Source: Ilex aquifolium (lineage: Eukaryota; Streptophyta; Magnoliopsida; Aquifoliales; Aquifoliaceae). Taken from it: DNA of 64,000 nucleotides. Position 1 is the first letter of the stretch. Every line of letters begins with the position of its first letter. Made by a program: the position numbers and the translations under genes. Positions 1 through 64,000 of this stretch are shown here, in pieces. Where the stretch lies: positions 7,964,001-8,028,000 of the forward strand of contig OX637402.1 in the NCBI GenBank assembly GCA_951799425.1, in the 5' to 3' direction. The notes below the pieces were generated by a model that saw only the letters and a program-made list of their open reading frames with translations, made no database searches and was not told the origin of the DNA.

Positions 1-573
1 TCATTTAAAGTAACTAGACTCCTAAGTATGAAGGTGAATGGTTGACGGGTACTTAGTTTTATGAATTTTCACAAATAACACTAAATCCAAGCATGCTAGG
101 GTAAAAGAGAATTGGTTTCAAGATCATGCACTATAATTTATAATTGCTAAATTCTCTATTTTCTAATAGGTCTCATAGCAATGCACAAAACTTTGACTTA
201 AGGATGGATACATTTTAAATCAAACCAAAGTATGATTACTATGATTAACAAAGCAAAACAAACAGTGAAAACCTTTTTGGCTTTTTCTTTTTCTAATTTT
301 TTAAAATTTTCTTATAATATATAAACAAAAAAAAAAATGCATAAATATGCAACAACAAAGGAAAAATAAAGCAATTATCATAAATTCAAAAAAGAATGTC
401 AAACTTGACATCAAAAATCTTTTTGGGTTTCCATTTTCTATTGTTTTTGGTTTTTCAATTTTTAATGTTTTTATTTTTTTCATAAGAAAAAATCAAAAAA
501 AAAAATTATATATATAACCCTAGAGTATTTGATGCAATGCATGAATGATACACCTAGATCCATACTACTGACC
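1..573. other. AT-rich non-coding stretch, no gene seen
   Basis: This stretch is AT-rich with long A and T runs at about 280-510 and no convincing reading frame. It adjoins the copia gag remnant on the minus strand and would lie where that element's protease and polymerase should follow, but I see no protease, integrase or reverse transcriptase motif. It may be another decayed insertion or non-coding sequence. Confidence 0.5.
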
Positions 574-1346
574 TCACCTACTTCTTAGGTGACTTGACAT
601 TGTTGGAAGCACTCGGGGCATCCAACTTGATTGAGACGATGAGCCTCTCAAACTCCTCTCTAGTAACCCATACTTGTTTTCCCTTCCAAAAACTTGGGTT
701 TGGTTAGGGAATTGATGGAGGACTAACTCTCTTCTCTCTAGAAGTTTGAAGATCAATCTTAATCTTGGAAGTAGAAGGAGTTTTGTGCACTCTAGCATGT
801 GAGCCTTTAGATGATGATGCATGAGTATGTTTTGGAATCACTTGAATTCTCCAAAAGCTTTATAAAATTCATGACTTGATTGTTTAAAGCCTTGGATTGG
901 TTTGCTAGATGCATAAGCTTCTTAGTCAAATTTTCCTATTCTTTATGCAATGTGAACTATGATGACAATGTTTTCCATAAATGAAACACACATTATGATT
1001 GGCTTGGGTTTCCTTAACAACTAGTTTCTTTAAATTTCTACCCTTACCATTTTTAGTCTGTGGTGGACTAATGTTCACTCGTGGGGGTGATGGGTTAGGA
1101 TTACCCTTCACGAACACGATCTTGGAAGAAGTGTTGATGGTGTGTATGATGTATGCAGCCTAAACCACGCTTATCACCTACACTCTTTCCCATAGTCAAC
1201 ATCTTATCAAATTCTTCGGTGCTTAGGGATAGTCTCTTATAGAGTTCATCCAATTTGTGAAGATTACTATCAAGTTTAACCATGTCCACATGAAGTTCTT
1301 TTCGGGCTTTTTCATTAGTGTTCACTTTTTCATTGAAGACAAGCAT
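574..1346 (-). pseudogene. Copia gag C-terminal fragment
   Basis: The minus strand encodes a charged helical segment (about 1346-1150) ending in KSVGDKRGLGC, which matches the conserved GDKSGLGY-type motif of copia gag proteins. After a frameshift near 1115 it continues with FVKGNPNPSPP, a basic linker and a degenerate zinc knuckle, VCFIYGKHCHHSSHC, where the second cysteine of CX2CX4HX4C is tyrosine. A further frame-disrupted piece at 574-822 contains KQVWVTREEFERL. The fragment is broken by shifts and cannot be functional. Its upstream half probably lies at 52641-53560. Confidence 0.65.
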
Positions 1347-1467
1347 TTTATTTTGTTGTTTGAGGAATTGAAGGAGAAGTTGACCACAACACCAATACTT
1401 ATTGTTCGGAACAATGGTAAGGGCAACGATGGAGTAGTATCCATTTCTTACCTATAATACTAACAGA
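1347..1467 (+). pseudogene. Gypsy RNase H / integrase fragment of element E
   Basis: The plus strand encodes FEELKEKLTTTPILI, which aligns with [15 protein letters not shown] of the intact gag-pol of element C (around residue 861) at the start of the RNase H domain. About 25 bases later the sequence jumps to an integrase segment (HFLP near 1450) that in the intact protein lies over 300 residues downstream. The piece stops at 1467 where element D begins; its continuation starts at 49701. Confidence 0.6.
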
Positions 1468-2125
1468 TGTGACGCTCCCAAAATTTGGGGGTCCTTTCTC
1501 AACCAGTTGATCACTCATCAACCCGCGGAATAATCGTGGATACCGTATAACCCGATACCACGTCGTTACACCCCATTCATTGGGATCATAAATAACCAAA
1601 CGGAATATGGGCATAGTCTCCTTTGCACAGAAGCACTACCCAATACAAAATATGTTCACATATTAACCATATGACCCTTCGAAGGTCTAAATCTCAATTT
1701 TAGGACTTAATATTTAATCATTTATATCATCCAAAGAAGAGGGTTCACGATGTGAAGGTTCAGCAAGATTACATTTAAAATTTCTATTTTTGGGAAGAGG
1801 TACCGGTACCTCGAGTATGTGGTACCGGTATCCGGATACTCGACAAAGTGGTACCGGTACTTGTGAGCTTAGGTGCCGAAACCTGAGCCCACTGTCTTAG
1901 CGGTACTGGTACCTGTGAGCCTAGGTATCGGTACCTAGAGCCCAGATTTCCCCTAAACACTACAAAATTCAACTTTTAACCCAATAAGTCATTCAACATC
2001 TAGTCCACTCATTTATTTTACAAAAGAATAATGTTCCATTACATGCCTTAGTCAAAATACAAGTTTTGTACATGATTAATATAAGGCCAAACACAATTAC
2101 ATAATTGATTACAAAATGTAATTTA
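1468..2125 (-). repeat. Element D 3' LTR, distal part
   Basis: This is the last 658 bases of a D-family LTR in reverse orientation. Its outer 100 bases match, reversed, the end of the LTR at 33417-36418 (shared text around the proline-like run near 1480 and GTATAACCCG near 1545). A hairpin-forming block at 1607-1641 is shared with other LTR families. The remaining part of this LTR resumes at 28093 after element A. It carries the palindrome cluster listed separately. Confidence 0.75.
1799..1935. repeat. Paired GGTACCGGTACC palindrome array (D 3' LTR)
   Basis: Six copies or variants of the 12-bp palindrome GGTACCGGTACC have centres at 1804.5, 1826.5, 1855.5, 1877.5, 1907.5 and 1929.5. The spacing therefore alternates 22, 29, 22, 30, 22 bp. 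Variants include GGTGCCGAAACC and GGTATCGGTACC. The D-family LTR at 33417-36418 has a different palindrome (ACCTTCCGGAAGGT) at the corresponding place. Function unknown; see findings. Confidence 0.85.
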
Positions 2126-2296
2126 TGTAACACCCTGCATTTTATTTTATATATGTATATAGATATATAGTAAATATTTGTTGTAAAATGTGGATATGTG
2201 TAGAAATATGTGTTGGAGAGATTTGGGATGGATTTGGTTGGTTTAGGAATGGATTGGAAATGGAAAAAAAAAGGGGGATGAAACAGGATGTGAACA

Positions 2297-2317
2297 GTGC
2301 ACGTAAACAGTGCACTG
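2297..2317. repeat. Pair of GTGCAC palindromes in A LTR
   Basis: GTGCAC (2297-2302) and CAGTGCACTG (2308-2317) have centres 13 bp apart. The same pair recurs in the right LTR near 9510-9530. The flank just upstream (GGATTGGAAATGG) resembles the sequence before the palindrome arrays of element B (GGATTAGAAATGA) and of the LTR at 33417 (GGATTGGAATTGA), so the pair occupies the same module. Confidence 0.7.
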
Positions 2318-4087
2318 GCTGCAACTTCAAGCGCGATTTTGACCTTGATGCAGTCAATATCTCTCAAAACATGAAAGTTGTAGAGATCTTTCTTATCATT
2401 CCATAGCATCTTGAATCATCTCAATCGGAGTTCGGATGAGAGAGTTATGCCCATTCTACGAAGATTGGTTTGGTGTATGCCGAAACAGTAAAAAAATCGG
2501 GATTTTTGGGTTTAAAACACCACCTCAAGCCCTCATTTGCCCCATTCTTCACTCCAATCTCATCCTAAACACTTTAGAACCCTAGGAAAGAAAGAAAGGA
2601 AGAGAGAAACTCAAGATCAAAGGAGAAAACACAAGATTTAAGGGTGATTCAAGATTCAAGCTTTAGATTTCAAGAACACCAAGGTAGGGTTTTCTTCCAT
2701 TCTTGTCCATTGATGTTAGGGTTATTATACATGTAGAATTTGGCTCTTAATAGTATGTATTTGTTATGGGTTTCTTATTCCTTGGTATGTTTACAAACAT
2801 TCACATGATTTGAACAAAATGATGGTTGAAAATCCATCAAACTCTAGTTTTTTGGGGAAATATGGATTTTTCTCTATATCTTCACATCATTTTGATTTCG
2901 AAAATTCTAGAACTTTGTGTTGGGTAGTAAAATGATTGTATTGATGATCTCATGCTTATTTCCTTTAAACTTGTCTCTTGTAACATGATTTGCGAAATGG
3001 GTATGTTTTCTTAAATTGTTCTATTATGTATCTTGCTTGTGAAAATTGGGGAAAATCATGGAATTTGCTTGTATATGAGGTTGAGTATATTGTTGGTATG
3101 TCACTCTTGTGTATGGTGTTGTGAGGGACTTGAATTACCTTCGAGAGATGCCGTAGAGTGTTAGAGGTTAGTCTATCCCAGTGGGGGTGAGATGGTTGCC
3201 TAATGTTCGTAGTGGATCGTTGTTGTGACCGCGATCACTATTGTTCACATATATATCGAGGAAAAGGGTTAGTATACTAGACACCTTGGGAGGATCTCGT
3301 CAATGTCGTATGAGACGGTACACGCCCTTCTTAAATTGGTCTGTGATTGTTATTGGAAATGGGTGAACGAGGTAGAATCGTCGGGTAGATTCATGAGAAG
3401 CGACAACCTACTTGAGTGGTACCAAATAGAAATTATTGTTCATTGTACCAAATATTATTTCTCCAAGAGTTTCGGGTAGTATGGGGTGCCGCGATAACTT
3501 GTGGAAATGGTGTATGGTGGAGTGGATTATGTTGGAAATTGTTTGTCAATTAAACGTGGTTTTATTCTCTTTCAATTCCTTATTATTGTATAAACTTGAG
3601 ATCTCCTTTAAAATGTCCTTATTTTATTTTAGAAATTTATTTATATGTATGTGCGAAATGTGACCTACCTGTTTTACTTGATTTCAAAACCTTGAATGGG
3701 TTTGGAAGGATCCTCCTACAGAGCCTTGTGCTCACCCTCCCTTACTTCCCCACCTTTCAGATTTTGCCTTTGACGAGGAGCTGGGAGTCGAGGGGCCGAC
3801 ACATTGGGAGACTCCGACAGAAGAGAGCGTGGATCCCGAGGTGGACGCGTAGAGCGACCCCCTCCCCCCCTTTCTTTTGTTATAGACTTGGATAATCTTT
3901 TGGAAGAATTGTATAGCCTAGTTTTATTTTGTAAATTCCACTGTGTATTATAGTACTTTTGTGGGGATGTAAAGGCCCTAGCTTGGCCTATTCTTTTGGG
4001 ATAACATGTAAATTTGATGTATTGATTTTATGGTAGTTAAATGGACCCGGTGTGATCATTACAGTAGAATTGCACAGGTTGTGTTTT

Positions 4088-4121
4088 GGGTAGAGCTCCC
4101 CGAACAAAGGAGACTCTGCCC
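4088..4121 (+). promoter_or_regulatory. Conserved U5 hairpin
   Basis: GGGTAGAGCTCC and GGAGACTCTGCCC form an imperfect stem around an 8-9 base loop. The same structure, with changed arm bases, occurs in D-family LTRs (32311-32344; reversed at 1607-1641) and in the element C LTR (16646-16679, reversed), but not in the LTRs of B or E. It lies about 110-150 bp before the LTR end. A role in RNA structure or 3'-end formation is a guess. Confidence 0.55.
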
Positions 4122-4236
4122 GAATTTTGTTAAATTAAGGACCCCCGGTTATTTATGGATTTATTAGTTGCTCTCATGATATGAATGATTATTGAATGTA
4201 ATGCCGTCCAGGGTGGTATTTGGGGCGTTACAGAAA

Positions 4237-4248
4237 TGGTATCAGAGC
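4237..4248 (+). other. Primer-binding site, initiator tRNA-Met type (A)
   Basis: TGGTATCAGAGC matches the standard plant LTR-retrotransposon primer site complementary to the 3' end of initiator tRNA-Met. It starts four bases after the LTR end. Confidence 0.9.
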
Positions 4249-4433
4249 TTAGGCTTTAGGTCTTACATGGGAGCTGTAGGTTATGGATTATCACTGGAGT
4301 ATTAGGTTGGGTTGAAGGAACTCTAGGCTTGAATTCCTTTGAAGTTATATGTGTAGAGAATAAGTGTTGATTTGAATCTTATACAAACCTCTCGTTTAGA
4401 TCGAGACATCCTAACTACGTCTTGTACATCAAG

Positions 4434-4740
4434 GAAGACGTTTCCAATACAGTTGTGGAAGGTATCGTTCTCCCTTCTAATTCTTGGACACGTATTTTAT
4501 TTGACCTTAGCGCTATTCATTCCTTCCCACGTACCATATATATAGTTAATTTGAGAATCTAGAACATGTATTGAGTATAGACATGCCCACGGGAGAACGG
4601 TTGGATACTAAAAGGATGTGTAGGGGTGTGTGTGCTTAGAAGTGGTGAGTAGGAATGGATTATTGACATAGTTGCATTAGACATGAATGGATACGCTAGT
4701 TTGTATCATGTGGTTTAGACTAGTCTAGGAAACGGATGAT
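4434..4740 (+). pseudogene. Broken gag-protease junction of element A
   Basis: The leader (4250-4433) resembles that of element B up to ACATCAAGGA, then jumps straight to codons matching the end of gag and the start of the protease: VVEGIV, SNSW, and ILFDLSAIHSF where intact copies read [11 protein letters not shown]. All of gag is deleted cleanly between leader and protease. The catalytic DPG is DLS and several stops follow, so no active protease is possible. Similarity fades after about 4740. Confidence 0.65.
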
Positions 4741-5347
4741 AATTTGGCTTTTGGTTTGTAAATGAGATTAGGCATGGATCTTGATTGCGATTCATATTAT
4801 TTATATTGGAGATGGGTATGAGATAGGATGTGTGACAAAGACACTCAAACTTGAGTTAGACAAGTATAAAGGAACCAAACAGTCCGGCAGACCACCTCGC
4901 ACCAATTTGTTCATAACTCTTCATTGGAAAGTCCAAATTGTGCACCGTTATTTTTGTTAGAACCCTAACTCGTATATCTTTCCAACCATATAGGTCACGC
5001 ATGCTCAAAATGCTTGAGTCAAATCAGTTTATTCTTCAAAGTTGGTCAAAAATCTGCACTGTGGTGTTCTTTAGACAGTAAAGTGTTGTACTTTCTTCTT
5101 AGATTCTAAAGGACCTATCCTTAAGTGAACTTCCACATTATTTAGGCTTTGATTGAGAGACACCCCCATATTGATTGAAGTGCTTTTGATGGATAACAAT
5201 ATAAAAGGTGATTATGATTTGATGCTTGTCAACTTTAAGTATTCTCTTCCACTAATAGTATTGCTCATATTTTAGAAGTCAAGGGATATGATAACCCAAT
5301 TGGGATGTGTGGAGATAAGGTTAACTTAGAGGTTGATTAACCCTAAA
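4741..5347. other. Non-coding interior of element A
   Basis: No coding similarity is visible. Phrases such as GTTCATAACTC and a single GTCCGG near 4880 resemble the flanks of palindrome modules in nearby LTRs, so part may derive from another LTR. It ends at the candidate solo LTR G. Confidence 0.4.
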
Positions 5348-5601
5348 TTGTGTGTAAATTCAAAAATCAAAAAACTTGAATTAGTATAACAAATGCACTA
5401 AGAATTAGTACTTAGAGTGAATTAGGGTTTGTGCGGGAATAATACTAGTTATAACATTTTATCTCAAAGTTGCAGGACAAATGCTGAAATAACGCAAGAC
5501 CAAGGGAGCAATGTCAAGGGAATGTAAAGAATGAAGGCCAAAGTGTAATTACCCAACGTGAAGACTCAGCATGCATGCAAGTGGCCGTTTCCAGCAAAGC
5601 A

Positions 5602-5635
5602 CCACCGTCCGGACGGTGGGACTGCCGTCCGGACG
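5602..5635. repeat. Pair of CCGTCCGGACGG palindromes (G LTR)
   Basis: CCACCGTCCGGACGGTGG (5602-5619) is an 18-bp perfect palindrome. CGTCCGGACG (5626-5635) is a 10-bp palindrome. Their centres are 20 bp apart and the second centre is 58.5 bp upstream of the TATA box at 5689. Confidence 0.8.
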
Positions 5636-5688
5636 ATCACCCTTGTCAGACTCAGCCTCATCCCTTCCCCCACTTGCCTTCATTTGCC

Positions 5689-5696
5689 TATAAATA
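5689..5696 (+). promoter_or_regulatory. TATA box of LTR G
   Basis: TATAAATA followed by a pyrimidine-rich, then strongly purine-rich leader (5740-5825) looks like an LTR promoter. It stands 58.5 bp after the last palindrome centre, the same distance as in LTR B. Confidence 0.65.
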
Positions 5697-6139
5697 CTGC
5701 AGCTTCTTCTGCATTTCCTACGGCCGGACTGAGGCAGAAAAGAAGAGATAAACAGGGAGATCAGAGAGAGAGATTCTGAAGTTCTGAAGAGAGAAAAAGA
5801 GAGAAAGAAAAGAGAAGAGAAAATACACTCCGGTCCGTGTTATACTTCAGTCCTAAGTCCTGTACTTTTATAGTTTTTGTGTAGCTTTCAATTCGAATAG
5901 TTGAACTGCCGCCACTTTTTCATCTTAAATGATTATAAGAGTGGCTGTGTTTCAATCGTTCCCTGCGAAAGACATTTAAATTCCGCACTTTCCTTTCTGT
6001 TGTAATGACAACTGCTAGCTCTCCTTGCTTGTCTATAGCAATGGAGCGTGAGTAGTTCCGTATATCCTCCGGTTCGAGGGGAACACATGTATAATATTGA
6101 TCTGTTTTTGGAATTGCTGATGTTTTATTTATACGTTTA

Positions 6140-6420
6140 TTATATATACAAGACGGGCCAGCTAGAATGACCCCGGCGTTCCTACCGGTATGGTTAATCC
6201 TCCACTGGAATGCTGAGGAAGTTCCACTGACGCCTGGTAGTATTATGTATATACAAGACGGGCCAGCTAGAATGACCCCGGCGTTTCCACCGAAATGCTG
6301 AGGAAGTTCCACTGACGCCTGGTATTACTATATATATAATAATATTGCCTGCTGGAATAACCCCGGTGATCCTCTCAGTATGGCTAGTCCTACACTGGAA
6401 CGCTGAGGAAGTTCTACTGT
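6140..6420. repeat. Diverged tandem repeats, GCTGAGGAAGTTC type
   Basis: Three diverged units of roughly 90-100 bases share GACGGGCCAGCTAGAATGAC, CCCCGG and GCTGAGGAAGTTCCACTG (6210, 6295 and 6400). Short TA-rich runs separate the units. They lie in the candidate LTR G downstream of its TATA box. Confidence 0.65.
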
Positions 6421-6509
6421 CTATATATATATATATATAAATATTACAAGATAACCTATTGAATAATTCAAGTATGCCGCTCAAGTAACTTCACTTTCTG
6501 GGTGATATA

Positions 6510-6860
6510 TCTAAATACAGTGTAGCCTAAGAAGCAGCTGTATTATGATTAACTACCACCGGTTGACCTGACAAGTCGCCGGAAGATAGTCTGTACCACC
6601 TGCGGATTTTACTTGAATTAATCAATTGGAACATCTAAGCCCAGTGTAGCCTAAGAAGCAACTGTGCTATATATTACCACCGGTGTAGCCTAAGAAGCAG
6701 CTGTGTTATGGTTTATTATATATATATACGTATTTGCAATCATGAGATCAAGTGAATAACTCAAGTATTCCTCATGAATGGCTTGTCCTTCTGGTTTGCT
6801 TGGGTTAATCATTTGACATAAATATACCCAGTGTAGCCTAAGAAGCAGCTGTGTTATAAT
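6510..6860. repeat. Diverged repeats, TGTAGCCTAAGAAGCAGCTG type
   Basis: The motif TGTAGCCTAAGAAGCAGCTG recurs near 6521, 6645 (one change), 6682 and 6833, usually followed by TGTTAT and a TA-rich run. Intervening text also carries repeated ACCACCGG. The units are irregularly spaced and I see no coding capacity. Confidence 0.65.
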
Positions 6861-7284
6861 ATATATATACATCAGACCTGCCGGTTAGCTTGCCAGTAAA
6901 ATGGAAGTTAACTGATGTGAGGTAGCAATTCCGTAACAAGACCGATGTAAAGCATGTGGGATCCTTGAACTGAAGGATATCTTTTATATTTCTGTCATTA
7001 ATCTGTTTTACTTACGCATTTTATTTCTGCACCTTTATTCCACCTGTTGTTTTAGAATCAAGTTTTTAACACCGTCATTAGACTAAGCTCACACCACAAG
7101 CAATCAAACATCAAACTACTCCAAACAACCTTTTTATTGCTTTATTTTTATTTTATTTATTTTATTTTATTTTAATTACTAAAACTCTCTGTGGGATCGA
7201 TACTTGGACTCAAAAACCAAGAAAACTACAATTCGACCACTTATACTTGGGTGTAATATAATAATATAATTCTGACACACTAAA

Positions 7285-9340
7285 AAGTGCGAATCAGAGG
7301 TTCTCTAAGATGAATTAAGTTCCTAATGATAAGGATATGGAAGGTTATGTGTGTTACTTAAAAGGCATAGAAGTTAAGAAATGAATGTAGTTTTGGTTTA
7401 CGATATGAACCATGGGAGTGTTATGTTTTCCTCTAGGGTGATTACGATAATATGAGATAGTATAATTCTCAAATACGAGCAATTGAAGGAATGTGGTGAA
7501 GTAACCTCGAATGGGAGCTTATTTTTGGAATCATGATTGGAATTGTGGTTATAGATCTTAAATCTATAGGAGGTTGTTTCATAACCACTTACTTGAGGTT
7601 CCCAATATTAGTTTGAAAATATTACGGAGAGTTGATTAAATTTACTTTGGAAGTATTGATGGTTTAGAAGGATCATACATAGGATACTCCTTGAGGACGT
7701 TATACTTAGGTAATCTTATTTTGTTGTGGACTTAGTTCACTATAGTTAGACTCTCTAAAATGTTAACAATCAAGAATCTATTGGGTGAGTGTGTAGTTAA
7801 TAGTTGACTTGTATTTACAAATATGGATTTGAAATTGAGGTCAAGTTATGGAAACGAATTTATAGACATGGAAAAAGGGAAATCTAAGAAGCATGACTAA
7901 GTTGTAGTAATTACCTTTGACCCTTGATATTGTAGGATTAAAGATTATAGATGTTAAAAGCTTGATGTCATATATAGTAGACAATTATGAAAAGAGGATG
8001 ATATCCCAAATTTGAGGTGAACTTCTATTGTTCTAGGAAATCTTTTAATGTCATTGGATTTGTGTTGGGGGAATAGGACGTTCTTCTTCTTGTCTCTTTT
8101 AGTACCTTGTTAAGATCGGAATGATTAGTTATACTTGAGGAATGTTAGTATGAGTATAGAAGATTCGAACTTATGGTTGATGGTGATAATGGTAAAGAAG
8201 TAAATTGAAGAATCAAGGAGGATGCCTATGAAGATTTGCTTTGACATGGTATGAATCATCGAGAGTCCTATTTTAGTTTAGATTATTTTAGTTTTGGGAT
8301 CCTTGACAGTCTATCCTCACATTTTGATATGTTACAAGAGGTACATTGTAATGAATGGTATCAGAAGGATTCGAGGTATAGGTATCATGAAAAGAGTTGT
8401 GATGTGAATGAAAGCCACTAAGAATTGATTAAACGGTTATTAGTTCTAGCTCAAGATTGTAGATCGAGAGCAAATATCTTGGAGATATAACTTGATCCTT
8501 AGCTTAAGTATCATAGCTGGTTAATTACCAAAAATTTCCTTTTGAATGGATTTGATAGATCGTTAGTGTACATATTTTGGAAGCTATAATTGGAAAACAA
8601 GTGCGGTTAGGTTTCACTTGTATACTTTGGTGGAATCTAAGATATTCTCTCAGAACTTTCAAATCTATGCGAAGTCCTTATCTTGTAGCATATTTTGACT
8701 TGTGAATCGGTGGATTATAATTTATACCAGAGTGCGCAGCAAGCTATTGGATTAATGACTATAATGGTGACGGTAAGGAGTATTATGAGAAAGTACAAAT
8801 TGATGTGAAATCTAAGAGTTGATCTTAGAACCTTGACTTGTGTGGAGTGTGTAGTTATGAATTGAAATTATGGTAGATTTCAAGATTGTAAATTCCTCTT
8901 GGGTTGTGAGAGACGAAATCTTGAAGAACGTTGTATCTATTTTCAGGAATTGAGATAAATCTTACCGTGATGCCATTAACAAATTTTGTATTACACCATG
9001 ATGTTAGTATAGGAAAGATGAGTAATCCTAATGGTGGAATTGTATTTGAGTTATTTTGATATGCTTATGAAAAAGAAAATATGAGGTTGACTGAAATGAT
9101 TGGTGAAATTCAAAAGAGAAGTGATATTTGATGAGTACACAATTAAGTATTATGATCTAGTAGTTAGGCCTGAAAAGAAATTAGTTGGAACAATCGTATA
9201 CAATTATTAAGAATAGAGGTGATAAATGAATTCTAGGGAAGGAATGTATTTTGATTCTAGTCTCTCAAATTATTGAGAATTTGAGAGACTAACTCGACGA
9301 TTAAGTTTCGAGGACGAAACTTTCTTTAAGGGGGGTGGAT
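7285..9340 (+). other. Non-coding 3' interior of element A with polypurine tract
   Basis: About 2 kb without coding similarity. The part near 8573-8790 matches element B at 16230-16360 (shared GTGCGCAGC and GGTTAGGTTTCA), so A and B share a non-coding interior where polymerase genes would be expected. The stretch ends with GTTTCGAGGACGAAACTTTC and the purine tract AAGGGGGGTGGA at 9328-9339, the plus-strand primer just before the right LTR. Confidence 0.65.
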
Positions 9341-11292
9341 TGTAACACCCTGCATTTTATTTTATATATGTATATAGATATATAGTAAATATTTGTTGTA
9401 AAATGTGGATATGTGTAGAAATATGTGTTGGAGAGATTTGGGATGGATTTGGTTGGTTTAGGAATGGATTGGAAATGGAAAAAAAAAAAGAGATGAAACA
9501 GGATGTGAACAGTGCACGTAAACAGTGCACTGGCTGCAACTTCAAGCGCGATTTCGACCTTGATTCAGTCAATATCTCTCAAAACTCAAAACATGAAAGT
9601 TGTAGAGATCTTTCTTATCATTCCATAGCATCTTGAATCATCTCAATCAGAGCTCGGATGAGAGAGTTATGCCCATTCTACGAAGACTGGTTTGGTGTAT
9701 GCCGAAACAGTAAAAAAATCGGGATTTTTGGGTTTAAAACACCATCTCAAGCCCTCATTTGCCCCATTCTTCACTCCAATATCATCCTAAACAATTTAGA
9801 ACCCTAGGAAAGAAAGAAAGGAAGAGAGAAACTCAAGATCGAAGGAGAAAACACAAGATTTAAGGGAGATTCAAGATTCAAACTTTAGATTTCAAGAACA
9901 CCAAGGTAGGGTTTTCTTCCATTCTTGTCCATTGATGTTAGGGTTATTATACATGTAGAATTTGGCTCTTAATAGTATGTATTTGTTATGGGTTCCTTGT
10001 TCCTTGGTATGTTTACAAACATTCACATGATTTGAACAAAATGATGGTTGGAAATCCATCAAACTCTAGTTTTTTGGGGAAATATGGATTTTTCTCTATA
10101 TCTTCACATCATTTTGATTTCGAAAATTCTAGAACTTTGTGTTGGGTAGTAAAATGATTGTATTGATGATCTCATGCTTATTTCCTTTAAACTTGTCTCT
10201 TGTAACATGATTTGCGAAATGGGTATGTTTTCTTAAATTGTTCTATTATGTATCTTGCTCTTGAAAATTGGGGAAAATCATGGAATTTGCTTGTATATGA
10301 GGTTGAGTATATTGTTGGTATGTCACTCTTGTGTATGGTGTTGTGAGGGACTTGGATTACCTTCGAGAGATGTCGTAGAGTGTTAGAGGTTAGTCTATCC
10401 CAGTGGGGGTGAGATGGTTGTCTAATGCTCGTAGTGGATCGTTGTTGTGACCGCGATCACTATTGTTCACATATATATCGAGGAAAAGGGTTAGTATACT
10501 AGACACATTGGGAGGATCTCGTCAATGCCGCATGAGACGGTACACGCCCTTCCTAAATTGGTCTGTGATTGTTAGTGGAAATGGGTGAACGAGGTAGAAT
10601 CGTCGGGTAGATTCATGAGAAGCGACAACCTACTTGAGTGGTACCAAATAGAAATTATTGTTCATTGTACCAAATATTATTTCTCCAAGAGTTTCGGGTA
10701 GTATGGGGTGCCGCGATAACTTGTGGAAATGGTGTATGGTGGAGTGGATTATGTTGGAAATTGTTTGTCAATTAAACGTGGTTTTATTCTCTTTCAATTC
10801 CTTATTATTGTACAAACTTGATATCTCCTTTAAAATGTCCTTATTTTATTTTAGAAATTTATTTATATGTATGTGCGAAATGTGACCTACCTGTTTTACT
10901 TGATTTCAAAACCTTGAATGGGTTTGGAAGGATCCTCCTACAGAGCCTTGTGCTCACCCCCCCTTACTTCCCCACCTTTCAGATTTTGCCTTTGACGAGG
11001 AGCTGGGAGTCGAGGGGCCGACACATTGGGAGACTCCGACAGAAGAGAGCGTGGATCCCGAGGTGGACGCGTAGAGCGACCCCCTCCCCCCCTTTCTTTT
11101 GTTATAGACTTGGATAATCTTTTGGGAGAATTGTATAGCCTAGTTTTATTTTGTAAATTCCGCTGTGTATTATAGTACTTTTGTGGGGATGTAAAGGCCC
11201 TAGCTTGGCCTATTCTTTTGGGATAACATGTAAATTTGATGTATTGATTTTATGGTAGTTAAATGGACCCGGTGTGATCAATACAGTAGAAT
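9341..11292 (+). repeat. Element A 3' LTR, proximal part
   Basis: Near-identical to 2126-4080; a small number of substitutions and a short insertion near 9585 separate the two. The LTR is interrupted at 11292 by element B and resumes at 27931. The GTGCAC pair recurs near 9510-9530. Confidence 0.92.
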
Positions 11293-11554
11293 TGTAACAC
11301 CCCGCATTTTCGTTTATATATGTATATAGATATATACTAAATAATAGTTGTGAAAATGTTGATATAGTATAACTCGAGGAAAGAATATTTGAAATTTAGT
11401 TTTATTATGTAAAAATATGAAATTTTATGTCCTAAAACTTGTACTAAATAGGTTTGAGGTAGAAATATATGTTGGAGAGGTTTGAGATGGTTTTGGAAGA
11501 GATTGGAATGGATTAGAAATGAAAAATAAAGGAAGTAGGCAAATCTGGGATCAA

Positions 11555-11701
11555 CTACCGGTAGTCAATGGTCCAGTGTGCCCGAGCTACCGGTAGTCAA
11601 CAGGTAGTCGAGTGTCCAGTGTACCCGAGCTACCGGTAGTCAACAGGTAGTCGAGTGCCAATGTACCCGAGCTACCGGTAGTCAAAATTAACTACCGGTA
11701 G
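11555..11701. repeat. CTACCGGTAG palindrome array (B 5' LTR)
   Basis: Five perfect 10-bp palindromes CTACCGGTAG have centres at 11559.5, 11591.5, 11634.5, 11676.5 and 11696.5, with GGTAG half-sites about 11 bp after two of them. Two more palindromes, GTTCGCGAAC (11727-11736) and AACCGGTT (11737-11744), lie between the array and the TATA box. The last full CTACCGGTAG centre is 58.5 bp from the TATA box. Confidence 0.88.
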
Positions 11702-11754
11702 TCACTGTAAAAATCAGACAATTTTAGTTCGCGAACAACCGGTTTTTCCCCCAC

Positions 11755-11762
11755 TATAAATA
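11755..11762 (+). promoter_or_regulatory. TATA box of LTR B (5' copy)
   Basis: TATAAATA lies downstream of the palindrome array and upstream of a CT- then purine-rich leader (AGAGAGAAAGAGGGG near 11817), the usual layout of a plant LTR promoter. The transcript would start about 30 bp further on. Confidence 0.75.
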
Positions 11763-13229
11763 CTTCTTGCCATCCCCTTAGCCTTCATTACACACCTTAA
11801 AACCCTAGAAAACATTAGAGAGAAAGAGGGGAAGAGAAAAACACAAGATCAAAGGTGAAAAACAAGGAATTTAAGGGTGATTCAAGATCCAAGCCCTAGA
11901 TTTCCAAGAACATCAAGGTAGAGGTTTCCTTCCATTCACTTACATTGAGGCTAGGGTTATTTTATATGTATGATTTGGACTTCTAATCATATCTATTTGC
12001 TATGGGTTCCTTGTCTCTTGGTATTATTGTAAACTTGATTGTGTTTTGAGAAAATTTATGGGTGGAGAGCCATAAGAAAACTTAATGTTTGAGAAACATG
12101 GATTTCTCTCTCTATCTTCACTCAAAATTGGTTTTGAAAACTATAGTACTTTGTGTTGAGTATTGAAATGCTATTGTACATGATCTCTTGTATTTTTCTT
12201 CATTGTTATTTGAAATTGTCTCATGATGGATTTGTGGATTTTGTGGCATTTGCGTGAGAATTTGGGGGTTTAAGGTATTGTTAGAATGTGAGACATTTGT
12301 GAGAATTTTATCGCTTGCGTGGTTGTACGATACGAACATGGATTACTATGGACCGGGTATCATGTAGTGGGTAGACGTCTTTGTATGCCACGCGGGTATG
12401 AACTTTTCCTACCACATGGAGTGGGTAGACGCCTTTGTACGCCGTGTGGGTATAAACTTTTCCTATCACTAATGATCACGGGTTAGTAACGTGGGTTGTA
12501 TCGAGCACACAGTGTGGGTCCTCGTGTATTATACCAGAAATGGTTTTGACAAGAGTTTCGGAAAAGTATGGGATTCCGCGAGAACTTGTTGAAAACGGTT
12601 TATGGTAGAATGAATTACCAATGGTATATTGTGTTTATTTATCCATTTCAATTAATGTTGCTATCTAAACTTGAGATCTGTTTAAATGTCCTCGTTTTAC
12701 CTCAAATGTTATATATGTTAGTTGTGAAATGAGACCGACCGTTTTATATACTTTTCTAAACCTTGTTTGGGTTTGGGAGGATTTTTCTACAGAGCTTTGT
12801 GCTCACCCCCTACAGTTGAACATTTTTTAGAGTTTGTGCTAGAGGATGAGCTAGGTGCTAACGAGCCGGGCTATGGAGAGGCTTCACTCGAGGGATACTT
12901 GGATCCCGAGTGGGACATCTAGAGATGTCTTTGACTTTTGTTCTAGACTAGAATATTCTTTTGAAATACTGTATAGTCTAGATCTCTTTTGTAATTTCCG
13001 CTGCGCTATAATAGTCAATGTTTTCTTTGGGAAATGTAAATGCCATTATTGGGCTTATTCTTTTGATATTGTGGCCATGACTTGGCTTATTCTTTTGGGG
13101 ATGATATTGTAAATTCTATGGATGATGAATGAAATTTTTTCTTATGGATGGATTATCTTAGTGCTCTCATTGTGTCAATGGTGTTAGAATGTAATGCCGT
13201 CCAAGGTGTGTTTTGGGGTGTTACAAAGT

Positions 13230-13241
13230 TGGTATCAGAGC
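13230..13241 (+). other. Primer-binding site, initiator tRNA-Met type (B)
   Basis: TGGTATCAGAGC lies four bases after the LTR end, identical to the site in elements A and C. Confidence 0.92.
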
Positions 13242-13418
13242 CTAGGCTCTAGGTCTTACATGGGAGCTGTAGGTTATGGATTTCCACTAAAGATGTAGGT
13301 TTAGGAGGAAGGAAAATTGTTAAGTTAAATTTTGTATATGCCTTGTGCTTAAATCAAGACATCCTACATATCACTTTAGTTTATATCTTGCACATCAAGG
13401 AAACTAAATTATGGATTG

Positions 13419-14702
13419 ATGTGCAGGATGGACGGTACCCGGGGACGAGGACGTGGCCGTGGCCGTGGAGGTCAAGCAAATCCACCACCACCACCACCTC
13501 CGGATGCCATGCAAGGCATTTACCAATGCTTGAGGGAGCTCACCACTTTGGTACAAAACCAAAATGGTAACAACAACCACAATGGTGGAGCTCATCCTCT
13601 CGCTTAAGTACCGGGCAACGGAGAGGAGAATAGGAGAATGGTAGTTCTCCGAGAGTTTCTGAGGCAACACCCACCTACTTTCCAAGGGAGCTCTAACCCT
13701 TTGGATGCGAATAGATGGATCCGCCGAGTGAAGAAGATTTGTGACGGCATGGGAGTTGCCGAGGACTTGCGGGTGGGCTTAGCTATCTACCTGTTCGAGG
13801 GGGAGGCCGACCATTGGTGGGAATCCGTAAAGAGAAGGAGGAACACCGATACACTCATTTGGGAGGAGTTCGATCAAATCTTCCAAGACAAGTACTTCCC
13901 CGAATCAGTCAGAGATAGAATGAAGGCCGATTTTCTTGCTCTACGACAGGGCAGCATGTATGTGGCCAAGTATAAGAGGAGGTTTGATGAGCTATCCCGT
14001 TACGCTACGGAGTTTATAGCTACTGAGGCCGACAGGGCCAAACGATTTGAGCAGGGCTTGAGGCCGACTATCCGGGAGAAGTTGGTGGCTCTCAAGATCA
14101 GGGAGTATGGGGATCTGGTTGATAGAGCCGCACTTGTGGAGAGAGACATGGAGGATACTCAGCGGCGACAGAGCCTTATGAGGGGAGGTCCGATCAGGAC
14201 GGGTGCTAGCGGCAGTGGAGCACAGAGGCTGACACCATACTGTCGCCCAGACCAGGCAGGGGGACATAGACCGCCGGTAGCTCGAGGAGTAGGAGGGGCA
14301 CCGGGGAGGACAGCCACAGACCCCCGTCACTGCTTTGCATGTGGAGAGGTTGGGCACTACAAAAGTCAATGCCCATCGTTTCCACCAAGGACCAATCAAG
14401 CAACCGGACAATTACCCACAAACAAGTCACCTTTACAAAGGCCAACACAGCAGAGACCGTTACAAGCTCAAGCCCCCGGCGGCGCAAATCAAGGAAGGGC
14501 TTTTGCTTTGACCCAAACGGAGGAAGATGCCTCCAAGGCAGTAGTTGAAGGTATTGTTCTTCTCTACAATTCTTGGGCCCGAATTCTATTTGATCCCGGT
14601 GCGACTCATTCTTTTATACGTACTGTGTATGCTACTAAATTGGGATTGGGTTCCGAGGAGCTAGAACATGCTTTATATGTTGACTTGCGTACGGGAGGAT
14701 AG
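13419..14702 (+). pseudogene. gag: Element B gag and protease start, interrupted by a stop
   Basis: The frame starts at ATG 13419 (or 13428) with an arginine-glycine and polyproline N-terminus and aligns throughout with the intact gag of element C. A premature TAA at 13605-13607 replaces a CAA codon of the intact copy, after which the same frame continues open. Features include the capsid-like segment with EGEADHWW, the zinc knuckle CFACGEVGHYKSQC and the protease motif [10 protein letters not shown]. The frame ends at TAG 14700-14702 shortly after the protease begins. A single change breaks gag, so loss may be recent. Confidence 0.85.
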
Positions 14703-15074
14703 GGGGGATACCAGACTGGTCTGTAAGGGTTACGTGCAGGCGGATTACATTTCAGTTACCAGTAGGTTTACTTATATGTATTTCTTTGACTCTAATTTAT
14801 ATTTACTTGCTAGGGAATCATCATGTCATGCCATTCTGGATAATACTACCTTGTTCCAAAATATATTATGGTTGGGTAAACCCTAAATCTTTTCTTATGC
14901 CTTCAAACCCTAGTTTACAAATGAGATGTGTTTTTCTCTTGATTTCTCCTTTGCTCATGATTCCCGAACTTAAATGTTATTTTTTCTAAGCTATGTTATG
15001 GGTGGGTGACCACCAAATCCTTTTGGTATGCCCTTGAAATCCTAGTTTTCAAGGGAGAGGTGTTTTCTCTTTAT
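14703..15074 (+). repeat. Diverged LTR-like duplicates in element B interior
   Basis: Two diverged copies (around 14860-14960 and 14990-15080) share TATGGTTGGGT or TATGGGTGGGT, then CCTAGTTT, GAGATGTGTTTTTCTC-like text and CTTGATTTCTCC. This resembles the post-leader part of the B LTR (12000-12120). It seems the interior acquired LTR-derived sequence which then seeded the minisatellite that follows. Confidence 0.4.
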
Positions 15075-16170
15075 CTTGCCTTTGTCATTGATTTCAAACC
15101 TTGATAGTCGTTTGTTATCGATTCAAATATATGATTGTTACTTTATCTATGATTCCAAGCTTGATATCTGTTGTTATTGATCTCGAGACTTGATTGTTTC
15201 ATTGTCCTTAATTTCCTAAGCTTAATGATCCATTTGTTCTTGGTATCAAAAATTTGATATTCCTTTGTTATTGATTCTACCCTTGTGATTCAATTATTTT
15301 CAATATTCAATACTTGATATTCTTTATTCTTGGTTCCAAGACTTGAGTGTTCTTTTGGTCTTGATTTCTAAGCTTCATAATCCTTTGTCATTGATTTCAC
15401 ACCTTGATAGTCGTTTGTTATTGATTTCCATACATGATTGTTCCGTTAAATCTTAATTTCTCCTTTGTTCATGACTTTCAAGCTTGATACGCTTTTATTC
15501 TTGATTTCCAAGCTTAATATTCATTTGCTCTTGATAGCCAAATTTGATATTCATTTGATTGATTCTAACTACTGTAATTCATGTATTCTTGATATTCAAT
15601 ATTTGACATCCTTTGGTTCTTGATTTCAAGACTTGGTTGTTCCTTTGTTTTTAATTTCCCCAGGCTTGATGATCCATTGGTTCTTGATAGCCAAATTTAA
15701 TATTCATTTGTTATTGATTCTAACCCTTGTGATTCAGTTATTCTTGATAATCAATACTTGATATTCATTGGTTCTTGATTTCAAGACTTGACATTCAATT
15801 GCTCTTGATTTCAATACTTGATTTCTCCTTGTCCTTGAGTTCAAAACTTGATACTCTTTAGTTCTTGATTACAAAGCTTGATATGCATATGTTATTGACT
15901 CCAAGACTCGATTGTTACTTTGTTCTTGATTTCAAGCTTTGATTGTTTCTTATTTTGATTTCAAAGCTTGATATGGGTTGGTTATGGAATTCGAGACTTG
16001 ATTGTTCCTTTCTTTTGGATTCCAAAAACTTGAGATTCGTTTATTATTAATTTCAAACCTTGCTTGTTCTTTTGTTTTTGATTTCCAAGCTTGATAGTCA
16101 TTTATTCTTGATTCCAAAGCTTGATTAATTATTTGCTCATGAATTCAAAACTCTAGTGATTGGTAGTGAC
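15075..16170 (+). repeat. Degenerate minisatellite, CTTGATTTCAAGCTTGATA type
   Basis: About 1.1 kb made of irregular units of roughly 30-40 bases, each a variant of TTCCTTTGTTCTTGATTTC followed by AAGACTTGATA or AAGCTTGATA. It fills the place where RT, RNase H and most of integrase should be. No frame is open through it. Confidence 0.7.
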
Positions 16171-16225
16171 CACTAAAATGGTATTTTCGATGATATTATG
16201 TTAATGTTTCTTAAATTATTTCGTT

Positions 16226-16359
16226 AAAAAAAAAAATGTATATGGATTTGGAAGCTAAGATGGGAGGACAAGTCTGGTTAGGTTTCAACTGTAACCTTTG
16301 GTGGATTGTAATTTATATCATAGTGCGCAGCGAACTAACGGAGTAAGGACTACAATGGG
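16226..16359 (+). other. Non-coding segment shared by elements A and B
   Basis: The text around TTTGGAAGCTA, GGTTAGGTTTCA, GTGGATT and GTGCGCAGC matches element A at about 8573-8790 in the same order, with A carrying an extra stretch in the middle. It links A and B as one non-autonomous lineage. Confidence 0.6.
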
Positions 16360-16530
16360 GAAACTACGGAGAAGATTCAACTCATCCGGGAGAGGCTACG
16401 CACGGCGCAAAGTAGACAGAAGAGCTATGCGGACCACAAACGAAGACCCTTGAAATTCAAAGTAGGAGACTACGTGTTTCTCAAAGTTTCGCCCAAGAAA
16501 GGAGTACTTCGATTCGGCAAGAAGGAGAAG
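16360..16530 (+). pseudogene. Element B integrase C-terminal part, 5' portion
   Basis: Codons match the post-catalytic part of integrase of element C (around residues 1344-1400), including [31 protein letters not shown] and RFGKK. The frame is interrupted after base 16530 by element C and resumes at 25575-25580; AGAAG is duplicated at both sides. Confidence 0.85.
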
Positions 16531-16645
16531 TGTAACGCCCCAAATACCACCCTGGACGGCATTACATTATGAAACCATTCATGTCATGAGAGCAACTAAA
16601 TATATATCCATCAAAAAAGAAACATTCTTAATATTAACAAAATTT

Positions 16646-16679
16646 GGGCAGAGTCTCCTTTGTACAGGAAGCTCCACCC
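16646..16679 (-). promoter_or_regulatory. U5 hairpin in element C 3' LTR
   Basis: Read on the minus strand: GGGTGGAGCTTCC and GGAGACTCTGCCC around TGTACAAA. Relative to element A one arm differs (GGGTAGAGCTCC) while the other is conserved, and pairing is kept. A second copy lies at the matching place of the 5' LTR near 23536-23569. Confidence 0.5.
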
Positions 16680-17335
16680 AAAAATCACAACCTGTGCAAT
16701 TCTATTAACTTGACCACACCGGGTCCATTTAACCATCCAATAGCAATAACATTTCTATTTACCATCTATACTATCCTTAACATTATCCCAAAAGAAAAAT
16801 AGGCCAAGCAATGGCATTTACATTCCAAGAGAATTAAAGTACACTTGCAGCGGAATAACAAAATACTAGACTTTACAAGGTTCAAAAGGAATATCCTAGT
16901 CTAGAACAAAAGAAAGTGTCGCTCTAGGCGTCCACCTCGGGATCCACACTCCCGTCCAGGGGAGTCTCCCAAGTAGCGGGCTCCTCGACCCCTACGTCCT
17001 CCTCTTGTAGGTAATCTGAAAAATGTTAGCGGTAGGGGGTGAGCACAAAGCTCTGTAGAACAATTCTCTCAAACCCATACAAGGTTTAGAAAAGCATTTA
17101 AAACGGTCGGTCTCATTTCATAAATATCATACATAACTTTTGAAGTAAAGCAGTGCCATTTAATAGATCTCAAGTTTACGGAAACAACGGTAATTGAATG
17201 AGTAAAAGAAACCACTATACATTTAGCAAACCATTTCCAAATATAATCAAATCCTCCATTCACAATTTCCAACAATTCTTTGGGTAGGTGGCATACTTTA
17301 GGGTAACCTCCACCCCCCCGTTTAGGTCCTCTTTG

Positions 17336-17562
17336 ATTCTCAAGCATCCTTACAAGGAACCTCTTGAGAATAGGTGAGCATCCTTACAAGGAACCTCTCA
17401 CAAATCATTTCATGGCTTCCCAAGCATCCTTACAAGGAAACTCTTGGGAAGGGGGTGAGCATCCTTACAAGGAACCTCTCACAAATCACTTCATGGCTTC
17501 CCAAGCATCCTTACAAGGAACCTCTTGGGAAGGGGTGAGCATCCTTACAAGGAACCTCTCAC
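17336..17562 (-). repeat. Six-unit hairpin array in element C 3' LTR
   Basis: Six units share the core CATCCTTACAAGGAACCTCT, which contains TCCTT and AAGGA as an inner stem. Outer arms differ yet stay complementary. Unit 1 has ATTCTCAAG/CTTGAGAAT (17336-17344 and 17363-17371). Units 3 and 5 have CTTCCCAAG/CTTGGGAAG (17416-17424 and 17443-17451; 17497-17505 and 17524-17532). Units 2, 4 and 6 have GTGAG/CTCAC. The two unit types alternate. It lies downstream of the expected transcript start, so it would be in the RNA leader. One core base differs in unit 3 of this LTR only. Confidence 0.85.
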
Positions 17563-18183
17563 AAATGTGTATCACAAGCAACCCAACCAAGAATACAATC
17601 TCAATATTTATCTCCATTTCCAATCATTTATCCAAAATCCCCAAATTTAAGCATGTGACATTGTCAATAACCAACCAAGAAAAATGCAAGAGATCATTAT
17701 AAACATCATTTGTTGCACAATATAAAACTCTAAGTTTTGAAAGTGAAAACCAAGGAATTACCAAGAGAAAAGTCCATTTTCCTTACCAATCAATGATTGA
17801 AGATGAAAAAGAAAGATAAAATGGTTACCAAACCATCACATAGTTCAAAACATGGCATTGATTTCAAAAATATAAAGAATCAAAGATTTCCCTAACACAT
17901 ATCCAAGATTTAGAGAAAGAGACATATGTATATACATATATATATATATATAGCCCTAGCCTCAATGTGAGAGAGTGAGAGAAAACCCCTACCTTGCTCC
18001 TTAATTTTTGTGTGAAGAACTAGAAGAATTGATCCTTTCCCAACTTGAATCACCACCTCAATCTCTTGTTTTTCCCTTCCTTCTTCCCCTCTAAGCCTCT
18101 CAATTGTTAGATTGGATGAAATGGCTTGCAAATGGGAGAGAAAACGCCCAAAACAAGTCTGGAACGTGCAGACCCCGGTATGG

Positions 18184-18280
18184 CGCGTCCGGACGCGTGT
18201 TTTGTGCTGTCCGGACGCGTGTTTTTGCGTCCAAGTTACTGCCATACGCGTCCGGACGCGTGTATATTCCCGTCCGGACG
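18184..18280. repeat. GTCCGGAC palindrome array (C 3' LTR)
   Basis: Four palindromes: CGCGTCCGGACGCG (18184-18197), GTCCGGAC (18209-18216), ACGCGTCCGGACGCGT (18246-18261) and CGTCCGGACG (18271-18280). Centres are 18190.5, 18212.5, 18253.5 and 18275.5: two pairs of 22 bp, 41 bp apart. The text on the far side (around 18300-18400) matches, reversed, the sequence before the TTCGAA array of LTR E. Confidence 0.9.
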
Positions 18281-18681
18281 CGGGTGACAGTATACCCGCA
18301 GCTTCCAGATCAATTTTGACCTATTTAGAAGCCGATTTAGAAAATTTGTGTGAAATACACTTTTGTAGCCCTTGAAGTCTACTATCTACTGTCCAAATAT
18401 CAGATCAATTTAAGCTAGGATTAAAAAGTTATGATCGAAATACTAGACAGTGTTCAAAAATCCTTTTTACCCAAATTCCCTCTAAAGTGTGCTTTCATTC
18501 CGAAAATCTTCCTAACTTCCAATACATACTCTATTACCTCGCCTAACATTTCTATTTCTACTCTTACACTCTACATAGTTCATGCATACATCATCACATA
18601 AATTAGCATTCCTAAACATAATTACTTTACTATATATATATAAAAAAAAAGAAAAAAAAAAAACGAATGTGGGGGTTTACA

Positions 18682-18698
18682 ATCCACCCCCCTTAAAG
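18682..18698 (-). other. Polypurine tract of element C
   Basis: On the minus strand CTTTAAGGGGGGTGGAT directly precedes the 3' LTR, the expected plus-strand primer. The same tract precedes the right LTRs of A and B. Confidence 0.88.
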
Positions 18699-18722
18699 AA
18701 AGTTTCGTCCTCGAAACTTACC

Positions 18723-21700
18723 TCAAGTAGCGAATAAATACGGATACTTCTCTCGCATCTCCAGCTCCGGTTCCCAAGTAGCTTCTTCCAGTCCATGATG
18801 TTGCCATAACACTTTCACCAATTTGATGACTTTATTGCGAAGCACCTTTTCCTTGGTATCGAGAATCTTCACCGGTTGTTCTTCATATGTCGCTCCGTCT
18901 TGAATTTCTATATCTTCCAAGTCCACGACCGGCGTTGTTTCCGATTGACACTTCCTCAGCATCGACACGTGGAACACGTCGTGCACCCCGGACAACTGAG
19001 CCGGTAACTGAAGTTGATACGCCGCTTTGCCCACAACTTTGATCACTTCAAACGGCCCGGTATATCTTGGCGCTAACTTTCCCTTCTTGCCGAATCTAAA
19101 TACTCCTTTCTTGGGCGACACTTTGAGGAACACGTAGTCTCCCACTTTGAATTCCAAGGGTCTTCGTCTTCTATCCGCATAGCTCTTTTGTCGACTCTGT
19201 GCTGTGCGTAATCTCTCCCGAATGAGCTGAATCTTCTCCGTTGTCTCCCGCACAATCTCGGGCCCAAACATACTACTCTCTCCGGCTTCCAACCAACACA
19301 TCGGGGATCTACATGGTCTTCCATACAAAGCTTCATACGGTGCCATCCCGATACTCGCTTGGTAGCTGTTGTTGTACGCAAATTCCACCAACGGTAAGTG
19401 ATCGCTCCAACTCCCCTTGAAGTCCAACGCGCAAGCCCGTAACATGTCTTCCAAAATCTGTATCACTCTCTCGGATTGGCCATCTGTTTGAGGGTGAAAG
19501 GCTGTGCTGAAGTGTAACTCTGTCCCCATAGCTTGTTGTAGACTTTGCCAAAAATGAGCCACAAAACGAGAATCGCGATCCGACACGATAGAAAGTGGAA
19601 CTCCATGCAATCGAACAATCTCTCGAATGTACAGTCTGCTCAAGGTCTCTAACGAGTCTGTGGTCTTCATCCCCAAAAAGTGAGCTGACTTGGTGAGTCG
19701 ATCTACGATAACCCATACGGCGTTATGCCCTCTTGAAGTCCGTGGAAAACCCGACACGAAGTCCATGGTGATGTGATCCCACTTCCACTCCGGAATAGGC
19801 AAAGACTGTAGGACTCCTCCTGGCCTTTGATGCTCAATCTTCACCTGCTGGCACACCGCACATTTTGCCACATACCTGGTCACATCTCGCTTCATTCCCC
19901 TCCACCAGTATTGACGCTTCATGTCCCTATACATCTTTGTGCTACCAGGGTGGATAGCAAACTTGGAGCGATGACACTCTCCCAGTATTTCCTCCTTTAG
20001 GGACGAATCATTGGGAACACATAGCTTCTCCCCATATCTCAACTCTCCATTCTTCCAAGACCATCCTTCAATTGCTTCTCCATTCTCCAATCGGGCTCTA
20101 ATCAAATCGAGTTCCGAATCCAAGCATTGCAACTCCACCACCCGTTGCCGAAGTGTCGGTTGAGCCATAAGGTTGAATATATAGGGTTGATACTCCGGTC
20201 CCTCCACCCATAGGTTGTACTCCTCCAATGCATCAATCATTTTCCACCTATTTACCGCAAGAGAATTGATTTCACCCCGAGACTTCCTGCTAAGAGCGTC
20301 AGCAACTACATTGGCCTTCCCCGGATGGTAGTTGAGCGTAAACTCATAATCTTCCAAGTACTCAATCCACCTTCTCTGTCGGAGATTCAAGTCTTTCTGT
20401 GTGAAGATATACTTGAGGCTTTTATGGTCCGAGAACACTTGAAATTTCTCCCCGTATAAATAACATCTCCACAACTTAAGAGCAAACACCACCGCAGCTA
20501 GCTCCAAGTCGTGTGTGGGATAATTCTGCTCATGCACCTTGAGTTGCCTCGAGCCATAAGCCACTACCTTCCCTCCTTGCATTAGAACGCATCCCAAGCC
20601 TCGTAGGGAAGCATCGGTGTAGACATCGTAGCCTTCCCCACTACTCGGAATAATGAGGATAGGCGCCGTTGTCAACTTCTCCTTCAAGGTGCGAAAAGCT
20701 AGTTCACACGCTTGAGTCCATAGAAATTTCTCCCCCTTCTTTGTGAGGCGAGTCATCGGCATCGCAAGCTTGGAAAACCCTTCCACAAACCTACGATAAT
20801 AGCCGGCTAACCCCAAGAAACTCCGTACTTCTGTCACGTTCTTCGGTGGTTCCCATTTCATCACGGCCTCAATCTTTGCGGAATCAACCGCTACTCCTTG
20901 TTCGGACACAACATGGCCAAGGAACTTCACTTCCTTCATCCAAAACTCACACTTGCTCATCTTCGCATATAACTTATATTCTCTCAATGTTTGTAGCACA
21001 ATAGAGAGATGACGAGCATGTTCCTCCTGAGTTTGTGAGTAAATCAATATGTCATCAATAAACACAATGACAAATTGATCGAGGTAAGGTCGGAAGACTC
21101 TGTGCATCAAATCCATGAAGGCTGCGGGGGCATTAGTCAATCCGAACGGCATCACCGTATACTCGAAATGACCATACCGGGTACGGAAAGCAGTCTTTGG
21201 AATATCCTCCTCCTTAATCCGCAACTGATGATAACCCGTGCGAAGATCAATCTTGGAGTAATATTTCGAACCCTTCAACTGATCAAATAAGTCATCAATT
21301 CTCGGCAACGGATACTTATTCTTCACAGTAACCCGATTCAACCTCCGGTAATCCGTGCACAACCGTAGAGTCTCATCCGTTTTCTTCACGAAGAGGACCG
21401 GGGCTCCCCAGGGTGAAGTGCTTAGGCGGATGAACCCAATCGCCAACAAATGATCCAACTGCTTCCTTAGCTCCTTCAACTCCAAAGGTGCCATCCGGTA
21501 GGGAGCAATGGATATGGGTTCGGTTCCCGGATAGAGATCGATCTTGAACTCAATTTCCCTATGTGGCGGTAATCCGGGTAATTCCTCGGGAAAAACATCC
21601 GAAAACTCCGATACAATTAAAACCACATCCGTATGGAGTTTATCCCTGTCATCTCCCATCAAGCTAGCTAAGAAACTCAATTGACTTCCCGCTTTCGCTT

Positions 21701-23276
21701 TTAAGAATCTACTACCCGTAGTAGGGAATGGATGGGAAGAATCTCGGTTATTCACAAAACTGAAAACGACTCCCCCCGGTAACTGAAATGTAATCCGTTT
21801 GCGGAAACAATCCATTACTGCCCGGAAAGCAGACAACAAGTCCATCCCGAAAATCACATCATACCCCTTTATCTCTAAAGCAATCAAATCCACAATCAAT
21901 TCGTGCTCCCCAATGCGAAGCACACAATCCTTGCAGACTTGGCTAGTATCTAACCGTTCTCCCGTGGGCAAGCTAATGTCCATAACATGCTCTAGCTTCG
22001 TGAAACTCAATCCCAAATCAAGTGCATATGTTGTGCGTACAAATGAGTGGGTTGCACCGGGGTCAAATAATATTCGCGCCCAAGAATTGTAAATAAGGAC
22101 AATACCTTCCACAACGGCATTGGCAATGTCCTCCTCCGGCTGAGTCAAAGCAAATACCCGCCCTTGGTTGGCGCCGCCGGGGGCTTGAGCTTGTATCGGT
22201 CGCTGCGGTGCAGGCCTCGGTGGTGGTGGGTGGGCTGCTGGTACCTGTCTGGTGGTCTGGATAGGCCCCTGAGGTGGAAAAACTGGGCAATGCATCCGAA
22301 GATGTCCCACACCTCCACATGCAAAACAGGATCGTGGGGTAAAACCGGCTCTAGTCTGAGTGTCTCCCTCTCCTCGGGCTGTCAAAAGTCGCTGTCCCTC
22401 TGTCTGGTCTGGGCGACGGTATGGTGTCGGTCTCTGTGCCCCACTAGTGCTAGCACCCGTCCAGATCGGACCTCCCCTCGAGAAGCCCTGTCGTCGCTGG
22501 CTATCCTCTATGTCTCTCTCTACCAGTGCAGCTCTATCCACCAAGTCCCCAAAATCACGTATCCGGAGAGCCACCAACTTCTCCCTAATGACTGGCCTCA
22601 GACCCTGCTCGAAGCGCTTGGCCCTGTCGGCCTCAGTCGATATAAATCCCGTAGCATAACGGGAAAGCTCGTCGAACCGCCTCTCATACTCAGCCACGGT
22701 CATACTACCCTGTCGTAGTGTAAGAAAATCCGCCTTCATTCTGTCTCTGACCGATTCAGGGAAGTATTTATCTTGGAAAAGTTGATCGAACTCTTCCCAA
22801 GTGAGTGTGTCGATGTCCCTTCTCCTCTTTATGGCATCCCACCAATAGTCGGCCTCCCCTTCAAACAAGTAGGTTGCCAAACCAACTCTCAAATCCTCGG
22901 CAACTCCCATGCCGTCACAGATCTTCTTCACTCGGCGGATCCATCTATCCGCCTCCAAAGGATTGGAGCTCCCTTGGAAGTTGGGTGGTCGTTGTCGTAG
23001 GAATTCCCGAAGAGCGATCATCCTTCGGTCTCCGTTCCCATTGCCCGGTACTTGAGCGAGGGGATGAGCTCCACCATTGTGGTTGTTGTTACCATTTTGG
23101 CTTTGTACCAAAGTGGTGAGCTCCCTCAAGCATTGGTAAATGCCTTGCATGGCATCCGGAGGTGGTGGTGGTGGTGGATTTGCTTGACCTCCACGGCCAC
23201 GCCCACGTCCGCGTCCCCGTATACCTTCCATCCTGCACATCACTTCACAATTCAGTTTCATTGATGTACAAGGCAT
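18723..23276 (-). CDS. gag-pol: Gag-Pol polyprotein of element C (Tekay/Del-like chromovirus), intact
   Basis: One frame of 1,517 residues encodes the whole replication machinery of the retrotransposon. Visible in order: Arg-Gly and polyproline N-terminus (about 16-40), capsid-type gag (about 85-260), zinc knuckle [14 protein letters not shown] (317-330), aspartic protease with D405 in LFDPGATHS, reverse transcriptase (about 585-780) with FIDD (D741, D742), RNase H (about 870-1000; D888, E925, D950, D993), integrase zinc domain (H1102, H1109, C1139, C1142), catalytic D1172, D1233 and E1269 with 35 residues between the last two, a GPF segment (about 1404-1416) and a chromodomain-like tail (about 1463-1515; [15 protein letters not shown]). 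All key residues are present. DPG rather than D-S/T-G in the protease is a variant. No frameshift separates gag and pol, so one polyprotein is expected. The start could be M1 or M16. Confidence 0.96.
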
Positions 23277-23403
23277 CCTAAGTATAGATTTAATCTAAAG
23301 CATAAAGTTTATATCAAACTAGACCACAATTTCCTTCACCCTAATCCTATATCTCTAATGGTGATCCATAACCTACAGCTCCCATGTAAGACCTAAAGCC
23401 TAG

Positions 23404-23415
23404 GCTCTGATACCA
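23404..23415 (-). other. Primer-binding site, initiator tRNA-Met type (C)
   Basis: GCTCTGATACCA on the plus strand is TGGTATCAGAGC in element orientation, four bases from the 5' LTR end. Confidence 0.92.
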
Positions 23416-24226
23416 ACTTTGTAACTCCCCAAATACCACCCTGGACGGCATTACATTATGAAACCATTCATGTCATGAGAGCAACTAAATATATATCCAT
23501 CAAAAAAGAAACATTCTTAATATTAACAAAATTTGGGCAGAGTCTCCTTTGTACAGGAAGCTCCACCCAAAAATCACAACCTGTGCAATTCTATTAACTT
23601 GACCACACCGGGTCCATTTAACCATCCAATAGCAATAACATTTCTATTTACCATCTATACTATCCTTAACATTATCCCAAAAGAAAAATAGGCCAAGCAA
23701 TGACATTTACATTCCAAGAGAATTAAAGTACACTTGCAGCGGAATAACAAAATACTAGACTTTACAAGGTTCAAAAGGAATATCCTAGTCTAGAACAAAA
23801 GAAAGTGTCGCTCTAGGCGTCCACCTCGGGATCCACACTCCCGTCCAGGGGAGTCTCCCAAGTAGCGGGCTCCTCGACCCCTACGTCCTCCTCTTGTAGG
23901 TAATCTGAAAAATGTTAGCGGTAGGGGGTGAGCACAAAGCTCTGTAGAACAATTCTCTCAAACCCATACAAGGTTTAGAAAAGCGTTTAAAACGGTCGGT
24001 CTCATTTCATAAATATCATACATAACTTTTGAAGTAAAGCAGTGCCATTTAATAGATCTCAAGTTTACGGAAACAACGGTAATTGAATGAGTAAAAGAAA
24101 CCACTATACATTTAGCAAACCATTTCCAAATATAATCAAATCCTCCATTCACAATTTCCAACAATTCTTTGGGTAGGTGGCATACTTTAGGGTAACCTCC
24201 ACCTCCCCCCGTTTAGGTCCTCTTTG

Positions 24227-24453
24227 ATTCTCAAGCATCCTTACAAGGAACCTCTTGAGAATAGGTGAGCATCCTTACAAGGAACCTCTCACAAATCATT
24301 TCATGGCTTCCCAAGCATCCTTACAAGGAACCTCTTGGGAAGGGGGTGAGCATCCTTACAAGGAACCTCTCACAAATCACTTCATGGCTTCCCAAGCATC
24401 CTTACAAGGAACCTCTTGGGAAGGGGTGAGCATCCTTACAAGGAACCTCTCAC
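24227..24453 (-). repeat. Six-unit hairpin array in element C 5' LTR
   Basis: Same architecture as in the 3' LTR: alternating units with arms ATTCTCAAG/CTTGAGAAT, GTGAG/CTCAC and CTTCCCAAG/CTTGGGAAG around the shared core. Confidence 0.85.
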
Positions 24454-25078
24454 AAATGTGTATCACAAGCAACCCAACCAAGAATACAATCCCAATATTT
24501 ATCTCCATTTCCAATCATTTATCCAAAATCCCCAAATTTAAGCATGTGACATTGTCAATAACCAACCAAGAAAAATGCAAGAGATCATTATAAACATCAT
24601 TTGTTGCACAATATAAAACTCTAAGTTTTGAAAGTGAAAACCAAGGAATTACCAAGAGAAAAGTCCATTTTCCTTACCAATCAATGATTGAAGATGAAAA
24701 AGAAAGATAAAATGGTTACCAAACCATCACATAGTTCAAAACATGGCATTGATTTCAAAAATATAAAGAATCAAAGATTTCCCTAACACATATCCAAGAT
24801 TTAGAGAAAGAGACATATGTATATACATATATATATATATATATATAGCCCTAGCCTCAATGTGAGAGAGTGAGAGAAAACCCCTACCTTGCTCCTTAAT
24901 TTTTGTGTGAAGAACTAGAAGAATTGATCCTTTCCAAACTTGAATCACCACCTCAATCTCTTGTTTTTCCCTTCCTTCTTCCCCTCTAAGCCTCTCAATT
25001 GTTAGATTGGATGAAATGGCTTGCAAATGGGAGAGAAAACGCCCAAAACAAGTCTGGAACGTGCAGACCCCGGTATGG

Positions 25079-25175
25079 CGCGTCCGGACGCGTGTTTTGT
25101 GCTGTCCGGACGCGTGTTTTTGCGTCCAAGTTACTGCCATACGCGTCCGGACGCGTGTATATTCCCGTCCGGACG
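25079..25175. repeat. GTCCGGAC palindrome array (C 5' LTR)
   Basis: Identical in content and spacing to 18184-18280: two pairs with 22 bp between centres. Confidence 0.9.
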
Positions 25176-25574
25176 CGGGTGACAGTATACCCGCAGCTTC
25201 CAGATCAATTTTGACCTATTTAGAAGCCGATTTAGAAAATTTGTGTGAAATACACTTTTGTAGCCCTTGAAGTCTACTATCTACTGTCCAAATATCAGAT
25301 CAATTTAAGGAAGGATTAAAAAGTTATGATCGAAATACTAGACAGTGTCCAAAAATCCTTTTTACCCAAATTCCCTCTAAAGTGTGCTTTCATTCCGAAA
25401 ATCTTCCTAACTTCCAATACATACTCTATTACCTCGCCTAAAATTTCTATTTCTACTCTTACACTCTACATAGTTCATGCATACATCATCACATAAATTA
25501 GCATTCCTAAACATAATTACTTTACTATATATATATAAAAAAAAAGAAAAAAAAAACGAATGTGGGGGTTTACA

Positions 25575-25933
25575 AGAAGTTAGCGCCAAGATATACCGGA
25601 CCGTTTGAAGTGATCAAAGTGGTGGGAAAAGCGGCGTATCAATTGCGATTACTAGCTCAGTTGTATGGGGTACATGACGTGTTCCACGTGTCGATGTTGA
25701 GAAAGTGTCAATCGGATGCAACGCCGGTTGTAGACTTGGAAGATATTGAAATTCAAGATGGAGCAACCTATGAAGAACAACCGTTGAAGATTCTCGATGC
25801 CAAGGAGAAGGTGCTCCGTAACAAAGTCATCCGACTAGTGAAGGTTTTGTGGCAACACCATGGAGTGGAGGAAGCTATATGGGAACCGGAGCAAGAAATG
25901 CGGGAGAAGTATCCCTTTTTGTTCACTACTTGA
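25575..25933 (+). pseudogene. Element B integrase C-terminus, 3' portion
   Basis: This continues the frame left at 16530. It encodes [19 protein letters not shown] (the GPF segment), the [14 protein letters not shown] stretch and a chromodomain-like tail ending REKYPFLFTT before a stop at 25931-25933. It aligns with residues about 1401-1517 of the element C protein. The piece is in good condition, but the catalytic domain of B is absent. Confidence 0.88.
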
Positions 25934-25961
25934 GTTAAGTTTCGAGGACGAAACTTTCTTT

Positions 25962-25974
25962 AAGGGGGGTGGAT
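25962..25974 (+). other. Polypurine tract of element B
   Basis: AAGGGGGGTGGAT ends directly at the right LTR; same sequence as in A and C. Confidence 0.88.
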
Positions 25975-26236
25975 TGTAACACCCCGAATTTTCGTTTATA
26001 TATGTATATAGATATATACTAAATAATAGTTGTAAAAATGTTGATATAGTATAACTCGAGGAAATAATATTTGAAATTTAGTTTTAGTATGTAAAAATAT
26101 GAAATTTTATGTCCTAGAACTTGTACTAAATAGGTTTGAGGTAGAAATATATGTTGGAGAGGTTTGGGATGGTTTTGGAAGAGATTGGAATGGATTAGAA
26201 ATGAAAAATGAAGGAAGTAGGCAAATCTGGGATCAA

Positions 26237-26441
26237 CTACCGGTAGTAACTACTGGTAGTCAATGGTCCAGTGTGCCCGAGCTACCGGTAGTAACTACCG
26301 GTAGTCAATGGTCCAGTGTGCCCGAGCTACTAGTAGTCAACAGGTAGTCGAGTGTCCAGTGTACCCGAGCTACCGGTAGTCAACAGGTAGTCGAGTGCCA
26401 ATGTACCCGAGCTACCGGTAGTCAAAATTAACTACCGGTAG
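26237..26441. repeat. Expanded CTACCGGTAG array (B 3' LTR)
   Basis: Centres at 26241.5, 26254.5 (CTACTGGTAG), 26286.5, 26299.5, 26331.5 (CTACTAGTAG), 26374.5, 26416.5 and 26436.5, with half-sites at 26342.5 and 26385.5. Spacing alternates about 11-13 and 31-32 bp except for the last step of 20. The two LTRs of one element differ in copy number here. Variants at the central CG are CG to TG and CG to TA. Confidence 0.88.
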
Positions 26442-26494
26442 TCACTGTAAAAATCAGACAATTTTAGTTCGCGAACAACCGGTTTTTCCCCCAC

Positions 26495-26502
26495 TATAAA
26501 TA
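26495..26502 (+). promoter_or_regulatory. TATA box of LTR B (3' copy)
   Basis: TATAAATA, 58.5 bp after the centre of the last palindrome, exactly as in the 5' copy. Confidence 0.7.
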
Positions 26503-27930
26503 CTTCTTGCCATCCCCTTAGCCTTCATTACACACCTTAAAACCCTAGAAAACATTAGAGAGAAAGAGGGGAAGAGAAAAACACAAGATCAAAGGTGAAA
26601 AACAAGGAATTTAAGGGTGATTCAAGATCCAAGCCCTAGATTTCCAAGAACATCAAGGTAGGGGTTTCCTTCCATTCACTTACATTGAGGCTAGGGTTAT
26701 TATATATGTATGATTTGGACTTCTAATCATATCTATTTGCTATGGGTTCCTTGTCTCTTGGTATTATTGTAAACTTGATTGTGTTTTGAGAAAATTTATG
26801 GGTGGAGAGCCATAAGAAAACTTAATTTTTGAGAAACATGGATTTCTCTCTCTATCTTCACTCAAAATTGGTTTTGAAAACTATAGTACTTTGTGTTGAG
26901 TATTGAAATGCTATTGTACATGATCTCTTGGATTTGTGGATTTTGTGGCATTTGCGTGAGAATTTAGGGGTTTAAGGTATTGTTAGAATGTGAGACATTT
27001 GTGAGAATTTTATCGCTTGCGTGGTTGTACGATACGAACATGGATTACTATGGACCGGGTATCATGTAGTGGGTAGACGTCTTTGTATGCCACGCGGGTA
27101 TGAACTTTTCCTACCACATGGAGTGGGTAGACGCCTTTGTACGCCGTGTGGGTATAAACTTTTCCTATCACTAATGATCACGGGTTAGTAACGTGGGTTG
27201 TATCGAGCACACAGTGTGGGTCCTCGTGTATTGTACCAGAAATGGTTTTGACAAGAGTTTCGGGAAGTATGGGATTCCGCGAGAACTTGTTGAAAACGGT
27301 TTATGGTAGAATGAATTACCAATGGTATATTGTGTTTATTTATCCATTTCAATTAATGTTGCTATCTAAACTTGAGATCTGTTTAAATGTCCTCGTTTTA
27401 CCTCAAATGTTATATATGTTAGTTGTGAAATGAGACCGACCGTTTTATATACTTTTCTAAACCTTGTTTGGGTTTGGGAGGATTTTTCTACAGAGCTTTG
27501 TGCTCACCCCCTACAGTTGAACATTTTTCAGAGTTTGTGCTAGAGGATGAGCTAGGTGCTAACGAGCCGGGCTATGGAGAGGCTTCACTCGAGGGATACT
27601 TGGATCCCGAGTGGGACATCTAGAGATGTCTTTGACTTTGTTCTAGACTAGAATATTCTTTTGAAATACTGTATAGTCTAGATCTCTTTTGTAATTTCCG
27701 CTGCGCTATAATAGTCAATGTTTTCTTTGGGAAATGTAAATGCCATTATTGGGCTTATTCTTTTGATAATGTGGCCATGACTTGGCTTATTCTTTTGGGG
27801 ATGATATTGTAAATTCTATGGATGATGAATGAAAAATTTTCTTATGGATGGATTATCTTAGTGCTCTCATTGTGTCAATGGTTTTAGAATGTAATGCCGT
27901 CCAGGGTGTGTTTTGGGGTGTTACAAGAAT

Positions 27931-28092
27931 TGCACAGGTTGTGTTTTGGGTAGAGCTCCCCGAACAAAGGAGACTCTGCCCGAATTTTGTTAAATTAAGG
28001 ACCCCCGGTTATTTATGGATTTATTAGTTGCTCTCATGATATGAATGATTATTGAATGTAATGCCGTCGAGGGTGGTATTTGGGGCGTTACA
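27931..28092 (+). repeat. Element A 3' LTR, distal part
   Basis: The last 162 bases of the A LTR after element B. They include the U5 hairpin (around 27948-27982) and the terminal GGGGCGTTACA, followed by the ATTTA duplication. Confidence 0.93.
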
Positions 28093-28097
28093 ATTTA

Positions 28098-29932
28098 AGA
28101 ACCACAACCCGGCTCTTTCTTCAACACGGACCCAAGTAAGGGCCGTCCGCTGAGGTTTGTCCGACACCTGAAATATATATCCCCATAAAGGATAAGCTAT
28201 GCTCAATAGGGTATATTTTAAGGAGGCTATTCCCCAACCCAGATGCATATGAAATGTCACATACAATTCTTCATATCAAGCATTCATTTAAATACATACA
28301 TGTTACAATTGAATGCTACAATTTCATGCCATGTCATGAGGTAAAACCCACACATACAATGCAACCCGAGCCCTCCACTGGCCCCTATAACACATGCCAT
28401 GTCATGCATATGCATTCGGGCATTTCAAGTCCCCTTCATTGATGTTAGACATCCAATGACCATTTTATAAAATCTTGTGTCTTTCTTGAGGTGGGTATTT
28501 ATGGACTTCCACCAACGGTCATCCAATCAACACAACATCTATGGACTTCAACCAACGGTTCCGTGTACACCAATACAGTTTATGGACTCAATACCAATGA
28601 GAGTGCGTATACGAGATTACGGAGTCTTACAACCGAGGGAGAATCTAGCATTTCTTGCTAATCCCGACGCATATTTTCAATACAACTCATGCGACTCAAT
28701 CGAATCTAGGTCCAACTTTCCCGAACCTAAGTATCAACTTACCAAGGATGGTGTTTGATTAAAAAATGCATACACACTCACACTCATGTCAATGTCCACG
28801 AATGCAATGTTATCTGTGCATATGCAATCAAATTGTATAATTGCAATTCATACCACATGCTCATCATATCACAAGGTATATAATGAACATATTCATTTCC
28901 CACAAACATTTCCAATTCCTCCAATATCAATTATATCATAAAGCATATATTAACATTTCATACCATCACTAAGCATGTTATAGCACTTTCAAATCAAATA
29001 ACATACTTAATCATCCATAGACATTTTATCAAATACCTACAAGGCACTAATGTAAACACATAGCTTGCCGAAACAATATTCTTCATGAAATCCAAACTAA
29101 GCAATTTTATCAAACCCAAGTCATACAAGAATTGGTTTTAACATATTCTTAAACCCATTTTTCTACATTTTAACAACACTAGTTATGTGTTATACACATC
29201 TCTAACACCCTAACAATTTCATATTTCAACATTAGGTTGGAAATAAACCTAATTAGAAAAAGAACCCTACCTTTTAAAGCATATATATGTGTAGAAGAAA
29301 CCCCAAGGATCCCATATAAAGCTTCCAACGTTTTTTCCCCAAAGTTTCCCTCTTTGAGATTTTGGCGAAACTCACGATCTTTGGTATGGTTTTGTAAGTC
29401 TCGTCGCATAGAACGATTTTAGTCCTTGACCTGAAGTAATCCGACGGTTGGATATTGACGGATCAAGGGAAGAAGGTTAGAGGAGTTCTGAGATTTTTCT
29501 CTTTTCTCTCCCTCTCTCTTTTTCGGAAATGGGGAAGATCAGATTTTCTTCCCTTTTTACACTTCTCCAATATTTGGGCTACAAAGCGCCACACGTCCCT
29601 CTTTTGATTGGTCCAATTTTATCCTGAATCAATTAAATTTCGTCACGTGATAATTTTAGTACATTTTTATTAAACTAACTTTAAATTATTTTCTGGGTTT
29701 CGCAAACAAATTTTGATTGCGTTTATTTTATTCGTGCGACACCCGATCGCCTTATAAAATGCAAAAAATTCGACGGAAATTGATTGGGTAGCTAGATTTC
29801 ACGATACGAATCCAACGGTGAGGTACGTTTCATCACCTGAGTTCTAGAAAAATTTGGATTTTTAATCCGTATCGTAACGACTAATTACCGTTTTGCCTTT
29901 TTTAATAAATTTTAATTTTCCCGTGTTTTACA
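28098..29932 (-). repeat. Element D 3' LTR, proximal part
   Basis: Reverse-oriented D-family LTR. The 5' end is at 29932 (TGTAAAACACGGG on the minus strand). Shared landmarks with the LTRs at 30262, 33417 and 63078 include the stretch with ACCGTTGGATTCGT-like text near 29805. Several imperfect direct repeats with CTTCNACCAACGG (28500-28570) match the plus-strand copies around 31670-31740. It is interrupted at its distal side by element A. Confidence 0.85.
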
Positions 29933-30199
29933 TTCTTCCCTCTGAAAGGAATTTCGTCCCTATGCTATGGCTATTTTAATGTATACCAAATGAATATGCA
30001 ACAAGTCATGCACTATGCTATGGCTACAAGAAATGTACATTCATCCTCAAACAGGAACGAGTAGGTGGCACATATAGTGTTCTCACGCTCCTATGTCGCC
30101 TCCTCCATACCACGGTGCTGCCACAACACCTTTACCAGTCTCACAGTCTTGTCACACAAAACCTGATCTCATTTATCCATGATGCGCACCAGTCATTCA
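29933..30199 (-). pseudogene. Pol C-terminal remnant of element D
   Basis: On the minus strand, text at about 30090-30175 matches the chromodomain-like tail of gypsy integrases: leucine-valine-lysine-valine, WQH and EEATWE-like codons, with frame breaks. A purine tract CTTTCAGAGGGAAGAA ends at the LTR start. Sequence right of about 30199 belongs to element X, so the rest of D is missing. Confidence 0.55.
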
Positions 30200-30261
30200 T
30201 CTACGCTTGGGAAGCATTTTTGCATATTTACACACGTTTTTATTCATCCACACACAATTTT
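30200..30261 (+). repeat. Element X 5' LTR remnant, first piece
   Basis: CTTGGGAAGCATTTTT and the bases after it match 48757-48810 of the 3' LTR of X. The piece is cut by a D-family solo LTR and resumes at 32388. Everything upstream is lost at the junction with element D. Confidence 0.75.
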
Positions 30262-30649
30262 TGTAAAACCCGGGAAAATTTGAATTTTTTATGAAAAATG
30301 GCAAAACGGTAATTTGTCACTACGGTGCGGGTTGAGAAACATTATTTTTCTAGAGCTCGGATGACGAAACGGACCTCACCGTTGGATTCGTCTCGCGAAA
30401 TCTAGTTACCCAGACAAATTTCGTCGAATTCTGAGATAGTCGTGTTTTTTCGTGTTTTACGAGATGGTTGGGTCTTGGGTGACCCCAAAAACGAAATTTT
30501 ATTAAAATTTTGAAATTTTGAAAATAATTTAGATAAATTTCATACAAAATATTTTGAACTTAAACCGATACGAAATTTAATCGTTTCGAGGCGAAAACGG
30601 ACCTAGGAAAGGGGGAGCATGTGGCGCGACATGGGCCAAGCTTTAAAAT

Positions 30650-30657
30650 TATAAATA
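30650..30657 (+). promoter_or_regulatory. TATA box of D-family solo LTR
   Basis: TATAAATA followed by AGGAGG, at the same relative place as TATAAATA at 33807 and 63468 in other D-family LTRs. Confidence 0.65.
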
Positions 30658-32310
30658 GGAGGCAAAAGATCTGATTTTTGGGGGAGAACACTCTGTTGGG
30701 TCTGCTGGTTTCTCACGTTGGAGTTGAAGAGAGGAAAAAAATTGAAAACTTCTACCTTCTTTTTACGATCTACGGAATTCTAGCGGTCGAATCCACTCGG
30801 GCCAAGAACGAAAGTTGTTCTTCTCGTCAAGAGCTACGCCTACGTACCAAAAAGAGCTGATTTCACCGAAGTTTTCGAGACGAGATTTTGGGAAATCAAG
30901 AGTTTTGGACTTGGGTGATATTCTAGAAGGTTCTACTGTTGATTTTACTCTTCAAGATGTAGGGTTTCATCCTAATTAGGTTTATTCTTAACCTAGAATG
31001 TTTATATGGAATAGGTGGGTAGGTTAGATAATTTTAACACTTGCCTATGGTGATGAGATTGGTGAAATGGGTATGGAAAATAAGTAGACTAAATTTCATC
31101 TTGAATTGGGTATGTGTGATTAACCTAATGCGATTCTTGAGTTATGTGAATTGTGGGCATGTTATGTGTTTATGTTATGCCTTGATGAATTTAGTGTGTT
31201 GATAGCATGATTATGTGATAACACACTTTTGGAAATTGTGTTGTATGAATTGTTGATATATATACATACTTGTGATATATTGACATTGATGGGTTATGGA
31301 AATTATGTGCTTGGATATAATTGTCCATGGAATGTGTTGAAATAGTTCATATGTCATTTATAGCATATTGGACATGATTGTTGTATTGCAAATGTACATT
31401 ATATTGCATTATGCACGGAGGCACCACATTCATGAACGTTGAGCATGAGTGGGGGTGTGTATGCATGGTTATAATCAAACACCACATATGGTGAATGCTG
31501 GGTGGGCTCGAGAAGGTTGGATTGAAGATCCGACTGAGTCTCACGGTTTGCATGGTAAATAGGGTCGGGGTTAGCAAGAAGGGCTAGAAAATCCCTCGGG
31601 TGCAAGACCCGGTAGTTGGGGTACGCACTCCCTTGATTAGGTTTATAAAGTGTGTGGGTGTACGCGGAACCCTCGATGGAAGTCCATAAATTCCGTGTGG
31701 GTTGGGTTACCCTTGGTGTAAGTCCATAAATACCCACCCCAAGAAAGACCCAAAGATTTTAAAATGGTCATTGGATGTACAACATCTATGGCGGGGCTTG
31801 GAATGTCCGGTTTTAAATACATGACATGGCATGTGTTGTGGGAGCCAGTGAAGGCTCGGATTGAAGTTGCATGAGTGAGTCTCATCTCATTTCATGGCAT
31901 GACATAGCAAATTCCAAACTTTAGTTGCATATTCTTGATTGAAAATTTTGTGGATGGTTGATTGTTACATGTGAACATTTCATATGCATTTAGGTCGGGG
32001 AGTAGCCTCTTTAGGAGATATCCTATTAAGCGTGGCTCACCATTTATGGGAAAATATTTCAGGTGCAGGGTTCACACCGGCGGACGGCTCCCAATTCTAG
32101 TCTCAAGGGTGAAGAAGGCCGACTTGTGGCTTTTATGACTCATTTTGTATAGCTTTTGTGAAAATCCCATTTTGGCATGTAAATATAAAAGAATTGCAAT
32201 CGAACTCATATGGACTGTTTTAATGAAAAAAAAAATTGCATGTGGTTATATGTTTACTTATAAATGGACCCGGTGTGGTCAATGCAGTATAATTGCACAG
32301 ATTGTGTTTT

Positions 32311-32344
32311 GGGTAGAGCTCTCCGTACAAAGGAGACTCTGCCC
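32311..32344 (+). promoter_or_regulatory. U5 hairpin in D-family solo LTR
   Basis: GGGTAGAGCTCTCC and GGAGACTCTGCCC pair with one bulge around GTACAAA, matching the hairpins in LTRs A and C. Confidence 0.5.
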
Positions 32345-32387
32345 GAATTTTGTTAAATTAAGGACCCCCGGTTTTTGGGGCGTCACA

Positions 32388-32493
32388 ATTTTCCTACATC
32401 TTGCAGGAGCTTGAGTGAGAGTGACACTCACCCTTCATTATAAGTCATACACATAATCGGGTTTGTATGGGAAGTAAGGAAAACGACCAAGCA
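32388..32493 (+). repeat. Element X 5' LTR remnant, 3' end
   Basis: Matches the last about 110 bases of the 3' LTR (48803-48913), including GAGTGACACTCACCCTTCAT and the final CCAAGCA. Confidence 0.85.
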
Positions 32494-32497
32494 TTTT

Positions 32498-32515
32498 TGG
32501 CGTCGTTGCTGGGGA
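32498..32515 (+). other. Primer-binding site, tRNA-Asp type (X)
   Basis: TGGCGTCGTTGCTGGGGA is a two-change version of the TGGCGCCGTTGCCGGGGA site typical of Athila and Tat elements. Confidence 0.75.
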
Positions 32516-32671
32516 AGGCTAAGCGTCAAGTTTCGAAGGTGATTTGGGGCAATGGAGGTAAGTCTCGTGATTTTCATCACGGGTTGAGGTATATTGCTTC
32601 TTTGTCTATAATTGTGCATAATTTTTTATTTTAGGTAGTCATTTTTAGTTAATTGTAGTTAGTACATTCGC

Positions 32672-33416
32672 ATGTGGGGACGTAATAACCAAAATAGACA
32701 AGTCAGACGTGACCAAGGACCAAACATGAACATAAACCAATACCCTCCTAAAGATGTCGGAGACAATTTTGGGGATGATGGTGCTAAAAATCCAAGGGGT
32801 GGGGGAGTACAAAACTCCCGGATGCAATTTCCCCTCTAAGAAATGAAGAAAATAATCTCCCTAATGATCCCTTGGGGAGATCAATGAGAGATTATCTCCA
32901 ATCCACACGAAGAACCACGTTGGCACATTTATTTCAAATCATGCAATGGAAGACATGGCACACATGAAGTTATTTCCCTTTTCTCTCAATGATAAATCAA
33001 AAACTTGGTTGAACTCCTTGAAATCACGCTCAATAAGTTCTTGGGGCCAAATGTTATCTGAATTTTTAAACAAGTTTTTTCCAATGCCCAAGACCACTGC
33101 TTTGAAAAACATATTCAAAACTTTTCTTAGAAACCAAATGAGCAGTTTTATCAGTGTTGGAAAAGATATAAGGATTTATTACACTCCATTCCACATCACG
33201 GATTTGAACCATCGCAACTGGTTAGTTTCTTCTATGAAGGAATTACGCAGGACATCGATAATTGATTGACATGATGTGCAATGGAGAATTTTTGAACAAG
33301 GACCTCGATGAAGCCCTAGAGTACTTTGGTACTTTGGTAGAGAATGCCCAATCTTGGGATATCACTGACCCTGCCAATGTATCAAGGTCCTCTTTGGGCA
33401 CTCAACCAAGTGGGGG
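32672..33416 (+). pseudogene. gag: Element X gag, first part
   Basis: ATG at 32672 opens a 55-residue frame rich in Asn and Arg (MWGRNNQNRQVRRDQ) that stops at 32837. The frame then shifts and continues with RSMRDYLQSTRRTT and, from 32946, KLFPFSLNDKSKTWLNSL, the conserved retrotransposon gag motif of Athila elements. After a stop near 33267 it runs on with LDEALEYFGTLVENAQ up to the GGGGG where a D-family LTR inserted. The gag continues at 36424. Confidence 0.75.
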
Positions 33417-36400
33417 TGTGAAACCCCGGAAAATTTAAACTTTGACGAACAAGGGCAATAGGTGAATTGCCACTTCGGTACTAGTTGAAAAACTGAATTT
33501 TTCTAGATCTCGGATGACGAAACGGATTCCACCGTTGGATTCGTCTCGCGAAATCTAGTTACCACGTCAAATTTCGTTGAATTCCGAGATAGTCGGATTT
33601 TTCGCGTTTTACGAGACGAACGGGCCTCGGGTGACCCCGTGCACGAAATTTTTATAAAATTTTAAAGTTTGGGGAAATATTAGAGGCAAGTTGAAAATAA
33701 AAATAATTCGAACTTGAACCGGAGCGAAATTTAGTCGTTTCGAGATTAAAACGGACCCGAAATTAAATAGGACATGTGGCCAATTGTGGGCCAAGTATCC
33801 TAAAAATATAAATAGGGGCCTAAAGTCTGAAAAATTAGACTTCTCCTTCACCATTTCAACCGGTTTCAGCCGAGAGAAAAGAAGAGAGGGAAAATGAGAG
33901 AAAACTCCACCTTCTCTCTACGATCTACTCCGTTCTAGCGCTCAAATCGACTCGGGCCAAGAACAAGAGTTGCTCTACGCGTTGAGGGCTACGCGTGGGT
34001 ACCAAAAACGACGGTTTTCACCGAAAGTTGGAGGGCCGAAAATTTGGAAGTGAAGGATTCAAGCTTGCTTTGAGTTCTAGGAGCTTCCCACGGCGATTCT
34101 ACACGCTACAAGAGGTAGGGTTTTCTTCCTACTTAGGTTTATTTCCAACCTAGGAAGGTTATATGGAATGGGTAGGTGTATATATATATGTATCACTTGC
34201 CTATTGTGGTTATTTGGGTGAAATGGGTATTGAGAATGGGTAGCAAGATTTAAATCACATTCTCTAGTTTAATGTACCACTAATGCATTTCATGTGTGGG
34301 AAATGAGTACCAAATGTGCTAAGCAAGGTTGGTATGAAATGGGTATATAAATTTACTTGTTGGGTAAATTTCATAAAGAAACTTGAAGTGTAGAAAATTG
34401 ATATGGGAAATTGGGTAAAGTGAATTCCTAAATGAAATGGACAATTAGGAATGGTTGTTGATAATTTCCTGAGAAATCATGACATATGAGGTTATGTTAT
34501 GGGTAGAATGAATTCTATCTTGGTATAATTGTGTAGAAATCAATTAATATGATTTCTTGAGCTTTATGATGAATTTGAGTATATTATGTGATTACATGAT
34601 CTTGGATGCTTTGAAGGTGTTGAGTAAATGCTTTGATGAAAATGTGAAGTATGTTTTGCATGAATTATGTATAACATGCTTAGATATTGTGATTAAGGAA
34701 AATGTTGATATACACATTCTTACGAGATGTTGACAAAGTGTTGAATTATGGTATTTATATGCATAGGCTTATGATATGAAGTACCATGGATATGTGGGTT
34801 TATTGTTGAGTTGTTCATATGGCATTCATACATATTGAACATGTGGAGAAGATGCAAGGGTACATTACATTGCATTCTCATGGCTACATCACATTCATGG
34901 TTATAAGACATGAGTGGGTGTGGGTGAGTTGACATCGCATTCATGGGTCATGGGCATGAGTGTGGGTGTGTGCATATGTTGTGGATCAAACACCAAATCT
35001 TGGTGGTTGGTATGTGAACTCGGGAAAGTCGGGATCGAAGATCCGACTGAGTTGCACGGTTGCATTGCATAAGGAAAACTTGTGTCAGGTAGAGCAAGTA
35101 GGGCTAGACACTCCCTCGGGTGAAAAACCCGGAACCACTTGGTTCAGTCATTTGACCAGCGGTGAAATACCAGAAAAGTGGCATGGCCCACGGAGCCAGT
35201 GGTGCGACTCCAAAATCCGTTGCCCAAAAAGACACAAGATTTTGTTGTATAAAAACACCCATTCAATGGGTAGCCTCTAACAATGATTTGATTTTTTATA
35301 AAGACATAACTTTTATCTCAAACGATCATTGGGAGGGTTTCTCCGTCAATAGACGGGTTCATACACGTTGGCTTTTGCATTGTGTTGTGTGAGTCGGGGA
35401 AGACTCGGGATAAGGTGCGTGAGTGAGTTCCATCTCATATCATGGCATGACATAGCATAGCATGGTAGCTTTCTAACATTGAAGTATATACTCTTGTTGG
35501 ATTGGTTGATGCTTGTTGATTGTTGCATGTGCGCATTTCATATGCACTTAGGTTGGGGAGTAACCTCTATAGGAGGATATCCTATTGAGCGTGGCTCACC
35601 CTTCGTGGGACAACATTTCAGGTGCGGGGTTCACGCCGGCGGACGGCTCCCAATTCGAGCCCCAAAGTTGAAGAAAGCCGACTTGTGGCTTTTATGGTTA
35701 TTTAGTAAAGTTTTTGTAAGAATTCCATTTTGAGATGTAAATATATGGAATCAATTGTAATAGAACTTGTACAAACAATGTTTTATGTTAGAAACTTCAT
35801 TGTATAAGTTTTGGATGATTTTGAAGTGATTTGAAATGGATTGGAATTGAAAAACTAAGGAAGGAAGAAATTCTGGGCAAAACCTTTCGGAAGGTCACTA
35901 AAACCTTCCGGAAGGTTAAGGCAGAATTGTGGTCCATAAGGTAAAACCTTCCGGAAGGTCGATTTAAAACCTTCCGGAAGGTCTTCACATTTTTCCAAAA
36001 TATGGATTTCAGAGTGTGAACCTTCCGGAAGGTTTGAGTACACCTTCCGGAAGGTCGACACGTTTCATTTTTCAAACTATTTTCCAGAAGGCAAAACCTT
36101 CCGGAATGTTAAGAAAAACCTTCCGGAATAACTTTTCCAGTGAGCAAACCTTCCGGAAGGTTGAGTCAAAACCTTCCGGAAGGTTTTCTAAAAATTTGAA
36201 ATTTTCAAAATGCTTAGCCATGCTTTTGGGCTTTGTTTTCTTTGGTTCCTATGACATAAATGGACATAAATTGAGGTATAATTGACCTTGTGGATGGTAA
36301 ATCCGGTTAAAAGCATGTGAATGACGTGGTGTCGGGTTATACGACTATCACGAGTATTTCCGCGGGTTGACGGATGGTCAACGGTTAATAAAGGACCCCC

Positions 36401-36418
36401 GGGTTTTGGGGCGTCACA
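33417..36418 (+). mobile_element. Long D-family solo LTR in gag of X
   Basis: TGTGAAACCCC...GGGGCGTCACA, 3,002 bp, with a GGGGG duplication (33412-33416 and 36419-36423). The gag frame of X is continuous across it. TATA box at 33807-33814. It is about 0.9 kb longer than the solo LTR at 30262, partly because of the palindrome-bearing block at about 35760-36240, whose upstream flank resembles the U3 of LTR B. Confidence 0.92.
35883..36183. repeat. ACCTTCCGGAAGGT palindrome array
   Basis: Eleven copies or variants. Centres: 35888.5 and 35909.5, 35952.5 and 35975.5, 36026.5 and 36048.5, 36085.5, 36102.5 and 36124.5, 36154.5 and 36177.5. Within-pair spacing is 21, 23, 22, 22 and 23 bp. The best copy is AACCTTCCGGAAGGTT (35902-35917). 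TTCCGGAA also fits TTCnnGAA, the inverted heat-shock factor half-site pattern. Apparent reading frames across it are repeat artefacts. Confidence 0.9.
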
Positions 36419-36423
36419 GGGGG

Positions 36424-36579
36424 TGGGTTATATAACTTGTGTGACCAAGAATATTTGCTTGCTAAAATTGCAAAGTTGTCCCGCATGGTAGAAAACTTAG
36501 AGGTCAATAGGAGGCATGAAGTGTCAAATGTGACTAAGGCCGATGAATTTTTCTTGATTTGTGAGAGTGTTGAGCACTC
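36424..36579 (+). pseudogene. gag: Element X gag, middle part
   Basis: The frame encodes LAKIAKLSRMVENLEVNRRH and KADEFFLICESVEHS, typical of the Athila gag region before the zinc-binding motif. It is cut after EHS by a reverse solo LTR and continues at 38441. Confidence 0.75.
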
Positions 36580-37912
36580 TGCTTGACTTATTTCGTCGTT
36601 CCTAATTTTTGAACATCACCCGGTCATGTATATATGGCTTATATGGATAGGTGAGTGTCACTCTCACTCGGGTTCGATGCAAGAAATGGAAAAACGAGTG
36701 TGTGAATGAAAATGTGTGTGTGTGTGTGTGCAAAAGTGCTCCCCAAGCATAGAGAGACTCTTGTAATGTCATGTTTTACTTGGAATGGGTATTCCAAGGT
36801 CGTCTCCTCAGAGAAGGAAGGTGAATTGTGTTGAAGGTGATTTTGTGAAAAAAATGGAAAAGTGTAAAATCTTTGAGTTTGTGTTTTGGTGAGTGAGATT
36901 TTGATAAAGATGCAATGGAAACAATGTTGGCTAATCCAAAGAGTTCATTTCAATGGGAATGTCAAATCAACTCAAAACATTCTTCCAATTGTGTATAGGT
37001 GTTCGATTGATTCGTAAGAAACGAGGGACTAAAATGGAAGTGAGGGCTCAAGCATACCTCGTGGCAAGTCTACGGTGTATCAAGAACTCACAACCACGTC
37101 TGCACTCAACCTAGTCAAACCAAACCACCTTTCACTACGAGGAAGAATGAACGAGAGTCGATTTCACATACCCAAGAGGAAATCTCCCTTGGATTAGCCA
37201 ACTAAAAATCTAGCTACTCATATTAAATACAAAGACATTCATAATGTAAAGACACATAGTGAAGAAATGAAGATTAAAACTTGTATTAATGCTAATAAAT
37301 GTTAAACTACGAAAATAAGTTCATTTAATACCCATATGTAAAGCTTGAATGGAAAACTCAAATACAAACATGGTAGATTCAAGAAGATGTAACTAAACTT
37401 GCAATACACTTGAAATAAATGAGATTAAAGTGTAAGAACTAAGGATTACAAGAGTAATACAGCTTACTAGAAGTGAAATGGGTATGAAAATGCAAAAATC
37501 CAAACTTTATCTTTCTAGAACTTCATCTTCTTCCTTGGGAACTTCTCTCTCTAAACTACTCATAAGCTTAGGTAGCCTCCTCCTCTCAAAAGCTTATGTG
37601 AAGCTGAATAAATGGTGCAGAGACCTTTACATTTTCATCCATAGGGCTCTTCTTGCATGTGTGTGCAGGCCTCCCATCAATGGGAGGTGAGTTGATGACT
37701 TTGGACAAGCTAGGACAAGCCTAGCCTGCAACCCATCATGCCTCCTCCTTCTCATTCCTCCTTTCCCATCCTCCATCTTCCAAGGCTGACTTTAGGGTGT
37801 AGGAGGCATGTATGTATGTAGAATATGTCAGGGGACAAGTGGAAGAATCATAGGTGGGACCCCCAAGTGGCAGAGCTTGAGTTGCAGGGTGTTCTGGCGG
37901 TTCTAGGCCAAA

Positions 37913-37946
37913 CCTTCCGGAAGGTCGATGCAAACCTTCCGGAAGG
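37913..37946. repeat. Pair of CCTTCCGGAAGG palindromes in X-family LTR
   Basis: Two perfect copies with centres at 37918.5 and 37940.5, 22 bp apart. They are the same palindrome as in the D-family LTR at 35883-36183, though the two LTR families are unrelated. ACATGAAAGTTGTAGAT lies nearby on the minus strand (about 38040-38056), as beside the GTGCAC pair of LTR A. Confidence 0.85.
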
Positions 37947-38113
37947 TGCCAGCTCAAGACCAGTTTTCGTAAAATTGTCATAAATTTTGATCCAATTGTC
38001 CGATTGAGCTGAAATTTTGACGCAATACAGAGGACATCCAGATCTACAACTTTCATGTTTTTCATTTTTTCAGATTAGAAGTGGATCATGATAAAAAAAA
38101 TGGAGAAAATAGA

Positions 38114-38177
38114 GGTACCAATACCAAATGGTGCGGGTGCCGGTACCAAAATTCAAGTAGGCTTAGTTACTGGTGCC
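38114..38177. repeat. Degenerate GGTACCGGTACC array in X-family LTR
   Basis: GGTACCAATACC (centre 38119.5), GGTGCCGGTACC (38141.5) and GTTACTGGTGCC (38171.5) are spaced 22 and 30 bp, the same alternation as the GGTACC arrays elsewhere. No copy is perfect. Confidence 0.7.
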
Positions 38178-38440
38178 TATGATACCAAATACCACCACCT
38201 ACTTGATTTCTTTCACTTTAAAGCCTCCCAATCCTCATGTAATGTATCCATCTCTTCACCACTCATCCACACTTAGTTGCAGGGTTCCGAAAGCTATCAT
38301 TTACCCTATGATTACCTGCAACATCAAAATTTCTACATTATTCATAACTTCGACTAACTCTAAGTAATTAAATGCAAAGTTAAGTTAAAATGCATGTAAT
38401 GAGGCCGTTAAATATGAAATATTACATTCTCATCAGACTC

Positions 38441-39345
38441 AATTTCAGAGTGTCCAAACATTTCGGCACTTAAGGAAGTGTATTATGAGCAAGTGCATGC
38501 ATTCAATATAAGTAGACAGTGATATTGTCCACACTCCAACATGTACAATATGGGATGGAGCTCCCACCCAAACTTTTGTTGGAAGAATGATAATCCTACA
38601 TCTCATGGATCCACCTCATTGCTACCTCCCATCCCACCAAAGCAAAACCAATCATTTTATGGTCATGGTCCATCGTCTAGCTCACAATATCAATATCAAA
38701 GGTCCAATCCACAAAGACTTTCTGAAAACCCGCCTCAACAAGAGTTTGATCAACAAGAACAACCCAATCCACTCATATATCAACTTCCTCACAAAAGAAA
38801 TTTGGAGGACATCATGCATCAATTCATTCAAAGTCAAACCGCAACCAATAAAAAAAATGTCGTAGCTTTTAATGACATCTGGACACAGATTACCAAGTTG
38901 ACTAATGCTATGGGGTCATTTCAACAAGAAAAAGGAAAATTTCTCGCATAACCCCAAGAGAATCCTAAGGGTCAACATGTGATTGAGTCGTCCGATGCCA
39001 CTAAAGAGAATTTTGAGCAACTCAAGGCTATCACCACTCTTAGGAGTGGAAAAGAAATTGAAAAAATCATTTTACCTAAAGTCTCACCCAAAACCACTTT
39101 GAAAAATGAAAAAGAGACCAAGGGTAACTCCGGAGATGGTGAACAACTTGAAAAGCCCAAGGTTGCTGATTTGTTGTAAATGATTGTCCTATCCCACCCC
39201 CTTATCCTCAATGGTTGAGGGCACTTGGTAAGATTGCTAATTATGTTGATATTCTTGAGATGTTTAAGCAGGTGAAGATCAATAGTTCACTCATTGATGT
39301 CATCAAGCAAATTCCCTCTTGTGCAAAGATATTGAAAGACTTATG
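38441..39345 (+). pseudogene. gag: Element X gag, last part
   Basis: Codons ECP, ALKEVYYEQ, a stop at 38519, then MYNMGWSSHPNFCWKNDNP (from 38541), a Gln/Pro-rich segment and ITKLTNAMGSFQQEKG match Athila gag. A stop at 38949 is followed in the same frame by LKAITTLRSGKEIE. After 39179 the text shifts to a segment ending in VKINSSLIDVIKQIPSCAKI. At least three stops or shifts. Confidence 0.75.
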
Positions 39346-39945
39346 AACCGTGAAGAGGAATTTGAAATTGCACAAAAAAGCATTCTTCACCGAGCAAGTG
39401 AACTCCATCTTGCGGACAAAAACCCTCCCAAGTTCAAGGATCCTAGTGGCCCTACCATTTCAATCACCATTGGAAATTGCCGTGTGGAACAAGCATTACT
39501 AGACTTTGGGGCAAGTGTCAACCTTCTACCATTCTTGGTCTACCAACAACTACAGCTATATGAGTTGAAACTAACATTCATCACTTTTCAGCTAACGGAT
39601 TGTAGTGTGAGAACACCAAGGGGAGTAGTAGAGGATATGTTGGTCCAAGTAGACAAATATTATTTTTCCCTTGATTTCATTGTGCTTGACACTCACCCCG
39701 TTGCTAATCCCAATGCACAAATTCCTGTCATTTTAGATAGACATTTTCTTTCAACTTCTAATGTCATGATCAATTGCATGAATGGTCTAATGAAGCTAGC
39801 ATTCAAAAACATGACAATGGATCTTAATGTGTTCAACCTATGCAAGAAACCCGGGGATGATGAGGAAATTTATGAAGTCAATAGGATTGACACCTTAGTG
39901 GAACATCACATGGACATACTGTGCAATACAAGTTTGATGGAGTAA
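39319..39945 (+). pseudogene. Element X aspartic protease region
   Basis: A 208-residue open frame with the protease active-site region ALLDFGASVNLLPF (Athila elements usually have DLGAS), followed by a flap-like TPRGVVEDMLVQVDKYYF and FIVLDTHPVANPNAQIPVIL. The frame is open but cut off from gag and RT by shifts. The catalytic Asp is present. Confidence 0.8.
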
Positions 39946-39949
39946 GAGT

Positions 39950-41154
39950 TTGTTGAGGATTTGGAACCAGAGACTATGCAAGGGGTGGGAACTTGGACCC
40001 CGATATTTGAAAAATTGTCTCCACAAGAGAAGAATTTTTTTTCAATCCACTGTCCAACCACCTACTTTGGAGTTGAAGCCATTACCATCCACACTTAAAT
40101 ATGGATTCTTGGGGGAAAACCAAACATTTCCAGTGGTGATAAACTCTTCATTAGAGCCAGAACAAGAGGAAGAGCTATTGAGAGTCTTGAGGAAGTATAA
40201 AGGAGTGATTGGTTGGACTATTGCGAACATCAAATGAATTAGCCCTCTTATTTGCACTCACATAATATATCTTGAAGATGACGCCAAGCTATCCCAACAA
40301 CCACAAAGGAGATTCAATCCAATTATAAAGGATATGGTTAGAGATGAAGTGCTCAAGCTACTTGATGTGGGAATCATCTTTGTGATTGCCGACAATAAGT
40401 GGGTTAGTCCCACACAACCTACTCGGGAGGTCACCGGTTGGAGAGTTTGCTTAGAATAACGGAACCTCAACTCAAGCATTCTCAAGGATCATTTCTCGCT
40501 ACCGTTCCTTGATCAAGTGTTGGAAAGGGTAGCGGGACATCTTTTTATGGCTTTTTGGATGGCTACTCTGGCTATAATAAAATAGAGATTGTCCTGAAAG
40601 ATCAAAAGAAGACCACATTCACTTGCTCCTTTGGAAAATACGCCTATCGTCGAATGTCATTTGGGCTATGCAATGGCCCATGGACTTTTCAAAGGTGTAT
40701 GATAGGGATATTCAGTGACATGGTGGAAAAGATTGTGGAGGTTTTCATGGATGTCTTCTCGATATTTGGGGACTCTTTCGAAGGATGTTTGGAAAACTTG
40801 GAAAGAGTATTAGAGAGATGTGAAGATAAGAATTTGGTGCTCAACTGGGAGAAGTGCCACTTCATGGTGACCCAAGGGATTGTGCTTGGTCACATCATTT
40901 TCACAAAGGTAATAGATGTAGAAAAGTCTAAGGTTGTAGCAATTTCCAATCTGCATACTCCAAAGATATTCAAAGATATCAGGTCATTTCTTGGCCATGC
41001 AGGTTTTTATCGTCGTTTTATTAAAGATTTTAGTGCATTGGCAAGACCCTTGACAAATTTGCTAGCAAATGATGTCCCATTTGAGTGGTCGGATTATTGT
41101 GAAACATCTTTTAAAAAATATAAAAGTATGTTAATCTCACCTCCAATCATGTAA
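39950..41154 (+). pseudogene. Element X reverse transcriptase, active site mutated
   Basis: LELKPLPSTLKYGFLGENQT and LLRVLRKYKGVIGWTI (40050-40225) mark the RT N-terminus. A shifted, stop-containing stretch (40240-40550) follows, then an open frame (40555-41154) with the fingers and palm: DGYSGYNKI, FTCSFGKYAYRRMSFGLCN and VFMDVFSIFG. The catalytic motif should read FMDD; here the second Asp is Val. The connection FLGHAGFYRRFIKDF is intact. Confidence 0.82.
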
Positions 41155-41532
41155 CCACTTAATTAAGAACTCTCATTTGAGCTCATGTGCAAAGCGAGTG
41201 ATTATGCGGTCAGCATAGTGTTAGGTCAAAGGGAAGATAAAAAGTCTCATGTCATATACTATGCTAGAAAAACCTTAAATGAAGCTCAAATGAACAACAC
41301 TAGCACTGAAAAGAAGTTGCTAGCCGTAGTATTTGCTTTGGATAAATTCATGTCATACATCATTGGTTCACCTATAGTAATCTATATGGATCTCTCTGCT
41401 TTGAAGTATCTGTTGTCTAAGAAGGATGCCAAAACGAGACTCATTAGGTGGATCCTCCTCCTTCAAGAATTACATTTGATCATCAAAGATAAGAAAGGAG
41501 TTAAGAATGTGGTGGCAGACCATTTATTATAG
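41155..41532 (+). pseudogene. Element X RNase H
   Basis: From 41185 an open frame reads MCKASDYAVSIVLGQRED, STEKKLLAVVFALDKF, YMDLSALKYLLSKKDAK and NVVADHLL before a stop. The first catalytic Asp (normally CDASD) is Lys, and a stop lies at 41152-41154 between RT and RNase H. Confidence 0.78.
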
Positions 41533-41658
41533 CTTGTTGTCCATGACACTGAAGAGCACATCTCTATCCATGATTCTTTCCTGGATGAGTATTTATTTTC
41601 TAGCCATTTAGTTTCTCTATGCTATGCTGACATTTGTAATTTTCTTACCACAGAACAA

Positions 41659-42871
41659 ATGCCCCCACACTGGAGCCCGGAAGACAAGAGAAAATCCATG
41701 GCAGAGGTGAAGTACTTTTACTTCGACAATCCATACATGTTCAAGTATTGTCCTGACCAAGTCATGAGGAGATGCGTACTAGACAATGAATATCGTGATA
41801 TCCCCTCCTTCTGCCATTCTGAAGCATGTGGCGGACATTTCTCTTCCAAGAAAACTTCAATTAAGATTTTACAGAGTGGTTTTTACTGGCCGACATTGTT
41901 TAAAGATTGTGTTTCATTTTGCAAACAATGTGATAGGTCTCAAAGGCTAGGGAGTGTGACCCATAGGAACATGATGTCCCTTACTCCCATTTTTGTCCTT
42001 AAAATTTTTGATTGTTGGGACATCGATTTCATGGGTCCATTCCATGTGTCCTATAGCTACATTTACACACTTCCGTTAATCGATTACGAGTCTAAGTAGG
42101 TTGAGGTAATCCCGACCAAGACCAATGACCATCAGGTTGTGATCAAGTTCTTAAAAGAAAATATTTTGTTTAAGTTTGGGATGCCTCGAGTTGTGATAAG
42201 TGATGGTGGTTTACATTTATGCAACATGTCATTTGCTTCTTTGATGCATAAATATGGCATGACACAGAAGGTGTCCACCGCATATCACCCACTGACCAAT
42301 GGCCAAGCTGAGTTGGCCAATAGGGATATAAAAAAACATGTTTGAAAAGACAGTTAACCCCATTTGAAAGGATTGGTCATTTAGATTGACTGATGCCTTA
42401 TGGGCTTACCGCACCGCTTATAAGACCATTCTTGGTATATCTCCCTATAGGTTAGTCTATGGCAAGGCCTGCCACTTGCAAGTGGAGATGGAGCACAAGG
42501 CATATTGGGCCATAAAAACTTTGAATTTCAATCTAGGATTAGCTGGGAGTCATAAGAAGTTAGACATAAATGAGTTGGAAGAAATCCGCCAGGATGCATA
42601 CGAGAGCTCTAGAATACACAAAGAAATGACTAAAATCTTTCATGACAAATCTATTGTAAGGAAAACATTCGAGCCCGGCCAAAAAGTGCTCTTGTATAAT
42701 TCCTGCCTCTCCATTTTCCAAGGAAAACTGCGATCTAGATGGGATGACTCCTACATTATCAAGGTGGCTTACCCACATGGAGCCGTGGACATAGAAAAAC
42801 CTGAGGATGGCAAGACATTCAAGGTCAATGGCCAAAGACTTAAACCATTCTTTGAGGGTTTTGAACTTTAA
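41659..42871 (+). pseudogene. Element X integrase, three fragments
   Basis: Fragment 1 (41659-42099) has a zinc domain (CHSEACGGHFSSKKT, CKQCD) and the first catalytic Asp in DCWDIDFMGPF. Fragment 2 (42139-42345) has VVISDGGLHLCN with the second Asp and NGQAELANRDIKKHV with the Glu. Fragment 3 (42386-42871) covers [10 protein letters not shown] to [16 protein letters not shown]. Stops at 42097 and 42343 and a shift break it, but the DDE residues survive. Confidence 0.82.
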
Positions 42872-44734
42872 GAAGTCGAGGAAGAGTTGGTTCACCCGGT
42901 CTACCCGGATCTTGTTGAGGCATAATTGTTCAGTAAATGTTAGTGTACAGTTGTTTCTCTTACTACTTTATTTTACCAGTTAAATTGTTCACTTACCTCC
43001 TATTGTACATAGTGTTCTTCCTTTATTTTTGCAGCTAGTGGTGTTTTTGTAAAGTTCAGTGCGAGGTGTTTTCTTACCCTTCTTGTATTTAAAATTATCT
43101 CATCTTATTGCATTTCTTTTTTGTTGCATTAAGGACAATGCTTAGTTCAAGTTAGGGAGTGAGATGCACCATTTGCATGATACACCATTTTTGTTGATAA
43201 TACCATTTTGTGTTGAGATGCACCATTTGCATGATACACCATTTTGTAGATGATACCATTTTGTTGATGAATTTTGATGAAATTTTAAATTTTTTTTTAA
43301 TATATATATATAAACATTTGATATTGAACCATTTTTTTCCTCCTAACTGTTTTGGGACCTTTGTTTGCTTTAACCTAGAACTTGAACTTTTAACATATGG
43401 GTGCACTATAGAAGTTTATCCTATGCTTAAGTAGCACATGCATGTCTTCAGTCAAACTCAACCAAAGTGCACCATGAAGGTATAATTTTTTGCAATTTAC
43501 CAAGGAGATTCACATCTTAAAAGAGCTTGACATAAATAATGGAGATGAATGAAGTACCCTTATGAGCCATTGTGTCATTCCTTTTTGGAGGGTTAACTTA
43601 AATGTACTCAAAAGAAAAATCTTTCAAATTCAATTTTGTTCAATTGTCTCATTATTCTTGCTTTGGTTAGTGTGCAAAATGATAGTTAATTGACTTGATC
43701 TGAAATGCATAGCAGTACTTGGTCATGTATCTCTGAGAAATGATTTTAGGCCTTCTTTGATCAACCTTGAGCCTTAGCCCCTCTGTTCAAAATATTGTCC
43801 CTAGTCACCGTGATTGAGCTGTAAATGAATAAATTTCGTTTCCTTAACTGCATTTTTTTTACCAAGCCATGTGGAATATATTTATCCTACGTTGGTTATC
43901 CCGAGATGAGCAATGTTTTTATTGAAAAAGGGAATGTGATGGTGGGAAATAAAACAAAAGGATGATGTAAGCATGAATTGAAAAAAAAAAAAAAGGAAGG
44001 CAAAAGCAAAAAGAAAAGAAAAAAAGATCCGAAGAAGGCAAAAGCAACAAGAAAAGGGTGAAAAGAAAAAGAGAAAGAAAGAAAAAATGGAATTAAAATG
44101 AAGGAGGATTGGAAAAAATTGAATGATGCACCAAAAAGGTGAATTGTGACTTTAATGTCATATTCTCTGGATAATTTACTTTAAATTCCTTTTTTCCCTT
44201 TGTTTCTCTTAGCCCTCACCCAAGGCTATGTTATAACTGGAAAAAAGTCCTTTTTGATCTCAAGGATACAAAGCAAAAGTAGTCAATGACACTGTCTGAA
44301 ATTGCCCTAACATTTCATTCATGAGATTATGTCAATGTCGTTTCAATTGCTTAATGTGCTTTTCAAATTGGGATTATATGTGAGTTTTCCTTCGTTTTTT
44401 AATACAAGATTCTACCTCACATATAAACATTGAGGGAAAGTCACTATAACTATGGAGTGTGTCATTCTGAGAGAAAACCCTTAGTGAGAATTGCATCGAA
44501 ACTGAATTTGGATAGCTAAAATGGATGTGGAAGTTTTTGGGTAAGTTGTTTAAAATTTCATGGTCATTAAACACACACGAGTGTTGAAGGGAGATGTGTA
44601 GGTGAGTACTTTTGAATAGCATTTAAATTTATGGTACGACTCATGGGTAACTAGTTCGGGTGAATGCGAAAATTTTTGTTCAAGGCACCCCAAGGTTGGT
44701 TAGGATGATGAAATATATTTCAAATGTTGGATAT

Positions 44735-44780
<46 letters not shown>

Positions 44781-45163
44781 TTTGAAGGTAGCTTCACTGT
44801 AAACCTTCATGGGAAAAACTCATCTACTAGTGATCACCTAGTGGTTTAAAAATGTAGTGAGTAGGATAGGAAGAAATTGGAATACCATGGATTTTATTTT
44901 GTGCTTTACTTGATTTTGTTCATTTTTTTTAATTTAGAATTCCATTACATGTGTTTTGAAATCGTCAAGAATTAAATCGCGTTGCAATTTCGTAAATGAA
45001 TTAAGACAAAGTTAGATAGTGTGATTCAGTAGCATGGATCATGTTTTTGGGTAGTTAAGTTAGGAAATAGGTTTTTAGAATGTTTTGGAGTCAAATAAGT
45101 TAGATAGAATGGAATGGGAGTGAGAAAGAGCAACAAAGAAAAAAAATTGTAGAATTAAGGATA
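42872..45163 (+). other. Long spacer of X between pol and the third ORF
   Basis: No open frame. TTCAAGTTAGGGAGTGAGATG at 43147-43167 resembles the 3' polypurine end of X (CTCAAGTTAGGGGGTG, 47127-47142), so an earlier 3' end or an extra central primer may have been here. Then come short repeats of ATGCACCATTTGCATGATAC (43163-43270), a purine-rich tract (43980-44100) and a (GA)n run (44739-44776). Confidence 0.6.
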
Positions 45164-45227
45164 GGTATCGGTACTAAGTCAGAGAGGTACCGATACCTAG
45201 AAGATAGAACACTCAGGTACCGGTATC
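45164..45227. repeat. GGTACCGGTACC palindromes upstream of the third ORF of X
   Basis: GGTATCGGTACT (centre 45169.5), GGTACCGATACC (45191.5) and GGTACCGGTATC (45221.5) are spaced 22 and 30 bp, as in the LTR arrays. Here they are inside the element, about 190 bp before a possible start codon at 45415, after a leader-like CT-rich stretch. Confidence 0.75.
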
Positions 45228-45414
45228 TCGTGTCCTAATTTGCGAAAATTAAGGGTTTTAAAATGTGAAAAACTGGTTCTCATTTCATTATTCTCACTTC
45301 TTCTCCTCTCAAACACTCTCTCCTATCCATAGAAACCCTCCAAGCCATCTAAAAACCCTTGGGCATCCATCTAATTCCTCAATTAATTCACTCAAGGTTT
45401 GAATCTTGTGATCA

Positions 45415-46798
45415 TGGCAAGTACTGGTAAGTTCTACTCTCCACCTTTTGATATGTTTGCTTTGATTTGAGAGTGGGTTCTCCCATACTTGTCTTTTGGT
45501 GTATTATTGGCTTTGATGGCCCGCACAAAACAAGTGGGTCCTGCCCCGACGAAACAAGTGGGCATGAGGACCCGAAGAAGGGTGGATGAAGTGAGCCTGA
45601 GTGGTGGGGAACAAAGAAAGAAAAAGAAAAATGACCCCCATACGAAGACCATTAGGGTTAGAAATGTGACATGAGAGCATCAGTTAGATAGACTTGCTTT
45701 GGGGCCAGATGATGTTGTTCAAACTATTGAGAATCATGATTTGTGATTTTGGTGCTAATAGGTGAAGGGGTATGTGCTCCCTTTTTGTTGGGAGTTTTAT
45801 CAGAGGTTGGTGGTCGAGGATGTTGAGTTGGAGCTTTAGAGAACCACTATGCAGGGGGAAAAATTGATGTCACCCCGGAAGTCATTGCTGAGGTATTGCA
45901 TTATCAAAGGCCTCCTCCTGATAGAATCGACTACCCTCATAACAATGAAGAAAGGAAGAAACTCCATGAGTATGCACACTTGATGTACAAAAGCCTCGCA
46001 GAATTTAATGGAAAAATCCAAGTCGTGGGACTCAAGATGCTTATGGAGTTATGCACAAGATTCTCCATTACAACATCCTACCACGAGGATCAAAGAAGAA
46101 GCCTGGGGTAGAAAAGATGGCCCTCTTCCATGAGTTCATGGCTGGCTCTCGGATGGACGTCGCATTGATGATTTGGGAGGTGATGAGGGATTATGCCCAG
46201 GCCACAAAGCCTAGGGCGAACATGCCTTCTGCCCACTTGGTCACCAATATTTGTCTAAAAGAGCAAGATCACTGTCACCCCCAGTGATGTGTTGTCCCCA
46301 CTTGAGTTTGGCCCAATAGGCAAACATAGTAGTAAGAAAAGGAAGGCTATGACTCGAGGGTCCGAGCACCGTGAGGAGAGGGTTGAGCCATCTACAGCTC
46401 ATCCATCTACATCCATCCACATCCACATCCACATCCACTTCCACTTCCACTTCCCCTCCCCCCTCGGGTGACTGTTCCCGAGCAGCTGGTTGGGATTGAG
46501 GGGAGATTGGATGAGTTTGGGGAACTTTGCAGCTGTTGACTTTGATGATGAAAAGGGTTTATGAGCAGACGTTTTCGGGAAAGCCTATCCCCGAGGTAAC
46601 CCCACCACCAGCTATCACATCAGATTTTCCACCGCCTATTCCAAGGGTTGGTACTTCTACACAACCTCCCACTCTACCTATCCCCTCATTGTGCTTCATG
46701 TCGCAGCCTCTGAAGAAGAGGAGGAGACTGATGAGGAGGAGGAAAAAGATGACGATGACGATGATGATGATGATGATGATGATGATGGGGAGGAGTAG
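45415..46798 (+). pseudogene. Third ORF remnant of X (putative plant transposon protein domain)
   Basis: Fragments include MARTKQVGPAPTKQVG (from 45516) with a basic stretch RKKKKN, IDVTPEVIAEVLHYQRPPP (45865-45920), ILHYNILPRGSKKKPG (about 46056-46105) and ALMIWEVMRDYAQATKPRA. The HYNILPRG stretch fits the domain often called putative plant transposon protein, found in a third ORF 3' of pol in Athila-like elements. The end is an acidic tail of Glu and Asp from a GAT repeat, with a stop at 46796-46798. Shifts and stops break the frame. The protein's role is unknown to me. Confidence 0.6.
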
Positions 46799-47142
46799 AG
46801 GAGAGAGAGACCAATTGTCATTACCTATTTTTGTCTAGTAGTTTTTAGGAGTCCTAGGTTATAACAAGTTGGAGTAGGAATGACAGGCCTAGTAGAAGAC
46901 TCTCTAGGAAAATAGGCAGGTTGTTTTTGTGTTCTTTATACTCAATGAGAACAATAATGAATGAAAGAATAAGAATTTTGTGTTTAACTTTGTCCTGAAT
47001 TCATTATCTTAATTGCAATTCAATTTGACTATTTTGATTTAGTTTTGAAATGATTAACATGGATGGAAGTATCATTGTCTCTTTATTTTTATCTTGTTGA
47101 ATAAGATTTGTTAGGGACTAGCAAAACTCAAGTTAGGGGGTG
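46799..47142 (+). other. 3' untranslated region and polypurine tract of X
   Basis: Non-coding sequence ending in AGTTAGGGGGTG (47131-47142), the purine tract directly before the 3' LTR. Confidence 0.7.
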
Positions 47143-48913
47143 TGATGAGTGCGAAATATTACACATTTAACCGCTAGCCTTATTACATCAATTTTAACTT
47201 GTTTTCGTAATGAATTGTTGGAAATTGATTTAAATCGGAGATTAATGGAGAATTGTTTGATTGCAAGTGATTGGATGGAAAATACAGGTGTTAATCACTT
47301 CGCAATGTGATCGGGGACAATGGGCAAGAAAGGATTTCAAGACAAATGGCTCGGGACCTTGAAATGCAGAAAAATCAAAGAAGGCAAGGGAGGTACCGAT
47401 ACCGCAATCACTAGGTACCGGTACCTGAGCTTACTGGAATGGAGGTACTAGTACCTGGCACCATAGTTATCGATACCTAAGCTTATTGGAATGGAGGTAC
47501 CGGTACCTGGCACTGTACCTTAACTTTTCAAAAATTGAAGAAATGAAGGAGGTACCAGTACCCTCATCACTAGGTACTGGTACCTGAACCTATTGCCATC
47601 GAGGAATCGGTACCTCATCAATTGGTACTAGTACTTAAAGCCCAAAAATCCCAGATTTGTTTATCCATGATTCCACGCGCTGCAAGGGCCCATTTCCTAT
47701 TATCCAATCAAGTTTTTGACCACTTCAACACTCCACCACAGTCTGGATTTAGCCTTTTGCTTGAAAGAGTGGAAGGGGGCAATGATGATATGATAGGAGA
47801 GAGTGGTTGAAAAAAGAAGGGGGGGCATGCTTTGGACTGACTTTGGAAGCCTTTTTGGATAACCTCTTCCCAAAGCAACTAATCTCTACACACTCAATAG
47901 TATAGATAGGAGGATGGACGAAAATTGGACTAGATTTTGGAAGACATTTTTTCAGCTTTTAGAGGGAGAAGCTCCAAGGAAGAAGAAGGTAGTTCTAGAG
48001 AGAGAAAGCTAGGATTTTTGCTTTTCCTTCACCATTTTCATTCTTGTAAGCTTCAATCTACATGTAAACCTTCTTTCTAGCACATTAATCTCGTTTATTT
48101 CAAGTTGTATTGAGTTTAGCTAGGGTTTACTAGTTCTATTATTTGTTTTGGGTATTTTCTCTTTAAGCTTTACATTTTGAGTATGAATACTATTTCTTTT
48201 GTAGTTTAAACTTCTTCTTACATTAATGCAAGTTCATGTTTGATTTTATTACCATGTTTTTCTCTTTCATGTTTGTTCTTGCCTTTATTATGAGTAGCTA
48301 AAGGTTTAGTTGGCTAAGAGGGATTTCCTTTTGGGTATGTGGAATCAATTCTTTTTCATTCTTCCTCGTAGTGTAAAGTGTTTGGTTTGACTAGGTTGAG
48401 TGCGGATGAATGTGGTTGTAAGCTTTTGATATACTGTACACTTGTCATGGGGTATGCTTTTGTCCAAGCAATTACATTCATCTCTCGCTTCTTACAAATC
48501 AATCAAACACCTTGGCACCATTGGTAGAATGAAATGAATTGATTTGGAATATCCATTGGAATGAACTCTATGAATTAGCCAACCCTCTTTTTACTTGCAT
48601 ATTTCTCAAAACACAAACCACCGAACGTTAAATCACAATATTTTACATTTTTCCCATTCACAAATCACTTTCGAAAACACTTGACCTTTCCTTCTCTGAA
48701 GAGACGACCTTGGAATAACATTCCAAGTAAAACACGATACTATAGGTCTCTCTATGCTTGGGGAGCATTTTTTCATATTCACATACATTTTTGTTCATCC
48801 GCACACAATTCCCCTGCATCTTGCATGAGTTTGAGCAAGAGTGACACTCACCCTTCATTATAGGTCATACACATAATCGAGTTCGTGTGGGATGCAAGGA
48901 AAACAACCAAGCA
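47143..48913 (+). repeat. Element X 3' LTR
   Basis: TGATGAGTGCGAAATATT...CCAAGCA, 1,771 bp. It matches, reversed, the solo LTR at 36580-38435 and, at its end, the remnants at 30200-30261 and 32388-32493. The U3 holds the largest GGTACC array of the window. The right flank is element D LTR. Confidence 0.88.
47392..47635. repeat. GGTACCGGTACC palindrome array (X 3' LTR)
   Basis: Nine copies or variants at centres 47397.5, 47419.5, 47449.5, 47471.5, 47501.5, 47556.5, 47578.5, 47608.5 and 47629.5. Steps are 22, 30, 22, 30, then 55, 22, 30, 21, so the layout is a 52-bp period with one site lost. Variants include GGTACTAGTACC, GGTACCAGTACC and GGTACTGGTACC, all changed at the central CG. Confidence 0.9.
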
Positions 48914-49190
48914 CTACCTATTTCATATTTCAACGTTGGAAATAAACCTAATTAGAAAAAGAACCCTACCTCGTGTAGCGTATATATGTGTAGAAGAAAC
49001 CCCAAGGATCCCACATCGAGCTTCCAAAGCTTTATCCCAAAATTTTCGTCTTTGAAATTTGGAGAAACTCACGATCTTTGGTATGGTTTTGTAGGTCTCG
49101 TCGCGTAGAATGACTTTAGTTCATGGCCCGAAATAATCCGATGGTTAGATCTTGACGGATCAAGGAAGGTTGGAGGAGTTTTGAGATTTT

Positions 49191-49254
<64 letters not shown>

Positions 49255-49695
49255 CCAGAAATGAGCTGAAGAAATGGGGTAGAAAATCTGATTTTTTTCC
49301 CCTTTTATACTCTTCCAATACTTGGCCTACAACGCACCACACGTCCCTTTTTTGATTGGTCCAATTTTATCCTGAATCAATTAAATTTCGTCCCGTGTTA
49401 AGTTTAGTACATTTTTATTGAACTAAATTTAAATTATTTTTCGGATTTCGCGAACAAGATTTGATCGTGTTTATTTTAGCCGCGCAACACCTAATTGCCT
49501 CGTAAAATGTAAAAAATTTGACTGCTTCAGATTTTGACGAAAATTGACTGAGTAGCTAAATTTCGCGATACGAAACCAACGGTGAGGTCCGTTTCATCAT
49601 TTGATTTGTAAAAAATTCAAACTTTTAACCCATACCGTAACAACTAATTACTGTTTTACCTTTTTTAATAAATTTTAATTTTCCTGGGTTTTAGA
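48914..49695 (-). repeat. Element D 5' LTR, outer part
   Basis: Reverse-oriented first about 780 bases of a D-family LTR. It matches 29217-29932, including the leader and the ACCAACGGTGAGG stretch near 49575. A (TC)n run fills 49194-49251. The LTR start reads TCTAAAAC instead of TGTAAAAC on the minus strand. The 3' remainder is missing because X inserted here and the region to its left was lost. Confidence 0.75.
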
Positions 49696-50653
49696 ACAAA
49701 TACATTGGTGACTATAATTCAATTGTATATTTTGGAGGTAATAAGTCCTCATGGGGTGCCTCTATCCATTGTGTCAGATTATGATAGTAGGTTTGTGGCT
49801 CAATTTTTGCAAAGCTTACAAAGATCTTTAGGAACGGATATACATTTTAGCACTACCTTCCATCCTCAAATGAATGGCCAATCCGAGAGAGTAATAAAGA
49901 TTATGGAAGATATGTGAAGGGCTTGTGTGTTGGATTTTAAGGGAAGTTGGAGTGAACACTTGCCATTAGTGGAGTTTGCCTACAGCAATAGCTATCAAGC
50001 TAGTACTGAAATGACTCCTTCTGAAGCTCTGTATGGTAGGCTATGTCGATCATCGACGTGTTAGGTGGAAGCTGGGGGGAGTAGTTTGTTTGGTCCTGAA
50101 ATAGTGAGGGAAACTATTGAGAAAGTTTAATTAATTCGAGAGAGATTGCATACTGCCCAAAGCTGGCAAAAGAGTTATGTTGATAAGAGAAGAATATCAT
50201 TGGAATTCAAGGTAGGTGATTATGTGTTCTTGAAGGTATCACCCAAAAAGGGGGTTACGCGTTTCAGAAAAAAAGGGAAAGTTAGCCCCAAAGGTATATG
50301 GGAACCTTTGAAATAATTCGGGTTGTGGGAAAGGCAGCATATCACTTAACCTTCCAACTTAATTGTCGGTAGTGCATGATGTGTTTTACGTATTAATGCA
50401 ATGAAAGTGTGAACCCGATACATCGCATGTGGTGGATTTGGAAGGAATTGAAATTTAAGAAGGAGTAATTTATGAAAAGCAGCTGGTAAGGATTCTCGAC
50501 ACCAAGGAGCAAGTGCTTCGGAACAAAGTGATATTATTGGTGAAGGAATTATGGCAAAACCATGGAGTGGAGAAAGGCACGAAAAAAGTACCCGCATTTG
50601 TTCACAACTTGAGATGCGTTTCAAGAACGAAACTTTCTTTTACGGGAGTGGAT
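49696..50653 (+). pseudogene. Element E integrase remnant and 3' end
   Basis: From 49705 codons read [20 protein letters not shown] and FHPQMNGQSERVIKIMEDM, giving the second Asp and Glu of the integrase catalytic triad. A stop at 49915-49917 and others follow, then [17 protein letters not shown] (50205-50255) and a degraded chromodomain-like tail. GTTTCAAGAACGAAACTTTC and a purine tract (ACGGGAGTGGAT) precede the LTR. It is close to element C but decayed. Confidence 0.8.
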
Positions 50654-50977
50654 TGTAAACTCTCATGTATTTATAATAATGTATATTATGTACCACGTGT
50701 TGCATGAATACTAAATGGTTTAGGAATAGGGATATCAGGTGAATTAGAGGTGTTTTGTATCTTGGGAAGCATGTTTGGGAGAAGTTAAGAAGAGAATAAC
50801 TAGATGTTATCATGGTATTTTACCCATAATTTTTTATTATGACATTAGTTTGATCTGATATTTTGACAGTAGAAACTAGATTTCAAGAGCTACAAAATTT
50901 TATTTCACAAAAAATTCGTGAATCAAATTCTAAGTAGGTCAAAAAGTATTGGAAGTTTTGATAGGAAATGGGAGTCA

Positions 50978-51132
50978 CGTTCGAACGCCAAGTCTCGTTT
51001 GAACGGAGTGTAGCTATAGTACTTTGCTGTATAATAGTAAGCTTGATAGAAATCGAGATATTGGGAGTAAGGAGTGTTCGAACGACAGTCCCGTTCGAAT
51101 GAGGCATGTTCGAACGCAAACCACATTCGAAC
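50978..51132. repeat. CGTTCGAACG palindrome array (E LTR)
   Basis: CGTTCGAACG (centre 50982.5), CGTTTGAACG (51000.5), GTTCGAAC (51079.5), GTTCGAAT (51096.5), GTTCGAAC (51111.5) and ATTCGAAC (51128.5). Spacing is 18, 79, 17, 15 and 17 bp. The last centre is 59.5 bp before the TATA box. Confidence 0.88.
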
Positions 51133-51187
51133 GTAAGTAGAATTTTTACAGCTATCAGGGACACGCCAACTGTTCAGATTCTGATTC

Positions 51188-51195
51188 TATAAATA
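51188..51195 (+). promoter_or_regulatory. TATA box of LTR E
   Basis: TATAAATA followed by a leader with CCCTAGAGAGAGAGAAAG. Same relation to the palindromes as in LTRs B and G. Confidence 0.72.
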
Positions 51196-52640
51196 CTCCA
51201 AGGATGTCTTTTAGGTCAATTTTAGCAGTCTTTGGCCCTAGAAAACCCTAGAGAGAGAGAAAGAAGGAAAAAGGAAGAGATTGGGAGGGATTTTCATGTT
51301 GGGAACGAATCGAACACGCTAGGGTTGCATCAAACTGCGTGTATATATGTATATATTTTCATTTCTATTATGAAATAAATATTAGTTCTAAGATGCTTTA
51401 ACACTGATTTGATTCTAGGTTTCATTTATTAAACAAAATACATTATTTGTTACAAGATTTGCTTGTTTTAATGATGAAACCCTAGTCTTGATTTACAAAC
51501 CTATTATATGATAGATAAAAAATGCTTTAGAACTCTTTGTGAGAACATTATCGATTTCTTGGAAGAATTACATGTTTTTTATTCTTAAATATCATGTTCT
51601 TGATTTCAAAAACCCAAGCTCTTGTTTATGTTCAATGTAAAAGTGTTTTTGGGGATCTCTTGCATATTTTCCTATTTGACAATTTTGAAACTGTGAACCT
51701 TGATTTTATGAGGGAGTTGTGAAACTATCTCTTGTAGTGGGGGGGGGGGTGATAAATATGGATTACTTTCGAGCGAGTATCGTAAAGTACATAGATACAT
51801 TTCTTACCTTGAGAGGTTTGAAGGTTCTCTATCACTCTTAGTGGGATTGCTTGATTTTTTTGCGAGGATCAAGAATTCGCACTATTCGCTCATAGGAATC
51901 GAGGTTGGGGACTGGTATACTATTCCTAGGGAGGATTCGTCAGTCGATGCGTCGGTATACGCGTTTCCTAAAGTATTCTCGATTTGTTTATTCATGCTAA
52001 GTCTACCTCCATACATGAGATATATTTGTGGAAATTAAACTATGTTTTGAGACTTGTTATTTTATGTATAAACTTTACGGTTTGATATCATACACTTGAC
52101 ATCTCATAAATTGTTCTTGTTTTTACTTCGAAATTATGTTATGTTATTTTATCAAATGAGACCTGCCAATTTAACCTTTTTGAAACCTTGCTTGGGCTAG
52201 AGTATATTTTCTGCTGGGCTTTTGCTCATCCTATGATATAAATATATTTTTGAGACTTTGGCTTTGAGGAAGACATCTATTTTTCAAATGAGACCTACCA
52301 ATGATAATGTTGATTGGGACGCAGAGGCAGATCAATATTTTGGATCCGGGGGTGGATGCTTAGTGATATTCGGTTGTAATTTAAAATTTAAAATTCCTAG
52401 TTGTGGTTGATTGGAATAATGTTTTTGAATTAATACTTTTTAGTAGTTAGTTGGAATACTTTTATTCAGGTTTTGGATGTAACTCTAATAATTTATTTAT
52501 GTTAGATTCCAGATTTGGATTACTTTTTATTTGATGAATGGATAGATTTTTTATCACTTGTTAATTATTTTATATGCTCTCATGATTGAATGTTGTATAG
52601 ATAGTTAACGTTCTTCCAGGGTGGATTTTAGGGTGTTACA

Positions 52641-53560
52641 GCTCCATTTGGCCTTCATGGCACTCCTTTTTTCTTTGGGCGAATCTTTCTTCATTCAATT
52701 CGGGCATTTCGTAGAAAAGTGTTCAAATCCTTGACACTCAAAGCATTGGAAACCTTGCCCCTTTCTCTCTACCTCTTCTCGAGAGTTTCTTGCCCCTTTC
52801 TCCTTTCCCTCCTTAGGATTTTTAGGTCTAATAAGCTTCCTTTTGACTGTTAGGACTCTTACATTACTAGCCTTGAAGTACTTTTTGAACTTTCTCACAA
52901 TGAAGGCTAGGTCCTCTTCTCCTAATCGGGGTGACTCGGATTTACCTCATTGTTCTTTAGTTGAACTTAATGCCACACCCTTCATCTTTTTTTGTTGGAA
53001 AAATGTTCATCTCAAAAGTCAATATTGACCCAACTAGTCTTCTACTGACACAGACTCCATATTGGCACTCATCTCTAAGGACGTCACCTTAGCATGAAAC
53101 CTCTCCAGTAGAGATCTCAAGATTTTCCATTTAATGGTTGTGTCATCAATCTTGGTACCTGATGCAAAAGATGAATTAACAATATCACCATTTTAGCATA
53201 AAACTTGCTAAACGTTTCATCTACTTTCATCCTCAAAGTCTCGAACTGAGAGGTGTACCTTTGGAGTCTAGACATCTTTACCATGGAGGTCCTTTCGTGG
53301 AAAACTACTAAGATGTCCCATGCTTCTTTGGAGGTCTCAAAATTTGCATTCCTCTGGAACTCATTAGGTGTCAAGTCATTGAATATTGCATTCAAGCCTT
53401 TAGAGTTCCACCTCGCTTGCTCAATCTTGACCTTTGTCCAAGTCTTTGGGGAATTCACTTCAACCACCACTTCACCACCTTTAACTAGAGTGGTGGTGAT
53501 AGGAGGGCTTCAACCCTCTTGCATGCAAACCCAAATTCTCTCATCAATAGATTTTAGAAA
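52641..53560 (-). pseudogene. Copia gag N-terminal part of element Z
   Basis: The minus strand has a UBN2-type copia gag segment (53470-53117): ARWNSKGLNAIFNDLTPNEF, KEAWDILVVFHE and RMKVDETFSKFYAKM. After a frame break a zinc knuckle follows (52745-52703): CFECQGFEHFSTKC, a good CX2CX4HX4C. Text near 52660 encodes Lys-rich codons like those after the knuckle of SIRE-like elements. Element E's LTR begins right after. Shifts and stops make it non-functional. Confidence 0.75.
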
Positions 53561-53783
53561 CACTCTCATATGAGCTTTCCAATAAATGTAAAATTCGAAC
53601 TGTTAAAGAGAGGTGGCCATGCAATTGATCCTCCTTCCTTTTGAGACTCCAGTTGAAACTAACTAGTAGTAACAATAAATTTCTAGGAAGCAAACAAACT
53701 AGATATGCAAGAAAAACAAAATATGTCTATAAGTTTCAAACAAAATATGTCTATAAGTTTCTAATGCAACTCAAGGCAACCTT

Positions 53784-53795
53784 GCTCTAATACCA
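53784..53795 (-). other. Primer-binding site of copia element Z
   Basis: GCTCTAATACCA, i.e. TGGTATTAGAGC on the minus strand, is one change from the tRNA-Met-type site. A candidate LTR start TGTCATGG is at 53798. Confidence 0.6.
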
Positions 53796-53797
53796 AT

Positions 53798-54846
53798 TGT
53801 CATGGAATGGGAAGAGATATGCAGTGGAATGAGAAGAGATACCAATTGACGCTTTTGAATCTTCATCGTTGTAATATCATGACCATGGTATAAGTTGGGA
53901 TTTACAAGGACTTCACGAATAAGCCAATTATAAAACATGATCTCAAGCCGATAAATTGTTTGTTGAAATTCCTAAGAGAAATATGATATGTTCTTTCTCT
54001 TTTACCCCGCCACCAAACATCGCCTGCCACCACCCCACAGCCTCACTGAACCCACTAAACACCACCTCAAAGGCCCATCCCCTTCATCAAATCACTGCCA
54101 CAACCACCCCCGCAATCAACCTAAACCATCAACCACATCCACCATACACACCACCAAAGCATGATATGAACTTTTTTTTAGCATGATGCCTGTGATTTAA
54201 TTCTTAAATAATGGAATCGAAGATGGGAATAGCCAAATTAAAGGGCGGGTTTTTTTTTATGATCTTCTCATCTTAGCTCTCTTTCTCTCTATGGAAATTT
54301 TTTTATGTGATCATTAGTTTGTTTTCTTTCTTGAATTTGATTGATTTTTATTTCCATACATGCTAAAATTGTGAATTATTGGGTTTTTGTTTAATCACCC
54401 CCCCCCCCCCCAAAAAAATATTACAATCACTTAAAAAAAATTTAGGTACGAAATGCAAACTCAATAAAGATCAATACGAAAATAATGAGCTTGGGTTTAG
54501 CCTGTATCCTTATTAGATACAAATGATAAACAAATGAACTTGATAAGTCTCTCAAATAAACAAATCAACATAAATCCGACTAAACACGGAAAAAATTTGC
54601 TAAACACGACTTATATAGATTATAAATGGAACGGGTATAAATTGAGCTAATTTTGATACAACACAACTGAATAAATACTTTTTTATTACCTTTATTTTTT
54701 CAATCTTACCTATTTTTTATGTAAATACTAAAAAAAATGAGTTATCTCAACACACAATATAAGTGAAACTTTTTAAACGTACCCCGTCTTCTTGAAATTT
54801 AAAACAACCTTAGGATGAGTTTTTTTAATTTTAAGACCCCTTGAAA
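53798..54846 (-). other. Probable Z 5' LTR and AT-rich sequence
   Basis: The start of this stretch should be the 5' LTR of Z in reverse, but I cannot find its outer end. 54000-54160 is proline-codon-rich CCA/CAC sequence without conserved motifs, and a C run lies at 54400-54411. No gene is visible. Confidence 0.35.
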
Positions 54847-55069
54847 GAATATTCTAGAGGATCCTAAAAAATGATTTCTTATTTAAACTTTCTACAAAGA
54901 ATATTCTAGAATATACAAGGAATATAAGGAGAAGTATAAGAGAGACCTAAAATGTTCTTATACATATTAAAAAATTAGATATTTGCACAAAAGTTTCTAA
55001 AGACACCATAAATGTATAACATTTGACAATATCATAGTCATTCGTGGTAAGACAAAAGACCTATAAATA
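54847..55069 (+). promoter_or_regulatory. Promoter-like block with heat-shock elements and TATA box
   Basis: GAATATTCTAGAG (54847-54859) and GAATATTCTAGAA (54899-54911) fit the heat-shock element nGAAnnTTCnnGAAn; the second is perfect. They start 52 bp apart. TATAAATA lies at 55062-55069, followed by a leader-like stretch to about 55170. No open frame follows, so it may be an LTR of a heat-responsive copia element or a lone promoter; I found no LTR ends. Confidence 0.5.
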
Positions 55070-55169
55070 GGTGGGGGTTTTCATTTACAAGAACCAAGAG
55101 GCAAGCAACCAAGTCTTAGCTTAGATCTGAGGTCTTTTTTGTCCGTGTCGGAGTTTTTACTTAGTTATA

Positions 55170-56929
55170 TTTTTTTTTTCAACACAAAACAAACAAACAC
55201 AAAATAGTTAAAAAAACAAAATGGGTTGGAGTATATTCAAAAATCCTACTAACATTCATTATTTAGAAAATTATTTTGCTATATTAATAAATTTTAATTA
55301 TTTTTTTTCTATATTTTTAACTGATAGTAGACTTTATTATATTTTGGTCTACAAATTCAACTTCAATTAATGGAATTATATACGAAAAACTTGAATGCAA
55401 AAGTTGAATTTGTATTTTTGCATCTCAAAAATAAGAAAAACATTTTTAAATAAATAATATTAATATTTGAATAATTATTTTGTCGTATCTATATTATATT
55501 TGTCATGAGATCTATCTAATATTTTCACTTAAGGCCCAAATTTGAGTCAGGTCGCCTTGTCTTTAATTGGCCCATGTGTCACACGACGAAACTTTCATCC
55601 ATGCCATGAATTTTGGCTTCTTCATATTAATATAACCTAGAATAGTTTCATTTGATAATGATGCCAACCGATCAACTACATTTACTTGAAGTAACATGTT
55701 GCTTTTTTTCGTCAGTCAACACACTGAATGTTTAGTTTTGGTATAAAGCATTTTTTATTTCCTTTGGTTATTATCGGATGCCACAACACTAATGCAAGGC
55801 TTTTTATAACTGAATTTTGTTTCCTACGATATTTGAAATGAATTCATTTGCACACTACTGATTGATAATTGTTCAGTTTTAGTTGGTTTTCTGTAAAGCT
55901 GGGTTGACTCATCGATTGACTGTAAAACCTAACACACATTCAGTTATTGTAACTTACTCAAAACACACAACCGCAGGAACGTCGACTTTAATAATCAATT
56001 TCTACTAAAAAACATGGGATTAAATTAATAGTCTCTAAAGTGGGAAAGTTTGTTTATGATTCTTAATTATACTTTGTAGTCGTCTGTCTTTATTTTTGTT
56101 TTTAATTATTTTTTCTTTTTCTGCCCTCTTCCTGGTTTATGGTTTCGGATTTCATATTGAACAATATAGAGTAAGGTGAAGAAAGTTTGACCTTTGCATT
56201 CGTACTTCAATTTTGCTCTTCCATCTATGGGATTATTTGATGTCCATTTTGAAATGGAACATTTTTATTTGTATAAATGATTTGGCCTATTTGAATTTTC
56301 AAATCACCTTCCTTAAAAATTATTAAATTTTAATTGATAAATTCAATTGTTATTAGTTTTTTCCTTTATTTTTTTTATTAAGTTTTTTTTTTTTTTTTTG
56401 TGTGTTGCAGTGCCTTCAGACACGAGTCCTTTAGAGTTTGTTAAATTACATGTGTTATAGCATAGTTTGATTGGGCTCTTCATTTGGTACATTAAAATGT
56501 AGTGTTGTTTTAATGATGTTGGAGTTCTTGGGGTAAACTAAGCGTTGCCTATATGAGTATTTTTGTGTCTATTACTATAATGACGTTGTCATAGCGCTAA
56601 TAAATGGTTGTATTAAGGCATTATTGTGGCGTGATAGTGGGTCCGTTAAATTTTAGCATACAAATTGTGGACAGGTTTATGTTGAATTCTTTTTAAGAAG
56701 TGAAAATTGGAACCAAGTATAATATGAGAATCTCTTTTGTCAATAGATCTAAAGGCAATCTGTTTGGGCTATTAAGGACACATCTTATGTATTTTTTTGT
56801 AACTAGATCCAATAGTCTATTTTCTTTTTTTATTATTTCCTATTATCTCTTCTAGTTTGTCATGTATATCTCTCTCTGCATCGTAACTAGGGTTTCACGA
56901 GTCGCAACGACAAAGCTCCATTGGCGATT
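55170..56929. other. AT-rich intergenic sequence
   Basis: Nothing recognisable; long T runs near 55170, 55300 and 56370-56398. TGTTGCAG at 56403-56410 after a T run resembles a splice acceptor, but no exon follows clearly. Confidence 0.4.
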
Positions 56930-57109
56930 GATGACTTTGGACCAATCATGTAGACCAAAAGCTCGATGGCTGCCCTTTTTTCGACACGGCTGCAACTCCT
57001 GAGGAGTTTAGAGACGAGTTTTGGGGCATCTTGTCCACCTTACTTAAGTTTCCGAATAAAGACAAAATTATAGATGATGAAATCAACCACCCAGCAAGTA
57101 ATATATGAG
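56930..57109 (+). other. Small unrecognised reading frame, possible exon relic
   Basis: One plus-strand frame without a good start reads DGCPFFDTAATPEEF, FWGILSTLLKFPNKDKIIDD and then a stop at 57107-57109. The composition is protein-like (acidic and aromatic residues, no simple repeat), unlike the surroundings. I do not recognise the family. It could be an exon of a host gene, a gene fragment, or chance. Confidence 0.2.
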
Positions 57110-58023
57110 AAGAAAGGAAGGCCACTACTCAACTTGGTAAAAATAGATGGAGTTATTCATATATATATGATTATGATCTTTAGATTTTCATTAAGTCTTT
57201 CATCTCGAATAAATTTCTTGTTCTACAGTTTTAGTTTATTTTCTATTTTACTGACATTCTTCAGTTTATATGTTATGCTCAAATGGTATTTGATGAAATA
57301 TATGAAGGAAAATTCTTATCGGTCCTATGAAATTATTTCAACTGTAATCTTCTGTGTGTGTGTGTGTATAATTCACTGTGGATTAAAAATATAGCTGATT
57401 TTCCTTTGTATTTTATGTAGTAAAATAAGAGTTATTTTTTTGCTCAGTCAACCGTATTTACTATTGATATAGCAATTTTTTTTTTCTTTTTTTAAAAACA
57501 AAAGGGATGCACTGAGCTTAACTAAGCCAAGTGATTTGTTTTTCGTTATCAAATTGTAAATGAACTGGTTACAAAAAATTAAACTTTGAATTTTGTTCAT
57601 GCCTTGCCAAGCAATTCAATTGAACATGACATTCGTTGATTGAATTTCATTGCCAGAAATGCAAATGATGCACTGTCACTGTGGTTGTTATTGTGATCAC
57701 GTGACGGTCTAATTTACGTTACTATCTAATTCCGTAGAATTTTGACAATGATTGTGGTTGTTACCGTATTGTTGTTATTGCAATCGTGTTACTGTGACAG
57801 TGACTGTTATTATTACTATTACTATGTCGTCGTTACTGTTACTGTTTTATTGTTACTATATTGTTGTTATTGTTCATTTTGTAACATAGCTATTTATATC
57901 ATTAAAGATAAAGTAGCCTTTATAACTTTAATTGTCTTTTAAGCCCAAAAAAAATGTGCTTGTCCTTGTTGCACCAAAAATCCACAACTGTTGATCAGCC
58001 TCCAAAAAGCTCTTTTAAGAAAG
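57110..58023. other. AT-rich intergenic sequence with trinucleotide-like run
   Basis: No gene. Between about 57740 and 57870 is a run of TTACTGTTATTG-like units, a decayed simple repeat. Confidence 0.4.
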
Positions 58024-58091
58024 TAAGCCCAGGTTCATCAGCAATTTTTCATATATTTAAGCCCAGGTTCATCAGCAATTTTTCATATATT
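58024..58091. repeat. Perfect 34-bp tandem duplication
   Basis: The unit starting TAAGCCCAGGTTCATCAGC is present twice head to tail (58024-58057 and 58058-58091) without a change, suggesting a recent local duplication. Confidence 0.85.
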
Positions 58092-58199
58092 TTCTAACTG
58101 ACAAATTTTCTGTTAAACAGTGTTTTCAAGCATGGGTATTAGCTACTATATATAAGGAAAAAAAGAAAATATTCTCATAATTTTTTTTTTCTCTTCTTC

Positions 58200-58788
58200 C
58201 CCATAAGTGACACCACCCACTGCCAACCTCGGCAACCCCCGCATCCCCACCCCAATTTCAGCAACCATCTCTCTACCCAGTTGCCTTCAATTGCATTGCT
58301 GTCACGGGGTCAAATTTCTCACTCAAATTTCTGTCTCGTGATGGCACTGAGATCCTATACTTAGTCTCAGCCAAGAACTCAAAACGCTCACAGAAATGCA
58401 CATACGAACATAATAGGGATAGTAAGCAAACACACAGCACACAAGCTTTACAAGCCAGTGACCCAACCTTTTCTTTCTCAATAAAGCCTAAAGGAACACT
58501 CAACCAGGGTTTGCTTACAAAAACGTGCTCAACTCTTTGCTGATACACTGCAGACCCTAACATGTATATTTATAGCATACAAGGTTGGCGGTTACAAGCC
58601 CAACCGCCTAGGCAACTGCATAGCAGTTCAGATCTACCCACAAAGCCACCCCTCGGTCTGCTGATGATGGTTCAGGTCCTCTCCCACATATGCTGGTCAT
58701 GGTAAGGGGCAGTTGCAACTGTTGGCTGACCTAGCCAGCAACTGTCCTCAACTACTGTGCATGCTGAGTGCACATGCCAACAACCCTC
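58200..58788 (-). promoter_or_regulatory. Reverse-oriented promoter-like sequence, possibly a copia LTR
   Basis: On the minus strand GCTATAAATATAC (TATA at 58574-58567) is preceded by a GC-richer stretch and followed by a leader with CAGTGTATCAGC. The layout looks like an LTR promoter. The upstream part appears to continue beyond the solo LTR at 58789, at 60453-61020. Ends were not found. Confidence 0.35.
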
Positions 58789-60447
58789 TGTTAGTAGTAT
58801 GCTCTAAGATCAATCATATAGATGATGTTTTAGGGTTGTACTAGCAACATTCATTACTTAATTAAATAAAAGGGCAAGTTTATTTATCATGTTTCTACTT
58901 TATTTCATTTTAATATACATGATATAATCCATAAAGTATAAGTTAAGAAGATAGGTTCTCAAGGATTTGAGAAGATGAGACATATACTTCTTAGTACTTA
59001 ACTCTTTAATGTTCCTAGTCATAGGATTATTATGTGGGCACTATGTAATCCGGATAGACTAGCATACACTATGTTTTCTCGTATTTGATATGAGGTGACT
59101 CATCCAAGTCACTAGTGTAGGGACACTGAAGCAAGTGTATGGATGCTTGTTAGAGAACAAGTACACTGAACGTGACCATTGACTAACGTAGGATTTTTCA
59201 TATGGAGTTTTACATACCTGTCAATATTAAATCATAAAGTTATAGTTATGCAACTGATTCTTAGACTTGAGACACCATGGTTATCTTGTGCATGAACTTC
59301 TATGCTTTAACTATACAACATATTCATATGCTAACCATGTAACTTGGATATGTATTGTTGGACATAGTTAGACATGTATGGAGATTTATGAGTGCACAAC
59401 ATGGAATCTATCACCCTTAGTAAATAAAGGGAGAATGTCTTATGTGATCTTCTAGGATATGACTCAAGGAGTCCTAGGCCAAGGCAGAATAACAATTAGA
59501 AAAGAGTTTCTAATTGATCATTTAGAGTCATAGTCCTAAGATCAAACACATAAGATTGAATTAGGGGTTTGACAGTAATTCCATACCCTAGTAATTCAAT
59601 TGGGGCATTGTGTGATAGAATGATTGAATTACATAACAACTATAGACTGAATGGGTTCTTTACCTACTTCGTGCTATCCGGAGGTTGATCATGATATGCT
59701 GTTAGGTGTCACTCATGATTAGTAGAAGCTCGAAGAATGAAATTAATATAAATATATTAATTGTTTTTCATAAAGGGAGAATTAGAAGAGTTCTAATTCA
59801 AGCTAAATTAGAAAGAGTTCTAATTTGAGATGATACTTGTAGTTAGTATCGAATGCCTACAACCGGGTATGCTTGAACCTATAGGGTCACACACAATAGA
59901 ATTGATTGGAAACTAAAGGATAAAAGAAAGAAAACCAATTAAGAGTTAATTGGGGTGAAAACCTAATTAAGAGTTAATTAGGGACTTTATTACAATTAAT
60001 GGTTAATAAAGAGGTTATATGTAATTATAAGATAATTGCAATTTGACCCAAACTAGGATTATAGTCTTTAAAACTCAATAAATACCTTTATGTAGGAGGT
60101 GGATATACGATATAACAACTATCTTGCTAGCACAAGAAGAACCACCTCTCATTGTCTCTCTCTACTAATTTATCAAAGGTTGAGGTAGATCCTTCTAGTT
60201 TATCAATTCGTGTGGATACCGATAGAGACCAAACAATTGCGAGGCTTGGGGTAAAGATCAAATTCAGATTTGAAGTTTCAAAGTTGTTTGAGAAAGCTTG
60301 AAGATCGTTCAAAGCACGCTTCAAGAGGTAACCCTTAATCTTCGCTATAGATATGAAGTTTCTCGATTTGTATTAAACATGAATAGATTTTGGAATGGGG
60401 AATCAATTTTTTTAAATTCCGCTGCGTTCTTTACATGATTCCTTTCA
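58789..60447 (+). mobile_element. Copia-type solo LTR
   Basis: TGTTAGTAGTATGC...ATTCCTTTCA, 1,659 bp, with a perfect CCCTC duplication (58784-58788 and 60448-60452). No primer site or interior follows, so it is a solo LTR. TTCCGCTGCGTTCTTTACATG near the end resembles the 3' part of plant copia LTRs. Family assignment rests on that similarity only. Confidence 0.88.
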
Positions 60448-60452
60448 CCCTC

Positions 60453-61030
60453 ATGATGTGCACATGCTAGTATTCTGCACAAAACCGCCCCTGCATGACA
60501 TGCACATGCCAGCAACTGTCTAGAACCACCACCATTTGCAGGGCACATGCCACAACCGTTCGGAACCGCCTCACATGTTGTGCACCTACCTTCCTTGTGA
60601 GCCCACATCACTTGATTAGCCTTGCCTTCGCGCCTAGCCATTCCCAGCCCCTAGCTTAGTCTTTTAAGCTAGCATTGCCCTACAAATTGAGCCACCCGAC
60701 TAGCCTTTGCTTGCATGCTTGCTTGTGCCCATGCAGTAGCTGCTATGCCTAGCCATACATGAGGCTTCAATCTCCCACTGATTGCATCCAATCGTGCCCA
60801 TGCATGAGCTACCTCACTCACCCATGCATGGGTCTTCAATCACCTACTGATCATGTCCAACGTGCCCATGCATGAGCTGCCATCCTCAGCAATGCATGAG
60901 TCTTCAATCACCCACTAATTGCACAAAGGGTTTGCTTCCTCAAGCGAAACCCATTTTAGCTAAGCATGGGCGCCTTTGGGCGAGGCTACCCCATGCCAAC
61001 GCTGAGCCAAGAGCTAAGGGGGTAACAATT
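60453..61030. repeat. GC-richer diverged repeats
   Basis: TGCACATGCCAGCAACTGT-like phrases occur on both sides of the solo LTR (58730-58785 and 60470-60560). Then GCCCATGCATGAGCTGCC and TCTTCAATCACC recur about every 75 bases (60750-60920). The long frame across this part has no recognisable motif. It is probably non-coding, perhaps U3 of the reverse LTR noted at 58200. Confidence 0.45.
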
Positions 61031-62039
61031 ACAATAGTGCATTATCAACTGTTCAATATAGTTGACTTTGCAAAAGTTGCAATGCTAGGCTACCTCATTC
61101 TTGTTCATAGTGAGACTTTCAAGGGAGAAATCTGGTGTAAAGGTGGGGCAGGGTCTAAACGAATTGCAAAAAACATGTATCAGAGTAAAATTCAAAATCA
61201 ATGGTTACCAATCATTAAACTCGAAGCAATGTTTACCTTGGTCTACAAGGTGGTCTATTATTACATGAAACATATACAACTCATATCATGTTTTTCCAGA
61301 TGGTCGCTTTAGCTTACAGCTATGAGAGAGGAATTACAACTATCATTAAAAACTCATTTGAGAAAACAAGTTTAGAAGAAATATCACTCAATTGTTATTT
61401 TGGTAATTAAACATGAGGATTTTGGAGGAAAATCGTGGAAAATAAAGCCTATAATAGGTGTTGGGCGAGTGAAGCACACTTATTGTCATTTTGTATGAAA
61501 AATCTAACAATTTTATTTTGGTCCAAAATTACAAGGGATTTATGAGTATAATATAACACCGTAGGGTGTGTTTAGTTTAGGCAATAGGAGAGAATCTTGG
61601 ACAAAATGATATTTGGGTCCACCTTATCTCATTTACTCATTTGTTTGATACACACTTTGGGCTTGATATAGCCTCTTAAATAAACCCACCTATTTGGTGG
61701 GTTTAAATAGTCTAGGTGGAGTATGTTTTGGCAAAAGACATTTTTACCCTCAAGAATCTCTAAGATATAATTGTTTTGAAGGTTCTTTAGTAATTTAATG
61801 TTTATAGTATCATTCAATACTCCATCTAAATAAAGTATTAGATGAGATAAATATGAGACCTATTGCTTCTTAATACTTGAATCAAATATGGGATGAAGAG
61901 ACATTATTATTATAATTAGTCCAAGACCTAGATGAATGAATATAGAATTGACAGATACCCTAAAGAGGTAAAGTACAAACCTTCCAAACCACAAGGAGGT
62001 AAAAAAAAATAATTACCCCAAAAAAGTATAATTTTTTTA
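61031..62039. other. Anonymous AT-rich sequence
   Basis: No motif, RNA gene or repeat structure that I can support. Confidence 0.4.
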
Positions 62040-62110
62040 TGTTTCAGTTATTATGGTGTTAGAATGTCACTTTGAGAGCAGGATGTTACAAGGTCGGTGT
62101 CAGAATTCTA
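62040..62110 (+). pseudogene. Decayed gypsy LTR end and primer site
   Basis: GTGTTAGAATGTCA...GGATGTTACA (62054-62090) resembles the end of LTR B (GTGTTAGAATGTAATG...GTGTTACA), and TCGGTGTCAGAAT right after it is a degenerate TGGTATCAGAGC. No element interior is recognisable downstream. Confidence 0.45.
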
Positions 62111-62329
62111 AATGAGTGATACCTATCATTTAATAGGACATCCGCTGTTATTATTGATACGAGTGACACGAATCATTAACATGATACAATTATGATACAA
62201 AATTAGAGAGCTAAAATCCTTGTAAATCACACATTTTATAAGTTTGTAGACCCTACCCGACATGATTAATAAATCGAATATAAGCACAGTCTATCGAAAG
62301 AAATACACGATCGTACCTCAAGCAATTTT

Positions 62330-63018
62330 CTGACCTCTTCTTCCCAATGATGTGGCGCAGATCTTCACTACTTTTGCCTGACTGGCTAAAAAGTCAGATC
62401 CACATTTAAGTTGTAGCATATGACTTCTATGGGGTCCATGTGAATACATCGATATTTCTCTTGAGGACGGATAACAAATCTTTGTGTTCCTTAGTACTCA
62501 ATATGGATCCTACCAGAAAGAATCTTTTGGTGCTACTCTCCAGATACATTGTCGTTAAGTCATCCACGACGTGCTCCGTCAGCTCGTCTGATGGCTCATC
62601 AATGGTCGACCTTTCAAACTTTAATTGTTATTTATTGATTGTCTCCCAGCTCCACCCTATCCTTTTCATGCATACTCTTTTTGCCTTTTATCGAGGCGAA
62701 GAGGCAAGTTTGCGAACTCACTTGGTCCCCTTGCACATCAAATGTCCCGCCCTCTATTGGTAATTTGGGGATCTGGTGGTATGTTGACGTGACCGCTCTC
62801 AACTTGTGGAGCCAAGTTTGGCCCATAATTGCATTACATGCTGATTCCGCATCAACGACAAGGAATTCTGGCATAGTCCCTACTAGTCCTACACGAACCG
62901 GGAGCATGATTCTACCCTTCGAGAGGACGATTTGCCCACCAAACCCAACTAGAGGTGTGTTAGCTAGCTTCAAGTCTTCTTCCCTAAATCTGAGCTTTTG
63001 AAAAAGCCCTATATACAT
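62330..63018 (-). pseudogene. Tat-like gypsy protease to RT linker fragment
   Basis: The minus strand encodes LVGFGGQIVLSKGRIMLPV, EFLVVDAESACNAIMGQTWL and LRAVTSTYHQIPKLPI (62632-63018), which match the conserved protease-flanking region of Tat-lineage gypsy polyproteins. After a stop the text continues toward 62420 with a stretch like VLKRNIDVFTWTP. The catalytic start of the protease and the RT are absent. The right end is a T-rich stretch followed by a D-family LTR. Confidence 0.72.
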
Positions 63019-63077
63019 TTTTTTTTTTTTTACCTTTTTTTTTTAAATAATAATTTTTTTTTGGGAGGGGGAGGGGG

Positions 63078-64000
63078 TGTAAAACCCGAGGTAATTTAAA
63101 CTTTTGAGAAAAAATGGCAAAACGGTAAATTGCCATTACGGTACAGGTTGTAAACCTGAATTTTTCTAGAACTCGGATGACGAAACGGACCTCACCGTTG
63201 GATTCGTCTCGCGAAATCTAGTTACCACGTCAAATTTCGTGGAATTCCGAGATAGTCGGATTTTTCGCGTTTTACGAGACGAACGGGCCCCGGGTGACCC
63301 TGTACACGAAATTTTTATAAAGTTTCCAGGTTTGGGGAAATATTAAACACAAGTTAAAACAAAAATAATTCGAACTTGAACCGGAGCGAAATTTAATCGT
63401 TTCGGGATTAAAACGGACCCGGAATTAAATAGGACGTGTGGCGAATTGTGGGCCAAGTATTCTAAAATATAAATAGGGGGAAAAATTAGATTTTTCCCAT
63501 GGTTCAGCCGCTTGCACAGCCGATAGAAAAGAGGAGAGGGAGAGAGCTTGAAATCTTCACTTCTCTCTACGATCTAGAAGGCTACGAAGCTCGGATCCAT
63601 TCGGGCCAAGAAGTAAAGTCGGTCTCCTCGTCGAGGGCTACGACCACGTACCAAAAACGAAGGTTTTCACCGAAGGAAAAAGGGGCGGGATTTTGAGAGC
63701 TTAAGATTGGGCTCGGGTTTGAGTTCTAAGAGCTTCTCCACGTCGTTCCTCACGCTTAAAGAGGTAGGGTTCTTTCCTACTTGGGATTATTTTACAACTT
63801 AGGTTGTTATATGTAATGTGAATGTAGTAAAATGGGCATGTTGATTATCAATGTTGTGAAATTGATGGGTAGTTGGATAAGTTCATTATCAATGACTTGT
63901 TGTTGAGAAATTGATGGAATTTGGTGATGGGTAAAACGGGTATATGAAATTAACCCAATTTAAGTGAAATCCCTAACTTGGGAAGTGATGGGTTGCAATT
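63078..64000 (+). repeat. D-family LTR, runs past the window end
   Basis: Starts TGTAAAACCCGAGG after a G-rich flank and follows the D-family LTR through the ACCGTTGGATTCGTCTCGCG stretch (63197-63216), TATA box (63468-63475) and purine-rich leader (63525-63545). Its 3' half, where a palindrome array would be, is outside the window. Confidence 0.88.

Follow-up and report, generated by a model that had tools for sequence, protein, structure and literature searches.

The palindrome arrays described here are probably promoter-proximal regulatory modules of Ty3/gypsy LTR retrotransposons, which would offer CG-centred sites of exchangeable specificity to dimeric, probably host, activators in a fixed register to the TATA box. 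CG-centred palindromes occur in excess and in arrays, several of them keep a register of 57–59 bp in two element lineages, and different palindromes sit on alignable promoter backbones.

Palindrome arrays and their spacing

A sequence-only reading of the window, i.e. the whole stretch of 64,000 nucleotides of Ilex aquifolium that was analysed, had described seven palindromes. All were found at the positions given there, with the same sequences and layout, and the proposed alternation of 22 and 30 bp in GGTACC arrays is borne out by the dyad distances when degenerate copies, present in some arrays, are allowed. A trait missed by that reading is the centre, which is CG in six of the seven; the seventh, CAGTGCACTG, has a GC centre and occurs twice in each LTR, once in degenerate form, with a dyad distance of 13 bp. 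The window holds the following features:

1799–1935, minus strand: GGTACC array near the 3' end of LTR H; dyads 1804, 1826, 1855, 1877, 1907, 1929 (distances 22, 29, 22, 30, 22 bp)
29932→28097 and 2125→1468, minus strand: LTR H, split by element A
2295–2317, plus strand: CAGTGCAC pair, 13 bp, in the 5' LTR of element A, with a copy at 9510–9532; not CG-centred and outside that class
about 5334–7296: stretch resembling the L021 LTR (about 85% identical), nested in element A and holding the CCGTCCGGACGG pair
5602–5636, plus strand: CCGTCCGGACGG pair, dyads 5610 and 5630, 20 bp apart
5689–5696, plus strand: TATAAATA, 58 bp after dyad 5630
11293–13225, plus strand: 5' LTR of Del-type element B (3' LTR at 25975–27925)
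11553–11702, plus strand: CTACCGGTAG array in the 5' LTR of element B; dyads 11559, 11591, 11634, 11676, 11696 (32, 43, 42, 20 bp)
11755–11762, plus strand: TATAAATA, 58 bp after dyad 11696
18183–18282, minus strand: CGCGTCCGGACGCG array in the 3' LTR of Del-type element C; dyads 18275, 18253, 18212, 18190 (22, 41, 22 bp, as in the other LTR)
18723–23294, minus strand: gag-pol open frame of element C, with gag, protease, RT, RNase H, integrase and a chromodomain-like end
25078–25177, minus strand: CGCGTCCGGACGCG array in the 5' LTR of element C, matching that of the 3' LTR
26235–26442, plus strand: CTACCGGTAG array in the 3' LTR of element B, with extra units relative to the 5' LTR array; dyad 26436 lies 58 bp before TATAAATA at 26495
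33417–36418, plus strand: LTR G, TGTRAAACCC type, 3.0 kb, with TATAAATA at 33807
35881–36187, plus strand: ACCTTCCGGAAGGT array near the 3' end of LTR G; ten copies, five pairs 21–23 bp apart (dyads 35888–36177: 21, 43, 23, 51, 22, 54, 22, 30, 23 bp)
37911–37947, minus strand: ACCTTCCGGAAGGT pair in LTR D, dyads 37918 and 37940, 22 bp apart
38113–38177, minus strand: degenerate GGTACC array in LTR D (38438→about 36592); dyads 38119–38171 (22, 30 bp)
45163–45227, plus strand: GGTACC array ahead of a CT-rich leader-like stretch; dyads 45169–45221 (22, 30 bp)
47391–47635, plus strand: GGTACC array, alternating 22/30, in LTR E (47143 to about 48913); dyads 47397–47629 (22, 30, 22, 30, 55, 22, 30, 21 bp)
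50977–51133, plus strand: CGTTCGAACG array in the 3' LTR of Del-type element F (LTR start 50654); distances 18, 79, 17, 15, 17 bp, close neighbours being 15–18 bp apart
51188–51195, plus strand: TATAAATA, 59 bp after dyad 51128

Element B is inserted in the 3' LTR of element A and flanked by a 5-bp target duplication (AGAAT). Elements B, C and F carry different palindromes, about 270–490 bp into the LTR. Together with element A they presumably belong to the Del/Tekay chromoviruses, and element C shows the features taken to mark this lineage, i.e. the domain order, an integrase SH3_Tf2-1 domain, a chromodomain-like C-terminus (in which Pfam finds no chromodomain), an iMet-type primer site, and a purine tract. 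The open frames of L018, L021, and L024 encode Ty3/gypsy domains. In IMG/VR, where records near this genome may be left out, neither relatives of an RT piece nor ACCTT pairs were found.

CG-centred palindromes of at least 12 bp occur 23 times in the window, where two elements contribute both of their LTR copies, versus 1.7 times in dinucleotide shuffles, and 27 versus 5.5 times in a 200-kb sample (20 stretches of 10 kb, each at position 3.0 Mb of contigs 1–20); palindromes of A and T alone were excluded from the test. In the same shuffles, AT-centred palindromes show no excess, lying at or below chance, GC-centred ones are near chance, and TA-centred ones rise modestly in the window (10 versus 4.7). 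Genome-wide, 5913 copies of GGTACCGGTACC are found versus 76 of the reversed word, and 3014 ACCTTCCGGAAGGT pairs with 0–30 bp in between versus 0. A chance origin is ruled out by these shuffle, reversed-word, and pair counts and by the GC-centred control word GTTGCAAC (below). A symmetric double change at the centre, from CCGG to CTAG, was considered as proof of selection and rejected: inspected by hand, the few TA-centred copies fit independent CpG decay.

Left out of the spacing counts were the degenerate GGTACC matches at 1798, 38135, and 47584, each 6 bp off a better one, matches of a word within the array of a different family, and isolated degenerate matches, e.g. ACCTT at 36291. Gaps of 20–23 bp, the spacing stressed by the sequence-only reading, are enriched in the window (17 of 38, reached in 0 of 5000 re-placements), but they are not universal. 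Other families in the 200-kb sample space their palindromes at 12/32, 13/16/31, 17, 18 or 20 bp, so 20–23 bp is rejected as a general law of the genome, the alternatives lying mostly at 12–18 or 30–32 bp. Among 50 listed of the 3014 ACCTTCCGGAAGGT places (searched range 14–44 bp), three sharp classes appear, at 21–24 (n=16), 30–32 (n=27), and 43–44 bp (n=6), with a single case at 35 bp; the 20–23 bp spacing falls in one of them. Within families, spacing is partly inherited through tandem duplication of a unit, and the GGTACC arrays are repeats of a 52-bp unit. Selection on the arrangement, as proposed earlier, is supported, but the best-kept distance found is that from palindrome to TATA box (58 bp), not from palindrome to palindrome.

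Between the palindromes, the constant word TCCAG/ACTGG takes the first two ranks among 512 five-mers in 19 arrays chosen by hand (21 versus 2.1 expected in 13 arrays, 17 versus 1.8 in nine arrays). It is a lead only, picked out after looking and from related arrays.

Register to the TATA box and promoter backbones

Whatever its letters, the promoter-proximal palindrome often has its dyad 57–59 bp upstream of TATAAATA. Among genome-wide pairs with a dyad-to-TATAAATA distance of 43–73 bp, this range holds 1237 of 1436 for GTTCGAAC, 2482 of 3615 for TACCGGTA, and 634 of 1486 for GTCCGGAC; the respective reversed words yield 10/56, 1/61, and 2/11. The GC-centred control GTTGCAAC gives 50 pairs genome-wide, two of them at 57–59 bp, and is not clean, with 10 of the 50 places resembling one family at 59–62 bp. 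These genome counts are not independent events because the copies of a family have inherited their common distance, and the number of independent palindrome/backbone combinations is estimated at five to seven. Upstream of 63 distinct TATAAATA sites with 220 bp of preceding sequence (window plus 200 kb), perfect CG-centred 10-mers occur five times at 58 bp (three words, of which two come in two related copies each), three times at 78 bp, and at most once at any other distance from 12 to 149 bp. Measured to the centre of the TATA box, 58 bp becomes 62 bp, or nearly six turns of the helix.

Not all arrays keep this register. Many GTCCGGAC pairs whose right halves are of the CGCG type lie at 69–72 bp, one TTCCGGAA family is found mostly at 55–58 bp with longer C-run variants, and LTR H shows TATAAAT at 78 bp. 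When 19 arrays were followed downstream, the next 400 bp lacked TATAAATA in 11 of them, including that of element C. In 8 of the 19, LTRs G and H not among them, the repeated palindromes of the LTR precede the TATA box; G and H have their arrays towards the 3' end of the LTR, and in G the array lies some 2 kb downstream of TATAAATA.

The view that the bases between palindrome and TATA box are unrelated across all families is overturned by gapped alignment, in which the CTACC, GTACC, ACCTT, and CGTT promoters can be aligned over this interval (z 3.2 to 10.0 when the two words differ); ungapped identity between families is 0.15–0.44, with shuffles at about 0.25. One ACCTT and one CTACC promoter are 75% identical here, with distances of 59 and 58 bp. 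The LTR border word GGGCTACAAAAGTGT is found 95–245 bp upstream of the proximal palindrome in all four promoter types ACCTT, CTACC, CGTACC, and CGTT (12 places on contig 1, matched by eye).

This alignability, the near-identity of copies within families, and the repeated 52-bp unit agree with descent only, in which transposition and recombination disseminated one ancestral promoter cassette, whose distances were merely inherited. Such an account is nevertheless unlikely. The alignable promoters carry different palindrome words and differ in total length by one bp despite internal indels, and the CCGT (L021 type) and CGTACC promoters cannot be aligned with the others (z -0.1 to 2.3), yet share the 58 bp. 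Pairs with the same motif point the same way, with a net length change of 1.39 versus 3.05 for sign-randomised gaps (sd 0.21; 107 pairs, 60–75% identity), in a test of 46 sequences chosen by hand, where balanced gaps are already favoured by global alignment. The RT region of L021 is 68% identical to the window RT at 40516–41151 and 32% to element C; L021, an Athila-like element, has the same 58 bp on an unrelated promoter.

Proposed module and competing explanations

In the regulatory module favoured here, each palindrome would serve as the site of a DNA-binding dimer, most probably a transcription factor of the host, and extra copies, often in helical phase, would raise occupancy. The dimer nearest the TATA box may touch the general transcription machinery and would therefore have to stay in register. 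Replacement of its palindrome could allow a family to change to another factor or to escape silencing. A literature search with TCCGGA for the identity of the transcription factor returned nothing useful. More tentatively, one promoter grammar with an exchangeable address can be envisaged for the retrotransposon lineages of this plant: CG-centred palindromes from a set in which every member has its own dimeric factor would fit 58 bp before the TATA box and keep this register through switches, the Del-type elements on a common backbone and the Athila-like ones having reached the same register on an unrelated one.

A role as CpG island or in anti-silencing is rather improbable. The arrays would then form a shifting CpG-rich target resisting methylation, or bind an element-encoded anti-silencing protein like VANC targets, and this idea is compatible with the activator module. 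CpG o/e is 1.0 over ten arrays (single arrays 0.5 to 1.77) versus 0.61 in the window; the 5' CpG islands of Del elements vary in length and sequence and were called a moving target (PMC4029996), and VANC targets are often tandem repeats varying between related elements (PMC5735166). However, the long frame of element C holds only gag-pol domains, and neither idea predicts dyad symmetry or a fixed palindrome-to-TATA distance. Long transcript hairpins formed by palindrome pairs, active in RNA function or, as has been argued for maize Sireviruses, as triggers of small RNAs, are very doubtful: nine arrays tested do fold strongly (z -3.6 to -12.7), in line with the RNA stems suggested by the sequence-only reading, and small RNAs map to the palindrome clusters of maize Sireviruses (PMC10760457), but folding is a trivial outcome of any repeated palindrome, inverted repeats would suffice without CG-centred copies or a fixed TATA distance, and the small RNAs may be a consequence.

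Known systems and implications

The sequence-only reading knew of no described system that matches, but the palindromic repeated motifs (RMs) of Sirevirus LTRs do so in kind (PMC2829016); these and the plastic CpG islands of Del LTRs are the closest known systems. Sirevirus RMs are described as family-specific palindrome arrays in the upstream half of the LTR before the TATA box, forming CpG islands and, Tnd-1 excepted, sharing a CGG-CCG core (Bousios et al., 2010; PMC2829016). Three of 13 consensus words, those of Vitis, Usier, and Tnd-1, have an even length and a CG centre, most RMs have at least one base between half-sites, and each element carries at least eight copies (PMC2829016). The arrays studied here likewise differ by family, precede the TATA box in 8 of the 19 followed downstream, and are CpG-rich, as seen from their CpG o/e. 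They differ from RMs in belonging to Ty3/gypsy (domains in the frames of element C, L018, L021, and L024) instead of Ty1/copia, and in combining even CG-centred palindromes with the 57–59 bp register, while the part of PMC2829016 drawn on states no exact dyad-to-TATA distance. Plastic 5' CpG islands are reported from Del/Tekay LTRs, the lineage to which elements A, B, C, and F were assigned above; in the main text of that article the palindrome stem has 0 occurrences, and the part drawn on describes no fixed register (PMC4029996). The CGG-CCG core is present in overlapping form within CCGG-centred families and is missing from CGTTCGAACG and AATCGATT. Copies number 2 to 10 per LTR in the window, with only LTRs G and E reaching eight in one LTR, whereas the Sirevirus figure counts whole elements.

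The copia element Tnt1 harbors a symmetric activator box in its U3, a likeness to the Ty3/gypsy arrays here; no exchange of palindromes on a common backbone is known for it. VANDAL elements are DNA transposons. The VANC targets of Arabidopsis VANDAL elements resemble the arrays as short motifs, often in tandem, that diverge between related elements (PMC5735166), but VANDAL elements encode their own DNA-binding anti-silencing protein, and none was found in the long frame of element C.

The letters of the palindrome differ between families, yet in many of these the last palindrome lies about 58 bp before the TATA box, suggesting a common promoter grammar that is open to testing. U3 regions of plant retrotransposons are usually held to be fast-evolving and hard to align. 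A rule that is blind to the letters but fixes symmetry, CG centre, and TATA distance offers a way to find and compare U3 control regions, and it leads to the prediction of a dimeric activator family that acts with strict stereospecificity. How retrotransposons change their host regulator would thus become a directly testable question with a few reporter constructs.

Retrotransposons of the window and their palindrome arrays

The window is a nest of LTR retrotransposons, with the following elements and LTRs.

Element A: LTRs 2126-4232 and from 9341
Element B: LTRs 11293-13225 and 25975-27925; inserted in the 3' LTR of A, target duplication AGAAT
Element C: LTRs 16531-18682 and 23420-25575, minus strand; inserted in B
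Element F: LTR from 50654; same kind as A, B and C
LTR G: 33417-36418; second LTR type (TGTRAAACCC)
LTR H: TGTRAAACCC type; split by element A
LTR I: 30262-32387; solo, TGTRAAACCC type, duplication ATTTT
LTR J: at 63078; TGTRAAACCC type
LTR D: 38438 to about 36592, minus strand; third LTR type
LTR E: 47143 to about 48913; third LTR type, with D

Common to elements A, B and C are LTR ends of the TGTAA...TTACA kind, a primer site of iMet type (TGGTATCAGAGC) and the purine tract TTTAAGGGGGG; they are Ty3/gypsy elements of the Del/Tekay kind. The gag-pol frame of element C is intact, with 1523 codons that cover gag, protease, RT, RNase H, integrase and SH3_Tf2-1; its end is chromodomain-like, with no chromodomain called by Pfam and no extra domain beyond gag-pol found in this long frame. 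Self-comparison displayed repeated stretches inside B and C (15079-16152 and 17337-17566), and 45500-46800, before LTR E, appears by eye gag-like and then of very acidic coding potential.

The sequence-only reading had described seven short palindromes clustered in LTRs, and these clusters were confirmed in the window. Among palindromes of at least 10 bp (A/T-only ones left out), CG-centred ones clearly exceed shuffles in the window and in 20 other 10-kb stretches (at position 3.0 Mb of contigs 1-20), and TA-centred ones are modestly above shuffles in the window; six of the seven palindromes are CG-centred. The arrays are real, and chance is ruled out.

Related LTRs carry different palindromes in one place; the families are denoted here by short names such as ACCTT. 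In the corresponding stretch near the 3' end of the homologous LTRs G, H and I, there are ten palindromes in G (ACCTT), six in H (GGTACC) and none in I. LTRs D and E, homologous as well, hold degenerate GGTACC with an ACCTT pair (D) or GGTACC only (E), and the related LTRs of B, C and F show CTACC, CGCG and CGTT arrays, respectively, in the same LTR part. Upstream of the array, a border word (GGGCTACAAAAGTGT) is conserved, with 3226 genome-wide copies vs 1 for the reversed control (all whole-genome counts cover 800 Mb in 103 contigs, and repeat counts may be lower bounds). At 12 places, which are those matched by eye on contig 1, it precedes the proximal palindrome by 95-245 bp (ACCTT 5, CTACC 2, CGTACC 3, CGTT 2).

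Spacing between palindromes

A recurring centre-to-centre spacing of 20-23 bp, kept while the letters vary, had also been claimed for four of the families. Counted over the eight arrays of the window that have three or more sites, 17 of the 38 gaps between neighbours have this length vs 5.0 (sd 2.0) expected upon random re-placement in the same span, and 17 was reached in none of 5000 trials. The enrichment thus holds in the window, but the spacing is not general: palindromes are spaced 18 bp for CGTTCGAACG, 17 bp for AATCGATT, 12 and 32 bp for CGTACCGGTACG, and 13, 16 and 31 bp for GTACCGGTAC. Since these families use other distances, 20-23 bp is a frequent choice and no law, spread in part by tandem duplication; the GGTACC arrays consist of repeated 52-bp units. 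For ACCTTCCGGAAGGT pairs, searched at 14-44 bp, the matches listed (50 of 3014 genome-wide, from one chromosome and with many copies of one family) fall at 21-24 bp (n=16), 30-32 bp (n=27), 35 bp (n=1) and 43-44 bp (n=6), the three larger classes corresponding to about two, three and four helical turns.

The two LTRs of B have arrays of unequal unit number (26235-26442, with extra palindrome units, vs 11553-11702); the length of an array can thus change during an insertion's lifetime or its copying. Between the variable palindromes, one word recurs unchanged, TCCAG(T)/(A)CTGGA, top of 512 five-mers in 19 arrays (e.g. 11573-11577, 47433-47437 and 36137-36141); ACTGG or CCAGT occurs in all ten distinct 16-21-nt ACCTT spacers among the matches listed, most of the ten being related.

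Distance between palindrome and TATA word

Nineteen array ends, from the window and from comparison loci outside it (L-numbers), were read downstream. The TATA word TATAAATA starts 58 bp past the last dyad (palindrome centre) at 5630, 11696 and 26436, likewise in L017 (CGTT), L018 (CGTT) and L021 (CCGT), and 59 bp past it in element F; these seven arrays are not independent, since they include related copies: the two LTRs of B, two CCGT arrays and two CGTT arrays. The CCGT pair at 5605 sits in a stretch ~85% identical to the LTR of L021. In L017 (CGTACC), the word lies 62 bp from a roughly set array end, with a degenerate copy at 58 bp. Within 400 bp downstream, TATAAATA is absent in 11 of the 19 arrays (G, H, D, E, 45k, both LTRs of C, L001, L024, L017 ACCTT and L018 CGTACC); H has TATAAAT at 78 bp, and G and L017 ACCTT show TATA-like words more than 200 bp from the array. 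In an array-blind test of the window plus 200 kb, which took every one of the 63 distinct TATAAATA sites having 220 bp of upstream sequence, perfect CG-centred 10-mers are most frequent at 58 bp (5), followed by 78 bp (3), with at most 1 elsewhere.

Genome-wide, dyad-to-TATA distances of 43-73 bp were covered with patterns showing the inner 8 bp of the palindrome only; without preference, ~10% (3 of 31 distances) would be expected at 57-59 bp. This interval holds 1237 of 1436 pairs for GTTCGAAC, 2482 of 3615 for TACCGGTA and 634 of 1486 for GTCCGGAC, vs 10/56, 1/61 and 2/11 for the respective reversed-word controls. Among the 100 GTCCGGAC matches listed, most of those outside the interval carry CGCG-kind right halves and sit at 69-72 bp, roughly a helical turn beyond it. 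The GC-centred GTTGCAAC, composed of the same letters, occurs 50 times (reversed control 27), twice at 57-59 bp. Because ten of its 50 places, including one of these two, look like one promoter family 59-62 bp before TATAAATA with TGATTGG-like words, GC-centred palindromes may occupy a neighbouring position. TTCCGGAA occurs 273 times vs 48 for its reversed control; among the matches listed (100), one family lies at 59 bp and another mostly at 55-58 bp with longer C-run variants. Plain CCGG, palindromic or otherwise, yields 12058 vs 5816 for the reversed pattern.

Descent, known systems and a possible mechanism

Two observations argue against plain inheritance of the register. ACCTT, CTACC, GTACC and CGTT promoters are alignable between palindrome and TATA (ACCTT vs one CTACC promoter: 75% identity, gaps on both sides), while their palindrome words differ; the distance remains 58-59 bp. 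Of these, B (CTACC) and F (CGTT) belong to the Del type, and so, probably, do the promoters with ACCTT and GTACC, judging from the alignment and, in the case of ACCTT, also from the border word. Secondly, L021 has a CCGT promoter that is not alignable with the others (z -0.1 to 1.9), yet its distance is 58 bp. Its LTR is followed by the primer site TTGGCGCCGTTGCCGGGGA, presumably of tRNA-Asp type, and by gag and pol frames; their RT region matches the window RT (40516-41151) at 68% identity and Del element C at 32%, and we take the element to be Athila-like. Net length change vs sign-randomised gaps also points away from plain inheritance, in a test biased by global alignment.

The sequence-only reading knew of no described system that matches. 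Sirevirus LTRs (Ty1/copia), however, carry palindromic repeated motifs that differ per family ahead of a conserved TATA box, all but one with a CGG-CCG core, and termed Sirevirus-specific among the elements compared (available part of PMC2829016). That part gives no exact distance to TATA, whereas several of the arrays here have 58-59 bp. For Del LTRs, the available part of PMC4029996 describes a variable 5' CpG island without mention of palindromes; a Genome Research 2016 paper on Sirevirus palindromes is summarised in PMC10760457. The arrays belong to a known kind; for the register rule, no report appeared among the open-access papers listed on palindromic LTR arrays. Three AAATCGATTT palindromes 17 bp apart (L009:2985-3031) resemble the ATCGAT core of the Sirevirus Tnd-1 motif.

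The one fixed dyad-to-TATA distance is best explained by a dimeric protein that would bind the palindrome and cooperate with the basal machinery in a stereospecific register. With 10.5 bp to the turn, a dyad 58 bp from the first T is 62 bp, or ~5.9 turns, from the middle of TATAAATA; 69 bp gives ~7 turns. Arrays of TGTRAAACCC LTRs (35881-36187 in G, 1799-1935 in H) lie near the LTR 3' end, that of G ~2 kb downstream of the TATAAATA of its LTR, and therefore might be inside the 5' leader of the RNA; they do not fit the placement ahead of TATA and may act as enhancers or in some other way. The occupation of one slot by different words suggests that the binding factor can be swapped.
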